Assembly (NCBI GenBank): GCA_029532415.1
Contig: JAQOTA010000053.1
Span: forward strand, 2,294,001 to 2,358,000
DNA: 64,000 nucleotides
Source: Marasmius tenuissimus
Taxonomy: Eukaryota; Basidiomycota; Agaricomycetes; Agaricales; Marasmiaceae
Reading direction: 5' to 3'
Shown in pieces: positions 1 to 64,000 of this stretch; position 1 is the first letter of the stretch; every line of letters starts with the position of its first letter. The position numbers and the translations under genes are program-made. The notes under the pieces were generated by a model. The model saw only the letters and a program-made list of their open reading frames with translations, did not search any database and was not told the DNA's origin.

Positions 1-183
1 GATGGGCCCGACGAGCTTGAGGCGCTCGCATTCGAGCCCATCGGCAAGGTAAAGGAGACGCGACTGTGCAATGAATGTGTACGCGTCACCCTCGCGGGTG
101 TGGGAAAAATCTACACAGCACAACGTGATAAATCCGAGTTGTCCGACCTATCCAAATATGGAAGTCTAAGGAGCTACGGGTAG
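1..183 (+). CDS. 3' end of an unidentified gene (partial)
   Basis: Frame 1 is open from the first base to a TAG at 181-183 and gives about 60 residues. It contains a Cys-x-x-Cys pair (residues 27-30, CNEC) followed by a basic and polar tail. A paired-cysteine helix near the C-terminus is common in BTB/F-box-like hypothetical proteins of mushrooms, and two BTB genes lie further along this window, but the fragment is too short to assign. The start and the body lie outside the window. It could also be a chance open frame. Confidence 0.3.
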   Translation, partial: DGPDELEALAFEPIGKVKETRLCNECVRVTLAGVGKIYTAQRDKSELSDLSKYGSLRSYG

Positions 184-1389
184 AGGGGCACGGTTCGAAC
201 TAGACTAGGCACGCCTAGGATCGCTTCGAAAGAAACATGAAATGCAAATAGAATTCAAGACGATGCTCAGAGAAGCCAGGCCAAGGCAGTTTCCCAGTGC
301 AGGCTCCCTGGACTTCGTTGCCTTGGAATTCAAAACACCATCCCCAAGCTTGCATTGGCAACACCGATAGCTGGCGATGGCTGGTACCGTCACGAAGCAA
401 TCCACGACGACATGACCGATTGGCCTTCATGTATCTCCTTCGACCATCCCGTTCCTCCCGTACTTATGGTCCTCAGGCGATGATCCCATTTTCCATTGCC
501 CACCGACTGCGGAGCTTTCATTGTTCCTTTCGACTTCTTCCCTCCTCGATTGCCAACCGGCTTTGATGCTGGGCAACAAAACGAGGCATAGCGCCATCCT
601 CAAAAGACCTGTTGCTTCTGGATATTGCCATTGCCTCTCATTGTCAACGCGGCCAGAGGTTATTTACCTCCAGATCATGGTGTATTGTTGACGACCACCA
701 GAAGGCGAGAGGAAAAAGCAGGAAACGGGATTAGACAACGAATTGAGAGTCGAGAGGAGACAGAGCGTGTCAAACATGGGAAGAGAGCCAGTGAACAATG
801 GGACAAAAATGTTATCTGTTCTCGAACTAGAGGTGCATATCGTACTCACTCACCTTCTGCCCTCTCAGTCTGACTCTTCCTCTACTATCTAGAAAGCTTA
901 CACAATACTTCCAGCTGATATCGTTGGCGATGTACCACAACAGAGGATTGATTTTGAGAATATTCGGGGCTTACACTGACCATCTGCTTCCTGGTGGTAT
1001 GTATGAGCTTTTCAGTTTTCCTACACACCTATCAGATTGCTGACCAGCTGCCAGCGCGGAAATCTCGACACACAAACGATCTTCACGAGGAAGCTTTGTT
1101 GCGGCTCGTGGTCATCAATATCGGTGTAAAGCGCCACTCGCGGTGTATAATAAAATCTAACTCGTAGGTCAAATCCTCCCAACACTCAAGAGTGTAGCTG
1201 AAGGGTGCGGGAATCGGGGATTGGCGTTGATCGTAGGTTCCGCTCTTAGCCAGACTGCAATAGTAGGCTGAAGGAAATCTGACTCAAGAAACTATCCAAC
1301 TAAGGTAGCTTCGCCTCTGAAACCAGTTCAGAGGTCAAAAGTGGGGTTCGGAAGAGAGGTTTATAGGTTGTTTCGGGGAGTGTAGAGTT
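184..1389. other. No intact gene; contains a relic shared with 34.4-34.7 kb
   Basis: No frame with convincing splice signals or domain content. The stretch at about 920-1,135 is clearly related to 34,455-34,690 on the same strand: both carry the phrase for AMY-x-NRGL followed by a GTATGTATGA donor-like site and then a shared block ending near ATATC(A)GTGT. It is therefore a relic of the same plus-strand gene that was duplicated with the array. No RNA gene is seen. Confidence 0.45.
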
Positions 1390-3675
1390 TGTTTGGTGCT
1401 TCGGAAGTGTGTTCTTAGGCTTCAACTAGCTTCAGAACCACTCGAACAGCGAGGGGCAACAAGACAATCAAATCGAACAATGGCAATAAGACTCCAATCA
1501 AGTCTGTCAATGACCGAAGACCAACTGTCAACGGCGAACAATATCCTCAGCTCAATTAGCTTCGGAGGTTCAACAATAGCTTAGCCAGTCAAGTCGGCGT
1601 CGCAGACAAACAATGCAAAGTCAAGGTCAAGCAAGTGTTCAATGGATTTTCTAGGTTTGGGCAAACAAAGTTCTATTCTGTTCTAATGTCTCTCCAGAAG
1701 CGCTCCCGAGTCAACTGACTACCCAACAAGTGGAATAGCTTCGTATCCTCTGAATACTAATCGTACGGATTGCTTGGGGATTCTTGATGAAAACCCCACT
1801 GCTTATATACTCTAGGATGCTCTAATTCTACCGAATTGTACAAATATAGAATAAACCATGCCTCGGAGGCATAAACTACCTACTTTGGAATATACTTGGA
1901 GAGTTTTGTGTTTAATCTACGCTTTTGAACCCCAAAGTCAAAACTAATAATTTGTTTCGGAAGTATCATCAGCCTCGAACATTCTCTAACATTCTTTTCT
2001 TCCAGGTCTCTCCTATCAATGGTTCCGTTCTGCCTATCTGCCTCCGCAGCATTGATTCTCCGGTTCTAGACCCTTCAATCGTCATAGGTCATCCTGTTCT
2101 GTCTGCCTCCGAAGCATATACTCCCTTCGTCTGAAGCAAAGTACGTGCCTCCGAAGTGCTACTAGATGCCTATATTCATGGAGTTACCCAGCCGTTCATA
2201 GCCAGGTCGATGTCCTTCCATAGCTCGGATAATTCTGACGTCCTGCCATCCATATGGCCGCCCCACTATATCCAATCTTGGTGCCTTGGATACCGGGTAA
2301 TAGTTCAATGGTTCAGCCAGAACTCCTACTCGATTCTTTGGTACACCATTCCTTTCTTTCCAGTCCCTTGCCTCCCAGTGCAGTTGAGCACTGTGTTTTG
2401 CCACCAGCACCAACTATGCCCTTAGTACAGTCAATATCTCCATGTACGAGTACAAGGGAGGTACCTCGACGGTACAACTCCTTCGATCACTTCTCGATCA
2501 TTGTTTAGCGCCCAGTGCCTGGTTCGGATCCACGCCTCCGAAGCGCTAATTTCCTAGTTTCCGAAGTAAAATTTCCATTTCAGCGGCCAGTCCAGAGGTC
2601 AGTAAAAGCAAGTGCTAGGTTGTCCCAATTCCTTGCTTACTTTTCCCCGAGCGTACTATGGCACGCTTGCATAACATTGAAGACCACTTTCGCAACTTAC
2701 TCTATAGTAAGCCTTTCTACTTTCTAGATTCCGAGGCGGCCTTCTGACTTCCTCTCCAGAGTTGTATAAGCTCTGGTGGTATCCAGAAGATTACTCTGAT
2801 AAGATCAAGGAGCGCCGCATCATCCTACCCATTCCACTCGACGCAGAACGAGAAGCTATCCTCGGAATCATCTTCCAGCAGTTCTTCCTCAGTCGCCACA
2901 GATCCGTCTACTGGGGCTACGTGATTCGTTACGACATGATCCAGGACGAAATCTATCTCTGCGAGGACACCTTTGACCACTTCATTCCTCACGACGCCAG
3001 GTCTGTCATCGACATGGTCGCCGAGTCCATTGCTCAAGTTGGTTTCCTCGACTTCAAAACCGCTCGCACTCCTGGAGCCGTCAACGCTTGGATCAACGCC
3101 GTTGTCAGCTGTGCTGAGTGCCCAGTGCCTCCGAAGCTTGACTATACCAAGCTCTCGTTCTTCCAGTACTCCCCTGTCATGGGTCGTTGGCTCTCTCGAT
3201 CCTTTTCTTTCTATAATCCTATTTTATGCGATCCATTCTATACCGATTATCTAGATCATGAAACCTTCATTGATTCTTATTATCCTGAAGATTCTGATGT
3301 AGATAATTACTTCGGTTGGGATGAGGTAGCTCTAGCCAATATGGATGACTAGCGTAACCTGTAGTATACCTAGTATACTTGAATCAATCATGCTTCCAAA
3401 GCGAGGCCTCAACCTTATACCAAGCTTCTGAGGCTCGACTTAGTCTCACTTTCCGACCATCCATGCTTCCGCGGTGACCTCCTCTGTCTATCCCTACTAG
3501 TATGGGTCTTCGTCAAGTCTGATTCTGTTATTCTAATCCTTAGTACGATGCCTCCGAGCCACTGGAGATATTCCCTTGTTATGACTACAGGTCCTAGTCG
3601 TGCCTCCGAAGTGATACTTTCGTCAGTTATACGACTCCTACAGTTTTCAGAGATAAGGAGAGACGCCTCCGAGGC
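1390..3675. repeat. Region with dispersed GCCTCCGAAG motif
   Basis: The 10-mer GCCTCCGAAG occurs exactly at 2105, 2147, 2534, 3127 and 3602. Inverted or one-step variants lie at 1398, 1558, 1860, 1955, 2040, 3550 and 3665. Spacing is irregular and the flanks differ, so this is neither a tandem satellite nor a CRISPR array. The motif is much rarer elsewhere in the window. The pattern suggests one old element or a rapidly evolving repeat-bearing region, into which the copia element later inserted (its target site GAGGC is part of one motif copy). Confidence 0.5.
2711..3352 (+). CDS. Unidentified coding block, possibly a terminal exon or gene fragment
   Basis: The frame is open from just after a stop at 2708-2710 to TAG at 3350-3352, about 213 codons, with no ATG near its left end. 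A plausible acceptor (CTCTCCAG, near 2758) precedes a stretch with strong C-ending codon choice over 2,790-3,170, which looks like real fungal coding sequence rather than chance. The right third becomes AT-rich. The protein is rich in aromatic and acidic residues. One GCCTCCGAAG motif copy lies inside the frame and is translated as part of a PVPPK stretch. No known domain is recognised. It may belong to a decayed element. Confidence 0.4.
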   Translation, partial: AFLLSRFRGGLLTSSPELYKLWWYPEDYSDKIKERRIILPIPLDAEREAILGIIFQQFFLSRHRSVYWGYVIRYDMIQDEIYLCEDTFDHFIPHDARSVIDMVAESIAQVGFLDFKTARTPGAVNAWINAVVSCAECPVPPKLDYTKLSFFQYSPVMGRWLSRSFSFYNPILCDPFYTDYLDHETFIDSYYPEDSDVDNYFGWDEVALANMDD

Positions 3676-4199
3676 TGTTGAACATGTGACTACCATGTGA
3701 TACACTTTATTGACGTGTTGTTTACGCGTCTATTATTTATAGACTCTTTACTATGACACTTGCACTTGTATGAAAGATTCTGTACTTACTCAGACGGACT
3801 CTGTAGTTAGTCAGTACTCACACCTTATCTCTATGGTTTATAACAAGGTTCAGCTTTGCACCCAATAGCGTTCAAAGCTGACTGAGCTTTCTCTCTAGAT
3901 TACTTAGATAGAAAGCTAGTATGACTATGCCTACTTATTCACTCTGCTCTTTGAGCACTTATGCTTACTGATATGCAATATGTACCATATGCTATATTCT
4001 CACTTACCTATGTTCTATGACTTGTAGATAGACAAGGACTCTTGTATAAAAGCTGGAGACTTTGCATCTCAAAGCTTTAGGACAATCTACTCGATTATCA
4101 CCTCTAGCAAGCATCTACAAGAACACAAGAATTCTCTTATAGTCAATATGTGAGGTTTTAGTTTCATCTCACTGTGCATTTAACTATGCTGGCTCAATA
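3676..4199 (+). repeat. 5' LTR
   Basis: 524 bp, beginning TGTTGAACATG and ending TCAATA, so the terminal inverted repeat is TGTTGA/TCAATA rather than the usual TG/CA. A TATA box (TATAAAAG, 4045-4052) marks the likely promoter, with transcription expected to start about 30 bases downstream. It is identical to the right LTR except at position 4066. Confidence 0.96.
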
Positions 4200-4211
4200 G
4201 GTTATGGGCCC
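4200..4211 (+). other. Primer-binding site, initiator-tRNA half-molecule type
   Basis: GGTTATGGGCCC starts at the first base after the LTR. It is complementary to the anticodon stem-loop of initiator methionine tRNA (GGGCCCAUAACC), not to a tRNA 3' end. Drosophila copia uses the same arrangement, priming from a cleaved iMet half-tRNA. The direct abutment also fixes the LTR end at 4199. Confidence 0.8.
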
Positions 4212-5073
4212 CACAACAGGCGGGCAGGTCGACGTTATGATCGGAGTAGCTGAAACACTTTCCGTGTGTCACCACCGTCCTAGCGGATGTCTATACCCAT
4301 ATTGGCTATAGAGTCTCTAGCGATGAGTTGGGCTATCTGGTGTAGGATTGGGCAGTCCACCTTTTCTGGTTCCACTTAATGTCCCTGTACATGCATGTTG
4401 CACGCATGATTGTACATACTGATTTGGTCTTCATTTTCTCTCAGGACCAGACCTGCTTCCGACTTGTCGGACCTGTCTTGGTCTTGAATAACCCAGGTTG
4501 ATGCTCTGGCCATAAATTGCCACGGCACAATGCTGAAGAAATCTAACTGTTGGGGGTGGTCCACGGCTGTACAGCTTCGGCTGGAGTGGCACCTTTTGAG
4601 CTGTCATACAACTATGCTTCTAAACTAGTCTGTATGATGGCGTAGGCCGTTGTGCCGAACAACTGGGGTTTTTACGATACATCTTATAGATTATCGCATG
4701 GCCATTTTCAGTATGTACCGGGACATCCCAAAACCTGTATGCCCTGAACTCGTTTCCAAGTTATTAGTAGATCTTTGTACCAGGCACCAGCGTTACTAAA
4801 GGTAGCTGCCTATGGTCCCATGGTCTGGTCTATTAATAACCTTCTTTGGCATATGGATGACTTTAACGCTAGTCTGGGATTGAGACCAGATAGCGAGAAG
4901 GAAACACACCAGACACACACTGGAAAGGTTACTCTACGTAACCAGATTAACAATCCCTGCACCTGTTGGGACCTGTGACCTATTAGCGGCATCTGTTGAA
5001 ATCCCAATTTCTCTCCTTTTATTTTTTCATCATGCTCATGGGATTTTCGCAGATTTCTGTTCAATTAGGAAAT
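4212..5073 (+). other. Retrotransposon 5' leader
   Basis: About 860 bases between the primer site and the first good ATG, without a long open frame on the coding strand. This is the expected leader and packaging region of the element. A frame in phase with gag-pol opens at 4,996 without an ATG. ATGs at 5,032 and 5,038 precede the preferred one at 5,074. Confidence 0.6.
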
Positions 5074-8000
5074 ATGTCTCAGAACCCCTCTCAACACAAT
5101 TCTCGTACTGGTAGCCCTCAAGCTACTTCTTCTCCAAGGACTGAGCCGGCACCTCTGGGCTTTACTGATTCCGACACTTTCTGGTCTTTCCAACCTCCTG
5201 GCCATACCTACAACATCACTAACGCCCAAGGAGGTGCTGCTGTACCTGTCTTTGGAAACCCGGATCACCCTATTTATGCGAACGTTGCTGCCGATTCGTT
5301 CCCGGCGGGATCTGGTGCAATCATGACAATCCCGGAGTTAAAGGACAGCGCCATTTGGAATGCCTTTTTCTATAAGTATACGGCATATCTGCAGCAGCAG
5401 GGAATCTTTCAGGTTCTTACTGAAACCAAGCCAGCTGCTTCTGCATCTGGGTATGCAGAATGGTATACACGCAACAATAAGGCTCTTGGCGTTTTTAAAT
5501 CTCAGGTTAATCAGGCCTTTGAGTCCTTGATGACTGATGACATCAAGGAAACAATCGAGAACTTCCAGAAAGCCTTCGGGCAGGAAGATACGGCCCGGCT
5601 ACTTAATATTTATGAGGAATTTCACCACGCCACCTTCTTCTCCAATCAGAATCCTCTCCCGGTCATCACCAAGATGGACCAAAAGAGGAAGGAGCTTAAG
5701 GTACTGGGTGTTGACATTCCCGAGTCCCTCTTCGTCCTCATTGTCATTGCTAAGCTTCCTACTGGACCATGGGAAATGCTAAAGCAGAAGATAATTCAGG
5801 AAAAGAAGGAGGATCTCAAGGTAGTCAAGTTGATTGCACTAATCACAAACGAGTGGAACAGACGTCGTGGTGCTCATGAATCTGCTCTTGCCGCCAGAAT
5901 TTCTGGCATTCATCGTTTCATTCCTTCTACTGCTCCACCCTGGTCCCGCCAGAACCGTCAACCTGGTGGGAATTCTTCCCGCAGCAACAACCGGAAGAAT
6001 AACAATCGTTCTGGTAATGGTAATAATAACCAAAAGCAGAATAATAATAACCAGGGTAACCATAATCAACAATCGCAGAAAGGAAAAGGCAAGGGAAAAG
6101 GAAAGGCTGGCAAGAAAAAGCAGAATAATCAAGGAAAGCAGAACGGTCGGCACCTTTCTGCTAACCTTGCTTGTGCCACCTTTGACCAGGAACTCATGGC
6201 TCCATTACGGGTTTATATGGCAAACATCTCAACAAACCCTCTCGACGCTATTGATACTGATACTGATAGCGAGCACTCCTCCATGCCCTCTTTAGTCACT
6301 CTCTCTGAAACTGACGAGATCGACATGGAGATCTCTTCTGACTCATCTTCTGAGTTCGAAGAAGGAGAAGTTGTTGAACAGCCACCTATTCCCACGACGA
6401 GTCAATGGCCACCTCATGATGTAAACGATCCCTATGCCCCATGGGCACCTCCACTTCCCGAATCTGTTCCTGATATCTACTTCCCGACCTTCGCTCCCAG
6501 TGACTTCCCATACACACCGGCAAATCAGCAATCTATCTCCCAGTTTCTCATTCTATACACACAAGAGAATGTACGAAACATGGGAAGATCCGAGCTACGC
6601 AGGAGTCAGTATCCCACTACTATTTGCGATATCAGACTCCCACTGCCAATTGATGTACCTTTCAGAGGTGCAACTAGTAACTGGGAAGACGAAACGCGGT
6701 ACCGGGAAATCATGGATATTGTGAAGCGTAGGAACATCAGTCCGGAGTTTATATTCATCATGATCCGGACCACTACTCACGTAGTTGTCTATCCAATTCT
6801 GCACCGTGCCTGCCATAACCTCACGCCGAGGCATGCACTATACCTGCAGAATATATGCGAACCTATTCTCACAGTCCGCGCTTTTTCTCAGACCCGCTTC
6901 TGGACTTGGGATGTTCAACATCTATCGGAGGCTATTTTGGAAATCAACACCACCAACTGGGTCAAGATCGTCGAAGCACACCCTGAGTGTGTTTCGGTTC
7001 TTGAAGTTTTCAGAATACGCAACACCCGAACTCCAATCCCAGTCCAAGTATACAACCCGGTCTTCTGGGGAGTGCACATCAAACTAGGAACAGAAGGAGA
7101 TTGGCTTTTTGGAACAGCTTCTAACCAGTCAGTTCGAGGTCAAAGGGGGGGTTACAAGCAGAACAACAAACGCAATGTTCGCTTTGTCCCTCGATTAAAT
7201 CTTCGTGATCAATTTGACCGACGAACCACTCTATCTGGCTGGATGCACCCCGTGCCCTGTATTGACCTTTCAGCATCACAGGCACAAACTGCTGAAGTTC
7301 CCAACCGTTCCAACTCGCCACCACTTCCTCCTCCTTCGGATATTGATCCGGGGGTATTCATTTCCCATGCTATCGCCACCGCACATGCTATCGCTCAGGC
7401 AATCATGCGACCTGTTTCTGCACCCCCGATTCCATGCTCTCCCACTCGGTCCTTTCGTGGTGCTTCTCCTCTCGGCAACAATGATAATGCCGAGGTTGAT
7501 CCCTGGGTTGTTGCTCAGAATGATCCGAGGAATACCACTACAGATAACGAGGGAGCAGAACCAGTTCAATCTCCAGCTACCTTACATCGCCCTCTCAATC
7601 CGGTTCCGCGTACAATTGCTACCAATACCTATATTGGCAACATCAGTATCATATCTCACGACCCTGATGCAGATACTGGACTATGCCCCTCAACCGTGAT
7701 TGATCTCCGATCTCCTAGCCCTCTCGACCTTACCCGAGACAACTTCACTGTCATAGGCGCATCTGATGACTTTGATCATGATGCTGATGACGAAAGTGAT
7801 GGAGACTCTGGATACTCTTACGGCGGAGAAGACTGGTACGGAGATAACGGCATTGATGATCCTGAAGCATGGGAGGAGAGTAACGACCGTGGAGACTGGC
7901 AAGTATCTTTAGTTCCTGATAATGAGTCACTCGCTGATAAGCATGAGATACAGAACGCTAACTATCGACACCACCGGCACCACCATCACATTCTAGGATT

Positions 8001-11000
8001 CAGTAGATCCGAATGTTGTATTAATAGTTCTGTATTTGTTGAGACAAATGTCATGTCTTTCAGCAACCTAATTGCAAGTGATTCATACATTGAGAATACA
8101 AAGGAAGCCTGGCTACTTGATAGCGGTGCTTCTATGCACATGACTCCATTCATGAGCGACTTCTCAGATTATCAGGAATTTGCCTACCCTTTAGTTGTTA
8201 CAACCTCAGCAGGCGATGCAGCCAACATCCATATCCAAGGCTCCGGTACTGTTCTCATCCAACACACTACTAGTCAGGGAGTGACTAAGGTCACAAAATT
8301 GTTTCCAGTGTTGTACCAACCCAATAGCCCACATCGCATTATTTCAGATGGTAAATTCCAAAGAGATGGATATTATACCATCGGGAACCATCCAGAGACT
8401 CAGATCCGGTACAGAAAAGACAACTCCTTACTCATGAGCTTTTATCCGAGCCATGACCAGGATAACTTACGATGGATGAACGCGAAGATACTTATGGGAG
8501 TAACTTCCTTCGCATCTGTCATGTCTTTTGCTGTCATAGATTTTTCTGTATGGCATAGACGTCTTGGTCACGCCAACAAAGACGTTATTAAGAAGTTAGC
8601 AGATAACGTTAAGGGTTTTCCAAAGGGAAAGGCTCTCCCTTTGAAGGAAGGGATTTGTCGTGGTTGCGCCAAAGGCAAAATGAACAACAAACCCTATCCT
8701 GCTTCTGACAAATGTGCTACGGAGATTCTGGAGCTTGTCCATTGTGATTTGTTAGAATTCCCTACTTTGTCATACCATCGGAAGAAGTTTGCCCTTACCA
8801 TAATCGACGACAAGTCGTCTCATGGCTGGGTATATCCGTTGTATGCCAAGGATGATACCGATCAAAACCTTAAAGCCTGGAAAAAGGAAGTCGAGACCCA
8901 AACAGGCAAGATGGTTAAGAAGCTACGCTTTGATCGAGGGGGGGAGTTTCTATCAAACGCCCAAAAACAATGGTACATTGATAACGGAGTGGTATTTCAC
9001 ACTTCTGCTCCGCATATTCACCAACAAAATGGACGCGCTGAAAGGTTTAATCGCACTCTGCGAGAAAACTCTGAAGCAATGCGCTTTCATGCTTGTGCCC
9101 CTGAAAGCTGGTGGGAGTTCGCAATTCTCACCACTGTCCATACATATAACAGAACTCCGATCCGTGCAAGGAAGTTTAAAACCCCAATTGAGTTGTACGA
9201 AGGCAAAAAGCCCGACGTCTCCTATTTTAGAACGTTTGGCTGTGGTGCCTACGCACAAATACCTAAACGGAAAAACAAGCTGGCTCCAAAATCCAAGGCC
9301 ATGATCTTTATCGGTTACGAGAAGGGATCAAAAGCTTATCGTTTTTTCCGAACAACCAACAACTCAATTTATGTTGCTGCACATGCCATCTTTGACGAAA
9401 ATTGGTTTCCAAAATGTCAAAAAGAAAAACCCGGATCTATAGAATTCGACAATACCAACGAACCAGTCCGTTCTGTACCCTTCAATTCATACCCATTCGA
9501 CGGCCATGATCACAATGGTGAAGACGACGGTCACCCACCATTTGATCTGGATCTTCCTCCGCCTGATGACGACGGTCATATGCCAGGGGGAGATCCTCCT
9601 CCCAATACGGATCACGGTCCGATGGATGATTTGCACAATCATCCGCCACCTGCTGATGGTCCTGGATCACCGAAAGGTCCCAGTAATGTACCTAATCAGT
9701 ACGGCCCTGATCCAAGTACTGCTGGTCCTTCTAATTTGAATTGCAATACAACTCAAGGAAACACACAAACTGATAACAATCCATTCAGTTTCCGCCGCGA
9801 TCATCAAAGAGAGTGGGAGAATTTATATCCTCCACCTCCACCACGAAGGAACCCTCCACGTACTAGACTCCTTCCAGAAAGACTTAGAACTAATAATGTC
9901 TACGGAAACCGACATCCTGTACAAGTAGAAAGAGATATTGAGTCCGACGCTCACTGGCAAAGTCAGATTAATCCGACGAATGAGCCTGAAACAATACCAA
10001 ATAATCAGGTTCCTGTGCCAGAAAGCGAGAATCCTCCAGCTCCTCATGATGAGGAGATGGATCCTCCACCCAATGAAAATGAGGGTGAGGATATGGACAC
10101 AGGGGAAGAAGGACACGTCTCTATTCTTGCTCAGGAAGGGGGAGTTAATTACATGGATTATTTGCTTTCTCAAGCGCATGCCCTGCATGGGATGCAGTCA
10201 AGCGCTTATGATACAGTTAGGGAATGGTCTTATAAGGACATCCTCAAACGTCCCAAAGAGGAGATCCCTAAATGGCAGAAAGCATGCAGACTTGAACTTC
10301 AATCACTCAAGGAAAGAGATGTCTTTGAGGAAGTTCCTAGACCCAAAAGCCGTAAACCAATTCGATCTCGTTGGGTATTCGATGTCAAGTCAGATGGCAG
10401 ATTTAAAGCCAGACTTGTAGCGAAAGGATTTTCGCAGAAGGAAGGGATAGACTTTAACGAATTGTTCTCTCCTGTAGTACGGTTTGAAACTGTACAACTT
10501 CTATTGGCATTAGCAGCGCTTGAAGATTGGGAAATCACAGCGCTAGACGTTAAAACCGCATTCTTATACGGTGCCTTAGAAGAGGAGATATATATGGAAC
10601 AACCTGAAGGATTCGTTACGGACTCCAGCAAGGTTTGGAGGTTGCGCAAAGCATTATATGGACTGAAACAAGCTTCAAGAGCTTGGTGGCATCAGTGTAC
10701 TGAATCTATGAAACGTCTAGGATTCAAGAGATGCTTGTCCGATGCTGGCATATATGTCTTCAGGAAACAAGGCAAACTTGTTATTGCCGTTGTTTATGTT
10801 GACAATGCTTTATTCATGGGCAACGATAAAGCCTTAATGATACACCTAAAGGAAGAGTTCAAAAAGATATGGGAATGCAGAGACTTAGGCGAGCCTACCG
10901 AATTCCTGAGGATGCGAATTTCTCGCGATCGAAAGAACCGCACAATCGTCTTAGACCAGCGGGACTACCTCAATAAAATTATTCGCAGATTTGGAATGAT

Positions 11001-11748
11001 AAATGCCAAGTCCGCAGCCACACCTTTACCTAGTGGTTACAGCCCGGTGAAGAATACTGAACCGGTTGATCCCATTATTCGCCAAAGATATCAATCTGTG
11101 ATTGGCTCATTACTCTATCTGGCGTTGGGAACACGTCCAGACATATCTTTTGCCATAATCAAGATGTCTCAGTTCAGTGTGAATCCAAGTCGCGAGCACC
11201 TGAACAAGGCATTGCATATAGTACGATACCTAGTAGGCACTCGTTTATACGATCTCGTCTACAATGGTAAATCAGATGGAGGACTCGTGGCCTTCGCTGA
11301 TTCAGATTGGGCAACTGATATTGATGACCGTAAATCACAGACTGGTTATCTTATAAAGCTTGCGAGTGCACCTGTTTGCTGGGTATCCCAGAAACAAAAG
11401 ACCGTCGCACTATCATCCACAGAAGCTGAATACATGGCTCTCTCTGATTGTACACGTCAGATTAAGTGGATGAAATCTCTACTCGAAGAAATTGGCTATC
11501 CAATGCAATCAATACCTTGTGTTAGCGACAATCAAGGCGCTATCTTTCTCAGTAGTAACGAAGTCTCTGAGAAGCGCACGGAACACATTGATATTAGATT
11601 TCATTTTATTCGGAATGCAGTTGCTGAGAAGGACGTTCTCATCTACTATGCACCCACTGCAGACCAACCTGCAGATCTTTTAACAAAGAATTTAGCCAAA
11701 GTAAAATTCGAGAAGTTTAGACAAGCTTTAGGCCTTCATTTTCAGTAG
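5074..11748 (+). CDS. Gag-Pol polyprotein, Ty1/copia type, RT box YVDN
   Basis: One 2,224-residue frame from ATG 5,074 (AATATGTCT; ATGs at 5,032/5,038 are alternatives). In order: a Gag helical domain (about 20-290); a Lys/Asn-rich basic region without a CCHC knuckle (about 295-365); an acidic Ser-rich linker; an extra region to about 990; protease with LDSGAS (Asp1016); the integrase zinc-binding H-H-C-C motif (about 1160-1210); the integrase core with Asp1225, Asp1287 and Glu1323 (D,D35E); a Pro/Asp-rich linker; reverse transcriptase (about 1748-1990); and RNase H with DSDWA, STEAEY and SDNQ. The element makes one polyprotein that would copy its RNA and insert the DNA. The RT box expected to be YVDD reads YVDN (Asp1910, Asn1911), so the second catalytic Asp is missing and RT activity is probably lost. 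No frameshifts or stops are seen. Confidence 0.96.
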   Translation: MSQNPSQHNSRTGSPQATSSPRTEPAPLGFTDSDTFWSFQPPGHTYNITNAQGGAAVPVFGNPDHPIYANVAADSFPAGSGAIMTIPELKDSAIWNAFFYKYTAYLQQQGIFQVLTETKPAASASGYAEWYTRNNKALGVFKSQVNQAFESLMTDDIKETIENFQKAFGQEDTARLLNIYEEFHHATFFSNQNPLPVITKMDQKRKELKVLGVDIPESLFVLIVIAKLPTGPWEMLKQKIIQEKKEDLKVVKLIALITNEWNRRRGAHESALAARISGIHRFIPSTAPPWSRQNRQPGGNSSRSNNRKNNNRSGNGNNNQKQNNNNQGNHNQQSQKGKGKGKGKAGKKKQNNQGKQNGRHLSANLACATFDQELMAPLRVYMANISTNPLDAIDTDTDSEHSSMPSLVTLSETDEIDMEISSDSSSEFEEGEVVEQPPIPTTSQWPPHDVNDPYAPWAPPLPESVPDIYFPTFAPSDFPYTPANQQSISQFLILYTQENVRNMGRSELRRSQYPTTICDIRLPLPIDVPFRGATSNWEDETRYREIMDIVKRRNISPEFIFIMIRTTTHVVVYPILHRACHNLTPRHALYLQNICEPILTVRAFSQTRFWTWDVQHLSEAILEINTTNWVKIVEAHPECVSVLEVFRIRNTRTPIPVQVYNPVFWGVHIKLGTEGDWLFGTASNQSVRGQRGGYKQNNKRNVRFVPRLNLRDQFDRRTTLSGWMHPVPCIDLSASQAQTAEVPNRSNSPPLPPPSDIDPGVFISHAIATAHAIAQAIMRPVSAPPIPCSPTRSFRGASPLGNNDNAEVDPWVVAQNDPRNTTTDNEGAEPVQSPATLHRPLNPVPRTIATNTYIGNISIISHDPDADTGLCPSTVIDLRSPSPLDLTRDNFTVIGASDDFDHDADDESDGDSGYSYGGEDWYGDNGIDDPEAWEESNDRGDWQVSLVPDNESLADKHEIQNANYRHHRHHHHILGFSRSECCINSSVFVETNVMSFSNLIASDSYIENTKEAWLLDSGASMHMTPFMSDFSDYQEFAYPLVVTTSAGDAANIHIQGSGTVLIQHTTSQGVTKVTKLFPVLYQPNSPHRIISDGKFQRDGYYTIGNHPETQIRYRKDNSLLMSFYPSHDQDNLRWMNAKILMGVTSFASVMSFAVIDFSVWHRRLGHANKDVIKKLADNVKGFPKGKALPLKEGICRGCAKGKMNNKPYPASDKCATEILELVHCDLLEFPTLSYHRKKFALTIIDDKSSHGWVYPLYAKDDTDQNLKAWKKEVETQTGKMVKKLRFDRGGEFLSNAQKQWYIDNGVVFHTSAPHIHQQNGRAERFNRTLRENSEAMRFHACAPESWWEFAILTTVHTYNRTPIRARKFKTPIELYEGKKPDVSYFRTFGCGAYAQIPKRKNKLAPKSKAMIFIGYEKGSKAYRFFRTTNNSIYVAAHAIFDENWFPKCQKEKPGSIEFDNTNEPVRSVPFNSYPFDGHDHNGEDDGHPPFDLDLPPPDDDGHMPGGDPPPNTDHGPMDDLHNHPPPADGPGSPKGPSNVPNQYGPDPSTAGPSNLNCNTTQGNTQTDNNPFSFRRDHQREWENLYPPPPPRRNPPRTRLLPERLRTNNVYGNRHPVQVERDIESDAHWQSQINPTNEPETIPNNQVPVPESENPPAPHDEEMDPPPNENEGEDMDTGEEGHVSILAQEGGVNYMDYLLSQAHALHGMQSSAYDTVREWSYKDILKRPKEEIPKWQKACRLELQSLKERDVFEEVPRPKSRKPIRSRWVFDVKSDGRFKARLVAKGFSQKEGIDFNELFSPVVRFETVQLLLALAALEDWEITALDVKTAFLYGALEEEIYMEQPEGFVTDSSKVWRLRKALYGLKQASRAWWHQCTESMKRLGFKRCLSDAGIYVFRKQGKLVIAVVYVDNALFMGNDKALMIHLKEEFKKIWECRDLGEPTEFLRMRISRDRKNRTIVLDQRDYLNKIIRRFGMINAKSAATPLPSGYSPVKNTEPVDPIIRQRYQSVIGSLLYLALGTRPDISFAIIKMSQFSVNPSREHLNKALHIVRYLVGTRLYDLVYNGKSDGGLVAFADSDWATDIDDRKSQTGYLIKLASAPVCWVSQKQKTVALSSTEAEYMALSDCTRQIKWMKSLLEEIGYPMQSIPCVSDNQGAIFLSSNEVSEKRTEHIDIRFHFIRNAVAEKDVLIYYAPTADQPADLLTKNLAKVKFEKFRQALGLHFQ

Positions 11749-11979
11749 ACGCTCAAAGGACATTTTTGCGGGTTGAACAGTTGACTCATCACGTGACTGA
11801 ACCTTTTGACCCGCACTCACTACTGTGACGTAGTTAAATTTTATTTTTACCTTTTGGCACTCCTGGGAATTGAACTCTGGACCTCACGCTCACAATGCAC
11901 CAAAATGGTGTTACCCAATATTACCATTAGACTAAATGATCTTTGGTAGTATCACTAACTCAAATCTTTATAAGAGTTT
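11749..11979 (+). other. 3' internal non-coding region with an antisense tRNA-like relic
   Basis: Between the gag-pol stop and the polypurine tract. On the minus strand, about 11,944-11,855, there is an A-box-like TTAGTCTAATGG and, after about 50 bases, a B-box-like GTTCAATTCC with ATTGTGAG (a GUG-like anticodon loop) between them. These are the features of tRNA-His. The acceptor and anticodon stems do not pair well and there is extra sequence after the D arm, so it is not called as a functional tRNA. Confidence 0.4.
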
Positions 11980-11991
11980 AGTGAGGGGGAG
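11980..11991 (+). other. Polypurine tract
   Basis: GTGAGGGGGAG directly abuts the right LTR at 11992. It is the expected primer for plus-strand DNA synthesis. Confidence 0.8.
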
Positions 11992-12515
11992 TGTTGAACA
12001 TGTGACTACCATGTGATACACTTTATTGACGTGTTGTTTACGCGTCTATTATTTATAGACTCTTTACTATGACACTTGCACTTGTATGAAAGATTCTGTA
12101 CTTACTCAGACGGACTCTGTAGTTAGTCAGTACTCACACCTTATCTCTATGGTTTATAACAAGGTTCAGCTTTGCACCCAATAGCGTTCAAAGCTGACTG
12201 AGCTTTCTCTCTAGATTACTTAGATAGAAAGCTAGTATGACTATGCCTACTTATTCACTCTGCTCTTTGAGCACTTATGCTTACTGATATGCAATATGTA
12301 CCATATGCTATATTCTCACTTACCTATGTTCTATGACTTGTAGATAGACAAGGACTCTTGTATAAAAGCTGGAGACTTTGCGTCTCAAAGCTTTAGGACA
12401 ATCTACTCGATTATCACCTCTAGCAAGCATCTACAAGAACACAAGAATTCTCTTATAGTCAATATGTGAGGTTTTAGTTTCATCTCACTGTGCATTTAAC
12501 TATGCTGGCTCAATA
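11992..12515 (+). repeat. 3' LTR
   Basis: Same length as the left LTR and one substitution apart (G at 12382). Followed at once by the target duplication GAGGC (12516-12520). It would supply the polyadenylation site for the element transcript. Confidence 0.96.
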
Positions 12516-12578
12516 GAGGCGCCATTCTCTCCTTATGCTAGGATCTGAGCCTTTTACTAGCCGCTCGGGACTCGCTCT

Positions 12579-12962
12579 CACTGCTGCCCAATTATGCTTT
12601 TACGTCCGAAATTAGCAAGGTAAAAGGCTTCGTAAAACATTTCATTTTGCGGCCAAATTCACTGGCGTCAAAAAGATATTTTCAAGCGCGCAAAAACAAT
12701 TGAAGTACACGAGGCAAAAAGAAGACTTTTACGAGCGCAAAACTGTCCCGGATAAATCTCGGAAGCGTTTTTACGGGCGTAAAAAGGCAAAAATCCAGAA
12801 AAACGTCACGTTTTTCGCTCGAAAAAGTAACCTTTTTCTTGACTGTTTTGCGCGCTAAAAAAATTGGCTTTGACGCCCGTGAATTTGGTCGCAAATTCAC
12901 ACCTTTTACGAAGCCTTTTACCCCAATAATTGCGGGCGTAAAAACCTGGTTGGCCAGCAGTG
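12579..12962. mobile_element. Foldback MITE with long inverted arms
   Basis: A 384-bp element that begins CACTGCTG and ends CAGCAGTG, flanked by TCT (12576-12578 and 12963-12965), a likely 3-bp target duplication. The arms pair over more than 100 bases with mismatches. For example, the block with GGTAAAAGGCTTCGTAAAA (near 12,620) is matched in reverse near 12,922, and AAATTCACTGGCGTC is matched by GACGCCCGTGAATTT. The whole element folds into one long imperfect hairpin. It encodes nothing. The superfamily is uncertain. Confidence 0.75.
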
Positions 12963-13074
12963 TCTAGTACTCGTATTACCTAGTCATTTCTTATCTGTTT
13001 TTTGCTGAAATCGCACAAAAACAAGGCTCCAAAGCTGCTTTTAATAGCAGGCGCTACATCGGAGGCCCACTGAG

Positions 13075-14800
13075 TGGTTTCCGCTCGTTGCATCTCACCC
13101 CATGAACATTCACCTCATCTCTTCGACCTTGGACCCCATGTCCATCAAATCTCTTCCTTCCCCCAAGAATCCGTCCAATCTGAATTTCTCCTCGTTCATA
13201 GACTTTCCAACCCTCATACCCCAACTTCAGACTCGCGATTGGCTTCATCTGAAATACCTATCCCCAATTGCAGTCCCCCCTTAGATTTGGTACCCGTTCG
13301 TGTCTCGCCACCCGAGCTGGGGTCCTCGACGACCGTAACACAACAGCCAATAAGCGGGCTCCAATTGGAGCGAGGCAGAGAAGGAAACGAAATGGATTAC
13401 CCATGCTCCAAGGGTTGTAGACGGAAACGTATGGACTTTCAAATGGGATTACCGCCACCGTACCAACGCGCCTTTCGAGTTTTTTGCTTGGATAGCAGAG
13501 ACGGGTGGGAATGAGATGGCGATGAAGGTTTCTAGCGGGGTGGAGTATGGGAGCGAGTTCGATCCTAACAAAGATGTTTTCGCAGAGGTCTATGGTCTCC
13601 TAGTTTTGAATACTGACGTTGTTTTATGTTCTCGATAATTATATGGATAAACAGCCAACTTGACGTTCGACATACCAGTGCGACAAGGCTCTGACCGGGC
13701 TGCTAGCTTTACCATTACTGCTCGACGTACCCTATGGGGCGGCAATCTACTTTGGAGCGGCCAGGTAGCCAGTAAGAATGCCCTCTCATGCTCCTTGTCC
13801 CTCGAATGATACTACGAGCATGGACACCGACTCACTGATGTAACACTGAGGATGGTGGGTAGACGACGGTGTCGTGCAAAAGCTTGTGAGCGGGTCAACC
13901 GTCGAGAGAGACTTTAACTATAAAGTCATTGGACGGGGCCTCGGGATCCGACTGCACCTAAGGTAGAAGCATTAGGATCGTGCATTATCTTCAAGGTACT
14001 ACAAGACAACAGACTACATATACTACAACGAGATCTCTGATAACGTGCCAAACCTCAGCGTCGGACGCGCCTCGTCCACTTGTGAAGTCTGACTAAATTG
14101 AGGAGGTATTTTAGTTCCGTGGCCTCACTGCCGCCGTACCGATGCGGGTTTCAAGTTTTGGCTTGGATAGCGGATACTTGTGGGAATGAGACAGCAATAG
14201 AGGTTTATAACGAGGCGGAGTTTGGGAGGGGGTTAAGTTCTACCAAAGATACTTTCATAGAGGTCTATGGTCTCCTGGTTTTGAATACTGTACGTTGTTG
14301 TATGCTCTCGATATTTATATGCATAAATAGCCAACTTGAAGTTCGACATACCAGTGCAATAAGACTCCGATCGGGCTGCTAGATCACTGCTGCTCGACGT
14401 ACCCTTTGGGGCGGCATATTTACTTCGGAGGGCGGTCAGGTAGCTACATAGTAAGAATGCTCTCTAATGTTTCCTGTACCCCAAAAAATACTACATGGAC
14501 ACCAACTTATTGATTTAAAATTGAGGATGGTGGGTGGGCAACGGTGTCAGCGGGAGACTAACTATGAACAGATTATCTAGCGACGGATTGACAGGTACAA
14601 CCGTCACTGCGTTGACGATGGAACTTCGGAAATCAAGTGCGTCTGAAAAAGAAACGTCGGGATCCATGATTTCTGAAGTACTACAAAATTTAAATAGCAG
14701 ACTATATGATACAGTGAAAGGTCTGACAACGCGGCAAGCTTCAGCGGATGTGCCTCGTCTACATGTGAAGTCTGACTAGATTGAGGAGGTATTTTAGTTG
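13075..14800 (+). pseudogene. Degenerate plus-strand gene relic with a 676-bp tandem duplication
   Basis: Sequence at 13,090-13,440 is related to 34,730-35,115. The following part (13,452-14,127) is repeated directly at 14,128-14,800, with period about 676. A third diverged copy sits at 35,115-35,890 and a short piece near 24,430-24,500. The recurring coding phrase gives FAWIA-[ED]-T-x-GNE and, further on, EVYGLLVLNT, but stops and frame breaks interrupt it in every copy. I recognise no function. It travels with the 3' flank of the minus-strand array genes, so it marks the duplication unit. Confidence 0.5.
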
Positions 14801-14848
14801 CATGGCCTGCAGAGATTGAGAACGAATGACTTTGCCTCGGACAGGATG

Positions 14849-15073
14849 TCAATTGACGTCCACGTCGAGTGTCCCCGTCGTAGTGGCTAGTTCACTGGAG
14901 ACCTCTGTGGGTAACGGGAGATACAATGGCGACCAAAAGCTGGTAGAGCCTAGCCGAGTCCCAGAGGTCGCAGACCTTGAGGGGGCTGATTCAATTGGAG
15001 TGACATCTTCGATCTCTTCGATGTTCGACGTCGGTATCAAAGATCTGCTTTCAGACGGAGTTTCTGCCAACAT
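14849..15073 (-). pseudogene. Stranded last exon of array copy A
   Basis: The minus-strand frame ends at a TGA at 14,849-14,851. It encodes the same Ser/Thr/Pro-rich tail found at the end of copies B-D (shared phrases GTRLG, FWSP, and a final acidic Asp-Val-Asp). The preceding acceptor (GTTGGCAG) and phase-1 join are conserved. The upstream exon is now separated from it by the insertion at 15,126-15,794, so it is probably no longer part of the protein. Confidence 0.6.
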
Positions 15074-15125
15074 AATTGAAGGTCAGGCAATGTCAGATGG
15101 ATGAGAGAGATGAAGTGAACCTTGG

Positions 15126-15794
15126 TTACGGATTCGGACTCGGAGTTTACGGAGAACCGTTCTTATCTGACCGAGGTGCACACTTTATCGTGTCCCCCGA
15201 TCAACTCGGACTTTACTACACAATTAGTGTACTTTTCGGGTCAATACCAACTCAATTTCCCCTTATTCGGCTTACTTCCTGGTAAATATCTCCAGTCCCT
15301 TATTTCGACCGGATAATTTCCTTTTTCACTGAGGTGCATTCGGACCAAATTGCATCCTTCACAATTTGGCCCCAGCGCCTGGACTAAGACTTCCACAGGC
15401 CTTCCTCTGTTAGTCATATACTGACAGTTAACTGCCTTCCTCTACTGTGCCTGCGTCGCGACATCTCAAGCTATGAGGAGCTGGCCATTGAATAATAAGG
15501 TCAGCGGCAGTACTACACACTGCACTATGGGCGCTACAGCATTTCCAGGCCGCAAAATAAATTTAAATCAATTGATTCAAGTACTACACTTGCACAATGT
15601 CTAGCCTACAACCTCCTACAACTGGTAGCTGAGTTGATAGCATATGTTTGAAATACTCACCGGTGCACAAAGGAGTACGTGATCACTAGCACTGATAATC
15701 AGTCAAGGAGGCGGAGGAGGAAAGGAAATTGCACGGCCCACGGAATTCGAATCCGTACTCGCCTGCTGCGCCGCGGCAGGTCCCACCTTATGAA
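15126..15794. mobile_element. 669-bp insertion in copy A with a B-box-like end
   Basis: In copies B and D the plus strand reads continuously from AACCTTGG into TGAA-TTC at this point. In copy A, 669 unrelated bases separate CCTTGG from TGAACTTGG. Near the right end, ACGGA-ATTCGAA-TCCGT (about 15,738-15,754) forms a perfect 5-bp stem with a 7-base loop like a tRNA T-arm, next to a GC-rich hairpin (CCTGC...GCAGG). This suggests a tRNA-derived SINE or other small element. No clean target duplication, A-rich tail or encoded protein is seen. Confidence 0.5.
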
Positions 15795-17604
15795 TGAACT
15801 TGGAACCGATCCGAGTCGTTCACAGGCTGAAAAAGGATATGATCATATCCGAGATGACGAGCGAAATCAGTAGTGGAAGGGTCGAATCCCCGGAGGAGCT
15901 GATATTGGTGTATGCGTTGGTAGTGTTCGTTGTGCCAAGAGCACCCGATGGACCGGGTCCCATAATCAAGCTCGTTGGGAAGACCGAGGGCGCGACAGGT
16001 ATCAGACGAGAGCGGAGAGCGACCATCTTTGTGAAAAGACCAATAATGAAGGGAAGAGGTTTTGTACCCAAACCTTGTCATCATCGTCTTCTTGCCCAGG
16101 TCGGGAGGTGGTGGGCGAACAAAGATGTAGGTTGGCTGTTGGGATTGTCGCTCGTGTTGGGCTACAGAGCGATCCAGAGAGCCGCTTGTCTTCAACCGAG
16201 CATAAAGGGGGACAAGGGCTGTGAAATGTTAACAGGTGGAAAGGGAATGCAATCTCAACAACGCACTGTAATCGCTCAAATCATCCTCCAAAGTGACTCC
16301 GCGATCGTGAAAGATTCTCCAAGCTTGCGACAGCCAGGCGAACTCTGTATTCTTTTTCAACTCCAAATAAAGGTCCAATGGACCAACGAGTGTGAATCTA
16401 CTCAAGCCGTCAGATAAACAAAGCACCTCAATTGCTTTCAGCTCACCTAGTCAGCCCATTTTCCAGTACTTTTCGATCTTTAAGACAATCGCCATTGCTC
16501 GTCCAGGCGATGTTTGCGGCGGCAATGGGCGTGTCTGTCGACTTTGAGATGACAGTTGAGTGGGAGACTTGTACATCGACCCGCGACGCAGACGAGATGG
16601 TTGAATGGATGACGTAGTGATCCACTTTCTCCGACTTCAGACTCGCCATGAAGCGCAACAAAACATCTTCTTGAAGAAGATCTGCCGTCAAAGGCAAGTC
16701 TGAGTCCCCAAACCATCGCCCTCCGTATCCGATCTGAAAGTCTGGCCCTGGTGGACCACGACAGATTACTCCCCTCCCACGATCCATCCACAGCTCGTCG
16801 CTCTTGCAACCCAGTTGTACCTGTAACCAGTTCATTCGAGTGTATCCAAATATTACAATGGCTACTCACAGCTACAGTACTCAGATACATCAGACCCAAC
16901 TTCTCCGTATCGCTCTCCAACTGCGATGCCGGTGCCAGATCTACAATAAAAACATCAGCGAGACCCGACCCAGAGCATGCCTCCACCTACCGTTGTACAA
17001 TATGAGTGATGGAATGGACGACTTGCTATACCCATAGATTTGCGACGCATTTGACGTCCTAGCGTGACATGAGCATCCATAATAAATGACAATTGGAGGG
17101 AGTACCCACAGTGTGGTCGATAGCATCCGAAAGTCTTCAAGAAAAGCCTGGGATGGGAATCAGACTATTCCTTGAACTCGAAAATCAATAGGCATACCAT
17201 CTGTGCATCTGGTCCGCTATACTGCAGCATTGTAAATACCATTCCCGGTTGCTCTAACACCCTTGCTGTACAGATTGTCTTGTCGGCCCGAGGCCCACAT
17301 ATATCTTTCCACCGCTCTTCTCCCTTGTCGTCCAACCATCGCGGGTACGTGGAAGACCCAACATCCCTCAGCTTGAAGATCCCGCCGAGCTTCAGCTTGA
17401 AATACTGAAACCAATTATCAGATTCTTGCGAATCGAAGAACTGTATCCTCTCACCTCATCGAATTCTGAAGGTTCCTCCTCCTTCGCTTGGATGATAGTC
17501 GTCGTATAATTGTTGTTGTTGTTGTACTGATCTCCCTGAACCTGGTTGAAGGTACCGCCGAAGATCCGAAAGTTCCGCGCCTTGTGGAAGAACTGGGAGG
17601 CCAT
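15788..17604 (-). CDS. Array gene copy A: GGxFN-motif protein of unknown function, truncated
   Basis: Starts at ATG 17,604 (MASQFFHKARNF) and follows the eight-exon path seen in B-D. Exon 1 carries GGTFNQVQGDQY and a poly-Asn run and ends at FDE; the intron begins GTGAGAGG. Later exons carry LRDVGSSTYPRW, the YSGPDAQ block, SNASQIYGYS, DLAPASQL, LWMDRGRG with CRGPPGP, AWLSQAW, then SSLHYWSF and FDPSTTDFARHLGYD. All joins keep frame. After DSDRFQVHS the frame hits TAA at 15,788-15,790, inside the 669-bp insertion, so about 70 C-terminal residues are lost. A 27-base in-frame insertion follows DLGK relative to the other copies. No catalytic motif is recognised. The family is familiar as unannotated multicopy mushroom proteins. 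Confidence 0.65.
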
Positions 17605-17959
17605 TGAGACTGTGGGTGAAGGGGCTTGGTAGAGGGGAGAAGGTGATAGTCAAGGGACAAGGCAAGTCGTCCGGATGCAGCGTGGTTGACGCATCGTGAT
17701 ACTCAAAAGCAACACCTCATTGGGATCGCCGCACCAGACCCGCGATATTGCACGACCGCTGACTTTATCGATAGGAATCAGACTCCTGTCACTGTGTCAG
17801 CGGCACAGTCCGAGAATAAGACTCACCGCAGTAGTAACACCGTCTTTGGATTTCTAGCTTCTATCACGGTGTATACCCATTCGAGGTTCGTGTAGAGACT
17901 TTTGATGAGGCGGTACGCTGCGTGGTCGACAAAAAGTAGACCTGAAGCATGTCCCTACC

Positions 17960-17997
17960 TGACGATGGCAAGCATGTATGTATGCTTGCCATCGTCA
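17960..17997. repeat. Perfect 16-bp inverted repeat, 6-base loop
   Basis: The left arm TGACGATGGCAAGCAT (17960-17975), loop GTATGT and a fully complementary right arm (17982-17997) form a strong hairpin. It lies within an extra segment of about 85 bases, absent from the equivalent place upstream of copy D, so it came in with a small insertion or expansion. Confidence 0.8.
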
Positions 17998-18199
17998 CAG
18001 TCAGGTCAGTTACAGGCCTAGACAAAAAGGCTCCAGGGAGAGTTGAACATTGGTTGTGAGAAGAGAGAAGCTGTCGGCCCAGGCCTGAACAAAATCCTCT
18101 CAATAAGCGCCCACTGACGATGGGGCTTTCAGTCAAACCACGACCACCACAATGCCAGCACCCAAGTACCAACGCCTCCTTCTGGATCTCACACCTACC

Positions 18200-20800
18200 G
18201 ACAAGCTACCGACAAGCAAAATGAGACGATAAAACACTCGTTTGGTGTCTCGTTTCGAAATTCGCGAGGCTGTTGCGCGGTCCTTCAGCGTCCCAAGACC
18301 TCAGGCTTACTCCTACCAGTGCCGAAAGCACTCGTTCAATGACGATTACGCTCAATGATTCGCAGTGCCTTGAACTCACCCTGCAAGCTAGAGGAACTGG
18401 CCTGACTGGGGATGGTGAAAGAGCAGGAACATCATCGGCGGTCATGATCATCACAGGTACGTGTTAGTTGAATGCCACTATGCCCAACCCTAGTTGATAA
18501 CCTCCAGAGCATCTAAGAGCATCCTTTCTTTGACCTTGTGTCGCTCCGTGGTTCTCAACGTCGAATCGTTTTACTCCCATCTCAGACTACCTTCAATAAC
18601 CGCGGGAAGAGTCTACCTGGTCAGTGGTGAAGAATAACGCGGTCGAAGAACGAAGAACTAGGTTCTGAAGAATCACGAGGACGCACACCGAGGCTTCAAG
18701 TTACCTCGAACCACACTCACTATGTGGTACGCGGGCGTGAAATATTTATCTCCGAGTTCAAAAAGGTGTCTACTACAACGCTGGGTCAGTATAATCTCTA
18801 TAATCGCGCTGATCCAGGCTCAACTCACCTCCACCGGCAGTCGCGTCGACCTCTACAATTCCGAACGCCGTAATCCCGAAGCAAGATCTCCAACGCGCTG
18901 GCTCAGGCATTCCCTACGAATGCCGCGTCTTCGAAGTTCGACTGTCGATCTCGGTATCAGTCCGAGATGATAGGTACCAACTGGGCGTACATGTTCTCGC
19001 CTCTGACATTTGTATCCCCTCATTCTAACCTACATAACAACGTAGACCTGGGTCTGCATAGGTGATGTTCACGGGACAGAGCTGGAAGTCGCATGAGACA
19101 TCCTATCGAACAGATTGATCAGGTACAGAGGCAAACCTATAAGCGAAACAAACCCATAAGCGAAACATTTTGATCCTGGGCTCGCACAAGGAGATATTTT
19201 CAAGCGGCCTTTTTTTGTACAATGCTATCAAACTTGTGGAATACACTGCCGGTTGTTAGAAGGGCATCGTCAGCGGTATGGCTTCACGAAAAATGAAAAA
19301 ATACCCAGAATTTCGGAAAAATGGGACAAAATCACCAGAATTTGGCTCTCTGCCCTGATTTCTGCCAGGTCAATTGCTTGAAGCATATCTATGAAGGTGT
19401 TAGAGTCATTCCAAAATGTGTTTTGGGGACAGAGGCTCGTCATGTTGATGAGAGCGCAATTTTCCCGCTACTGACGTAAGGAAGTAGAAGGGTATTTACC
19501 AGGCTAAAAAAAAAATCTCTTTGCGTGGAAATTGCACATTGGCGCTGAAAATTCCCTTTCATGGTAACGAATAAGCGCCATAACAATACAAATGCCCCCA
19601 AATAGGCGCCGCCATTCAAATATGAGCGCTTTCTGGGCAGAGTTCTAAACAGAAAATTCCATGCAACTCCGGCTGGGGGGAAGGACGACTGCTCCCCAAC
19701 GAGATGTCCGTGGGTTAATTCGGACAACCCGGGACAAAATCAGGTCAATCGGGGCTACTTCTGACAACTTTGGACTAACCGGCGTCTGATGGACAAAAAT
19801 AAACCGCCCTTATCATCCATCTTCCCTTTTTTCTTGTAACTCACAACTCTCTCGCACCGCTTTCATCAACTTGAGGATTCGAGAGGACCTCGACTTCGGT
19901 GCAAACACAACTTCGGGTCGGACATCAAATTTATGGTCCGTGCGTTCGATTGATCTTGTTTGGCACCTGTCCGAGTTTCTCACATATACTCACATCCACA
20001 TTCCAGCCTCCCCACTGTTTCTTTCTTCCTCTCCGCCATCATCGACACTCCCTGCCCTTACCATATGCCGTTGTCGACGCACCGGTATACAGTCTCGAGC
20101 GCGTCTGTGGGGTTTAGTGCAACATAGTAACGACCAGGATGATGATAAGACACAAGGATGGTCCTCAGGTGCGTATCACGGTGATGATAGTGTCAATATA
20201 TGGTGCTGACGCGTTTTGCTCTACTTCCAGTAACTTCGGACGTCGCTGTTTCGAATCAGAACACTTCGTGAAGATACATACGAGCCCAGAACCGACCTTG
20301 TGCTCAGCGGTTCCATCTAGTCGGGTTAAACGCATTGTCGATGCGGTGTTCGAGCCAACCAGGTGCAGTAATCACGTGACACGGTGAAGGACACTTGACT
20401 TATCCATTTCTCTCTGAGTCCTGCAGCACATTACATAAACTACAGGCGCACCTCCTTCGAGATTATACCCAATGGAACAAGTGGCAACAGCAACCTAGCC
20501 GGCAAGGGTACGTCTCTATTTTACCCTTTCTACTGTCTATGCCGCTTGCTTATATTTCGATATTCCTGTGCTAGTTTCGCGGACATTGGAAGACTCAGTC
20601 AGTGCGTGGGCAAGTCGGGCAGTCAGTCATACAGAATTTCCCTTCTGCGCACGGTAGGCTATAGTTTATACACGGTAGCTAGACATGTACTTCTGTAATC
20701 AACAAATATCACCTGAATTCAGCGGTCAAAAGAGGGTGATTCGGTACAATTTGGAACAACCCAGCCTGACCTACCCCACGCCACCTATGTGTCCCACCCA
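18200..20800. other. Upstream flank of copy A and unassigned sequence
   Basis: 18,000-18,210 matches the upstream flanks of copies B, C and D (the CGCCCAC-x-GACGA phrase). Beyond that no gene can be supported. Open frames are short, without domain content, and stops interrupt every candidate exon chain. A poly-A run near 19,507 and repeated GGACAAAAT phrases (19,323-19,800) suggest repeat-derived DNA. Confidence 0.4.
19123..19169 (+). repeat. Inverted partner of 23,951-23,980
   Basis: GTACAGAGGCAAACC...AAGCGAAACATT here is matched by the reverse complement at 23,951-23,980. The left copy contains a 17-base internal duplication (two AAGCGAAAC units). The two lie 4.8 kb apart facing each other, either as ends of one element or as two small repeats in opposite orientation. 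Confidence 0.55.
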
Positions 20801-20802
20801 GG

Positions 20803-20853
20803 GTCACAAAGTAGCCGACACATCACCATCTGATGTGGCCGCTACTTTGTGAC
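20803..20853. repeat. 23-bp near-perfect inverted repeat, 5-base loop
   Basis: Arms 20,803-20,825 and 20,831-20,853 (outer part GTCACAAAGTAG) pair with three mismatches around the loop CCATC. It lies just before the left copy of the inverted duplication and may mark a breakpoint or a small element. Confidence 0.75.
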
Positions 20854-21790
20854 AAACTACAGCGACGTCCCCACGGTCCTCATTATCTCCCGTTTACCTC
20901 CCCAATATCTCGATACCTCTACCCATATACCTTCAAGTCTCTTCACCGCGCCTCCCTCTCGACATCATCCCGACACTTGCGTCATCGTTGCTTATTTTGG
21001 CTGGCATCCAAATCAGGCCAAACTTGTCATTTTTTTCTGGTCGTTGTTGTCGTCTGAGCAGCCGTCGTCGGCGGCACTAGTCACTGCCAGCTCATCAACC
21101 AAATTCAAACTATCATCCTCACATCCACCCACATTGCCGGCCTCTCATGGCACTCTAGTCGCCTTATTATCACTCACAGATGTCCAACGTTGTTCACCAT
21201 GTGCATTATAATACCATTAACAGCCGAATTCTTACAGCTCCAATGAGTCGGATGACCGATGTTAGTATCGCCTACGCCTGGCTCTGGCACGGCGTATCAA
21301 ACTTCAAAGCCCATATCCGGTTTTTGCTTTGATACTTGTTGATGTCGAACCATTCCAGTGTCATTCACACAGTGATTCCGAGGAGCATCAAAAGGAGAAT
21401 GAGGCCGGATGGGAGGTAGAAAATTTGCAAGTACGTGACAAGCCAATTTTCTCTCTTGTTACCCTCACCGTTTTCACGCAGTCACTCGAAATACTTTCAT
21501 CGGGCTCTCAGAAACTTCAGGCCGCCAAGTGGCACAGTCTCTTGTTCGGCACTCTCTGTGTTACACGACAAAGTTCAAACACCGTGCTTACGGATACATC
21601 AGTCTATGTTTTGCTGCCTGGCCCCACTCACACCGTGCGTATGACCCATCATGCAATGAAGTCCAGAGTCCCAGGTCAGCGTTCATTGAACTCATCCAGC
21701 ATGGTATTGCGTGAGTTTCTTAACTTAGATTCGGGGCTGGAAAGCAATATCCCCACGGCTTATATTGGGACTAGACGGTGTCACTGAACA
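20854..21790 (+). pseudogene. Left arm of an inverted duplication, decayed gene relic
   Basis: 20,986-21,090 is the reverse complement of 23,556-23,665 at high similarity, including the phrase that can be read as LASKSGQTCHFF in one frame. Similarity fades but continues: a stretch for FKAHIRF near 21,300 corresponds to FEAHITF near 23,325 on the other strand. Candidate exons with donor-like sites (for example near 21,431) exist but no unbroken reading path was found. Function unknown. Confidence 0.4.
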
Positions 21791-22744
21791 TTGCACTCTT
21801 GGGTGGAAAATCCGGAGTCTGAGACCGGTAATAGGGTTCATTGATCTAGGTGTACATAGTCGCGCTTCCTTTATAAACATACTCGCCGCCGGATATACTT
21901 GAGTTATACATACGACCGAGAGACTTGTAGTCCACGAAAGTCACGTTGATTTGGCATGGCAGTACTTGGTGATATGTCCTATTGGACTGGCGTCATGATG
22001 GACTGGTTGAGCATGATATAAAGCATAACTGACAAGGTATATTGCGAAATCGCACCAATACGAAGTTGGGGACGGCGGGGAAATTGACGATGTCATCCAA
22101 TTTATGTCATCATTTTGCGGATGGGAGGGAAGTAAATCGTCCATCGACGATGTTCTACTTCACAAGCTCCTTAGAGGCTCTAGAAATAGCATCCCGAAAT
22201 GTCTATGTACCCCATACTTCGAAATGGTACCGGTACCTGGCATGATGAAAAAGTCAGGAAACATGTATCTGGATTGACCGTGTTCGCGCGTTTTGACATG
22301 TACCTTTACCCTTCCTTTGTCGTCTCATTTGACAGACCTTTGTGAACACCTCAAGCAAACTTCAGATTATCTTTAGCACATCAGATTGACTTTAAATTCA
22401 TGGTATCTGAGTGTTGTGCTACGTTATTTAGCTAATATTCGACAAACCAAGTTGAAAGGATCTATTACATTGTGTGACACTCTCGACAGGTTGAATCTGA
22501 CGTATTCAAGAATTAAGACCGCTCGAGATTTGACAATGGCAGTTTATTATCCTTACTGTTCAGCTACTGTACATTCCCGATACTGATATTCATCTAATCA
22601 AGTGGTTGTTCAACGTTGAGATAAAGCCCGGTCAGTCAAACTAGTAGGAGGCATGGCCCGTACTGCGGAAGTCACTCCCTTCACTGCCTCCAATTCTTAT
22701 GCCCTCGTTTGTCAAATCTGTGGGAGTATGAGCTAAAGCAATAT
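21791..22744. other. No gene recognised
   Basis: AT-richer spacer between the two inverted relics. No frame with splice support, no RNA gene and no repeat shared with the rest of the window was found. Confidence 0.4.
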
Positions 22745-23863
22745 TCAAGAGTCAGAGGGAATGAACACAGGATCATGATAGTGCCCAGTCAGACCTTGAA
22801 GCGGTTCAGACTTGGTTTGGGCGTCTTCAAATTGCGGTAGGTTGATGTCGAGATGACTGGAAGCGATAAAAGTGTTGATTTGCGTGATACCGCAAGATAT
22901 CGGTACATGGTGTGCTGGAAGCTTCAAGCCGGTGGGTGTTTGTTTGTTTCGCGCTGAGCGGCACTTGATTCTGAAGAACCTAACGATGATTGATAAGTGT
23001 TGATCTAGATCGACTTCAAAGTAATCATACTCCCGCGGGTGACAGTTGAACTGCATGGTTCACGTTAGTGAGGTACAGACAGAATAACACTCTCATGCGC
23101 ACCTCAATCCCAATTCCCGAGTTTCACTCATCTCAAAGATCCCGACATAGTTGGAATACACAACATGAGGAATAGTAGTTTTGAGGGCAACCGAATGAAC
23201 GGTGTGGGTTGAAGTATTGACGTCGACGGTCGGCAGAGGTGATGGTGGATTACGGGCGACAATATTATCACTCAGTGCTTGGGCGAGTTTGTAGGGAGTT
23301 GATCAGAACTACGCATCGAATGTAATGTGAGCTTCAAAGGATTGAAAACTCTGAGCATCAAACCGTGGTGCAGAGGAATTTTTGACTGACCTGAGATGGT
23401 GAGCTGGGACAGTGATCAGCATAGCGCATGGTGACACCGAGAAGTATACTGTGTGGATGGAGAGGCCGGTGATATTCTTGAATCTTGTTAGAAGAGATTT
23501 GATGATAGTGTACATTGGCCCAGCTGTTGGATGCGACGGCGATGAGATAGGATGAGATGGCAGTAACTGGTGACTGTGACGGCGGCTGCTCAGACGACGA
23601 CGACTACCAGGGGGAAAAAAATGACAAGTTTGGCCTGATTTGGATGCCAGCCAAAATAAGCAACGTTGGACGCGCCTTGGATATATCAAGTCAAGGAAGC
23701 TGTCATTACCACGGCCACTGCTTTTTGAGAGGCCAGCGTGCTTGATGATGAGTGATTCTGGTAGTTCATGCAGTCGCCAACAGATAGGTGCAGGCCCCAC
23801 ACATAATTTTCCCGAAATTTTGGGATTGTGGGGCCGAAATTTACACAACTTTTGACGGCTCAA
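22745..23863 (-). pseudogene. Right arm of the inverted duplication, possible decayed gene
   Basis: Minus-strand open blocks lie at 23,309-23,863 and 22,745-23,056, with a further open block between them (about 23,110-23,310). They look exon-like, with a donor GTGCGC and an acceptor ATGCAG flanking about 50 bases near 23,055-23,105, but the join shifts frame, so the gene is probably broken. The 184-residue block shares its middle with the plus-strand relic at 20,986-21,090. No domain is recognised. Confidence 0.4.
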
Positions 23864-26797
23864 AATTCTAGTTACAACTTCCTAAAATTTCGTTACGGCA
23901 GGTAGTTTCAAACCTGGCAAATACACCCTATTACGAGCAGTTTTATCTACAATGTTTCGCTAATGGGTTTGCCTCTGTACGTGATTATTCCTGTCTTTGT
24001 CGAGCCCGGCCATCGATACGAGCAGCTTGTCGATCTTCCAAACTTCCAACACGCACTTTAGAAGCCCACAGGGATCGCACAGGCTTTGGGTTGGGCTGGG
24101 AGTGGCGGGGAGACGAGCGATTTTTCGTAGATTTTAGGTGAACCGGGTGGCACCAGTAGCTCTCGGCAGCGTTGGTCAGTGTCAAGTCCTTAGATGACGA
24201 TTCGTTGTGCATAATGGCAATCGACCATACTCATTAAATCTCATTCACTACGATTGCAGTACCTTCTCAGCGTCCGTATAGGCTCGTGACTCGCCGCTTG
24301 GGCTGGGGTCCTCAACGACCCCAATGCGACGTCCAAGAAGCGGAATAGTACGGCGGTAAGAGAGGGACTCGGGAACTACATTACCTGTTCGTTGAGTTGC
24401 AGCCGAAAATGCCTGGGCTCTGGGTGAAGCTGTCGCCAGTACCGACGCTGCTTTAGCTTGGATAGCGGAGGCTTATGGGAATTAGACGCCGACGGAGATT
24501 TTCAGTGATAGGTACAGCAAGCGCCCGGCGATGACGGGCTTCTCGCTCAAATTCAGACCACGACCATGATCGCTCGACACCAACACGTTCTACAACTTCC
24601 TCTGAACCCCTGAAAGCTGCCTTGAAAGGTCCTCAAGAGTCTCTCTTAAGTATAATAGAACCCGTTGCACCCGGAAGTGGTAGGGTTTGGTTTCGTATCC
24701 CCAGCAGTTTCTGTCATGAGCTTGTAGACGGGGAGAGACGCGAACTTCATCAGGTAACTGGGTTGAAGAGCGCGAGCCTAAAGTGACGTTGAAAGGCGAT
24801 TGATCGATTAGAGACAACGGGCCTCGTTGAAACTGCACAACCCCAAACGAGACACGATGAGTTTGAAAGCCAGAGTTTGAGTAAGGACTCGGAAGGTTGT
24901 AGCTGACTCACAGATTGAAGTTTTCCAAGCTGAAACCCACGGAAACGAGCAAGATTGTCAGTCAGAGTCGTCAGAACGTGCAAAGGTTTGAAGGTCAAAT
25001 GAGTTTGACCTCGTTTTGCGCCAAAAAGCTTGTGTTGACGAACAGGCTTCAGAGGTGTGGTTCTGGGAAGAGAAATTAGAATGTCGATCGGCCCGACCCA
25101 GGCGCCCACCGATGACGGGCTTCTTTTTCAAACCACCACTATGACCTCTCAACGTTCAACGTCAACGCCAATGCGTTCTACACTTCCTTTTGAACCTTTG
25201 AAAATCGCCTAGAATGGTTCTCCATAGTCTCTCTCCAACAAAGCGGAACCCCTTGAACCCTTTACACCCGGAATACGAAGGAGCATGGAATTCTGAGAGG
25301 GGGTACCGGTGTAAGTCCAGCTTTCTAAACCTCATCTGGTCTCAGGAACTCCTTCAAACGTAGCGTTGGCTGCGTTAGACGGCACAAACACCGGCGCAAG
25401 GGACAGGCGTATTCAACTTCTTTTTATACTCAAACCCCGATGGTTTCAATCGTTTGTTCAACACCTGGTAGCTCAAGGACTTGTACTTCAGGCACTAGTT
25501 GACAGTTACACGTCTTCGTACACCTCTTGTTCAACCGAGAACGACGTGACTATAGCGGATCTTTACTCATGATCAACGCCTCTTCGTCACGGTGAGCAAT
25601 CGACGATTCTCAGAGCTAAGATACGGTCATCCCCGTTCGAGCTCAGAGTCCTCTCCCGGGCGGTGCATTCGCAACTCGTTTTCAGTAGTCAAGTGAGGTC
25701 ATAAAAATGCTGGTCAGTCCACGTCGAACTATGAGCTGCGTTCTGTGATCCTCAGTCGCCTTCTCCTGGCGCAGGCCCTGTTTTACCTGTTGTGAAACCT
25801 TTATTCTCCTTCAAGGTCTGCCTGTTGTCCCTGAAATTTCGAGATTCGAGCACGATAGGCTGTAGAGAATGAGATCGCAGCTCAAGGCGCGTTTGGGTAG
25901 GAAGGGTCAAGTCCGATGAGAGCCGTTGGCGTATAGAACAGGTAATGAACGCGTACCAGTGGCCGCACAAACGCTCGGCCAGCGGAAGATTACTCGCACA
26001 GTCGGTGTGCCGGAGCTGTTCTCGGGCTTGAGGCCATCTTAACCAGTGCTCTATGTGAACCCTCTGGGTGTTGGCGGGCCGGATGTTGAGCTATGCTTTA
26101 GGAGTACATGCTCCCTATGGGTTGGACGTTGAAGACCTGAGGGTCGTTAGGAGGGCAGTATTGGATTCTGTTTGCTCAGGAGATAACTCAGGGAACTCAG
26201 GGTTGATTGAGAGCTAGGTACGGCGATGTAGCTCTCCGTCGGGCTAGTCGCCACTTACCAGACCAGATAACTATCATTCATAAACCCGTAACAATCATTA
26301 GTTATCATGCAAATGCCCAGTACTCACTAGTGCCCCGAGTTCATTCGATGATGCTCGACGCGAGGGACTCGCTGACGGTTTATTCCATATTCGCTTTGGC
26401 CTCGGACCTCTTGGGCAGCACCATGACTACAAATTGGCCATCGCCGGTCAGTATCGTGCGCAAAGCTTGGGAGTAGAAGTTCAAGCGGTTTGACTAGGAT
26501 TCGAATGTAGGAAGATCATGAATCATGAAGCTGATGACGGATTGGACAAGTATGACTTCGGAACTCAACCACGGCTGAGGCATAACAATGGTAGAAATGT
26601 CAATATCCATTGAATGAGTACCGCAAAAAATCATAGAATATGTACATACACCACAGCGGAAGCTCCTACAGCCCGCCGAACCTCTGCATACCCACCCAAT
26701 ATACTTGTGATGAGGAGAGGGGAGATGGAGATTTTTGAATGGCGCGGCGTGCAGAAATATGAAATGAATAACTTTACCTCAAAGTTCGCGTACGGTG
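23864..26797. other. Array flank fragments without a gene
   Basis: Contains at least two pieces of the upstream flank of the array genes (24,515-24,690 and 25,108-25,300; both start at a GATGACGGGCTTCT phrase and include CACCCGGAA). A third block, 25,370-25,640, is related to 30,140-30,480. A short relic of the plus-strand FAWIAE gene lies at 24,430-24,500. No intact coding region is present. The stretch looks like the remains of one or more array units whose gene has been lost. Confidence 0.5.
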
Positions 26798-28895
26798 TTA
26801 ATCAATGTCCACATTGAGAGTCTGCATCGTAGTGGCCAGGTCACTCGAGACATCTGTGGGTGATGGGAGGAATCCGGGTAACCAGATTCCGGTATGGCCT
26901 AGTCGAATCCCAGAGGTCGCAGGTTTTGGAGTTGGTTCAACTGGAGCGAAATCTTCACTCTCCTCCGAGATGTCGAATGTCGGCGTCAAAGACCTACTTT
27001 CGGGTGGGGATTCTGCCAACAAAATTGAAGGTCAGGCCGCAATGTCAGAGTGATGAGAGTGATGAATCGAAACCTTGGTGAAATTCAAATCGGTCCGAGT
27101 CATTCACAGGTTGGAAAAGTAATAATCCATCATATTCAAGATGACGAGCGAAATCGGTAGTGGAAGGGTCGAATCCCCGGAGGAGCTGATAATCGTGTAT
27201 GCGTTGATAGTCTTCATTGGGCCAAGAGCACGTGTTGGGCTCGCCCCAATATTCAAGCTCGTTGGGAAGGCCGAGGCCGTGACAGGTATCAGGTGAGAGA
27301 GCAGAGCGACCATCTTTGTGGAAAGACCAATAATGAAGGGAAGAGGTTTTGCACTTGCCCAGATCGAGTGGTGGGCGAACAAAGAGGTAGGTTGGCTGTT
27401 GCGACTGTCGTTCGTGTTGGGCTTCAGAGTCATACCAGTAATAGTCGTCGGTCTCTAACCGAGCGCTGTAAGGGCGGACAAGGTCTGTGAAGAGTTAACG
27501 AGTGGAAAGGGAATGCAAGCCCAACAACGCACAGTAATCGCTCAAATCATCCTCCAAACTTATTCCGCGGCCGTAAAAAATCGTCCAAGCTTGCGATATC
27601 CAGGCGGATTCTGATCTGTAAATCGGATTCCTCCCCAACGAAAGATACCAGGGTGAACCAGTAAGCGTGAATCTACTCGAGTTGTCAGATAATCAAGTGA
27701 ATGATTGCCTCAAACTCACCTCGTCAGCCCGCCTTTCAGTACTTTTCGATCTGAAAGTTGATCATTCCAGCTCGTCCAGGCGATGTTTGCGATGTTTGCA
27801 GCGACGGCAATGGGCGTGTTTGTCGACTTTGAGATGACAGTTGAGTGGGAGACTTGTACATCGACCCATGACGCAGACGAGGTATCGGCGATGAATTCAA
27901 TGACGAGGCGATCCACTTCATTCAAGTCCATCTTGAGACTCGCCAAGAAGCGAAAGAAAACATCGCGTTGAAGAAGTTCTGCCGTCAAAGGCACGTCGAA
28001 ATTCCCCAACCATCGCCCTCCCCATCCGATCCGAAAGGCTGCTCCTGGTGGACCACGGCAGAACATTCCCTTCCCACGATCCATCCACAATTCGTCGTCC
28101 TCGCAACCCAGTTGTGCCTGTAACCAGTTCATTCGAGTGTATCCAAATAGTACAATGGCTGCTCACAGCTACAGTACTCAGATACATCAGACCCAACTTC
28201 CCCATATCGCCCATCAACTGCGATGCCGGTGCCAAATCTACAGTAAAGCATCAGCGAGACCCGATGCAGAGCATGCCTCCACGTACCGTTGTACAATATG
28301 AGTGATGGAATGGACGATTTGCTATACCCATAGATTTGCGACGCATTCGACGTCCTAGCGTGATTTGAGCATCCATGATAACGACGATTGAACAGATAGT
28401 ACGCACAGTGTATTCGATAACATCCGAAAATCTTTCAAAAAAGCCTGGAAAGGGTTGTTAGACCGTTCCATGAATTCGAAAATCAATAAGCGTACCTTCA
28501 GTGCATCTGGTCCGCTATACTGCAGCATCGTAAACACCATTCCCGGCTGCTCTAGCACCTTTGCTGTGCAGAATGTCCTGTCAGACCGAGGTTTCCCCTC
28601 TTCCCCCTCCCACCTATCCCCGTCGTCCCATCGTCGCGGATAGGTGGAAGACCCAACATCCCTCAGCTTAAAGATCCCACCGAGCTTCACCTTGAAATAC
28701 TACGACAATCATCAGATTCTAGCGATTCGAAAATCAAGTTTGTCCACTCACCTCATCAAATTCTGAAGGTTCCTCCTCCTTCACTTGGATAATCGTCGTC
28801 GTAAAACTACTGTTGTATTGATCTCCCTGAACCTGGTTGAAGGTACCGCCGAAAATCCGAAAGTTACGCGCCTTGTGGAAGAACTGGGAGGCCAT
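26798..28895 (-). CDS. Array gene copy B: GGxFN-motif protein of unknown function
   Basis: Starts at ATG 28,895 and ends at a TGA at 26,798-26,800. It has nine exons whose joins all keep frame, about 560 residues. Exon 1 (48 residues) has GGTFNQVQGDQY and a KEEEPSEFDE end. Exon 2 carries LRDVGSSTYPRRW and LEQPGMVFTMLQYSG. Exons 3-5 are short (SNASQIYGYS, DLAPASQL). Exon 6, about 134 residues, carries LWMDRGKG, CRGPPG, PLTADLLQ and STNTPIA. Exon 7 carries AWISQAW. Exon 8 carries SSLHYWSF, GLGLPNEL, YQRIHDYQLLRGFDPS and TDFARHLEYD. Exon 9 is a Ser/Thr/Pro-rich tail. No stop or frameshift was found. No signal peptide, membrane segment or catalytic motif is visible. The MITE at 29,153 sits about 260 bases upstream of the start. 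Confidence 0.75.
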
Positions 28896-31273
28896 CAAAA
28901 CTGTGGGCGAAGTGGTTTGGTAGAGGGGGGGAAGGTGATGGTCGAGGAATAAGACAAGTCGCCCAGATGCATCGTGGTCAACGCATGGTGATGCTCAACA
29001 GCAGCACCCAATTGGGACCTTCGCCACACCAGACCCGCGACGTTATTATTGCTGTCAGGGGGCACATTCCGAGAGTCCGAGAATACGAGTCATGACTCAC
29101 CAGAGGAGTAACACTGCCATTGAGATGCCAGCTCCTGTTACCATTCAACATTAGGGGAATTCAGAGTAACTTTCAAACGTCGATTTCGAGCTGATTTCGA
29201 GCTGATTTCGAGTTTGATTTGGACTCAAAAAAAATCGAAATTGGCTCGAAATGGGCTCGAAAGTGGGGAGCTCACAGTGTGGTAGCGCATTTCAATATAT
29301 AGCGGCTCTCCCAGCGGGGCCGTGTGCGGCGGAGTTTTGAATACCATTGCGTCAGTGCTTGTACCGTATCCCGTTTATTGATCGATCTCCTTAAAAATTA
29401 AAATGATAAATCGCATTTCTCTCTAGACTCTGTCAAGTCCCGGCTCATGCGTACAACTGAGCGACAGGATGCAGGCTGTTTGGCGGGTTTTTTCACGGAT
29501 ACGGGCTGATTTTCCGAGCCCAATGGTTGGTTTGTCCTTTTTGGTGGCATAGTTAGAGCGAAGTAAGTAGAGTAACAGAAATGAACACTGCTTGTGGACG
29601 CACGTCTCCATTCAAGCTCAGACAAGCCCCGCCGCGCTCGGGAATAGCCGAAATTCAATGTGAAAATGAGCTCGAAATCCGTGAAATCCATGATTTTCAT
29701 TTCGTCACATTTCATCTCAAATCGAGCTTGAAATCAGCTCGAAATCGACGTTTGAAAGTTACTCTGAATTCCCCTATTACTCGTATCCTAACAGACTTTC
29801 GACGAGGTGGTACGCTGCGTGGTCGACAAGTTGGATATCAAGGTGCTGTCGGCCCGGGGCCCGGAGGAAATTCTGAAGAGCCTCAATAAGCGCCCACCAA
29901 TAACGAGGTTCTCGCTCAAACCGTCGTGACGCCAACATTCAAGCTCAATGCCAGTGCATTCTACGCTTCCTTCTGAACCTTCAAAAATTGCATTGGGTCT
30001 GGACTCTGGAGTCTCTCGAATACTATGGAACCCGTTACACCTGGAATACGAAGGAGCATGGATAGGCATGGATCTCTCTCAGGGGCCCGTGTACGTCTAC
30101 CGTTCTAAAACCTCAGCTGGTCTCAAAGACCCCTTCGGCCATGGTAGACGGCAAAAATGCCAGCACAAGGGACAGGCATATTCAGACACTCTCTTCACCC
30201 TCAATCCTTGATGGTTCAATCATTCAAGGACTTCACGTATCACAAAACATCCCGGACCTCATGCACTGGTTGCAAGTCTTCGTATACCTCCCGTTCAGAG
30301 CTCGACACAACAATGCCGGATCTTTATTCATGATCAACACCTCCCATCGTTATTTCAAACTTTGTTGCAGCTCTCTCCTCACTACTTACAACCGCAGCCG
30401 GGTACTCTCAACCTGGTGAACATTAAAGACTACCCCGCCTCCTCGTCACGGTGAGCGATCGAGGACTCCCATACCTTCATGTTCACCCAAGTGTTTACAG
30501 AATTTCTATGTTGGTACTGGGGCGGTGGTCCCCATCTCGTTGGGTTAGCTCTCCATACATTTTCTATATTCGTCGGCGGCGCTGGAGGCAGCTCCTGAAA
30601 CGATGACACGACACTCACTGTCGCCGGGGACTAATCAGAGGTCTCTGTATAATTAGGAGTTCTCAAACTACGTCCTCCCAGCTAAGCTAGGGATGTGCAT
30701 GAACCAGCGGACTGATTCCCATAGCCAGCAGAACATTCACGTTTAATGACGATTCAAGCGACAAGAGAAGGAAGGCTGGGCATTTGGTCGTTTACCGGGA
30801 GACAGCCTGGAATTGTTTGAGAACCAGGTACGGAGGATGTACCAAGACTTCCTAGATCTCTGCGCCGTACGAGTTGAACTTCAAGCCGCTCACCGGGCAA
30901 TGATCGTACACAACGTTCGTCACCGATATAAACGCTTGTTAGTGCCCCGCAGCTTTTCGAAGATGCCTCCCAGCAGAGGCTCAAGCGCTCAAGGCCAGAG
31001 CGACGGTGTTCAGTAGGATTTCTCTGCGTCGAGCACTATGAGTACATATGGGCCGATGTCGGTTGATGTGCCGTCAAAACTTAAGTGGCCCGAGATGGAA
31101 CATCGAATTCAGTAATGTCGGGATCCATTGAATGATTACTCCAAGAATAACAGACTGAAGCACGCCGAACCCTTTTTGTTGAACGCGCCCTCGTCTCCTT
31201 GTGACGAGGAGAGGGAGAGGAGATGCATGGCCCTCAGAAATACAGAACGAGTAACATTACTTCAAATACAATG
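28896..31273. other. Upstream flank of copy B, MITE, and flank repeats
   Basis: 28,900-29,150 and 29,779-30,110 are one upstream flank, homologous to those of copies A, C and D and split by a MITE. 30,140-30,480 is the block shared with 25,370-25,640. 30,500-31,270 shows no gene. No intact protein is supported in this stretch. Confidence 0.5.
29153..29775. mobile_element. 623-bp MITE with perfect 46-bp terminal inverted repeats
   Basis: Begins AGGGGAATTCAGAG and ends with its exact inverse; the first and last 46 bases are perfectly complementary. ATT flanks both ends (29,150-29,152 and 29,776-29,778). Removing the element and one ATT restores the local sequence of the copy D flank (CAACATTACTCG here, CGACGTTACTTG there), which proves insertion with a 3-bp duplication (ATT, or TTA if the ends are shifted by one base). 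A 3-bp duplication fits PIF/Harbinger-like elements. A minus-strand frame starting MPPKRTNQ (about 29,400-29,552) could be the truncated start of a former transposase. Confidence 0.88.
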
Positions 31274-33374
31274 TCAATCAACGTCCACCTCGAGGGTCTC
31301 CATCGCAGTAGTTGGTTCACTAGAGACCTCTGTGGGTGACGGGAGGAATGCAGGCGACCAAAAACCGGTATGGCCGAGTCGAGTTCCAGAGATCGCAGAT
31401 CTTGGAGTCGGTTCAATTGGAGTAGAATCTTCACCCTCTCCCGAGCTGTCGGATGTCGGTGTCGAAGGTCTACTCTTGGGCGGAGATTCTGCCAGCAAAA
31501 TCGAAGAGGGTCAGGCAATGTCAGAGAGCGATGAGAATGACGAAGCAAACCCTCGTAAATCTCAAACCGATCCGAGTCGTTCACAGACTGGAAAAGGTTA
31601 CTGTCATATCCAGTATGACGAGCAAAATCGGTAGTGGAAGGGTCGAATCCCCGGAGGAGTTGATATTGATGTATGCGTTGGTATTCTTCGTTGTGCCAAG
31701 AGGACCCGGTGGACTTGTTCTCACATAAAAGCTCGTTGGGAAGGCCGAGACCGCGACAGGTATCGGGTGAGAGAGGAGAGCGACCATCTTTGTCAAACGA
31801 CCAATAATGAAGGGAAGAGGTTTTGCACTTGCCCAGGTCGGGAGGTGGTAGACGAACAAAGAGGTAAGTTGGCTGTTGTGACTGTTGCTCGTGTTGGGCT
31901 TCAGAGTCATCCAGAAAGTCGTCGGTCTTTAACCAAGCGCAAGGGCAGACAAGATCTGTGAAGAGTTAACAGGTGGAAAGGGAATGCAAGCCTGACATGG
32001 ACAACGCACTGTAATCGCTCAAATCATCCTCCAAAGTGACTCCACGATCGTGAAAAATTCTCCAAGCTTGCGACAGCCAGGCGCGTGTTGTAATTGACCA
32101 CCAATTCCAACCCAAAAAAATATGAAGACCGGGACGTGGTGGGCCAGCGAGTGTAAATCTTCTTGAGTTGTCAGATATTTCAAGCGAATGATTGCCTCAA
32201 ACTCACCTGGTCAGCCCATTTTCCAGCACGTTTCGATCTGAAAGATAAGGGCCGAGATCGAGACTCTCCCAGGCATTGTTTGCGGCGGCAATGGGCGTGT
32301 TTGTCGACTTTGAGATGAGAGTTGGTTGGGAGACTCGTACATCGACCCGTGACGGAAAAGAGGTGATTGTATCAATAACGTAGAGGTCCACTTCCTTTGA
32401 CTTTAGACTTGCCAAGAAGCGCAACAAAACATCGTCTTGAAGAAGATCTGCCGTCAAAGGCAAGTCTGAGTCCCCAAACCATCGCCCGTCGTATTCGATG
32501 TGAAAGTCTGGCCCTGGTGGACCACGACAGAACACTCCCCTCCCACGATCCATCCACAATTCCTTCTCATGCTTGCAACCCAATTGCACCTGTAACCAGT
32601 TCATTCGACTGTATCCAAATATTACAATGGCTACTCACAGCTACACTATCAAGATACCTCAAGCCCAATACCCCTAGATTCCTATTCAACTGCGAGGCCG
32701 GTACCAGATCTACAATAGAAACATCAGTAGGTCCCGACCCAGACCATGCCTCCACGTACCGTTGTGCAATATGAGCGATGGGATAGACGACTTGCTGTAA
32801 CCATATATTTGCGACGCGTTCGAGGTGCTAGCGTGAATTGAGCATCCATAATAACGAAAATCGGAAGGATACTACGCACAGTGTATTTGATAGCCTCCGA
32901 AAGTCTGCTAGAAAAGCCTGAAAGGGAATTAGGCCGTTCCTTAAGCAAAAGAATCATTGAGCGTACTCTCTGCGCGTCTGGTCCGCTATACTGCAGCATT
33001 GTAAATACCATTCCCGGCTGCTCCAAAACCCTTGCTGTACAGATTGTCCTGTCGGCCCGCGGCCCACATATATCTTTCCACCACTCTTCTTCCTTGTCGT
33101 CCAACCATCGCGGGTACGTGGAAGACCCAACATCCCTCAGCTTGAAGATCCCGCCGAGCTTCAACTTGAAATACTGAAACCAATTATCAGATTCTTGCGA
33201 TTCAAACAAAAACATTATCCCCCCCACCTCATCGAATTCTGAAGGTTCCTCCTCCTTCGCTTGGATAATCGTTGTCGTATAGTTGTGGTTATTGTACTGA
33301 TCTCCCTGAACTTCGTTGAAGTTGCCGCCGGTAATCTGGAAGTTCCGCGCCTTGTGGAAGAATTGGCTAGGCAT
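31274..33374 (-). CDS. Array gene copy C: GGxFN-motif protein of unknown function
   Basis: ATG 33,374 to a TGA at 31,274-31,276. Exon 1 is 33,228-33,374 (49 codons, with ITGGNFNEVQGDQY). Intron 1 is 33,174-33,227, 54 bases with no stop, so reading through it also stays open. Exon 2 starts at 33,173 and has the PRWLDDK version also found in copy A. The remaining joins keep frame through LWMDRGRG, CRGPPGPD, AWLSQAW, SSLHYWSFDKDG, HQYQLLRGFDPS and DSDRFEIYE into the Ser/Pro-rich last exon with an acidic end. It appears complete. The N-terminal glycine motif resembles the short leader motif of many mushroom NACHT/STAND-like and orphan proteins; that link is from memory and its function is unknown. 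Confidence 0.75.
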
Positions 33375-34420
33375 CGAATCTGTGAGCGGAAGGGTTTGAT
33401 AGAGGGGAGAGGGTGATGGTCAAGAGATAAGGCAAGTTGCTCTGATGCATCGTGGTCAACGCATGGTGCTCAACAGCAGCGCCTAATTGTCACCATCGCA
33501 GCACCAGACCCGCAATACTGAACGACCAATGTCTATATCGGTGCGAATCAGACTGCTGTTGACGGCGCAGCCCGAGAATAAGACTCACCGCAGTAGTAAC
33601 ACCCTCTTTGAATCTACCTCCTGTCACGGGTTCTCATCCAATGTTCTTGCATCCACACAGACTTTTGATGAGGTGCTACGCTGCAGGCTCCAAGCTTCAG
33701 GGAGAGTTGAACATCGAGGTCGCGAGAAGAGAGCTGTCGGCCCGGACGAAACTTCTGAAGGGCCTCAATAAGCGCCCACCAATGACGAAGTTCTCGCTCA
33801 AACCACAAACAACGCGACGCCAGCATCCGAATGCCAATGCCTTTCTCTGGATCTCACCCCCCGCCGAAGAGCAAGATAAAACCGTAAACAAACTCGTTTA
33901 GAATTACCGGACTCTCATCTCGAAATCAGAGGAGCTTTCACCTGGAATGGGACGGAGAATGAACCAACTGTGGTATTCCAGCTAGGACATGTACTTCTAC
34001 GTCTTAACCACTTCAGCTGGTTCGAAGTCGGAGCCTTGATGACATTGGATGCCAGAAACAGAGGCGTAGTCGAAAGGTCGGCTCCAAAAGTAGAGTCGAG
34101 CAACTAGGTATGTCTTTCTCCCCGGTTTCTTCTTCTGTAAGTGCTTGGGATCCTCATACAGAGAGACAGGCGAGGGGGTGAAACTTGATTGTAACGTTGA
34201 GCCGACACGTACTGCGTCTATGGTTCTGAAAACTAGGTTCACATGGTATCGCGGGGCGTGAAGACCTCGAGCGAATCCATGGAAAACTTTGACGGATCTA
34301 CTATCGGCGCAATCCAGCAGGTTCGTCCTCACCTTTATCCGGTCTGCTAACAATTATAGCTCATCTTCCTTGTATCAGACTTGTTTTGGCTCGGCAAGCT
34401 GTCCGAAGCCTCTCCATACC
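33375..34420. other. Upstream flank of copy C
   Basis: Matches the upstream flanks of A and D closely up to about 33,870 (phrases AGAATAAGACTCACCGCAGT and CTCAATAAGCGCCCACCAA), which probably hold the shared promoter. No TATA box stands out. 33,900-34,420 shows no supportable gene. Confidence 0.45.
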
Positions 34421-35923
34421 GCGAGTTTCGGTGTACGGCGCTAGTTACATGCTCATGTTGTTGGCCATGTACCCCAATAGAGGATTAGTTTTGACGATAT
34501 TCAGATTTATGCAGTCCGTCTGCTTACTCGGGTATGTATGAATTCTTCCTTTGATTTACTTGTATCAGATCGCTGACTGACGCCAGGGCGATACACTTGT
34601 ATTCCGGACCCACGGAGAATCCTCACAAGAGAGCTCGTTCCGGCGCGCCGAATTCGAGGTTGTCGATATCAGTGTCCCTTTAAGTGCTATCAGCATGCTC
34701 TTGCCGCGACACCCTACTCCATGTATCATGTATCTTCACCTCGTCTCCTCAACCTTGAGACCCGTGTCCATCAAATCTCGTCCTCCCGCTATGAATCGGC
34801 TCGCAACCCGAATACCTCCTTGCCTATAGGCTATTGGCCTGATCTACAACTTCACGCATCTCCCAAACGACATACATGTACTCCTCACTCCCGGAGGCAT
34901 GTGGAAATCTCGAATCCACGATTAGCTTCATCCGGCACACCTACCCCCAACTGTAGTACCCCACTCTCAGCATTCGTACAGGTTCACAGCTCGCTACGCA
35001 AGCTCGGGTCCTCGACGACCGTGATACAACGTTCAGCGAGCGGGCTCGGGTGGGCAGAGGAGGACTTTGGAACAACACGAATTGAATTACGCATGCTCTA
35101 CGGGCTGTAGACGGAAACTCGAGTGGGGTCACTGCCGGTGCTGATGCGGTTTTGGGCTTGGATAGCGGAGCCGGGAGACTTGTGGGAATGAGACAGCGAT
35201 GGAGAATTATAGCGGGATGGGGCACAGGAGAGAATCGAAATTCTACCAAGGATCTTTTCGCAGGGATCTATGGTCTCCGGTTTTGAGGATATCGAGAACT
35301 GACGTTGTTGTGTGCCCTCAATATTTGTATGTTTAAGTAGCCAATTTACAATTCAAGTAAGACATACCAAGGCCAGAAGACTCATACTTTGCCGCCACGA
35401 CAGACTACAAGTATAATCATTACCATCACTGCCCGATATACCCCATGAGCGGTATCGTATCTTAGAGGGCGGCCAGGTAACTAAGAATACCCCCTCATGT
35501 GCCTTATTTCCTAAATGATACTACGAATATAGACACCAACTCATTGATATAGTACTGAGGATGGTGGGTGGGTGACGGTGCTGGCGTCGCGTAAATGCTT
35601 GCGAGTACATGTTCATGTGGCTCGGCGGGGGACTATGACTCGGGATCATCTAGCGACGGTTTCACAGGTACGACCGCCGATGCATCAACAAGGAGGCAAT
35701 GGAATTCAATCGCGTCTACAATATTTCTAAAACATCGGGATCCTGCATTATCTTTGAAGCACTACAGAACGACAGAGTACATATGATGTAGCGAAAGCTC
35801 CCATGACGCGCTAAACCTCAGCGAACGCACCTCGTCTACTTGAGAAGTAACTGAATTGAGGCGATATTTGAGTTGCGCGGCCGGCCGAGATTCAGAACGA
35901 ATGACTTTACCTCGAACGAGATG
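34421..35923 (+). pseudogene. Plus-strand relic, third copy of the 13-14.8 kb sequence
   Basis: 34,455-34,690 is related to about 920-1,135. 34,730-35,115 is related to 13,090-13,440 and 35,115-35,890 to 13,452-14,127 and its tandem copy. The open frame at the left can be read as MLMLLAMYPNRGLVL followed by a GTATGTATGA donor, but later parts are interrupted. It lies in the same position relative to copy D as the relics at 13-14.8 kb do relative to copy A, which supports whole-unit duplication. Confidence 0.5.
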
Positions 35924-37988
35924 TCAATCGATGTCCATGTCGAGGGCCTCCGTCGTAGTGACCGGTTCACTTGGGACCTCTGCGGGTAACGAGAGGAATA
36001 TGGGAGACCAAAAGCTGGTGTTGCCTAGTTGAGTCCCAGATCTTGAGGCTGGTTTAATTGGAGCGAAGTCTTCACTCTCTTCAATGTCCGATGTCGGTGT
36101 CAAAGATCTGATTGCTGGCGGAGTTTCTGCCAACAAGATTGGAGAAGGTCAGGCAGGCAATGTCAGATAAATGAGGACAATAAAGCAAACCTTGGTGAAC
36201 TTCAAACCGATCGGAGCCATTCACAGGCTGGAAAAGGGGCCGATCAAATTCAAGGTGCCGAGCAAAATCGGTAGTGGAAGGGTTGAAATCTCGGCGAAGT
36301 TGATATTGGTGTATGCGTTGGTAGTCTTCGCTGTACCAAGAGAACGCGTGTGACTTGCCAGCATATCCAAGCTCATTGGGGAGACCGAGGCCACGGCAGG
36401 CATTGGGGGGGAGAGGAGACCGACCCTCCGCGTGAAAAGACCAATAATGAAGAGAAGAGGTTTCACAATCATGTAGGTTGGAAGGAGGCAAACAAACAAA
36501 GAGATAGATCGGTTGCTGCGATTGTAGTTCGCATTGGGCTTCAGAGTCAAACAGAAGGTCGCTGGTCCGTAATGAAGCGTAAGGGAAGACAAGGTCTATG
36601 AAATGTTAGTGGGTGGAAAGGGAATGAAAGCTTGACCACGCACTGTAATCGCTCAAATCATCCTCGAAACTGATTCCATGATTATAAAAAGTTCTCCAAG
36701 CTTGTGACAGCCAGGCGCGTCTTGTAAATTCCCACCAATTACAACTCAAAAAAATACCGGAACACGGTGGGCTAGCGAGTGTAAATCTACTCGAGTTGTC
36801 AGATCATCAAGTGGATGATTGCCTCAAACTCACCTAGTCAGCCCATTTTCCAACACTTTTCGTTCTGAAAGACAAACGCTGTTGCTTTCCCAGACATTGT
36901 TTGCGGCGGCAATGGGCGTGTTTGTCGAATTTGAGATGACAGTTGGTTGGGAGACTCGTACATTTGGCAGGTAAGAGACGTTTGATTCAATGACGTAGCG
37001 ATCCGCTGCCTTCGACTTCAGACTCGCCACAAAGCGCAACAAAACATCTTCTTGAAGAAGATCTGCCGTCGAAGGCAAGTCTGGCTTCCCAAACCAGGAC
37101 ACTGCTCCGCGTCTGACAACAGCTGGTCCTGGTGGACCACGACAGAACACTCCCCTCCCAGTATCTATCCACAATTCGCTGTTGTCCGTGCAACCTAATT
37201 GCTTCTAGAACCGGTTCTCTTGAGCGCATCCAAATATGACAATGGCTACTCACAGCTACACTACTGAAATACCTCCTGCTCAGCTCCCATGGCTTCCCCT
37301 TCACCGCCAACTGCGAGGCCGGTGCCAAATCTACAGTAAAATAATCAGTGAAACCCAACCTAGAGCATAGAACCACGTACCGTTATACAATATGAGTGAT
37401 GGAATTCCCGACTTGCTGTAGCCATAGATTTGCGACGCATTCGACGTCCTAGCGTGACATGAGCATCCATGATAAATGAAAATTCGAGGGAGTACGCACA
37501 GTGTATTCGATAACATCCGAAAATCTTCAAGAAAAGCCTGGGATGGGGTTCAAACTATTCCTTGGGCACGAAACTCAACGTGCGTACCTTCTGTGCATCT
37601 GGCCCGCTATACTGCAGCATCGTAAACACCATTCCAGGCTGCTCTATCACCTTTGCTGTACAGAATGTCCTGTCAGCTCGAGATTGGCCCTCTTCCCACG
37701 AATATCTATCCCCGTCGTCCCATCGTCGCGGATAGGTAGAAGAACCAACATCCCTCAACTTGAAGATCCCACCGAGCTTGACCTTGAAATACTATGACGA
37801 TCGTCAGATTCCTGTGATTCGACAGATAACTTTTATTCATTCACCTCATCAAATTCTGAAGGTTCCTCCTCCTTCGCTTGGACAATTGTCGTCGTAAAAC
37901 TGCTGTTGTATTGATCTCCCTGAATCTCGTTGAAGTTGCCGCCGGTAATCTGGAAGTTCCGCGCCTTGTGGAAGAACTGGTTAGGCAT
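35924..37988 (-). CDS. Array gene copy D: GGxFN-motif protein of unknown function
   Basis: ATG 37,988 to a TGA at 35,924-35,926. Exon 1 has ITGGNFNEIQGDQY as in copy C but the following Ser-Ser-Phe-Thr and PRRWDD parts as in copy B. All nine exons read in frame. The acceptor before exon 6 has moved (CTAGAAG), which removes one codon compared with the others. The exon 6 PP-motif stretch has diverged (GPPGPAVV). Conserved blocks include PSTADLLQEDV, AWLSQAW, SSLHYWSF, HQYQLRRDFNPS and TDFARHLEFD. About 555-565 residues. It looks intact and shows no sign of a secretion signal. Confidence 0.72.
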
Positions 37989-38802
37989 CGAATCCGCGAG
38001 CTAGCGGAAGGGTTTGATGGAGGGGAGAAGGTGATGGTCAAGGGACAAGGCAAGTCGCTCAGATCCATCGTGGTCAACACATGGTGATGCTCAACAGCAG
38101 CATCCGATTGGGGCCTTCGCCGCACCAGACCCGCGATACTGCGCGTCCACTGACTTTATCGATAGGAATCAGGCTGCTGTCAGCGGCACAGTCCGAGAAT
38201 AAGACTCGCCGCAGTAGTGACACCGTCTTTGGAATTCTAATTCCTGTCACGATGAGTTCCCATTCGACGTTACTTGCATGCAAACAGACTTTGGATGAGG
38301 CAGTACGCTGCGTGGTCGACAATCAAGCTTCAGGGAGAGTTGAACAATGTCGAGGTTGCGAGAAGAGAGCCGTCGGCCCGGGCTCGGACCCCGGACGAAA
38401 TTCTGAAGGGCTTCAATAAGCGCCCACCAACGACGAGGTTCTCGTCGAGTCGCTAAAAAACCACCTCTACCACGACAACATCCACATTCCAATGCCTTCT
38501 TCTGGACCTCCCGTTCGTCAACGCATTTAAATTGGGTGACGATCAAACGCGTTTAGATCGGTTATCGGAGCCTCGTCACAAAATCAGAGAAGCCGTTGCA
38601 CCCGCAAACTTCACAAATAAGATGGATAATGAATCTGTTACTAGCAGTACTCCAGTAGTACTCCAGCCAGCGTGTGTACGTCTACGTTTTAATACTTGGA
38701 CCTGAGGTTTTGGCTGCATTACACGGCAGAAACGGTACATGTGTATGAGGGACGGGCATTACCGTCCTCGAACGGTAGATCCCGAAAGCGAGAGTAACCT
38801 GA
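37989..38802. other. Upstream flank of copy D
   Basis: Homologous to the flanks of A-C as far as about 38,520, and again in a short ACGGCAGAAA...GGACGGGCATT phrase near 38,720-38,762 that recurs near 25,380 and 30,145. This is the right end of the duplicated array. No gene is seen. Confidence 0.5.
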
Positions 38803-39967
38803 CTAGACATGTCGTCTTACTTTCTTATGTTTCTTTACCCCCCACTTCCGGGTCTTGGGATACGAAAAAAAAAATCAGCGGGAGAAAAAGAGGGATTGAA
38901 ATTTTGGCTTTGACACGTACCGCTCCTGCAGATACAAGGTCCACCTTCTTTGGTAACGCGGGTGTTGGAGGAGGAGGAGGAGGAGGAGGCCGGACCGTTA
39001 CATCCCACAAAAAAGCCTCGTTTACGATCCTCTCCGCCCTCAAGTTATGGAATACCCCACTCGGCCAAGTCGTCCCGCTCACCCAACCAGGCATTTGTCG
39101 AGTCTCCAGAGAACTTCGAATGATTTCCCGAGCTTTCGCAATCGACATCGCTTTCTCGGCACCGATCCAGAGAGCCTCATCGGGCGTAAGAGGGTTGTCG
39201 CGTTGGCACAATTCGATGTAGGAAGGCATAAGCCATTGTGGGATATCGTAGGTATCGGCAAGAACCAATCTTTCAATCGGATCGAGGCTGTAACTCTCGA
39301 TTCCCCGGATCGCTTTCTGCCGAGCCTCGATACACACGAAGCGCGTAGCGATCGAGAGTAAGTCGATGAACTCCTCGCGAGACGTCTTGTGTCGTTCGGA
39401 TCTGGTTTTGAAGAATGAACTGGAGTTTTATGTTCAGTTGAAGCGATGCACACACGGGTGAGATAGAAATTTTAGCTGCACCCTTCGTATAGGTAATCCA
39501 TGAGAGCGGTGAATTCCGCTCGAGTCACGTCTGGGATCAGGATCGGGTTTTCGTCTGAGTCGCCCTCGGCACCTTCAGCGGGCTGAGGAGAGTCGAACAT
39601 GTGCTCGAAGACGTCTGATTCGCGTCGAAGGAGGTGACGGTGAGCTCTGAAAAGCGTGTTGTCAACCTAAAAGACGCGGTGAGACATGAGTACGAGATGT
39701 ATCATAGAGAGAGAACGTTTGGAAGGTCACATGTAAAATGACCATCTTTTCGTTGATGTAGTACTTTGAATCGTGAGGGGTGGATGGCGCAGTCGAGGAG
39801 GACGTTCCTGCCCGAGGTCGGCATACCATAGAGCTCTGATCTCTATAGAGGCCGCAATCATCCGAAGGAAGAGAGGAGAACGACGGCGACGGCGACGGTA
39901 AATTTGGTGTTGCTGCCCGAGTGCCTTGAAGGCCTGCGGGAGGTTCGCTAATTTGAATAGATTCCAT
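38803..39967 (-). CDS. BTB/POZ-domain protein
   Basis: Exons 39,967-39,731, 39,666-39,482, 39,419-38,921 and 38,853-38,803 give 323 residues; every intron is GT-AG and keeps frame. Residues about 65-145 form a BTB/POZ fold: YINEKMVILHVDNTLFRAHRHL, a central HMFDSP and an EFTALMDYLYEG end, followed by the helical LLSIATRF-CIEARQKAI and SLDPIERLVLADTYDIPQWL region typical of mushroom BTB proteins. BTB domains dimerise and often serve as adaptors for cullin-3 ubiquitin ligases or as scaffolds. The partner is unknown. A Pro run of eight near the C-terminus comes from a GGA repeat at about 38,970-38,990. The tail is Lys-rich. It is a tandem neighbour of the decayed copy at 40.3-41.5 kb. Confidence 0.85.
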
Positions 39968-40339
39968 CGAAATTTACACCGAGAGAGCTGAACAGGGAGA
40001 TGAGGCTTTGTTCGACGTTCATAGCGTCTTATATGGAGCCCCGCGGTGGCACGACCCACAAGCGTTCAGAATATTCCTATATATCGTTAGGATCACTACC
40101 ACTGACCAGAAGTTGGAGTAATCCTGGCGAAGTAATCTGACCTGCAGTAGCGCTAGAATTAGCACTAGAGGTTACTAACCTGTGGCGGTCCGTTCCGAAG
40201 CTATCTCCGTAGCTTGTGCAATCGCTAGTGGTTCCCGGCTCAGATAGGTTGACTCTTGAACGTCTTATGACTCTTATCCATCGAATGTGACTTTATGTAA
40301 GTCTCGAACTGGCTGCTTCACGAGCAAAGCGATGATACT

Positions 40340-41520
40340 ACGTACAATCGAGTCTTATCAGATTCTTCATTGTCCGCGATCCTGAGTGACCTCACCAGAC
40401 TTGGTTTCTTACTCTTCTTCTTTGGGACCTTTTTGGGGCTTGCCTTCTTCTTCGTTGTCCCCCACTTCGGGGCCTTAAGAGATGGAAAGACCGGTGAGCG
40501 AAAGAAGAGCAATTGAGATATTAACTTGACACGTACTGCGCCCGTAGATGCGAGATCCACCTTATCAGAACGGATAATCCATATCAGAGCCTCATTTATG
40601 ATCTTCTCCACTCTCGACTGTTGAAGTACCCCACTCGGTCAAGCTGTCCCACTCCCCCAGCCAGACATCTGCCGAGTTTCCGGGGAACTTCGAATGTTTT
40701 CCCGAGCCCTTGCAACCGACATAGCCTTCTCAGAACCGATCCAAAGGGCCCTCATCAGGAGTAAGCGGATTTGTCGCATTGGCACAATTCGACGTAAGAA
40801 GGCATGAGCCGTTGGGGGATATCATACATCTCGGAAAGCACCAGTTTTTGGATTGGGGTCAAGGCCGCAGGTTTCGATCCCCAGAATCGCTTTTTGTCGA
40901 GCCTCGATACGCACGAAGTGAGTAGCAATTGAGAGCAGGTCAATGTACTCCTCGCGAGACGTTTCTTGTCTGGATTTTTCTTTGAAGAGCGACCTGGTAT
41001 AGAGCTATATCAATGGACGATGTTGGACCAAGACAGAAATGACCGCACCCTTCGTAGATATAATCCATCACAGTGGTGAATTCCGCTCGGGTGACGTCTG
41101 GAATCACAATTGGATTATCGTCCGAGTCACCCTCTGCACCTTCCGGGGGCTGAGGAGAGTCGAACATGTGCTCGAGAACTTCAGATTCACGACGAAAGAG
41201 GTGACGATGAGCTGTGAAAAGGGTCTCATCCACCTGACGGACAACGATCAACAAAATGTCAGTATGAGGTGAGAAGTTGAACGAGGCGTGAAATTACATG
41301 AAGAATGACCATCTTTTCGTCAATGTAATACTTTGGGTCGTGAGGGATGAGGGATGCAGTAGAGAAGGACGTCCCAGCTTGTGATGAGCATACCGTCCTC
41401 ATCGAGGTCACTATCATCCTCAGGGAGAGAGGGGAACGTCGGTGACTGTGGGGGTAGTTTTGGTATCGCTGTCCCAGAGCCATGACCAAGGAGTTGCCCG
41501 TTAACTTTGATGGATTCCAT
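40340..41520 (-). pseudogene. Decayed tandem copy of the BTB gene
   Basis: Aligns along its whole length with the gene at 38.8-40.0 kb and keeps the same intron positions. Start-like MESIKVNGQL at 41,520 drifts out of frame near 41,395 before the PHDPKYYIDEKMVILH block. The BTB core (VDETLFTAHRHLFRRES, EFTTVMDYIYEG) is intact. A one-base insertion after GIETCGLDP (about 40,855) causes an early stop, and two more one-base shifts follow near 40,745-40,775. A start at 41,489 would avoid the first shift, but the later ones would still truncate the protein after the BTB domain. Confidence 0.78.
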
Positions 41521-42776
41521 TGGGATATACCGTACTAGTGATACGACCGAGAGGCCTCAGCTTGGAGATGTCGTGGAGAGCTCGTTCGGAGTTGGGAGTC
41601 TCTTATATGTAACATTGACCATATCCGCAGCGCCATCTAGAAGCTCGGAGAAGTGTTCAAAATCCTCCTAAATATACCGTTGAGACTGCAAGAAGTCGTA
41701 GTGGCCCTTGTGAGAAAACCTGAGAGCTGCGGTGGAAGTGGAGGCAAACGGTTTCTCGGGCTATTTCCGCCCGATGTTTTGGACATTCTACGGGAGAGGT
41801 TGAGAGGTGTTTCGAGGGGCGCTCGTAGGTAACTGTGGCCCCGGAGATATTTGATGTCGATTCGGAGGTGTTTGGAGAGGTTTGGAGTGGATTCGGAGAT
41901 GTTTAGGGCGGACTCGGAGGTAAGTGCCCGCAGCCGTGAGAGTCAGCCTGGGGAGACTAACTCGGAGGCGTTTGAAGCGGGTTTACCGCTCGTCTCAACC
42001 CTTCTTGATTTATTTTTTTATATATCTCATCTTCCCAACTTGTGCAATCCTTCTCGCAAAGGGCTGTCACTGCCAGGAGTCCAGGACGTTGCACTGAACA
42101 GTGGACACATTAGAACAAAGTTCCGCAAAACTCGAATAGTACTCAAGATGGAGGCCGATGATCATCCATTACTCTATACTGCTCATGACCATCCCATGAG
42201 CTCGCCACTCCGAAATATCTGTCCATGCTACATAGAACCTCAAGACCGCGGAATCTCAACAACGCAAACTCAAAGAGAACTCCGAGTTTTGGCCGCACAA
42301 AATTGTTTCTGGAGTGGTCCGTTGATAGAGTGGTACACCTGGTTTTCAAGTCGAAGGTAATATGATATTCCGAGCATATATTCCTAAATGACAGGCATTT
42401 TCGGTGCGCATGCCTCATTTCTTGTGACTCAATCAAGCTCATGTTCGTCATCAATAGTGCTCCGTTGGTCTGAAAACGTTGCAAACAGTCGAGGACACTG
42501 ACACTGGCATCGCTTCTTGGCCAGTACAGGCTGGTACTCAGGGGCATATGAAAAGTCAACGTGTTGGCCGCTCGACACTGGTTTGGCAGGCATGCCACCA
42601 ACACCTTACACATTGAAAGGCTGACGGTTCGGTTCTGCGCGTGCTCCGAACGTGTTCATGTTTCGTCACTTCTCTCGCGGATATGTTCCTGTGACACGAG
42701 GAAACCTGCTGGGACAATTGCCGATACAAATACCCCATGTCAAGGTCCACTTTTGCACCAACAATACCATCTCACA
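41521..42776. other. No gene recognised; degenerate purine-rich repeat at 41.75-41.99 kb
   Basis: 41,755-41,985 contains many irregular copies of a TCGGAGGTGTTT-like unit, a degenerate minisatellite. Both strands of 42,140-42,610 are open over about 150 codons but show no domain, biased codon use or splice pattern, so no gene is called. Confidence 0.4.
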
Positions 42777-43597
42777 ATGCGCGCACACTACCACAGCAAG
42801 CTATCAGGCGACCTTAGCTCTACAAACGTCGATGGTTATACTACACCACGACCCGTTTCCCATGAAACCCTTCAAACTCTCAAGTATCAGCTCTATCCCA
42901 AACAACACTCGTCATTATCACTCGAAGAACAGTTCAAGACGATTTCTAAAGAGCTTGGGTTCCCATGGGAGGGTGAGGTGTTGAGATTTGACGTGCCGGC
43001 TACCGAGACAGTCGAGGTGAGTAGACGATTCGCTGTTTGTTCCCATACAATCTCCTAACCGAGAGCGAAGGCCATGAAGGAGTTGCTAGGTTATTACACG
43101 AAGGAGAGGTTAGTCTGACTATCTATGTCTCTCCCGCGAACTGGCACTGACTCGCATCTCTGCAGGGTAATTGAACCGTACGATATTTTGTGGATGTTTA
43201 CACGCGGACACGCGTATCTCGATATCGAAGGTATGTCTCCAGCCCGATTTCGGGTCATGGCGCAAGCTCACCTCAATCTCTAACTCTCTACTCGCTCTCA
43301 GAACCATGGACAAACTCTACCATTCGTCTGACCCTCGACGAAGGAGAATCAGTCCTGATTCCGGCTGGTGCATACCACCACTATACACTGAGCACTGGTC
43401 TGGGGACCGAATTACGGATGTGGGCGATGTACAAGGTATGTTTGATTTACGTACCGGGCTGGATTCAACTGAGCTTCTTGGTTTCTAAGACTTCGGATAC
43501 ATCCTATTTGGAGGCGGATCTACCACCGCTGATATTCGGGCAGGAGGCAGAGCAGCACCCTGTCCGTCGCGCGTATCTTGACAGCATAAGACTTTGA
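42777..43597 (+). CDS. Acireductone dioxygenase-like cupin with a degenerate metal site
   Basis: Exons 42,777-43,016, 43,071-43,108, 43,166-43,230, 43,302-43,435 and 43,490-43,597 give 194 residues, the usual length of the ARD family. ARD oxidises acireductone in methionine salvage using Fe or Ni. Family features are clear: MRAHYHSK start, KTISKELGF, MKELLGYYTKE, a GHAYLDIE strand, ESVLIPAGAYHHYTL and a C-terminal HPVRRAYLDSI. The metal motif H-x-H-x4-E, expected directly after YYTKE, reads RVIEPYDI here: both His are absent and Glu is Asp, while the final His (PAGAYHH) remains. Activity as a normal dioxygenase is therefore unlikely. It may be a paralogue with another role or a dying gene, although the frame and splice sites are intact. 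Confidence 0.85.
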
Positions 43598-44749
43598 GTT
43601 GAATTATATATTATGTGCTCAAATATCTGTAACTGTATATCTACTTAGTTATGTATAGTATTTATTGTGGATCCAACCGACAGTTCACCCTGTTGGTTAG
43701 TAATAGCTGTAACTTCTGAGTCCAACCGGCGCTTATCGTCTTCTCGCTCCAATCACCATGATCTCATCCTTCTGACCGTGAATTGCATTCCTCAGGCTAC
43801 TTTTGCCCTGCTTCCTACGTTCTGTTTGAGGTCCACAATATCCATACACAGTTCAGTAAACTCAGGCTGCCGGAGGAAAGAATGTCTCCCAAAACAAACT
43901 CTTCTGCAATGAACTCAGGTCAACGAGTCATCGCTTTCTTCTTGTGGGTAACAAGCACCGCTTTCTGAACGACACGAACCTACATCGATTCGGCTGGTTG
44001 ACGGTCTTTTCCTCTGGGACTCACAAGGACGTAGGATACTCAGCCATCATTGCTTATATTCGAAGCCACGACTGTCAAAGTGGCGAATGATGTTGAATGA
44101 CCCTAATTTTCCTCCGGAGTTGGTGCTGCCACGACTAGACGAGACGACTGACTCCTGAGCACTCCATACCTCCCAATTCACTCCGGTAAGTGGCTGTCAG
44201 ATATTGGTGCGAAGCTCACTGACGCTATCGCAGTTGCCGATGGCCATGCTTTTGGAAGTTGAACTCAATAGTTCTTCAATGTCACCCGCGATTCGTACCA
44301 TTACCAGAGGACCAGCTCACTCAACTCTCCTTTGACAGGGTATCGCCTTCTTCAAACTCTTACCGGGGTCTTCAATAAAGATATCACTCCCTAGTTGTCT
44401 GACGGGCTTGATTGTCCGTCGCCGTGTTCCGTTGTGGCCGCGTGAGGGTCTCTTGCTGAATCTCATCTTCGAAGTAGGTAGGGAGTCCCTCGCGGAGCTG
44501 ACTTATTTCTACTGGCGGCTTGAGTCTCATGCCCCGAGAGTGACTGCCATAGATCTGAGAGCGTGGTCTACTATCCAAGAGGTTGCCTTCGAGCACGGAC
44601 CTCGTTCCGATCCTTTCAACAGCTTTCATCCTGAATGTAGGCGAACTTAAAGGTCGTCGATGGTGCATTGCCATCGACTGACATCGTGGAGAAATTATAT
44701 TCAGGCCATTCGTCTTAAAAATGAACACTACCTCTGGAAACTTCGTATC
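43598..44749. other. No gene recognised
   Basis: Intergenic stretch between two plus-strand genes. Open frames on either strand are under about 115 codons without domain content. The last few hundred bases are the likely promoter of the PalI/SUR7-like gene. Confidence 0.45.
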
Positions 44750-45646
44750 ATGGCCGCTTCAGAGGTTCCAGCTCTCGCTCTCTCGTCTATCGCAACAATT
44801 CTCCTCCTCCTTGTAAGCTACAACCGTCTCCGTCGCGTGTCTCTGCTCTCTGCCCAAGTTGAAACTGACCTTCGAACTTCTTAGGTGTGCATGTCCTCCC
44901 CAATCTTGGAGGGTGTCTACTTTATGGAAGCTGGATCTGAGACGCTAAACACGACCTCGATACGGTTCGGCACCTTCGGGTTTAGTCATACGACTCGCCT
45001 GGGCGTCGGGTATCAGGATCTCGACCTGAATCCCCTGGGTATAAGGTCAGTAGATAGCTTCCGGTCACTGCAGCGGTATCATCACTGAAATGGTCTCATT
45101 GAAAGGCATGCTAATGAAAGCGAGGCGCAGGAGACGATGGAACGATTGGAAACGCTCTCAAAGGCTCTCATACTTCACCCAATTGGTAATGCTTCCACTT
45201 CATTCACCGACCTGTCGCGGGCGACTCGGGGCTAGGGGCTTATCACAATCATAGCGACGGGCTTCGGAGGTCTTACTATCCTATCTGCCTTTTGTGACAT
45301 AGAGATCGGAGTGAACTTGACGCGTCTGGTGCCAATTTTTCTCGGTCAGTGCAGCCGCCGATAGATATTCTGATTGCAAAGTCCTGATTCATACGACTTA
45401 GGCTCTGCAACACTCTTCGCACTCGTCGCCTGGATTATCGACATGGCTTTATTCGCCGTTATGGCGAAGCAACTCAACGACCTCGGAATTCGCACCGCGT
45501 GGGGAAATGCCACTTGGCTGGTCCTCACCGCTGTTGTAGTTTTGGTTGTTGGGTTCGTGATTGTTGCAGCCGATCATGGGATGTGTGTTGGGCCTAGGAA
45601 GAAAGGTTATGAGTATCTCGCTCAATTCAAGCGGACCTTCAACTGA
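44750..45646 (+). CDS. PalI/SUR7-family four-helix membrane protein
   Basis: Exons 44,750-44,812, 44,885-45,045, 45,106-45,185, 45,255-45,344 and 45,402-45,646 give 212 residues. There are four hydrophobic segments: one near residues 6-25 (ALALSSIATILLLLVCMSSP), one at about 102-120 (GFGGLTILSAF), one at about 134-155 (SATLFALVAWIIDMALFAV) and one at about 171-193. The first extracellular loop and the ERLETLSKALILHPI stretch before helix 2 are typical of the family. Relatives sense ambient pH with the Rim/Pal pathway or organise eisosome/MCC patches in the plasma membrane; which applies here is not clear. The TGA at 45,644 is about 100 bases before tRNA-Ile. Confidence 0.8.
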
Positions 45647-45743
45647 TCCTTCTGTACTTGCTATTTACATTGTTCTTTTACCTCCTCATTTTGTGATAAT
45701 GACTCGGACATTCAACTCCTCTTTAGACGCAATACACTGCTAT

Positions 45744-45840
45744 GGCCGACTAGCTCAGTTGGTTAGAGCGTCGTGCTAATATGCGGTCCCTGGCGATCCA
45801 TTCAACGCGAAGGTCTTGGGTTCGATCCCCACGTTGGCCA
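45744..45840 (+). tRNA. tRNA-Ile (anticodon AAT) with intron
   Basis: GGCCGAC at the start pairs with GTTGGCC before the final A. D-arm TAGCTCAGTTGGTTAGAG, anticodon loop CTAATA and T-arm GGTTCGATCC all fit. A 23-base intron (about 45,782-45,804) follows the base after the anticodon, the canonical position. The T-stem has one mismatch at its outer pair. The CCA end is not encoded. After A34 deamination it would read Ile codons. Confidence 0.93.
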
Positions 45841-45971
45841 TTGATTTTTGTCGTTTCTGGATGACCTCTCTTAATTCGTAGCCATTGCCTCTCCTCGATT
45901 CTTCTACTGCCGGAATGAGGCTCAAGACCGTCCTCTGTTCACGAGTGCCCCACGATCAATGCGAATGTCAT

Positions 45972-45991
45972 AGAAAGTTCACGAATATTCT
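45972..45991 (+). promoter_or_regulatory. Perfect four-unit heat-shock element
   Basis: GAA-AG-TTC-AC-GAA-TA-TTC (45,973-45,990) gives four alternating nGAAn units with exact 5-base phasing, the binding site of trimeric HSF. It lies 77-95 bases upstream of the cyclophilin-40 start, a gene that is heat-inducible in yeast. Confidence 0.82.
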
Positions 45992-46067
45992 ACATTTACG
46001 TAAACAAGGTACTATAATTTGAACATTGTCAACAATTCCATCCGATTTTGGTTCAACTGCAACGACC

Positions 46068-47549
46068 ATGGCTTCCTCTGAGCGTCCCATTACTTTCTTC
46101 GACATCTCTATAGGTGGGAGGTCCGCTGGAAGAGTAATCTTCTCTCTCTACTCCGACCTCGTTCCCAAAACAGCAGAAAACTTCCGTATGTCGCGCCTAC
46201 TTCTTCTCCGATCGAGTTGAATCGCTCAACTTTCGATAGGCGCGTTATGTACCGGAGAAAAGGGTACAGGGCAGTCCGGAAAGCCTCTTCACTATAAGGG
46301 ATCCGGGTTCCACCGTGTAATCAAATCGTAAGCTTGTGGTTTCTTCAGCCCTTTCAAACGGCAAGGAATAGATTGTCTGGAGCGTCGATTCGTTAACAGG
46401 TTCATGTGCCAGGGAGGTGACTTCACGGCTGGAAATGGTACGAACTCGGGCCTCTTTATTGAATCATCGCTGATCTGACGTGGGTACTCTTATTTGCATT
46501 ACAGGAACTGGAGGAGAATCGATATACGGCGAGAAATTTGAGGATGAAGCATTCCCCGTAGACCACACTAAGCCGTTCTTGCTCTCAATGGCAAATGCTG
46601 GACCAAATACGAATGGTTCTCAATTTTTTATTACCACAACACCGACGTCCCACCTTGATAAAAAACACGTCGTTTTCGGGGAGGTGATCAAGGGCAAATC
46701 AATTGGTATGGATCACGAGTCCTCCACAGCAAATCTTCAGTGTGTTCACAGCCCTTCCAGTTCGCCAGATCGAAAACTACCCAACGAGTAACGGAGACAA
46801 ACCCACTGAGCCGATCGTCATTGAAGACTGTGGCGTCCTTTCTCCTGATGATCCCTCCCTCACCGCAGAAGAAGTCGGCACTGACGGGGATCCATACGAA
46901 GACTACCCGGACGACGACGACCACGACATCTCTAAACCTGAAGTCGCCCTCGAGATTGCTACCAAAGTACGGGAACTTGGAAACAAGCTTTTCAAGGAAG
47001 GCAAACACGACCTCGCCTTGGCCAAATACCAGAGTATGTTCATCTCACGCGCAACACCCGCTAGGACAAGACTTAACATTCGCAATGCCCAGAATCTATT
47101 CGATATCTAGATGTTCATTACAACTTGCCTGAAGATGCATCCGAAGAAATCAAGCAATCTTATAGCGCTCTTCTCGTTCCTTTGCTCCTCAACTCTGCGC
47201 TCGCCGGTATTCGTACCCAACCGCCTTCTGCGTCTAACGCAGATGTAGCTGTCAAATCCGCCACTCGCGCCCTGGGGTTGGAGCTCAGCACTGCCGACAA
47301 AGGTGAGTGGTGCAATGGACACCGTTACTTCGCGGGCTGATCTTCGTTCTTCCAGCTAAGGCCCTCTATCGACGCGCACTCGCCTGTGTCCTTCGAAAGG
47401 ATGATGACGAAGCAGAGAAAGATCTTACAGAGGCTAGCAAACTTGTTCCCGACGACCAGGCTATCGCAGGAGAGCTCGCTAAGGTCAAGCAGCGCAAGAA
47501 GGAAAAGCGAGACAAAGAGAAGAAGGCATTCGCAAAGATGTTTGCCTAG
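46068..47549 (+). CDS. CPR6: Cyclophilin-40 peptidyl-prolyl isomerase (Hsp90 co-chaperone)
   Basis: Exons 46,068-46,185, 46,240-46,327, 46,400-46,437, 46,505-46,705, 46,761-47,033, 47,093-47,302 and 47,356-47,549. The ATG has a good context (ACCATGG). Residues 1-175 are a cyclophilin domain with [23 protein letters not shown] and [12 protein letters not shown]. The His in SHLD replaces the Trp that binds cyclosporin in small cyclophilins, as in other Cyp40 proteins. A linker follows, with PDDPS and an acidic stretch ([13 protein letters not shown]). TPR helices come next ([26 protein letters not shown], then [22 protein letters not shown]) that dock on the MEEVD tail of Hsp90, and a Lys/Glu-rich end. 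It isomerises Xaa-Pro bonds and helps mature Hsp90 clients in the cytosol. A heat-shock element precedes it. It converges on the OCRL-like gene with 65 bases between stops. Confidence 0.95.
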
Positions 47550-47614
47550 ATAGACTTTATGAAGTACTGTATAATGATAAGAATAATTATCCCTGTGTTG
47601 TAGATCTAGCGAAG

Positions 47615-50600
47615 TCAATGGGTGATACGTCTTTGGTCGTTCATTGGATGAAGTAGAGCAGGAAGCGATGAGTCAAGAGAGGTGAGATCGTCGGGGCCCG
47701 AAACAGGATGGGTGCAAACCTCGCAGCTGACATGAACGATACCACTTAGCCATTCATCGAGGCTTGTAGGGGCAGGTAACTCACCGATCTTCACCGCTCG
47801 CGCCTCAGGTTGAGCCGAAGACTGTACAATAAAATGCAGGAAAGCCGTTACCGATATCCATACCTAAAGTCAACGTCGTTAGTACCTCATACTCGCCTGC
47901 CACCAAAACCAAGCCACGTACATTGACGGCAGCTGGTGGTAAAGCATCTAGAATCTAGAATGATGCCAAAGTGTGATTTACTCTGCGTTAGAGTGCTGAT
48001 TGAAGATCAAAGCTCACTTCGAAAGCTTCATCTCGACTTGCTGCCTGCCCACATTGACTGTGCAACACGTCTGGAATGATCTCTTCCGGTAAAGACCCCA
48101 GCAACTGGGTCAGGGTTTCCCCAAAGGCAACGAGAGTCTTGACGTCCTTCTCCCCGTCTGAGAAGGGGAACTCCTCGCCGGTATCAAGACACTGTTATCA
48201 ACTATTAGAATGGTCATTCGCCCCGCATGAGAAACAGCTTTGACCTCTCTGATCTGTTCCACCATGCCTTGATCGGCATAATTCACAAAAATATCTTCCT
48301 GCAACAGTTGACGTATAAGTGTGGAGGGTCCAATAAATTATCGAACACCACAGTACCACAGCATGATGGCCACCAGTCATCATCCAGTTGACCAATCGCA
48401 TAATTTCCCGGGGAGCATTGATCGCACGTTCCTCATGCAAGAGGTCTTCCGGACCCTTCAATGAACGAATCGGTCCGGGAAGTCTGGTCAGCCGTGACAG
48501 CTTGTTTGCGAAACAAGTATATTCTGCACAGGTGAATGTGTATGCTGCGCCAACCACTCGATAGGACTAAAGAACCCACGGTATTTCCCTGAAACGGTGA
48601 TAAAATGATCCTTGCCCAGTAGCGTATGCATTATGAGGGTGCAATCCAGGTCCCTCGGCCCTAGATTTAGTTTCGATGCAGAGCGGTCATCAACGAGTAC
48701 GGAAAGAACGATCTCCAATTCCTCGCTTGGAAGAATCAAACCCTGAAAGAGTTTACCACCATAAGTCAAGAGACCATGCGTGAAGAACTGGAATGTGAAG
48801 TGATTGAACATACCGTCAACGGCGATATGCTCAACCAATCGGGGTCTATGGAGGTGGAGGCGAAAGTCAGCGAAAAGATATGACCCTTGATATTGAAAAG
48901 CCTTACGAATCTCGCTCCCTGTATCGAGAGGCACGAATCGGAAGGCAGACGGAACCTGAGATGAAAGTAAACTTGAGCGCCTGAGTGTTCCACCATAGGG
49001 TAGGTGAGCATTACCTTGCCCGTGTTCCGTATCGTAAACGTCCGCTTGACTACTTTGTTATAACTGAGGTGCCTCAGTTAGAACGTTGCCGAGGAGAGAT
49101 CAAGAGCAAAACCCACACAATCTCTCCCAGGTCGATTGCGCTCTGACTTAACTGGGTCTTTCCCCTGGATTGATTTTCTTCGATCCCGTGCAGTTGTCTG
49201 AACAGATGCTTTGCAGTCGTAGACAGCTCATTCTTATCGTATACATCAACCTTTCACAGAGTTCAGCCGGGAGAAGCGTAGATGACTCAGAGATGGAACC
49301 TACATCGACTGTGAAGTCCGCAGAAACAGGCTTGTGGTCGCTCATCGTGATTTCGGGATGTCCGGCATATGAACGGTGGAGGACCGATGATGTAAGGGAG
49401 GAATGTGCATAGAGGACGCGGTCAGTCCACGCTGGTTTTCGCCTGTCGAGACGGGGTAAGTGACAGGCCGCAGCAAGAGAATAATCTCCATCACTTGATA
49501 TCATATCCAAGGTCGTCTGTCATGATACCACTGCTGAATCGATAAGTCCTGTGAAAGTATCCGTCCGTTCAGTTTTTCTCGGAGAAGTAAAGGTTATGAC
49601 CCAACTCACGGAAGATGCCCAATGGGATGCTCCGAGAACAAGTCAAATGCCTTGTTATCCCGCATTGCATTCTTGAGCTGGGCGACAAACCATTGAGCAT
49701 CTACAGATGGAAGAGCCGCGAGAGATCAAACCTGATCATGCTTGAGCAATGCATTGAACTTGCTGTCCCAATGTTCAGCGCCTAGTATCGTTCGGACATC
49801 GGAATCGGGCAGGTCTAATCGGTAATTTAAGTCTAGAAATAATTTCAGACTCTAAAGTCTGCGATTCGACATGATTCGGCCGCTTACCGCCCTGTAGAAC
49901 AAGTGTCAGAAAGCTAGTCAAGGATTCGAGGGTAGCGACAATGCATCCTCACCATCCAGAACAACACGTCACTTTCGAACACATTATACCTTTCCAAGAC
50001 TGTCGTAGGTCCGGAAGGCCCAGGAGGAGCATTGGCCGGCGGCTCAACCTGAATCGTCGCCCTTCGCACTGGCACACCATTGATGTTGCTCCTACCCGAA
50101 TCAGTCGAGATACCGCTGCCACCGCTGACGTTCGCCGCTCTCGGTGGAGACACGGCTCCAGGTCCAGAAGTGTTAGTACCCGCGGAGCCAACAACATCAG
50201 GTGTCTCCAAGAACACCAGTCGTTTCGCCAGGTCCTGATAGTCCGAATTGCGCTTGTCTACCATCTCGTCAAACGCAGCCAAATGTGAGCACACGAACGT
50301 GAGTGTCGTCGGTCCGGGTTGCTTGATGTCGTCATATTCACTTGAATATCTCGCTTTCCGTATTGCAGAAGTGTCGGAGTCATTTGAATGAGACTTGTCC
50401 TTTGTCGTTGGTCCGCCCTCCGACGAAGAGCCGTCAACATCCTTTGATGAATTCTGTTGGAGTCTATCGGATGGAGGTGGAGTAAACGTGAGTCGAATAG
50501 CTGTCCCGCCTTTGTTGCCCTAGGTAGTAGCACAGGAGTTGAGTACAAAGCAACGCCGCAGTAACCATATCATCCACTTACCATAATGCCCATTAATCCG

Positions 50601-52335
50601 ATACCGGCAGATGAGGTGATCACATTTGAGAAGCAGGTTCTCAATGAGGACTTTACGATGATCACGATCAGCATGCCCACGAGTTGTTTCGAAGCGAGCT
50701 GCAGGTAACACATATCAGGATCCATGAACATAGATGTCATATAGTTGTGTCAAACTGACCTTTTCATAATAGGCGGCTTTGTCTCCTAGGGCAGAGAAGA
50801 TGGCCGTACACCATGCTTCTTCTCTCGTCGTCCTTGTTGAATAGATTAACGCTTCTGTCGAAAGGTCTAGTTCTTGGAAGCCGAAAACTAATATATCGGG
50901 ATCGTCAGGATGTTCCGGGTCGATGGTCATAGTGGGTTCGATGTTCCCGAACTTGCGCTCCGAGGACGCGTCGTTCAACGTGGCGGAGTAGTCCGTGAAA
51001 GTCGATCGAATAGAGGGCGACGGGGGGCGTTCTAATGATATGGCTCAGAGCCTTCGCAAAGGAAGTACCAAACTCAGCACTCACTCTCGCCAGCCTTGTC
51101 CAAGGGGTCTTTGTTTATTTCGCCCAGGGAAAGAGGGGAAAGTTCTTTCACGGGAGGGAGAACGGCTTCTCGATTGCCTCCAGAAGAAGTGGCACCGCGG
51201 ACCCATGTGGTCAGATCCTGTGAGGGCATTTTACCGTTGACATTGAAAGTCCCTATCCTCACTCTAACCTGGGTAAGAAATCTATACGTTCACAATCAAG
51301 ATTTTTGGCTTACTTGAGCCTAGCATGTCTTTTCCGACTCGCATTTCTGGCACGGGTTCTGACCCATTCTTCACGAATGTATAGGATATCATCAGCATCG
51401 TCTCCGGGAGCGCCTGCACTGGCTGGTGATAGACGGGCATGTAGCGGGAAACTTTCTAAACGAAGATCCGGGGGTATCGTTGACACTGTGCGGACGTTTA
51501 TTCGCTGAGAACGAAGATAACACGTAGGTCTCGGACGTACGGGTGGGTATGTGAATAGATCGGGAGGTGTATGTTGCTAACCAAGAAAAGGTTTGAGTGG
51601 GAGAGATCGGATCCTCAAATTTTTCTATCCTTGTCGTTGAGAATCTGACGTAGCATTCCGTGGAACGGTGATAAAAACGCACCTGAAGCCTCCTTCAGAC
51701 GCTTGCACTCCGCTAGTATTGTTCGTAAACCCTGCAAATCGCGCGCGAAAAAGCTGAGGGTGTGATTTGTATCCAATCCAGGGTTTATCGTCAGTTTCAA
51801 GCCTAGAGGTTCTCGTTAATGTCATAATTGTGATCTGTCTTAAAGAACTCACCTGAGCCCTGTTGTTTATTGGTCACAGCAAAGAAGATCGATCCAGTTA
51901 ATGATGCATGCGACCAATTGGCGAACGCACAGTAGACTGATGTTTCATTTGGGCCATAGAGATCATGAAATCGCCGCAGATAGGGAATACATGGCGTATG
52001 TCAAGCTCGCCAGGGTAGCCATTCGATGGATATTTCGCTTTCAGGACGAACAAACTGTGCGGGTAAGGCAAAGCGGGTCGAGAATTATGGTCGTATGAGA
52101 CTCACCTGCCCTCTTCCGTACCATTCACATCGCTTCTATGTACTACAACAGCAAGTATCCGCTTATTCCTTGCAGCCCCTGCGGCGCCTTCGAGCTCTGG
52201 ACCAGGATTCGAAGGAGACTCGTCGCCGCCATCGGTGGTTTTCGGATTGTCGGGTATGTGATAAGCTTCGATGAGCGACAGGATTTCATCAGAGTCACGT
52301 AGAATAACTTTGAGAGCAGCATGCAGCTCAGCCAT
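47615..52335 (-). CDS. OCRL/INPP5B-like inositol polyphosphate 5-phosphatase
   Basis: Starts at ATG 52,335 (MAELHAALKVILRD) and ends at TGA 47,615-47,617; many short introns, about 1,150 residues by estimate. An N-terminal PH-like region (GELDIRHVFPICGDFMISMAQ) is followed by the IPPc catalytic domain: FNVNGK, DILVFGFQELDLS, GIMGNKGG, FVCSHLAA, GDLNYRLDLP, PAWTDRVLY and SDHKPVSADF, all catalytic motifs present. An ASH domain (RNTGKVPSAFRFVPL) and a RhoGAP-like domain (LPEEIIPDVL) follow, the latter without an arginine finger. The enzyme removes the 5-phosphate of PI(4,5)P2-type lipids on Golgi, endosomes and the plasma membrane. A Ser/Asp-rich insert of about 70 residues follows GNKGG. Divergent from the Stf2-like gene. 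Confidence 0.88.
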
Positions 52336-52855
52336 GGTAGTAGGAGGAGAAGAGGGGGAACAGTGAACTGCTCGCCGTCGATGATACCCATGCTGTCAAC
52401 ACAGCAGCGAGCACGGACCAAGTAGCACGTGCCAATAATGACGCGAGGCGCGTCAGCCCCTGTCAGTCTGTCGCTGTCAGACCTTAAAAGTTAGTTTCTC
52501 ACGTTTCCCCGCATTTTCTTTTTTGAGTACCGCGCCTTGCTTGCCGTTTTGAATGATTGTCCAGATTTACAGTCTGGCCAATTACTCGAGGCCTAGGACA
52601 AAGCCTCAAAGAGCCCAGCTCGGAAAAAAGACCCCTCGTTGTCAGGAGAATATCAGAAAGCTTGAAAGAAGATAAACGTTCCTTTGTGAGGAAAGGCAAC
52701 AATGAGTTGACAATAAGGCCTTTACAGTAATGTGACGAAATCTGTCTATTTTCGGGGACAATCTGGGGCAATTCTTCGAAATTGCGAGAAAATATCTCAA
52801 TGTGTCACACGATATGACACCATTTCCCTTTCAGGGTGGCGTTACCCCAGACTTG

Positions 52856-52864
52856 TATAAATAT
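52856..52864 (+). promoter_or_regulatory. TATA box of the Stf2/HABP4-like gene
   Basis: TATAAATAT about 120 bases before the ATG at 52,982, with a pyrimidine-rich leader between. A small inverted repeat, GTGTCA-N7-TGACAC (52,802-52,820), lies just upstream and could bind a dimeric factor. Confidence 0.65.
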
Positions 52865-52981
52865 GCGTCCTCCGCATTCCATCTCACACTCACACCACCA
52901 CCAATACGAACATTCACAACTGAACCTTTTCTTCCTTGAATCTATCCTTTTCTTCTTCTCTGAATTTTCTTAATCTCTATC

Positions 52982-53561
52982 ATGACTCGAACCGAACGAT
53001 CTGCTTTCCCTCGTGCTGTTAATCGAGACCGTTCTCTCTCCAAGTCTGGTCTCGAAAGGTCTCTTCGCAAGGACGGTGGCGGAGCTCACAACTGGGGTCG
53101 TCTCGAGGACGAGCTTGATCACGAGTACGGTGCACTCGACGACGATATTCGCGAAGACGAAGAGGCTTCGAGCTCGTCCAGTGATGGTGTGTTTAAGTTC
53201 TCCAATGCAACCATCAGTTACCTCACTGACGCCGGTTTCTTTTGCAGCCGCCGACAAGCCGGTGATCGTGAGCCCTAGCTCCTCGATGACTGAGCAAGAG
53301 GTTGAAGCTGCCAAACAATTCAGGAAACACGCTTTCAAGAAGGGCGAAAGCAAGTATTAGTTGCTGATCGCCCGGATTTACCGATTAACCATATCTACCC
53401 AACAGTTGACCTTGCCAGCATCGCTCGCACCTCCAATGCTGCCTCTACCTCCCCCCCAAAAGCCACTGTCATTTCCGATACCAGTGTACGTCTTTCATTC
53501 AGCTCCCGAGGTTCTTTTCTCAATTCTCTACATGCTCCCACAGTCCAACGCCAGCGCTTGA
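52982..53561 (+). CDS. Small Stf2/HABP4-type (HNWG motif) protein
   Basis: Exons 52,982-53,186, 53,248-53,349, 53,406-53,485 and 53,544-53,561 give about 134 residues. The N-terminus is basic (TRTERSAFPRAVNRDRSLSK) and runs into RSLRKDGGGAHNWG, the glycine-HNWG motif shared by yeast Stf2/Tma10 and the hyaluronan/mRNA-binding HABP4/SERBP1 group. An acidic stretch (DDDIREDEEAS) and the helix MTEQEVEAAKQFRKHAFKKGEIDL follow. Yeast relatives bind ribosomes or stabilise inhibited F1Fo-ATPase and act in stress tolerance; the role here is inferred. The third junction needs a GC-AG intron (53,350-53,405, donor GCAAGT), because the GT alternatives end in a stop. Confidence 0.82.
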
Positions 53562-54591
53562 TTAAATTACTTGTAACGTTATAATGGGACCACCAGTCTT
53601 TTTGCACACTGTAGTTTTACTTTTGCCCCATCGTACTCACCTCGAAACCTTGGTATATTGTCTACTAAACCCCAATGAAATGTAATTGTATGCGAATGGT
53701 CAATGTCGTGTGATCTAAGCCACGGTCGTGTGCCGGTAACACCTATAGGAGATTGACAGGAGATAACTCCGAGCTCTCGTCTCTTCGCTCTACGGAGACG
53801 TGTTACACGCATGCTTGAGTTGGAGACCGGTTGAATGCTTGGACCCCTCTGAAGAAACGTCAGTTCGGGGGCGAACATCCTGTTTCCCCTGGGCAAGTGG
53901 GTCAAGCCCTTACGCCACCTGTGGTACAGAGTCGAAAGTCACAATCAACAGCCTAGTTGCCTGGGGCCGCAGAAGGTCTCGTCAGGGAAGGACTGAAAGG
54001 TTTTAAGGACTCAGATCAAAGTCCACATGACCGTTCTTCGGCGGATTGTTTATGGGAGTAATCGGAAGACAAGGCTCGGAAGATGATATTATTCGTTCAT
54101 TTAACCGGACCTGGATATCGGATATTGAATCGCTCGTTGACTCTATTCAATGTCACTCGTTGCGAAGAACGGAGAGGGGAAGGCGGTCGGGACAACTACA
54201 AAGACTGGGATGAAATTATTTGCAGACACTAGAGGGGGGTAAATAGTTTAGACCCGGGGGCGACTAAGTAACGGTAACTTGGTTCTCTGTCAGTTGACTA
54301 CACACATTGTCGAAGACTCGGGAATTTGGACCGAACCGAGACTCCGGAGCATCAATGGTAACTCCATCGTTATTTCTACATTGAAAGTAAGGTCGTAAAG
54401 ATGGGTATCTATTACTTACTTGCACATACATGAAAGCGGGGAACGGAGAATTTGCCGGAAAACAGCGCGACGACAACACCATAAAAGAAAAAAGACACTA
54501 GAGTCTGAGGCTTGAATAATAGATATGCAGGTGATGAGATTTGTGAATTCATGAAGCATAATGATAAACGGAAAGGCTTCCGGCGAGGCGT
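53562..54591. other. Convergent intergenic region, no gene recognised
   Basis: About 1 kb between the stop of the Stf2-like gene and the stop of SCC3 on the other strand. Only short frames without domains are present and no repeat was recognised. It should hold the 3' ends of both transcripts. Confidence 0.5.
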
Positions 54592-57500
54592 TCAATGGCG
54601 GATACGTTTCCTCTTCACCTGGAAAGCGGCAGCGGGTGTTGGCTCTGGCTCAGGTTGTGGTTCGCTCTCGTCGTTTAAGGGCTGAACCTCCTCCCTTTCT
54701 TCATCAACATCTTCCCTCGCACGCTTTCGAGGATTCCTGGGGGTCTTCTTCGGGGTAACAAACCCGTTCTGCGCTTTTTGCGATAGCACGGAAAGCGTGT
54801 CCTCGGCATTCAAAGGAGGAGCATTCTCCGCCTCCGACATCTGAGCGTTCATCGTCTCTTCCGTCTCCTCGGCATCAGTATCCGCACGTTCCTTCTCTGA
54901 CGATTTGTTCTTCGCGTTTCGTCTCGTTCGGGGCCGGGCCTTGGGTGTAACAGGCTCTTCATCATCGTGTTCGGACTCCTGCCCGTTCTGCTCGACGTCC
55001 TCCAGAGGGTTCTTAGCTCGAGACCGGGTCCGTCTCTGAGGTCGAGGTCGTGGGCGTGTTCGCTGGGGTTCCAGTGCGGGTGCATCTGACAGAGCACCGT
55101 CATCGTCGCCAATAAGCCGTTCGACCTCACTTTCTTCTCCGTCAGTGGAAGCCCCAGTAGCCGCTTTCTTTTTCTTGCGACCCTTGGATGCACCTCCCGC
55201 TGCATATACGTCTTCAGGGATTGCGCGAAACAGAAAGAGGTAATGTACTTACGTTTGTCTTTGGCTAGAACGGTGCCAAGTCGCTTCTCATATGCACGGT
55301 AGGGTTCCCAGGCCTTCGTCGTTCCGGGCTCTATATTGTGCTGAGCGAATACTTGGTCAAGATGCGCTTTCCTGTATTCACCGACATTACGATTAGCTCA
55401 AATCAAGGAATGGATGGTGGGGTACCTACACTCTCAACGCATCCCGGCTGTCCACAGAACTAACAAGTGGAACAAGCGCACGGAAGAACAGTAGGGAGTT
55501 CTTGAGCGCTTTCTTGTCGTTGATCTTGAGGTGTGCCTCCAGATGATTCGCGATCCAGCTCAACAAGTTCGTCTGGATCTGGATGATATATTGTGCGTCC
55601 AGCCGACGGACGATCGCCAGCTGGCTGCCTCTAATGACGAAGCATGTTGCCAGGAGTTTGGCAAGAGCGACGACCTCTGATTCGTCTGGCGAACGAGATA
55701 TTAAAGCGATCGTGAAAGACTGCAGGTGACTGTCAAAAACATGAAGATGACACAGTGATGACCACAAACCTCTTTCATGGCTTGCGTCACGACCAGCACA
55801 ACTGAGTCTCCTTGTCCATTCATCATTCCTTCCTCCTTGACAGCTTCGATGACGACCTTTACACAGGCATCGTATGCAGCGCCAAGCTGACCGTAATGTG
55901 CAAGCAGAGTCGCGCCATGCCGAACGTGAATCGCCCCACAACGAATTGCGCGAAGGAAAGTCGAGACGACATCTATGAACAAGTACTCCTGTTCAAGCTC
56001 CGAACGTGAAGCTTCGTCTGGAAGAAAAGTTAATCGGATGTCATCGAAGAAAACACATCAGGCATTACCTTCATCCGTAGCCTCAGGAACCTTGGGCTTG
56101 CGTGCCCGTTTCGTCTTCTTCTTGGCCACCCTCCTCGCCGCCTTCCTGGCCAGCTTGACTTCCCTCATCCTCACTCGAGTCGTCCTCTGCTTCATCTGGA
56201 CCCTCCTCTTCCTCCAAGGATTCCGCATACCGCTCGATCTCCGCTTGCAGGTAGCCTGCACATCTCCATTGCACTTCGTCATCCATAGTCAAAGCCACCG
56301 GTTCAGTTGCATGTGGTAGCGGGGTACCGTCTGCCGACACTTCGTCAGATGCAGCGAAGAGTACATGCAAGTCAACTAGATTCTTAAATGCCTTTGTGAT
56401 GCCTCAGTGCAAAGTCCTGTCATGCCAGCCTCGCCACGTACCGTTCTCTTGACAGTGTCTGACACACCGTTACCAATTTCCTGTGTGCCGACCGCAAATT
56501 CAGTGAGCCTTTGTAGTAGCGCATCTCGTTGATTTAGGAACGTCTCCTGGTACTTCTTTTCCTCCGGCGAGGGTTCGGCTTTCGAAGGAAGTGCTCTACT
56601 CTTCCAGATAGTGTGTAGTGTGAGGACTTGTAGGGCCTGTTCGATCATCTGACTGGCGGCTTGAGAGATCGATCTAAATCAAGATGGAGGAGTATACGCA
56701 CCTGTTCTTCTCCACCTATACCCATCATCCCTCGCTCGCTTATTGCGCTTAGGATGTCCCAAGCGCTGGATTGTTTGCCTCCTTCATTGTCTTCGATCCA
56801 GGCCGTCAAATCTCTGCTGCTGACGAGCATGCGGAGCCTCAAAACTACTGAGCTCAATGTAATGACTTCGTCTTCCGTGAAGTGAGTGACCTCTAGGTCT
56901 CTGTTGCGACGGGCGCTCGAAGGTTTGGGGACCTTTGAAGGCGATCCGGGCGGCGAGGGAGGTTCGGCAGCTGCTTCCCGAAGAGAGGTTGCCAGTTCAT
57001 CTTCAAGTGCCAAGATCTGCTCACTGTTGGTGTTAGACAAGGAGGTGTTGGAGAGGAGGTAGGACATCGATTGGACAGCCGCCGTGAGGACAAAAGGAGA
57101 TGTATGCGTGAGGAATTGTTTCGAGATATCGGACCACAGCGAAGCATAGGCCTGATGATCGTGTGAGAAACCAGTAACGAAGAGAAAAAAGGTAACTTAC
57201 GCTGGTTTCTCTCATCTCTATGTAGACCTCTAGGTTCATGAGGTTGGGTAGGGCAAGAACATCAGCGATCCGGTGTTCGTCCGTCTGATACTTGACAAAC
57301 AAGGGTGGCAGTGCTCTGATCAAGGCCTGTGTTATCGGCTCTGCTGAAGTCTCGTCCTGGAGCGGCATTCAGATTTGTCCTTGAGAACGGGACGAAAGAC
57401 TCACTTCTTTCCTTGACTTGCGTATTGAAGCAACAAGAATCTCAAGTAGGACGCCTTCCTCAACCTCCGTCAATCTCCAGGCATCATGAACACGGCCAGC

Positions 57501-60191
57501 ACTTTCGAGGTCCTCATCCTCCTCATCCTCCTCATCGTCGAGATTGCCGGCGTCACCATTGGCAGCGTCGGCCCTACGCTTCATCGTCTGTCTTTTCGAT
57601 CCGACGAGTGCACCCTTTCCTGCTCTCCCCCCTCTTCCATGCGATCTGCGAGTAGTGGCGGTATCACCATCTCCGCCATTATCACTTCCCGATGCACTGT
57701 GATCTAGAACGAGCATATCCAAGATTCCTTCCCAATCTCTCACAATGTCGAGCTCATCCCATACAGCTTCGACCGCTAATGCCGTTCTGCCCTTTACGTC
57801 CTGAGAGGTGCGAGAAGATGAACCAGCCCCTAAGGTACCAGTAGCACCGTCCACTGTCCTCTTTCCGCCACTCGTTGCAGTGGCAGTTGCGAGTGTTGCA
57901 GCCATACCACCATGCTCTCTTGTAGCATTGGAATCGGTCTCATCATCCTTCTGCCCGCTCGGACCCTCATCCACCTCGTCGTCGTCTTCGTCATCATCCT
58001 CTTCTTCTGTGCCTTTGCCCTTCCTCTCGCGATCCAGTGTCCTTCCCCACTTCACGAGTAACAACACAAGCCCCTTGATTCCAAGCTTTCCTTCATCCAC
58101 CTCCTCGTCTTCAGCAACCTTCCTTCCTCTCCCTTTCACCGGGGAGGATCCACCACGCCCACCGCCTCTGCCGCGGCCCCTCCCTCTTCCTCTATTCGCG
58201 GCAGCAACCTGTGCATGAGCTTCCACCTCGACCTCTCCCAGCCTCGTCTCTACCCAGTCCTCCCAAACTCCACTGACGAATTTGCCAACTCCCTTCCGGA
58301 CGCGAGGCTCGTCAGAGTAAACCATGGTTCCGAGGCGATTCCGGTGGGAGTCGGACAGCAAGCCTGTCAGAAGTCAGTGATGTCGTCAACAGTAGAGCGT
58401 GAGCGACCTACCAAGCTCGTCAACAGAGTCCAACACGCTCATGACAGCGACCCGGACACCAACGTCCACGTCGAACCTTGCAATTTCCAATAACCTCGGT
58501 AAGAACCTCGTTGAGAACTGTGTCAACGCGGAGAGTGCAACTCCACCAGAGTCCTTTGCGTTGGCACTCTGTTTGCCCTTACGGCTAGGTTTCTTGTCTG
58601 CACCAATTCCAGCAGTATCATACACGGTTTGCAACGCTCTGACCGCTGCCAGTCGGACCTGGGCAGCGGAGTCGGACAAAACCCATCCAACATATCGCAG
58701 GTACTCGGAGTTGGAGGCGAAATGAGAGGGAAGGGTGGAGAAGAACGTAGAGAGCGAGGAAATACATTCAGTACGGATGACTGGGTCGAGATCACGGTAA
58801 CGATGAATGAAAACCCTGCAGGGATTGCAAGAATAAGTATAAAGATCACATGAACCGAGATACGGCCAGCTTACCCGTCAATGAATTCCTTGATAAACTC
58901 TTCTATCTTTGCTTGTCGATCCTTGACTTCACGTTGTTTTGAATCGAGCTCTTTATCCTTGCCCTTGGTACTTGGCGTAGTTCCGGTACGAGCGCGTTTC
59001 TTCTCGCCCTCTCTCATGCGCCTGAGAAAGTGAAGTCAGTTGTCATTTCTCGGATGCGATACAAGCACCGCACCCGAAGACCTCCACTGCTTTCGCAAGT
59101 TCCTTCCCAACCTCACACAGAGCTCCCTCAACCTCGAGCGCCACTACCGTTGCTGTATGTCTGATGGAACGAATTTGAGACGAGGACATGGGCACCAGCC
59201 AAGACTAGATGGTGCTCAGTAGATAGAACATGTCGCACGAGTCTAATACCTACCTGAAGCGTTTCGATTAACGAGGAATTGTATAGTGCCCTTGTCTCGG
59301 CGGCGGTCGTGATGAGTCGAGAAATGAACTCCGACAAGTGATTACGGAAGTTGTACTTGATCTTGGTGTTATGGAAGGGCGCATTCCTCGAGGTTAACGG
59401 ATAAGTCCCAGCAGGAGTTGTCGTCTGCAAGCAGATGAGTGAATGAACACGCTCGAAGGAATGGATGTTGCACCTTTTTCAACTCCTCCACAATATCATC
59501 CAAACGATCCACCACGCCGTCTAGGTCGACCGCCGTGTCACCATCAATCGTGTCATTGCACCCACAACACCTTAGCACCATGTTCACGAACTCCGCTAAT
59601 GCCTCGTTCGGACTCTGACTCAAAGACTCTAGGAAATCTTCAGTCGTTCCGATGAGTGCAGCATTCGGATTCATGATTGCATTGAACAACGGATTGTCGG
59701 CCTTGATATTGGTGAGCTTTTCAAACGTCTCGGGGTCAAAGGTGGCATCTGCAGGGGCTACTGGCTTGGGAGCCCGAGGTTTTCGAGTTTTTCGAGTACC
59801 CTCCGCCAAATTAGTCGTGGTTGCTGCCGTTGCTGCCGCTGCTTTACGAGGCTTTTTCGGCGCTGGGCCACCAGCTTTGGGCTTTCTGGATTTTCTCCGC
59901 TTGGGAGCTTCGTCTTCATCGTCCTCGTCTTCATCGGCGTCGGGTTCATCCATTCCAACATCTTCCTCCTCTTCTTCGGGGTCGGCATCCGTGCCGTCTC
60001 CTTGGCCCTCATCGTCCGTTCCAGCGCGCTTGCGCTTTCGTCGTGTCTCCGGGATCGTTGTCACTATAAGAACGGTCAGGAACAATTATTTACTGGCCAG
60101 AAATGCAGGGCTTACTCGTCGTTATCGGTTTGGGCTGTTTCTTGTCGCGTTGAGACCGACGAGGGCCCGAAGAGGGCGGACTGGACTCCAT
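54592..60191 (-). CDS. SCC3: Cohesin subunit SCC3/STAG
   Basis: Starts at ATG 60,191 (MESSPPSSGPRRSQRDKKQP) and ends at TGA 54,592-54,594; many introns, about 1,500 residues by estimate. After a basic and acidic N-terminal tail (KRKRAG, DEPDADEDEDDEDE, KRRKSRKP) comes the STAG domain (ADNPLFNAIMNPNAAL, EFVNMVLRCCGCND, IKYNFRNHLSEFISRL). The stromalin-conserved domain follows, with a conserved YRDLDPVIRTECI-type stretch and SDSAAQVRLAAVRALQTVYD, then HEAT repeats. An Arg/Gly run (RGRGRGRGGGRGG) and acidic runs interrupt the HEAT region at about 57.6-58.2 kb. The C-terminus is Lys/Arg- and Pro-rich with SP/TP sites (VTPKKTPRNPRKRARE). SCC3 binds the kleisin arm of the cohesin ring and is needed for loading on chromatin, sister cohesion and loop formation. 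Confidence 0.93.
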
Positions 60192-60331
60192 GGATGGTGG
60201 TAATTCAACAGGTTTCTAACAAAAACGCGTCCTCAACGCGAGCAAAGAATTTGTCTTTGTTTGGTTCAAATCGTGGTCCCGTGAAATAGCCCCTATCGAG
60301 TCATGCAGAGTCATTCCAAGGTAAGTTACAG

Positions 60332-62466
60332 TTACAAAGTCATCCTCCGTTTTCTGAACATAATCTCTCCTTTCGTGTTTGCAAAACTGGTAGCTGCAAA
60401 CCACTCGATTCCAGGCATATTCTCTCCCTCGTCGTACTTGAGGTCATAGGTCAACAGAGCATGTGCCACGAGGGCTTTCAGTTCCACTGCGGCAAAGAAC
60501 CGGCCAGGACTGCGTGAATATGCATGAGTGCTATTACTGGAAAGGAAGCACTACGAACACATACCAAGCATGCTTCCCCATACCAAAGGCGACATATCCC
60601 GGCTCGGGTGTCATCATTTGATGTCGAACACTTCTTCCTTCTTTCTCTCTGATGTCGTAGAACCGCAACGGGTCAAAGTGGGAAGCATCCTCGTAATGGC
60701 TCTTGAGACAAAGGTAAATGATACTTTAGAGGCCCAAAACGAAATCAGGACTCACCTCGTCATGGTGTACGGGTAATGCGGCAGTCGCCACCGTAGTTCC
60801 AGCAGGAATTACGGTTCCATCGGAAAGAGTAAAATCAACAAGGGCTTTGCGGTTCAGTGTAACTAGAAGCAAGCCGGATAAGGCAGATATAACGACGAAA
60901 TAGCCCATCCATACCTGCAGACGTTCCAGAAAGCCGCTGAGATTCCTTCAAGAAGCTATCGAGCTTACGCATTCCATCCATAGCATTTTTGGTCCACCCG
61001 TTACGCCCGACCTCGCCTTCCATCTCCTCTCGTAGCATTTCTACCAGTTTTGAATCTGAAGCGAGGTAGTACAAGGCATTTGTGAACGCCTTGTCATGCT
61101 TGGTTAGGCTTTCTCTTATCTGAGCTGTACTCTAGACAGTTTACCATGCTCGTCGTATGAATGGCTGCAACGTTCACCGATAACACGCGCATCGCCAGAT
61201 CGGTCAGAGTTCGTTGTTCGCCTTCTTGAGCTTGTCTCCAGAGCCAAAGCAAGAGATTGTTCTTCAGACGAATCCGTCAGTTGGAGTCGTCTAAAAGCAA
61301 TCTTGAACAGCTCACCGATTGACTTCCTGGATCAACGTCATCAGTACCTCCATCCACTTCGAATTGCTTTTCAAACAACGGCTGGAGGTGTTTAACGGCA
61401 CGCCGAAGACTCGCTGGACGTGGTGTGATTAATTTTCCGACTAATCTGATCCAAATAGTGAGCAGTTGAAGAGGTGTTGATGATCTGGTACTCACAACTG
61501 CAAATACGTAGGGAATAAGTTTATGATAGACGCTCTCGCGAAGACGTTCACAGTAAAGAATATGTTTAGGTCCTGTCGAGGATACTCGCATCAAACAGAC
61601 TTTCACCGCGTATCGAGAAGCACGACTTGCCATCCAATCTTCATTCCTGCCTAGCGACAGTAAAATAAGTAGTCATTCCGACGTCCCGAGTCACAGACAC
61701 TTACAAAGCGGAAGCCCAACGAAAAGCCTATTCGTCGTCCTGCAGACTATATTGAGGACAGTTTTCAAGACCGGAACCTTCACCCATTCTTCTCCGGCCG
61801 GAATAAAATCGTTAAACGCGGCCTTCATCTCGTCGTGGACGTCTGTGAACCGTGCAGGTATATTCTTCGTGAGCGTGTTGAGTATGACTCCAATTTGGTA
61901 CGGATCGGCCCGTAGTGATTTCCCCATAGTAATATCTGTCTGAAGCATCTACAAAGATGCGAAAAAACTATAGCTCGCTAGATGCATTTGGATTCGAAAG
62001 GGCAAGACAGCGCACTTCAGCAAAGGCCTCCGCGGAAGAGAGCTGATCATCCGTTGCTTTCCTGATGTCCTCCACCATCTTTGGCCCACAGACGACGACT
62101 AGCCAGTGATCCAACAGCGGAACTTTGAACGCATGCCCGTAATGCTGTCGTTTTGTATTCAAATAAGTTGGTCTTCCGAAGTCTTTGACAACAAGAATCC
62201 ACCTTCTTGTAACCGTCCTGGATGATATCGCGAGCGTTGTAGACGAATTTGAACGCACTAATGTACGAAGAGAAAAATCCAGATGGTCCCAAGGTCGGAA
62301 TACCTGCAAGCTGGACAAAAATCGCGTCAGAAGGCCAAAGCTGGGAAGGTGAAACGATGTGTTTTGGCACTTTGGACATTTGCGTACGATGCTCGATATA
62401 TTTCGAGAACACAAAACCCGCAATAACAGCCAGTAAAGCATGGGTTATCGAGATGTGGTTGGTCAT
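60332..62466 (-). CDS. Cytochrome P450 monooxygenase, membrane anchored
   Basis: Starts at ATG 62,466 and ends at TAA 60,332-60,334; about ten short introns, about 500-520 residues. Residues 6-22 form the membrane anchor (ITHALLAVIAGFVF). Family landmarks: FNARDIIQ-type start of the fold, ADPYQIGVILNTLTKNIP, IVCRTTNRLFVGLPLC, an I-helix reading VNVAAIHTTS, the K-helix ExxR (ESQR), and the heme loop FGMGKHACPGRFFA, with the Cys codon split by an intron at about 60,520-60,575. This set matches the mushroom P450s close to the ent-kaurene oxidase/CYP503 type, in which AAIHTTS replaces the usual AGxDTT. Substrate unknown; these enzymes usually act on terpenoid or other lipophilic metabolites in the ER. 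It lies 140 bases downstream of no other P450 and is not in an obvious cluster. Confidence 0.9.
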
Positions 62467-63046
62467 GGCGTGTCAATATGGTGGGTGAGAGAGTCAATAT
62501 GGTGGATGAGAGAGTCAATTTCAGTGCGAAGGCAGCAATAGAAATATATTGGGTGATCTCATCACGCATGTCAATGCATGGGAGAACAACGGGAATGAAA
62601 AAAATAGTGAACATTGTGCCAGGTTGAAGGGTAAAATGAAAAGAAAAGGAGATGGTCAAAGTTATGGAGGTGGAATTGGAAAATCAGTGCCGCCGTCTGC
62701 AACTGAGGGTCATTTTCAATTTGCCTAGTGGGCGCTTGTGGGTCAGGTCATAAGGAAGAGGGTGTAGCACCGAAGAAATCTCCAGTTTTGCTTATTGACT
62801 CAGATGCAAGCGTCCGTATCATGTTGTCGTGTTCGACCCGAGTAGGACGAACCAACGAGTGAAGATTATCCATTAGTATATACTATGTAGTCCATTATGT
62901 TATTCACCAAACGCGACAAAAGAAGGTGGCCGCGCTGTATGGCGCCCAAGAACGTCCTCACCGGTGACTTCCTCAAGCAATCACGCAGTCCAGTCAGTCT
63001 GGGAAGAGCAGAGTATAAGCAAAGATGTGAAAAGCATCAAGGGAAA
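62467..63046. other. Intergenic region
   Basis: Upstream of the P450 and downstream of the peroxidase gene. A 17-base phrase GAGAGTCAATATGGTGG near 62,490-62,510 is partly repeated. No gene is recognised. Confidence 0.45.
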
Positions 63047-64000
63047 TCAACAACCTACGCAGCTCCCTGAGTCTCCCGTACGGACATTCACCACAGACGC
63101 GATGTCATCCCCTTCCCCATTATACAAATCGTACGACGTGGACCAACTGCTGATTGGTAGTGCAAAGCTCCCAGCATAGAGCACATATTCGTCGTCGCCC
63201 GCATCCTTCCATTGGGCCATCTCAACCTTCTGGATATCGAGTTTGGGTAGAGAAATCCCCTGGGTAGATCGTTTGACGGTTACCTCGAACCAAGTCGGGA
63301 GATTGGTACGATCCTTGCGAACAGCGGCAACTACAGTGAGATTCCAGTTGCCATTTCCATCGTCTTTCTGCTCAAGACACGAGTTGGGGTACTGATGGAG
63401 GATAGCCGTGTCAAGGGGGAACCCAAGCCCGTTGTTGGTGTGAGTTTCGTCAGAGTCGGCAGTGAAGTGAATATTGAACTTGGAGATGGCTCCGACGGCG
63501 AGATTCGTGTTGAACTCGTAAAACTATATCAAAGACATGAGGTACACACCCGGTAACGATGAAGGAGAGCACGTACATAGAAACTATCGTCGAAGCCACT
63601 GCCCGTACCTCCTTGAAATGTCGCTTTCGAGGCGGTGATGGTACAGTTATCACAATGTTGTCCAGTGCTGTCAGAATATTCCATCTTGACATCGTCTGGA
63701 ACCCGTCGTTCAGTGGTGCGGACACGGATATTGCCCTCGAGATGGAGCGTTGACTTGTCTTGGAGGTAGAATTGTTGAATACGAGGCTTGACCTCGATGG
63801 GCAAAATAGGTTCACTGAGCGCAACTGTGGATGGAACAGTATCGATGATGCGTTGGAAGACAGTGGCGCAAGTACTCCGGAAGGTAGCAGGGTCAGCAAG
63901 GGACTGCATGGTGACGTTCTTATCAACGACTGCACCAGGAAATCGAGCGACCTGTCAGCCATGACCTGCTTTAGCGGTAAGCAACTGGATAGCACTCACC
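63047..64000 (-). CDS. C-terminal part of a fungal heme peroxidase (partial)
   Basis: The last exons are 63,577-63,951 and 63,047-63,523 (TGA 63,047-63,049). A further exon ends at the window edge: the donor GTGAGT begins at 63,999. VARFPGAVVDKNVTMQSLA and RSTCATVFQRIIDTVPS are followed by a beta-rich domain: ILPIEVKPRIQQFYL, GNIRVRTTERRV, CDNCTITASKATFQGG, GFPLDTAILHQYPNSC, LTVVAAVRKD and EYVLYAGSFALP. This is the C-terminal domain that follows the catalytic peroxidase domain in a group of secreted basidiomycete class II-like/WSC-linked peroxidases. The heme-binding part is outside the window, so activity cannot be judged. Assignment rests on remembered family sequence. Confidence 0.7.

What the first reader, a model, noticed from the sequence alone, without database searches (positions are those of the whole stretch)
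13000..38800. Four-copy array of a mushroom-specific gene family with an N-terminal glycine-aromatic motif
Copies A-D lie in the same orientation, share nine exons with identical intron phases and make proteins of about 560 residues with no recognised catalytic domain. Each begins with a 49-residue exon carrying [IF]-x-GG-x-FN-x-[VI]-QGDQYN. As I remember them, similar short leaders precede NACHT/STAND-type and orphan proteins in mushrooms. A short, Gly/Asn/Gln-rich, exon-encoded leader shared by unrelated downstream parts is what one expects of a homotypic (possibly amyloid-like) signalling motif, so the family could be part of an allorecognition or immunity system. Function is inference only.
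Basis: partly seen in the sequence, partly recalled or inferred. Interest (0 to 1): 0.75.

Follow-up and report, generated by a model that had tools for sequence, protein, structure and literature searches.

The report
Mushroom pseudokinase-like genes sharing NLR leader
Four neighbouring mushroom genes belong to a very large family of kinase-like but probably inactive proteins whose short first exon resembles the start of some fungal immune-receptor genes, which makes the family a candidate part of mushroom self/non-self signalling.

Summary
Four minus-strand genes (14852-37988) encode 550-562-residue proteins; B, C and D have nine exons with identical phases, copy A carries a ~640-bp repeat at its last junction. 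Each starts with a 48-50-residue exon carrying GG-x-FN-x-[VI]-QGDQYN. The genome is inferred to be Marasmius tenuissimus. The family is far larger: 150 of 150 scored candidates (593 first-look) match exon 8, 150 of 150 scored (219) the leader.

The leader is not confined to the family. One NLR leader used as query matched 9 of 9 candidates: itself, two other NACHT leaders, and six from the family-leader list (four modelled as this family). A profile from the family alone beats shuffles for five of six NLR leaders, the sixth more weakly.

Modelled residues ~48-200 look kinase-like without catalytic residues; the C-terminal half folds confidently without PDB match. The leader is most constrained, residues 206-330 least.

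Amyloid behaviour and immunity remain inference. A similar Agaricomycete NLR motif group is published (PMC9815663).

The parts
14852..17604 (-). copy A; exons 17604-17455, 17404-17198, 17147-17110, 17058-16991, 16940-16870, 16820-16447, 16397-16267, 16218-15800 (frame runs on to a stop codon at 15790-15788), exon-9 counterpart at 15063-14852
17455..17604 (-). exon 1 of copy A: leader, 50 residues
15135..15770 (-). repeat between exons 8 and 9 of copy A; near-full copies elsewhere in the genome at 97% and 92%, a partial one at 96%
26801..28895 (-). copy B, 9 exons, 562 residues
28752..28895 (-). exon 1 of copy B: leader, 48 residues
31277..33374 (-). copy C, 9 exons, 560 residues
33228..33374 (-). 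exon 1 of copy C: leader, 49 residues
35927..37988 (-). copy D, 9 exons, 550 residues
37845..37988 (-). exon 1 of copy D: leader, 48 residues
37254..37791 (-). exons 2-5 of copy D: most of the kinase-like part (about residues 49-177)
   Evidence: fold from the model of relative P0002
35927..37204 (-). exons 6-9 of copy D: end of the kinase-like part, then the C-terminal domain without PDB match and a disordered tail
   Evidence: fold from models of relatives P0002 and P0080

Best explanation
The genes belong to a giant, tandemly expanded family of leader plus pseudokinase-like plus novel-domain proteins. Shown: the exon-1 leader is a strongly conserved module at the extreme N-terminus of these proteins, and a related version starts some NACHT-type NLRs. 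Shown by model only: the body starts with a kinase-like fold without the beta3 Lys, HRD or a conserved DFG, followed by a second confident fold with no PDB match. Inferred: the leader is a homotypic (probably amyloid-like beta-arch) signalling motif, by which an activated member is joined in polymers with proteins carrying a compatible leader. The fast-changing body (residues ~156-332) would act as a sensor or adaptor surface rather than an enzyme. The family would thus be a partner, or a parallel receptor arm, of the leader-bearing NLRs in fungal self/non-self or intracellular defence signalling. My estimates: shared homologous leader about 0.9, kinase-like but inactive front half about 0.75, homotypic signalling about 0.5, immunity or allorecognition about 0.45.
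Confidence: 0.5

Rival explanations
1. The leader is a non-amyloid short binding or targeting peptide (for example a beta-hairpin docking to a shared partner) that exon shuffling placed on NLRs and on this family; the two have no common signalling pathway.
For: Very short, separate exon, conserved at the very start; some leader loci lack the family domain, L043 with a hydrophobic, membrane-like stretch; no pairing with NACHT genes.
Against: [quoted passage not shown] Q/N/G-rich make-up and a second GNQ-type motif in long paralogs.
Confidence: 0.3
2. The family is an intracellular regulator unrelated to immunity (for example a pseudokinase scaffold), and its size reflects tandem duplication; the NLR leader is a side borrowing, and the real partners of such NLRs are MLKL-like pore formers.
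For: Transposable elements in and beside the array; dN/dS below 1 overall (0.35-0.53 among A-D); PMC9815663 reports MLKL-like C-termini sharing motifs with NACHT N-termini in two species.
Against: The leader is shared with NLRs beyond shuffled controls; at least 150 copies with strong leader constraint and a fast body are what I would expect of a recognition family (inference).
Confidence: 0.2
3. Leader similarity between NLRs and the family is convergence on a low-complexity N/G/Q motif, not homology.
For: Short motif; GRDQ-class NLR leaders score like shuffles; E-values of the bridging hits are only 0.0016-0.09.
Against: Own-shuffle controls with the same composition; same register FTITGGxFNN[IV] directly after the start in both.
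Confidence: 0.1

Closest known systems
Agaricomycete NLR N-terminal amyloid-like motif group NLR05/08/22/29/44 (PMC9815663)
   Same: Usually extreme N-terminal, ~25-residue core in the aligned set, three hydrophobic residues and a G[DN] pair, dozens of copies per genome, before NACHT or NB-ARC.
   Different: Here the same kind of leader heads a non-NLR family of at least 150 genes. That study's Table 1 lists no hits in neighbours' or effectors' C-termini for the group, though it reports two species-specific pairings with MLKL-like C-termini. The published profiles could not be run, so identity of the motif is by description only.
HET-s/NWD2 and other fungal amyloid signalling pairs (HRAM, sigma, PP, PUASM)
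   Same: Idea of a short shared motif linking an NLR to a second protein.
   Different: There the motif is C-terminal on an effector, often next to the NLR gene; here it is N-terminal on both, the body is kinase-like, and no gene pairing was seen.
Protein kinases / pseudokinases
   Same: Model residues ~48-200 match kinases in Foldseek and VIA.
   Different: No beta3 Lys or HRD, no conserved DFG; no significant sequence match; followed by a second domain without a PDB match.
RHIM/RIPK-MLKL necroptosis (recalled, not tested)
   Same: Pairing of a homotypic amyloid motif with kinase/pseudokinase bodies, as an analogy only.
   Different: No sequence relation tested or claimed.

Membership tests
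NLR05/08/22/29/44 amyloid-like motif group | motif at the very N-terminus | tested here: met
   first aromatic pair at residues 5-6 in all four copies
NLR05/08/22/29/44 amyloid-like motif group | three hydrophobic residues and C-terminal G[DN] pair in a ~25-residue core | tested here: met
   F-x-I-x-GG-x-F-x-x-[VI]-x-GD-Q; description of the group
NLR05/08/22/29/44 amyloid-like motif group | match to the published profile HMMs | not tested
NLR05/08/22/29/44 amyloid-like motif group | followed by NACHT or NB-ARC | tested here: not met
   none of the four window genes; 0 of 150 family-type leaders has a NACHT hit within 10 kb downstream; NB-ARC not searched; related leaders do precede NACHT
Amyloid signalling motif | forms amyloid / seeds in vivo | not testable with these tools
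   needs peptides or GFP fusions
Protein kinase fold | kinase-like three-dimensional fold | tested here: inconclusive
Active protein kinase | beta3 Lys, HRD, DFG | tested here: not met
   no Lys in columns 104-112 and HRD in 0 of 87; DFG letters in 5 of 87, displaced
NLR/STAND receptor | NACHT or NB-ARC domain | tested here: not met
   no Pfam match in five single-exon pieces of the window genes or in ten relatives
HeLo/MLKL-like effector | HeLo-type helical bundle | tested here: not met
   no Pfam match in ten relatives; models are mixed alpha/beta

The most novel reading that the evidence does not exclude
A non-NLR receptor or adaptor superfamily of mushrooms, with 150 to several hundred copies in one genome, built of an amyloid-type leader, an inactive kinase-like domain and a new fold. 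It shares its signalling leader with some NLRs and so supplies a large, unsuspected partner side for the Agaricomycete NLR amyloid-like motif.
Probability: 0.3. Interest if true: 0.85.

Novelty: new variant of a known kind. Interest (0 to 1): 0.6.

Why it matters
Agaricomycete NLRs carry abundant N-terminal amyloid-like motifs for which the published survey found no partner in neighbouring genes or known effectors, and only two species-specific candidate pairings (PMC9815663). A very large, unannotated family with the same kind of leader at the same position is a concrete, testable candidate. Its architecture (homotypic motif plus inactive kinase) would be an independent echo of kinase-linked cell-death signalling, and its C-terminal half may be a fold not yet in the PDB.

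Full report
What is there. The window lies at G000:C10:2294001-2358000 of a 71-Mb assembly. Listed Marasmius tenuissimus proteins lie on contigs whose lengths equal those of seven contigs of this assembly, so I take the organism to be M. tenuissimus, an agaric known as a cacao thread-blight agent (abstract start seen, PMC8581569). Four genes on the minus strand (A 17604-14852, B 28895-26801, C 33374-31277, D 37988-35927) have the same exon pattern, phases 0,0,2,1,0,2,1,1 (A for its first seven introns), and introns of 47-64 bp (the aligner allows only GT..AG). Copy A has 736 bases between exons 8 and 9, holding a ~640-base repeat found elsewhere at 97% and 92% identity. Its exon 8 runs into a stop three codons beyond the point where the others splice, so it either ends there or splices a long intron.

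How large the family is. Five further open copies lie roughly 43-62 kb before the window's start; four have the same nine-exon phases and the fifth was modelled with one extra intron. A consensus-like leader query matched all 150 scored of 219 first-look candidates. An exon-8 query matched all 150 scored of 593. Of the 150 leaders, 78 have one of the 150 listed exon-8 hits 0.8-3.5 kb downstream on the same strand, against 10 in the mirror control; both lists are truncated. Of 29 leader loci modelled by splice-aware alignment, 24 align to the family domain (L024 and L027 only in part or in broken form) and 5 do not. Twelve of the 150 exon-8 hits lie on contigs C9 and C59, where no leader is listed. 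In the protein database 211 relatives were found; the 120 listed are all named Marasmius, mostly Marasmius sp. AFHP31, and 85 of these 120 carry a leader by pattern. Several relatives of 820-950 residues add a long low-complexity tail and often a second GNQ-type motif after the leader.

Is the leader shared with NLRs? I entered 166 NACHT places, overlapping ones once. None lies within 10 kb downstream, on the same strand, of any of the 150 family-type leaders; the nearest pair in any arrangement is 5.3 kb apart. But of eight NACHT N-termini read in three frames, one (L054) begins MFSNASRFTIIGGLFANVGRDVVNN, four hold a GRDQ motif and three hold neither. Searching with the L054 leader gives three candidates, all matching (itself included), all directly upstream of a NACHT hit on the same strand. 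The C63 one reads MFTNSKNFTITGGQFNNIGHDYV. As a query it matches nine of nine candidates: the three NLR leaders and six places of the family-leader list. Of these six, L009, L035, L037 and L039 were modelled as family genes; the two on C23 were not modelled. A profile from family leaders alone scores NLR leaders, trimmed to 26-28 residues, above their own shuffles: L063 0, L064 0, L054 2, P0126 0, P0128 0, P0129 29 of 20,000. With 80-residue N-termini and pooled shuffles (16,783 scored) the counts are weaker: P0126 1, L054 6, P0128 12, P0129 40. P0126 is a Marasmius NLR related to the L054 gene; P0128 and P0129 are NACHT proteins of Moniliophthora roreri. GRDQ-class leaders form a separate set: nine of nine candidates (the query included) lie just upstream of a listed NACHT place, and those tested do not match the family profile, L058 marginally excepted.

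Selection. Over 36 pairs of nine C10 genes (copy A with exons 1-8 only), median dN/dS is 0.13 for the motif and for the linker, 0.19 for 49-160, 0.53 for 161-205, 0.75 for 206-330, 0.40 for 331-478. In sliding windows pN/pS peaks at 1.04 (309-332) and 0.94 (250-268). The leader is held tightly while the middle of the protein changes fast. Open frames and dN/dS of 0.35-0.53 among A-D argue that the genes are, or were until recently, functional.

How it most likely works. The parts are a constrained, exon-encoded, aromatic/Gly/Asn/Gln leader at the first residues, related to that of some NLRs; an inactive kinase-like fold; and a rapidly changing body. The best reading is a homotypic leader that assembles with compatible leaders after the body or an NLR senses a trigger. 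PMC9815663 (outline, abstract, passages by find, sections 19, 24 and 28 read) reports an Agaricomycete NLR motif group with a matching description, proposes it as a variety or homolog of HRAM, and lists no hits for it in neighbours' or effectors' C-termini. It also reports two genome-wide pairings of MLKL-like C-termini with NACHT N-termini, in M. roreri and Fibularhizoctonia; whether the M. roreri motif is this leader could not be checked. The searches in the sections I read looked at neighbours, known effectors and MLKL-like proteins, so a family like this one would have been missed. Aggregation, partner choice and biological role remain inference.

Noticed in passing
window 3676-12516: Copia-type LTR retrotransposon with 525-bp LTRs 99.8% identical and one 2253-aa open frame with gag, integrase and RVT_2 domains: probably a recent insertion beside the array. 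Observed only.
   Followed up: partly
window 39014-41372: Tandem pair 75.6% identical in DNA; a frame in the second copy matches the BTB/POZ domain.
   Followed up: partly
G000:C7:1766593-1770513: A NACHT frame and a family exon 8 on the same strand 3.6 kb apart; could be a neighbouring NLR/family pair.
   Followed up: no
L042, L043 (C3:3740200-3753500): Leader genes in which only the first piece of the family domain is recognisable; L043 continues into a polar stretch and a hydrophobic, membrane-like segment: possible truncated regulators.
   Followed up: partly
long relatives such as P0084, P0097, P0110: Paralogs of 820-950 residues carry a ~350-residue low-complexity tail with a basic KRQR/KRRR-like patch, possibly a nuclear signal.
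   Followed up: no
G000 contigs C16, C2, C10, C34, C5: A second, GRDQ-type N-terminal motif directly precedes NACHT in 9 of 9 candidates, the query included, distinct from the GG leader.
   Followed up: partly
window 12579-12962 and 29152-29776: Imperfect inverted repeats with 117- and 85-nt arms, possibly short non-autonomous elements near and in the array.
   Followed up: no
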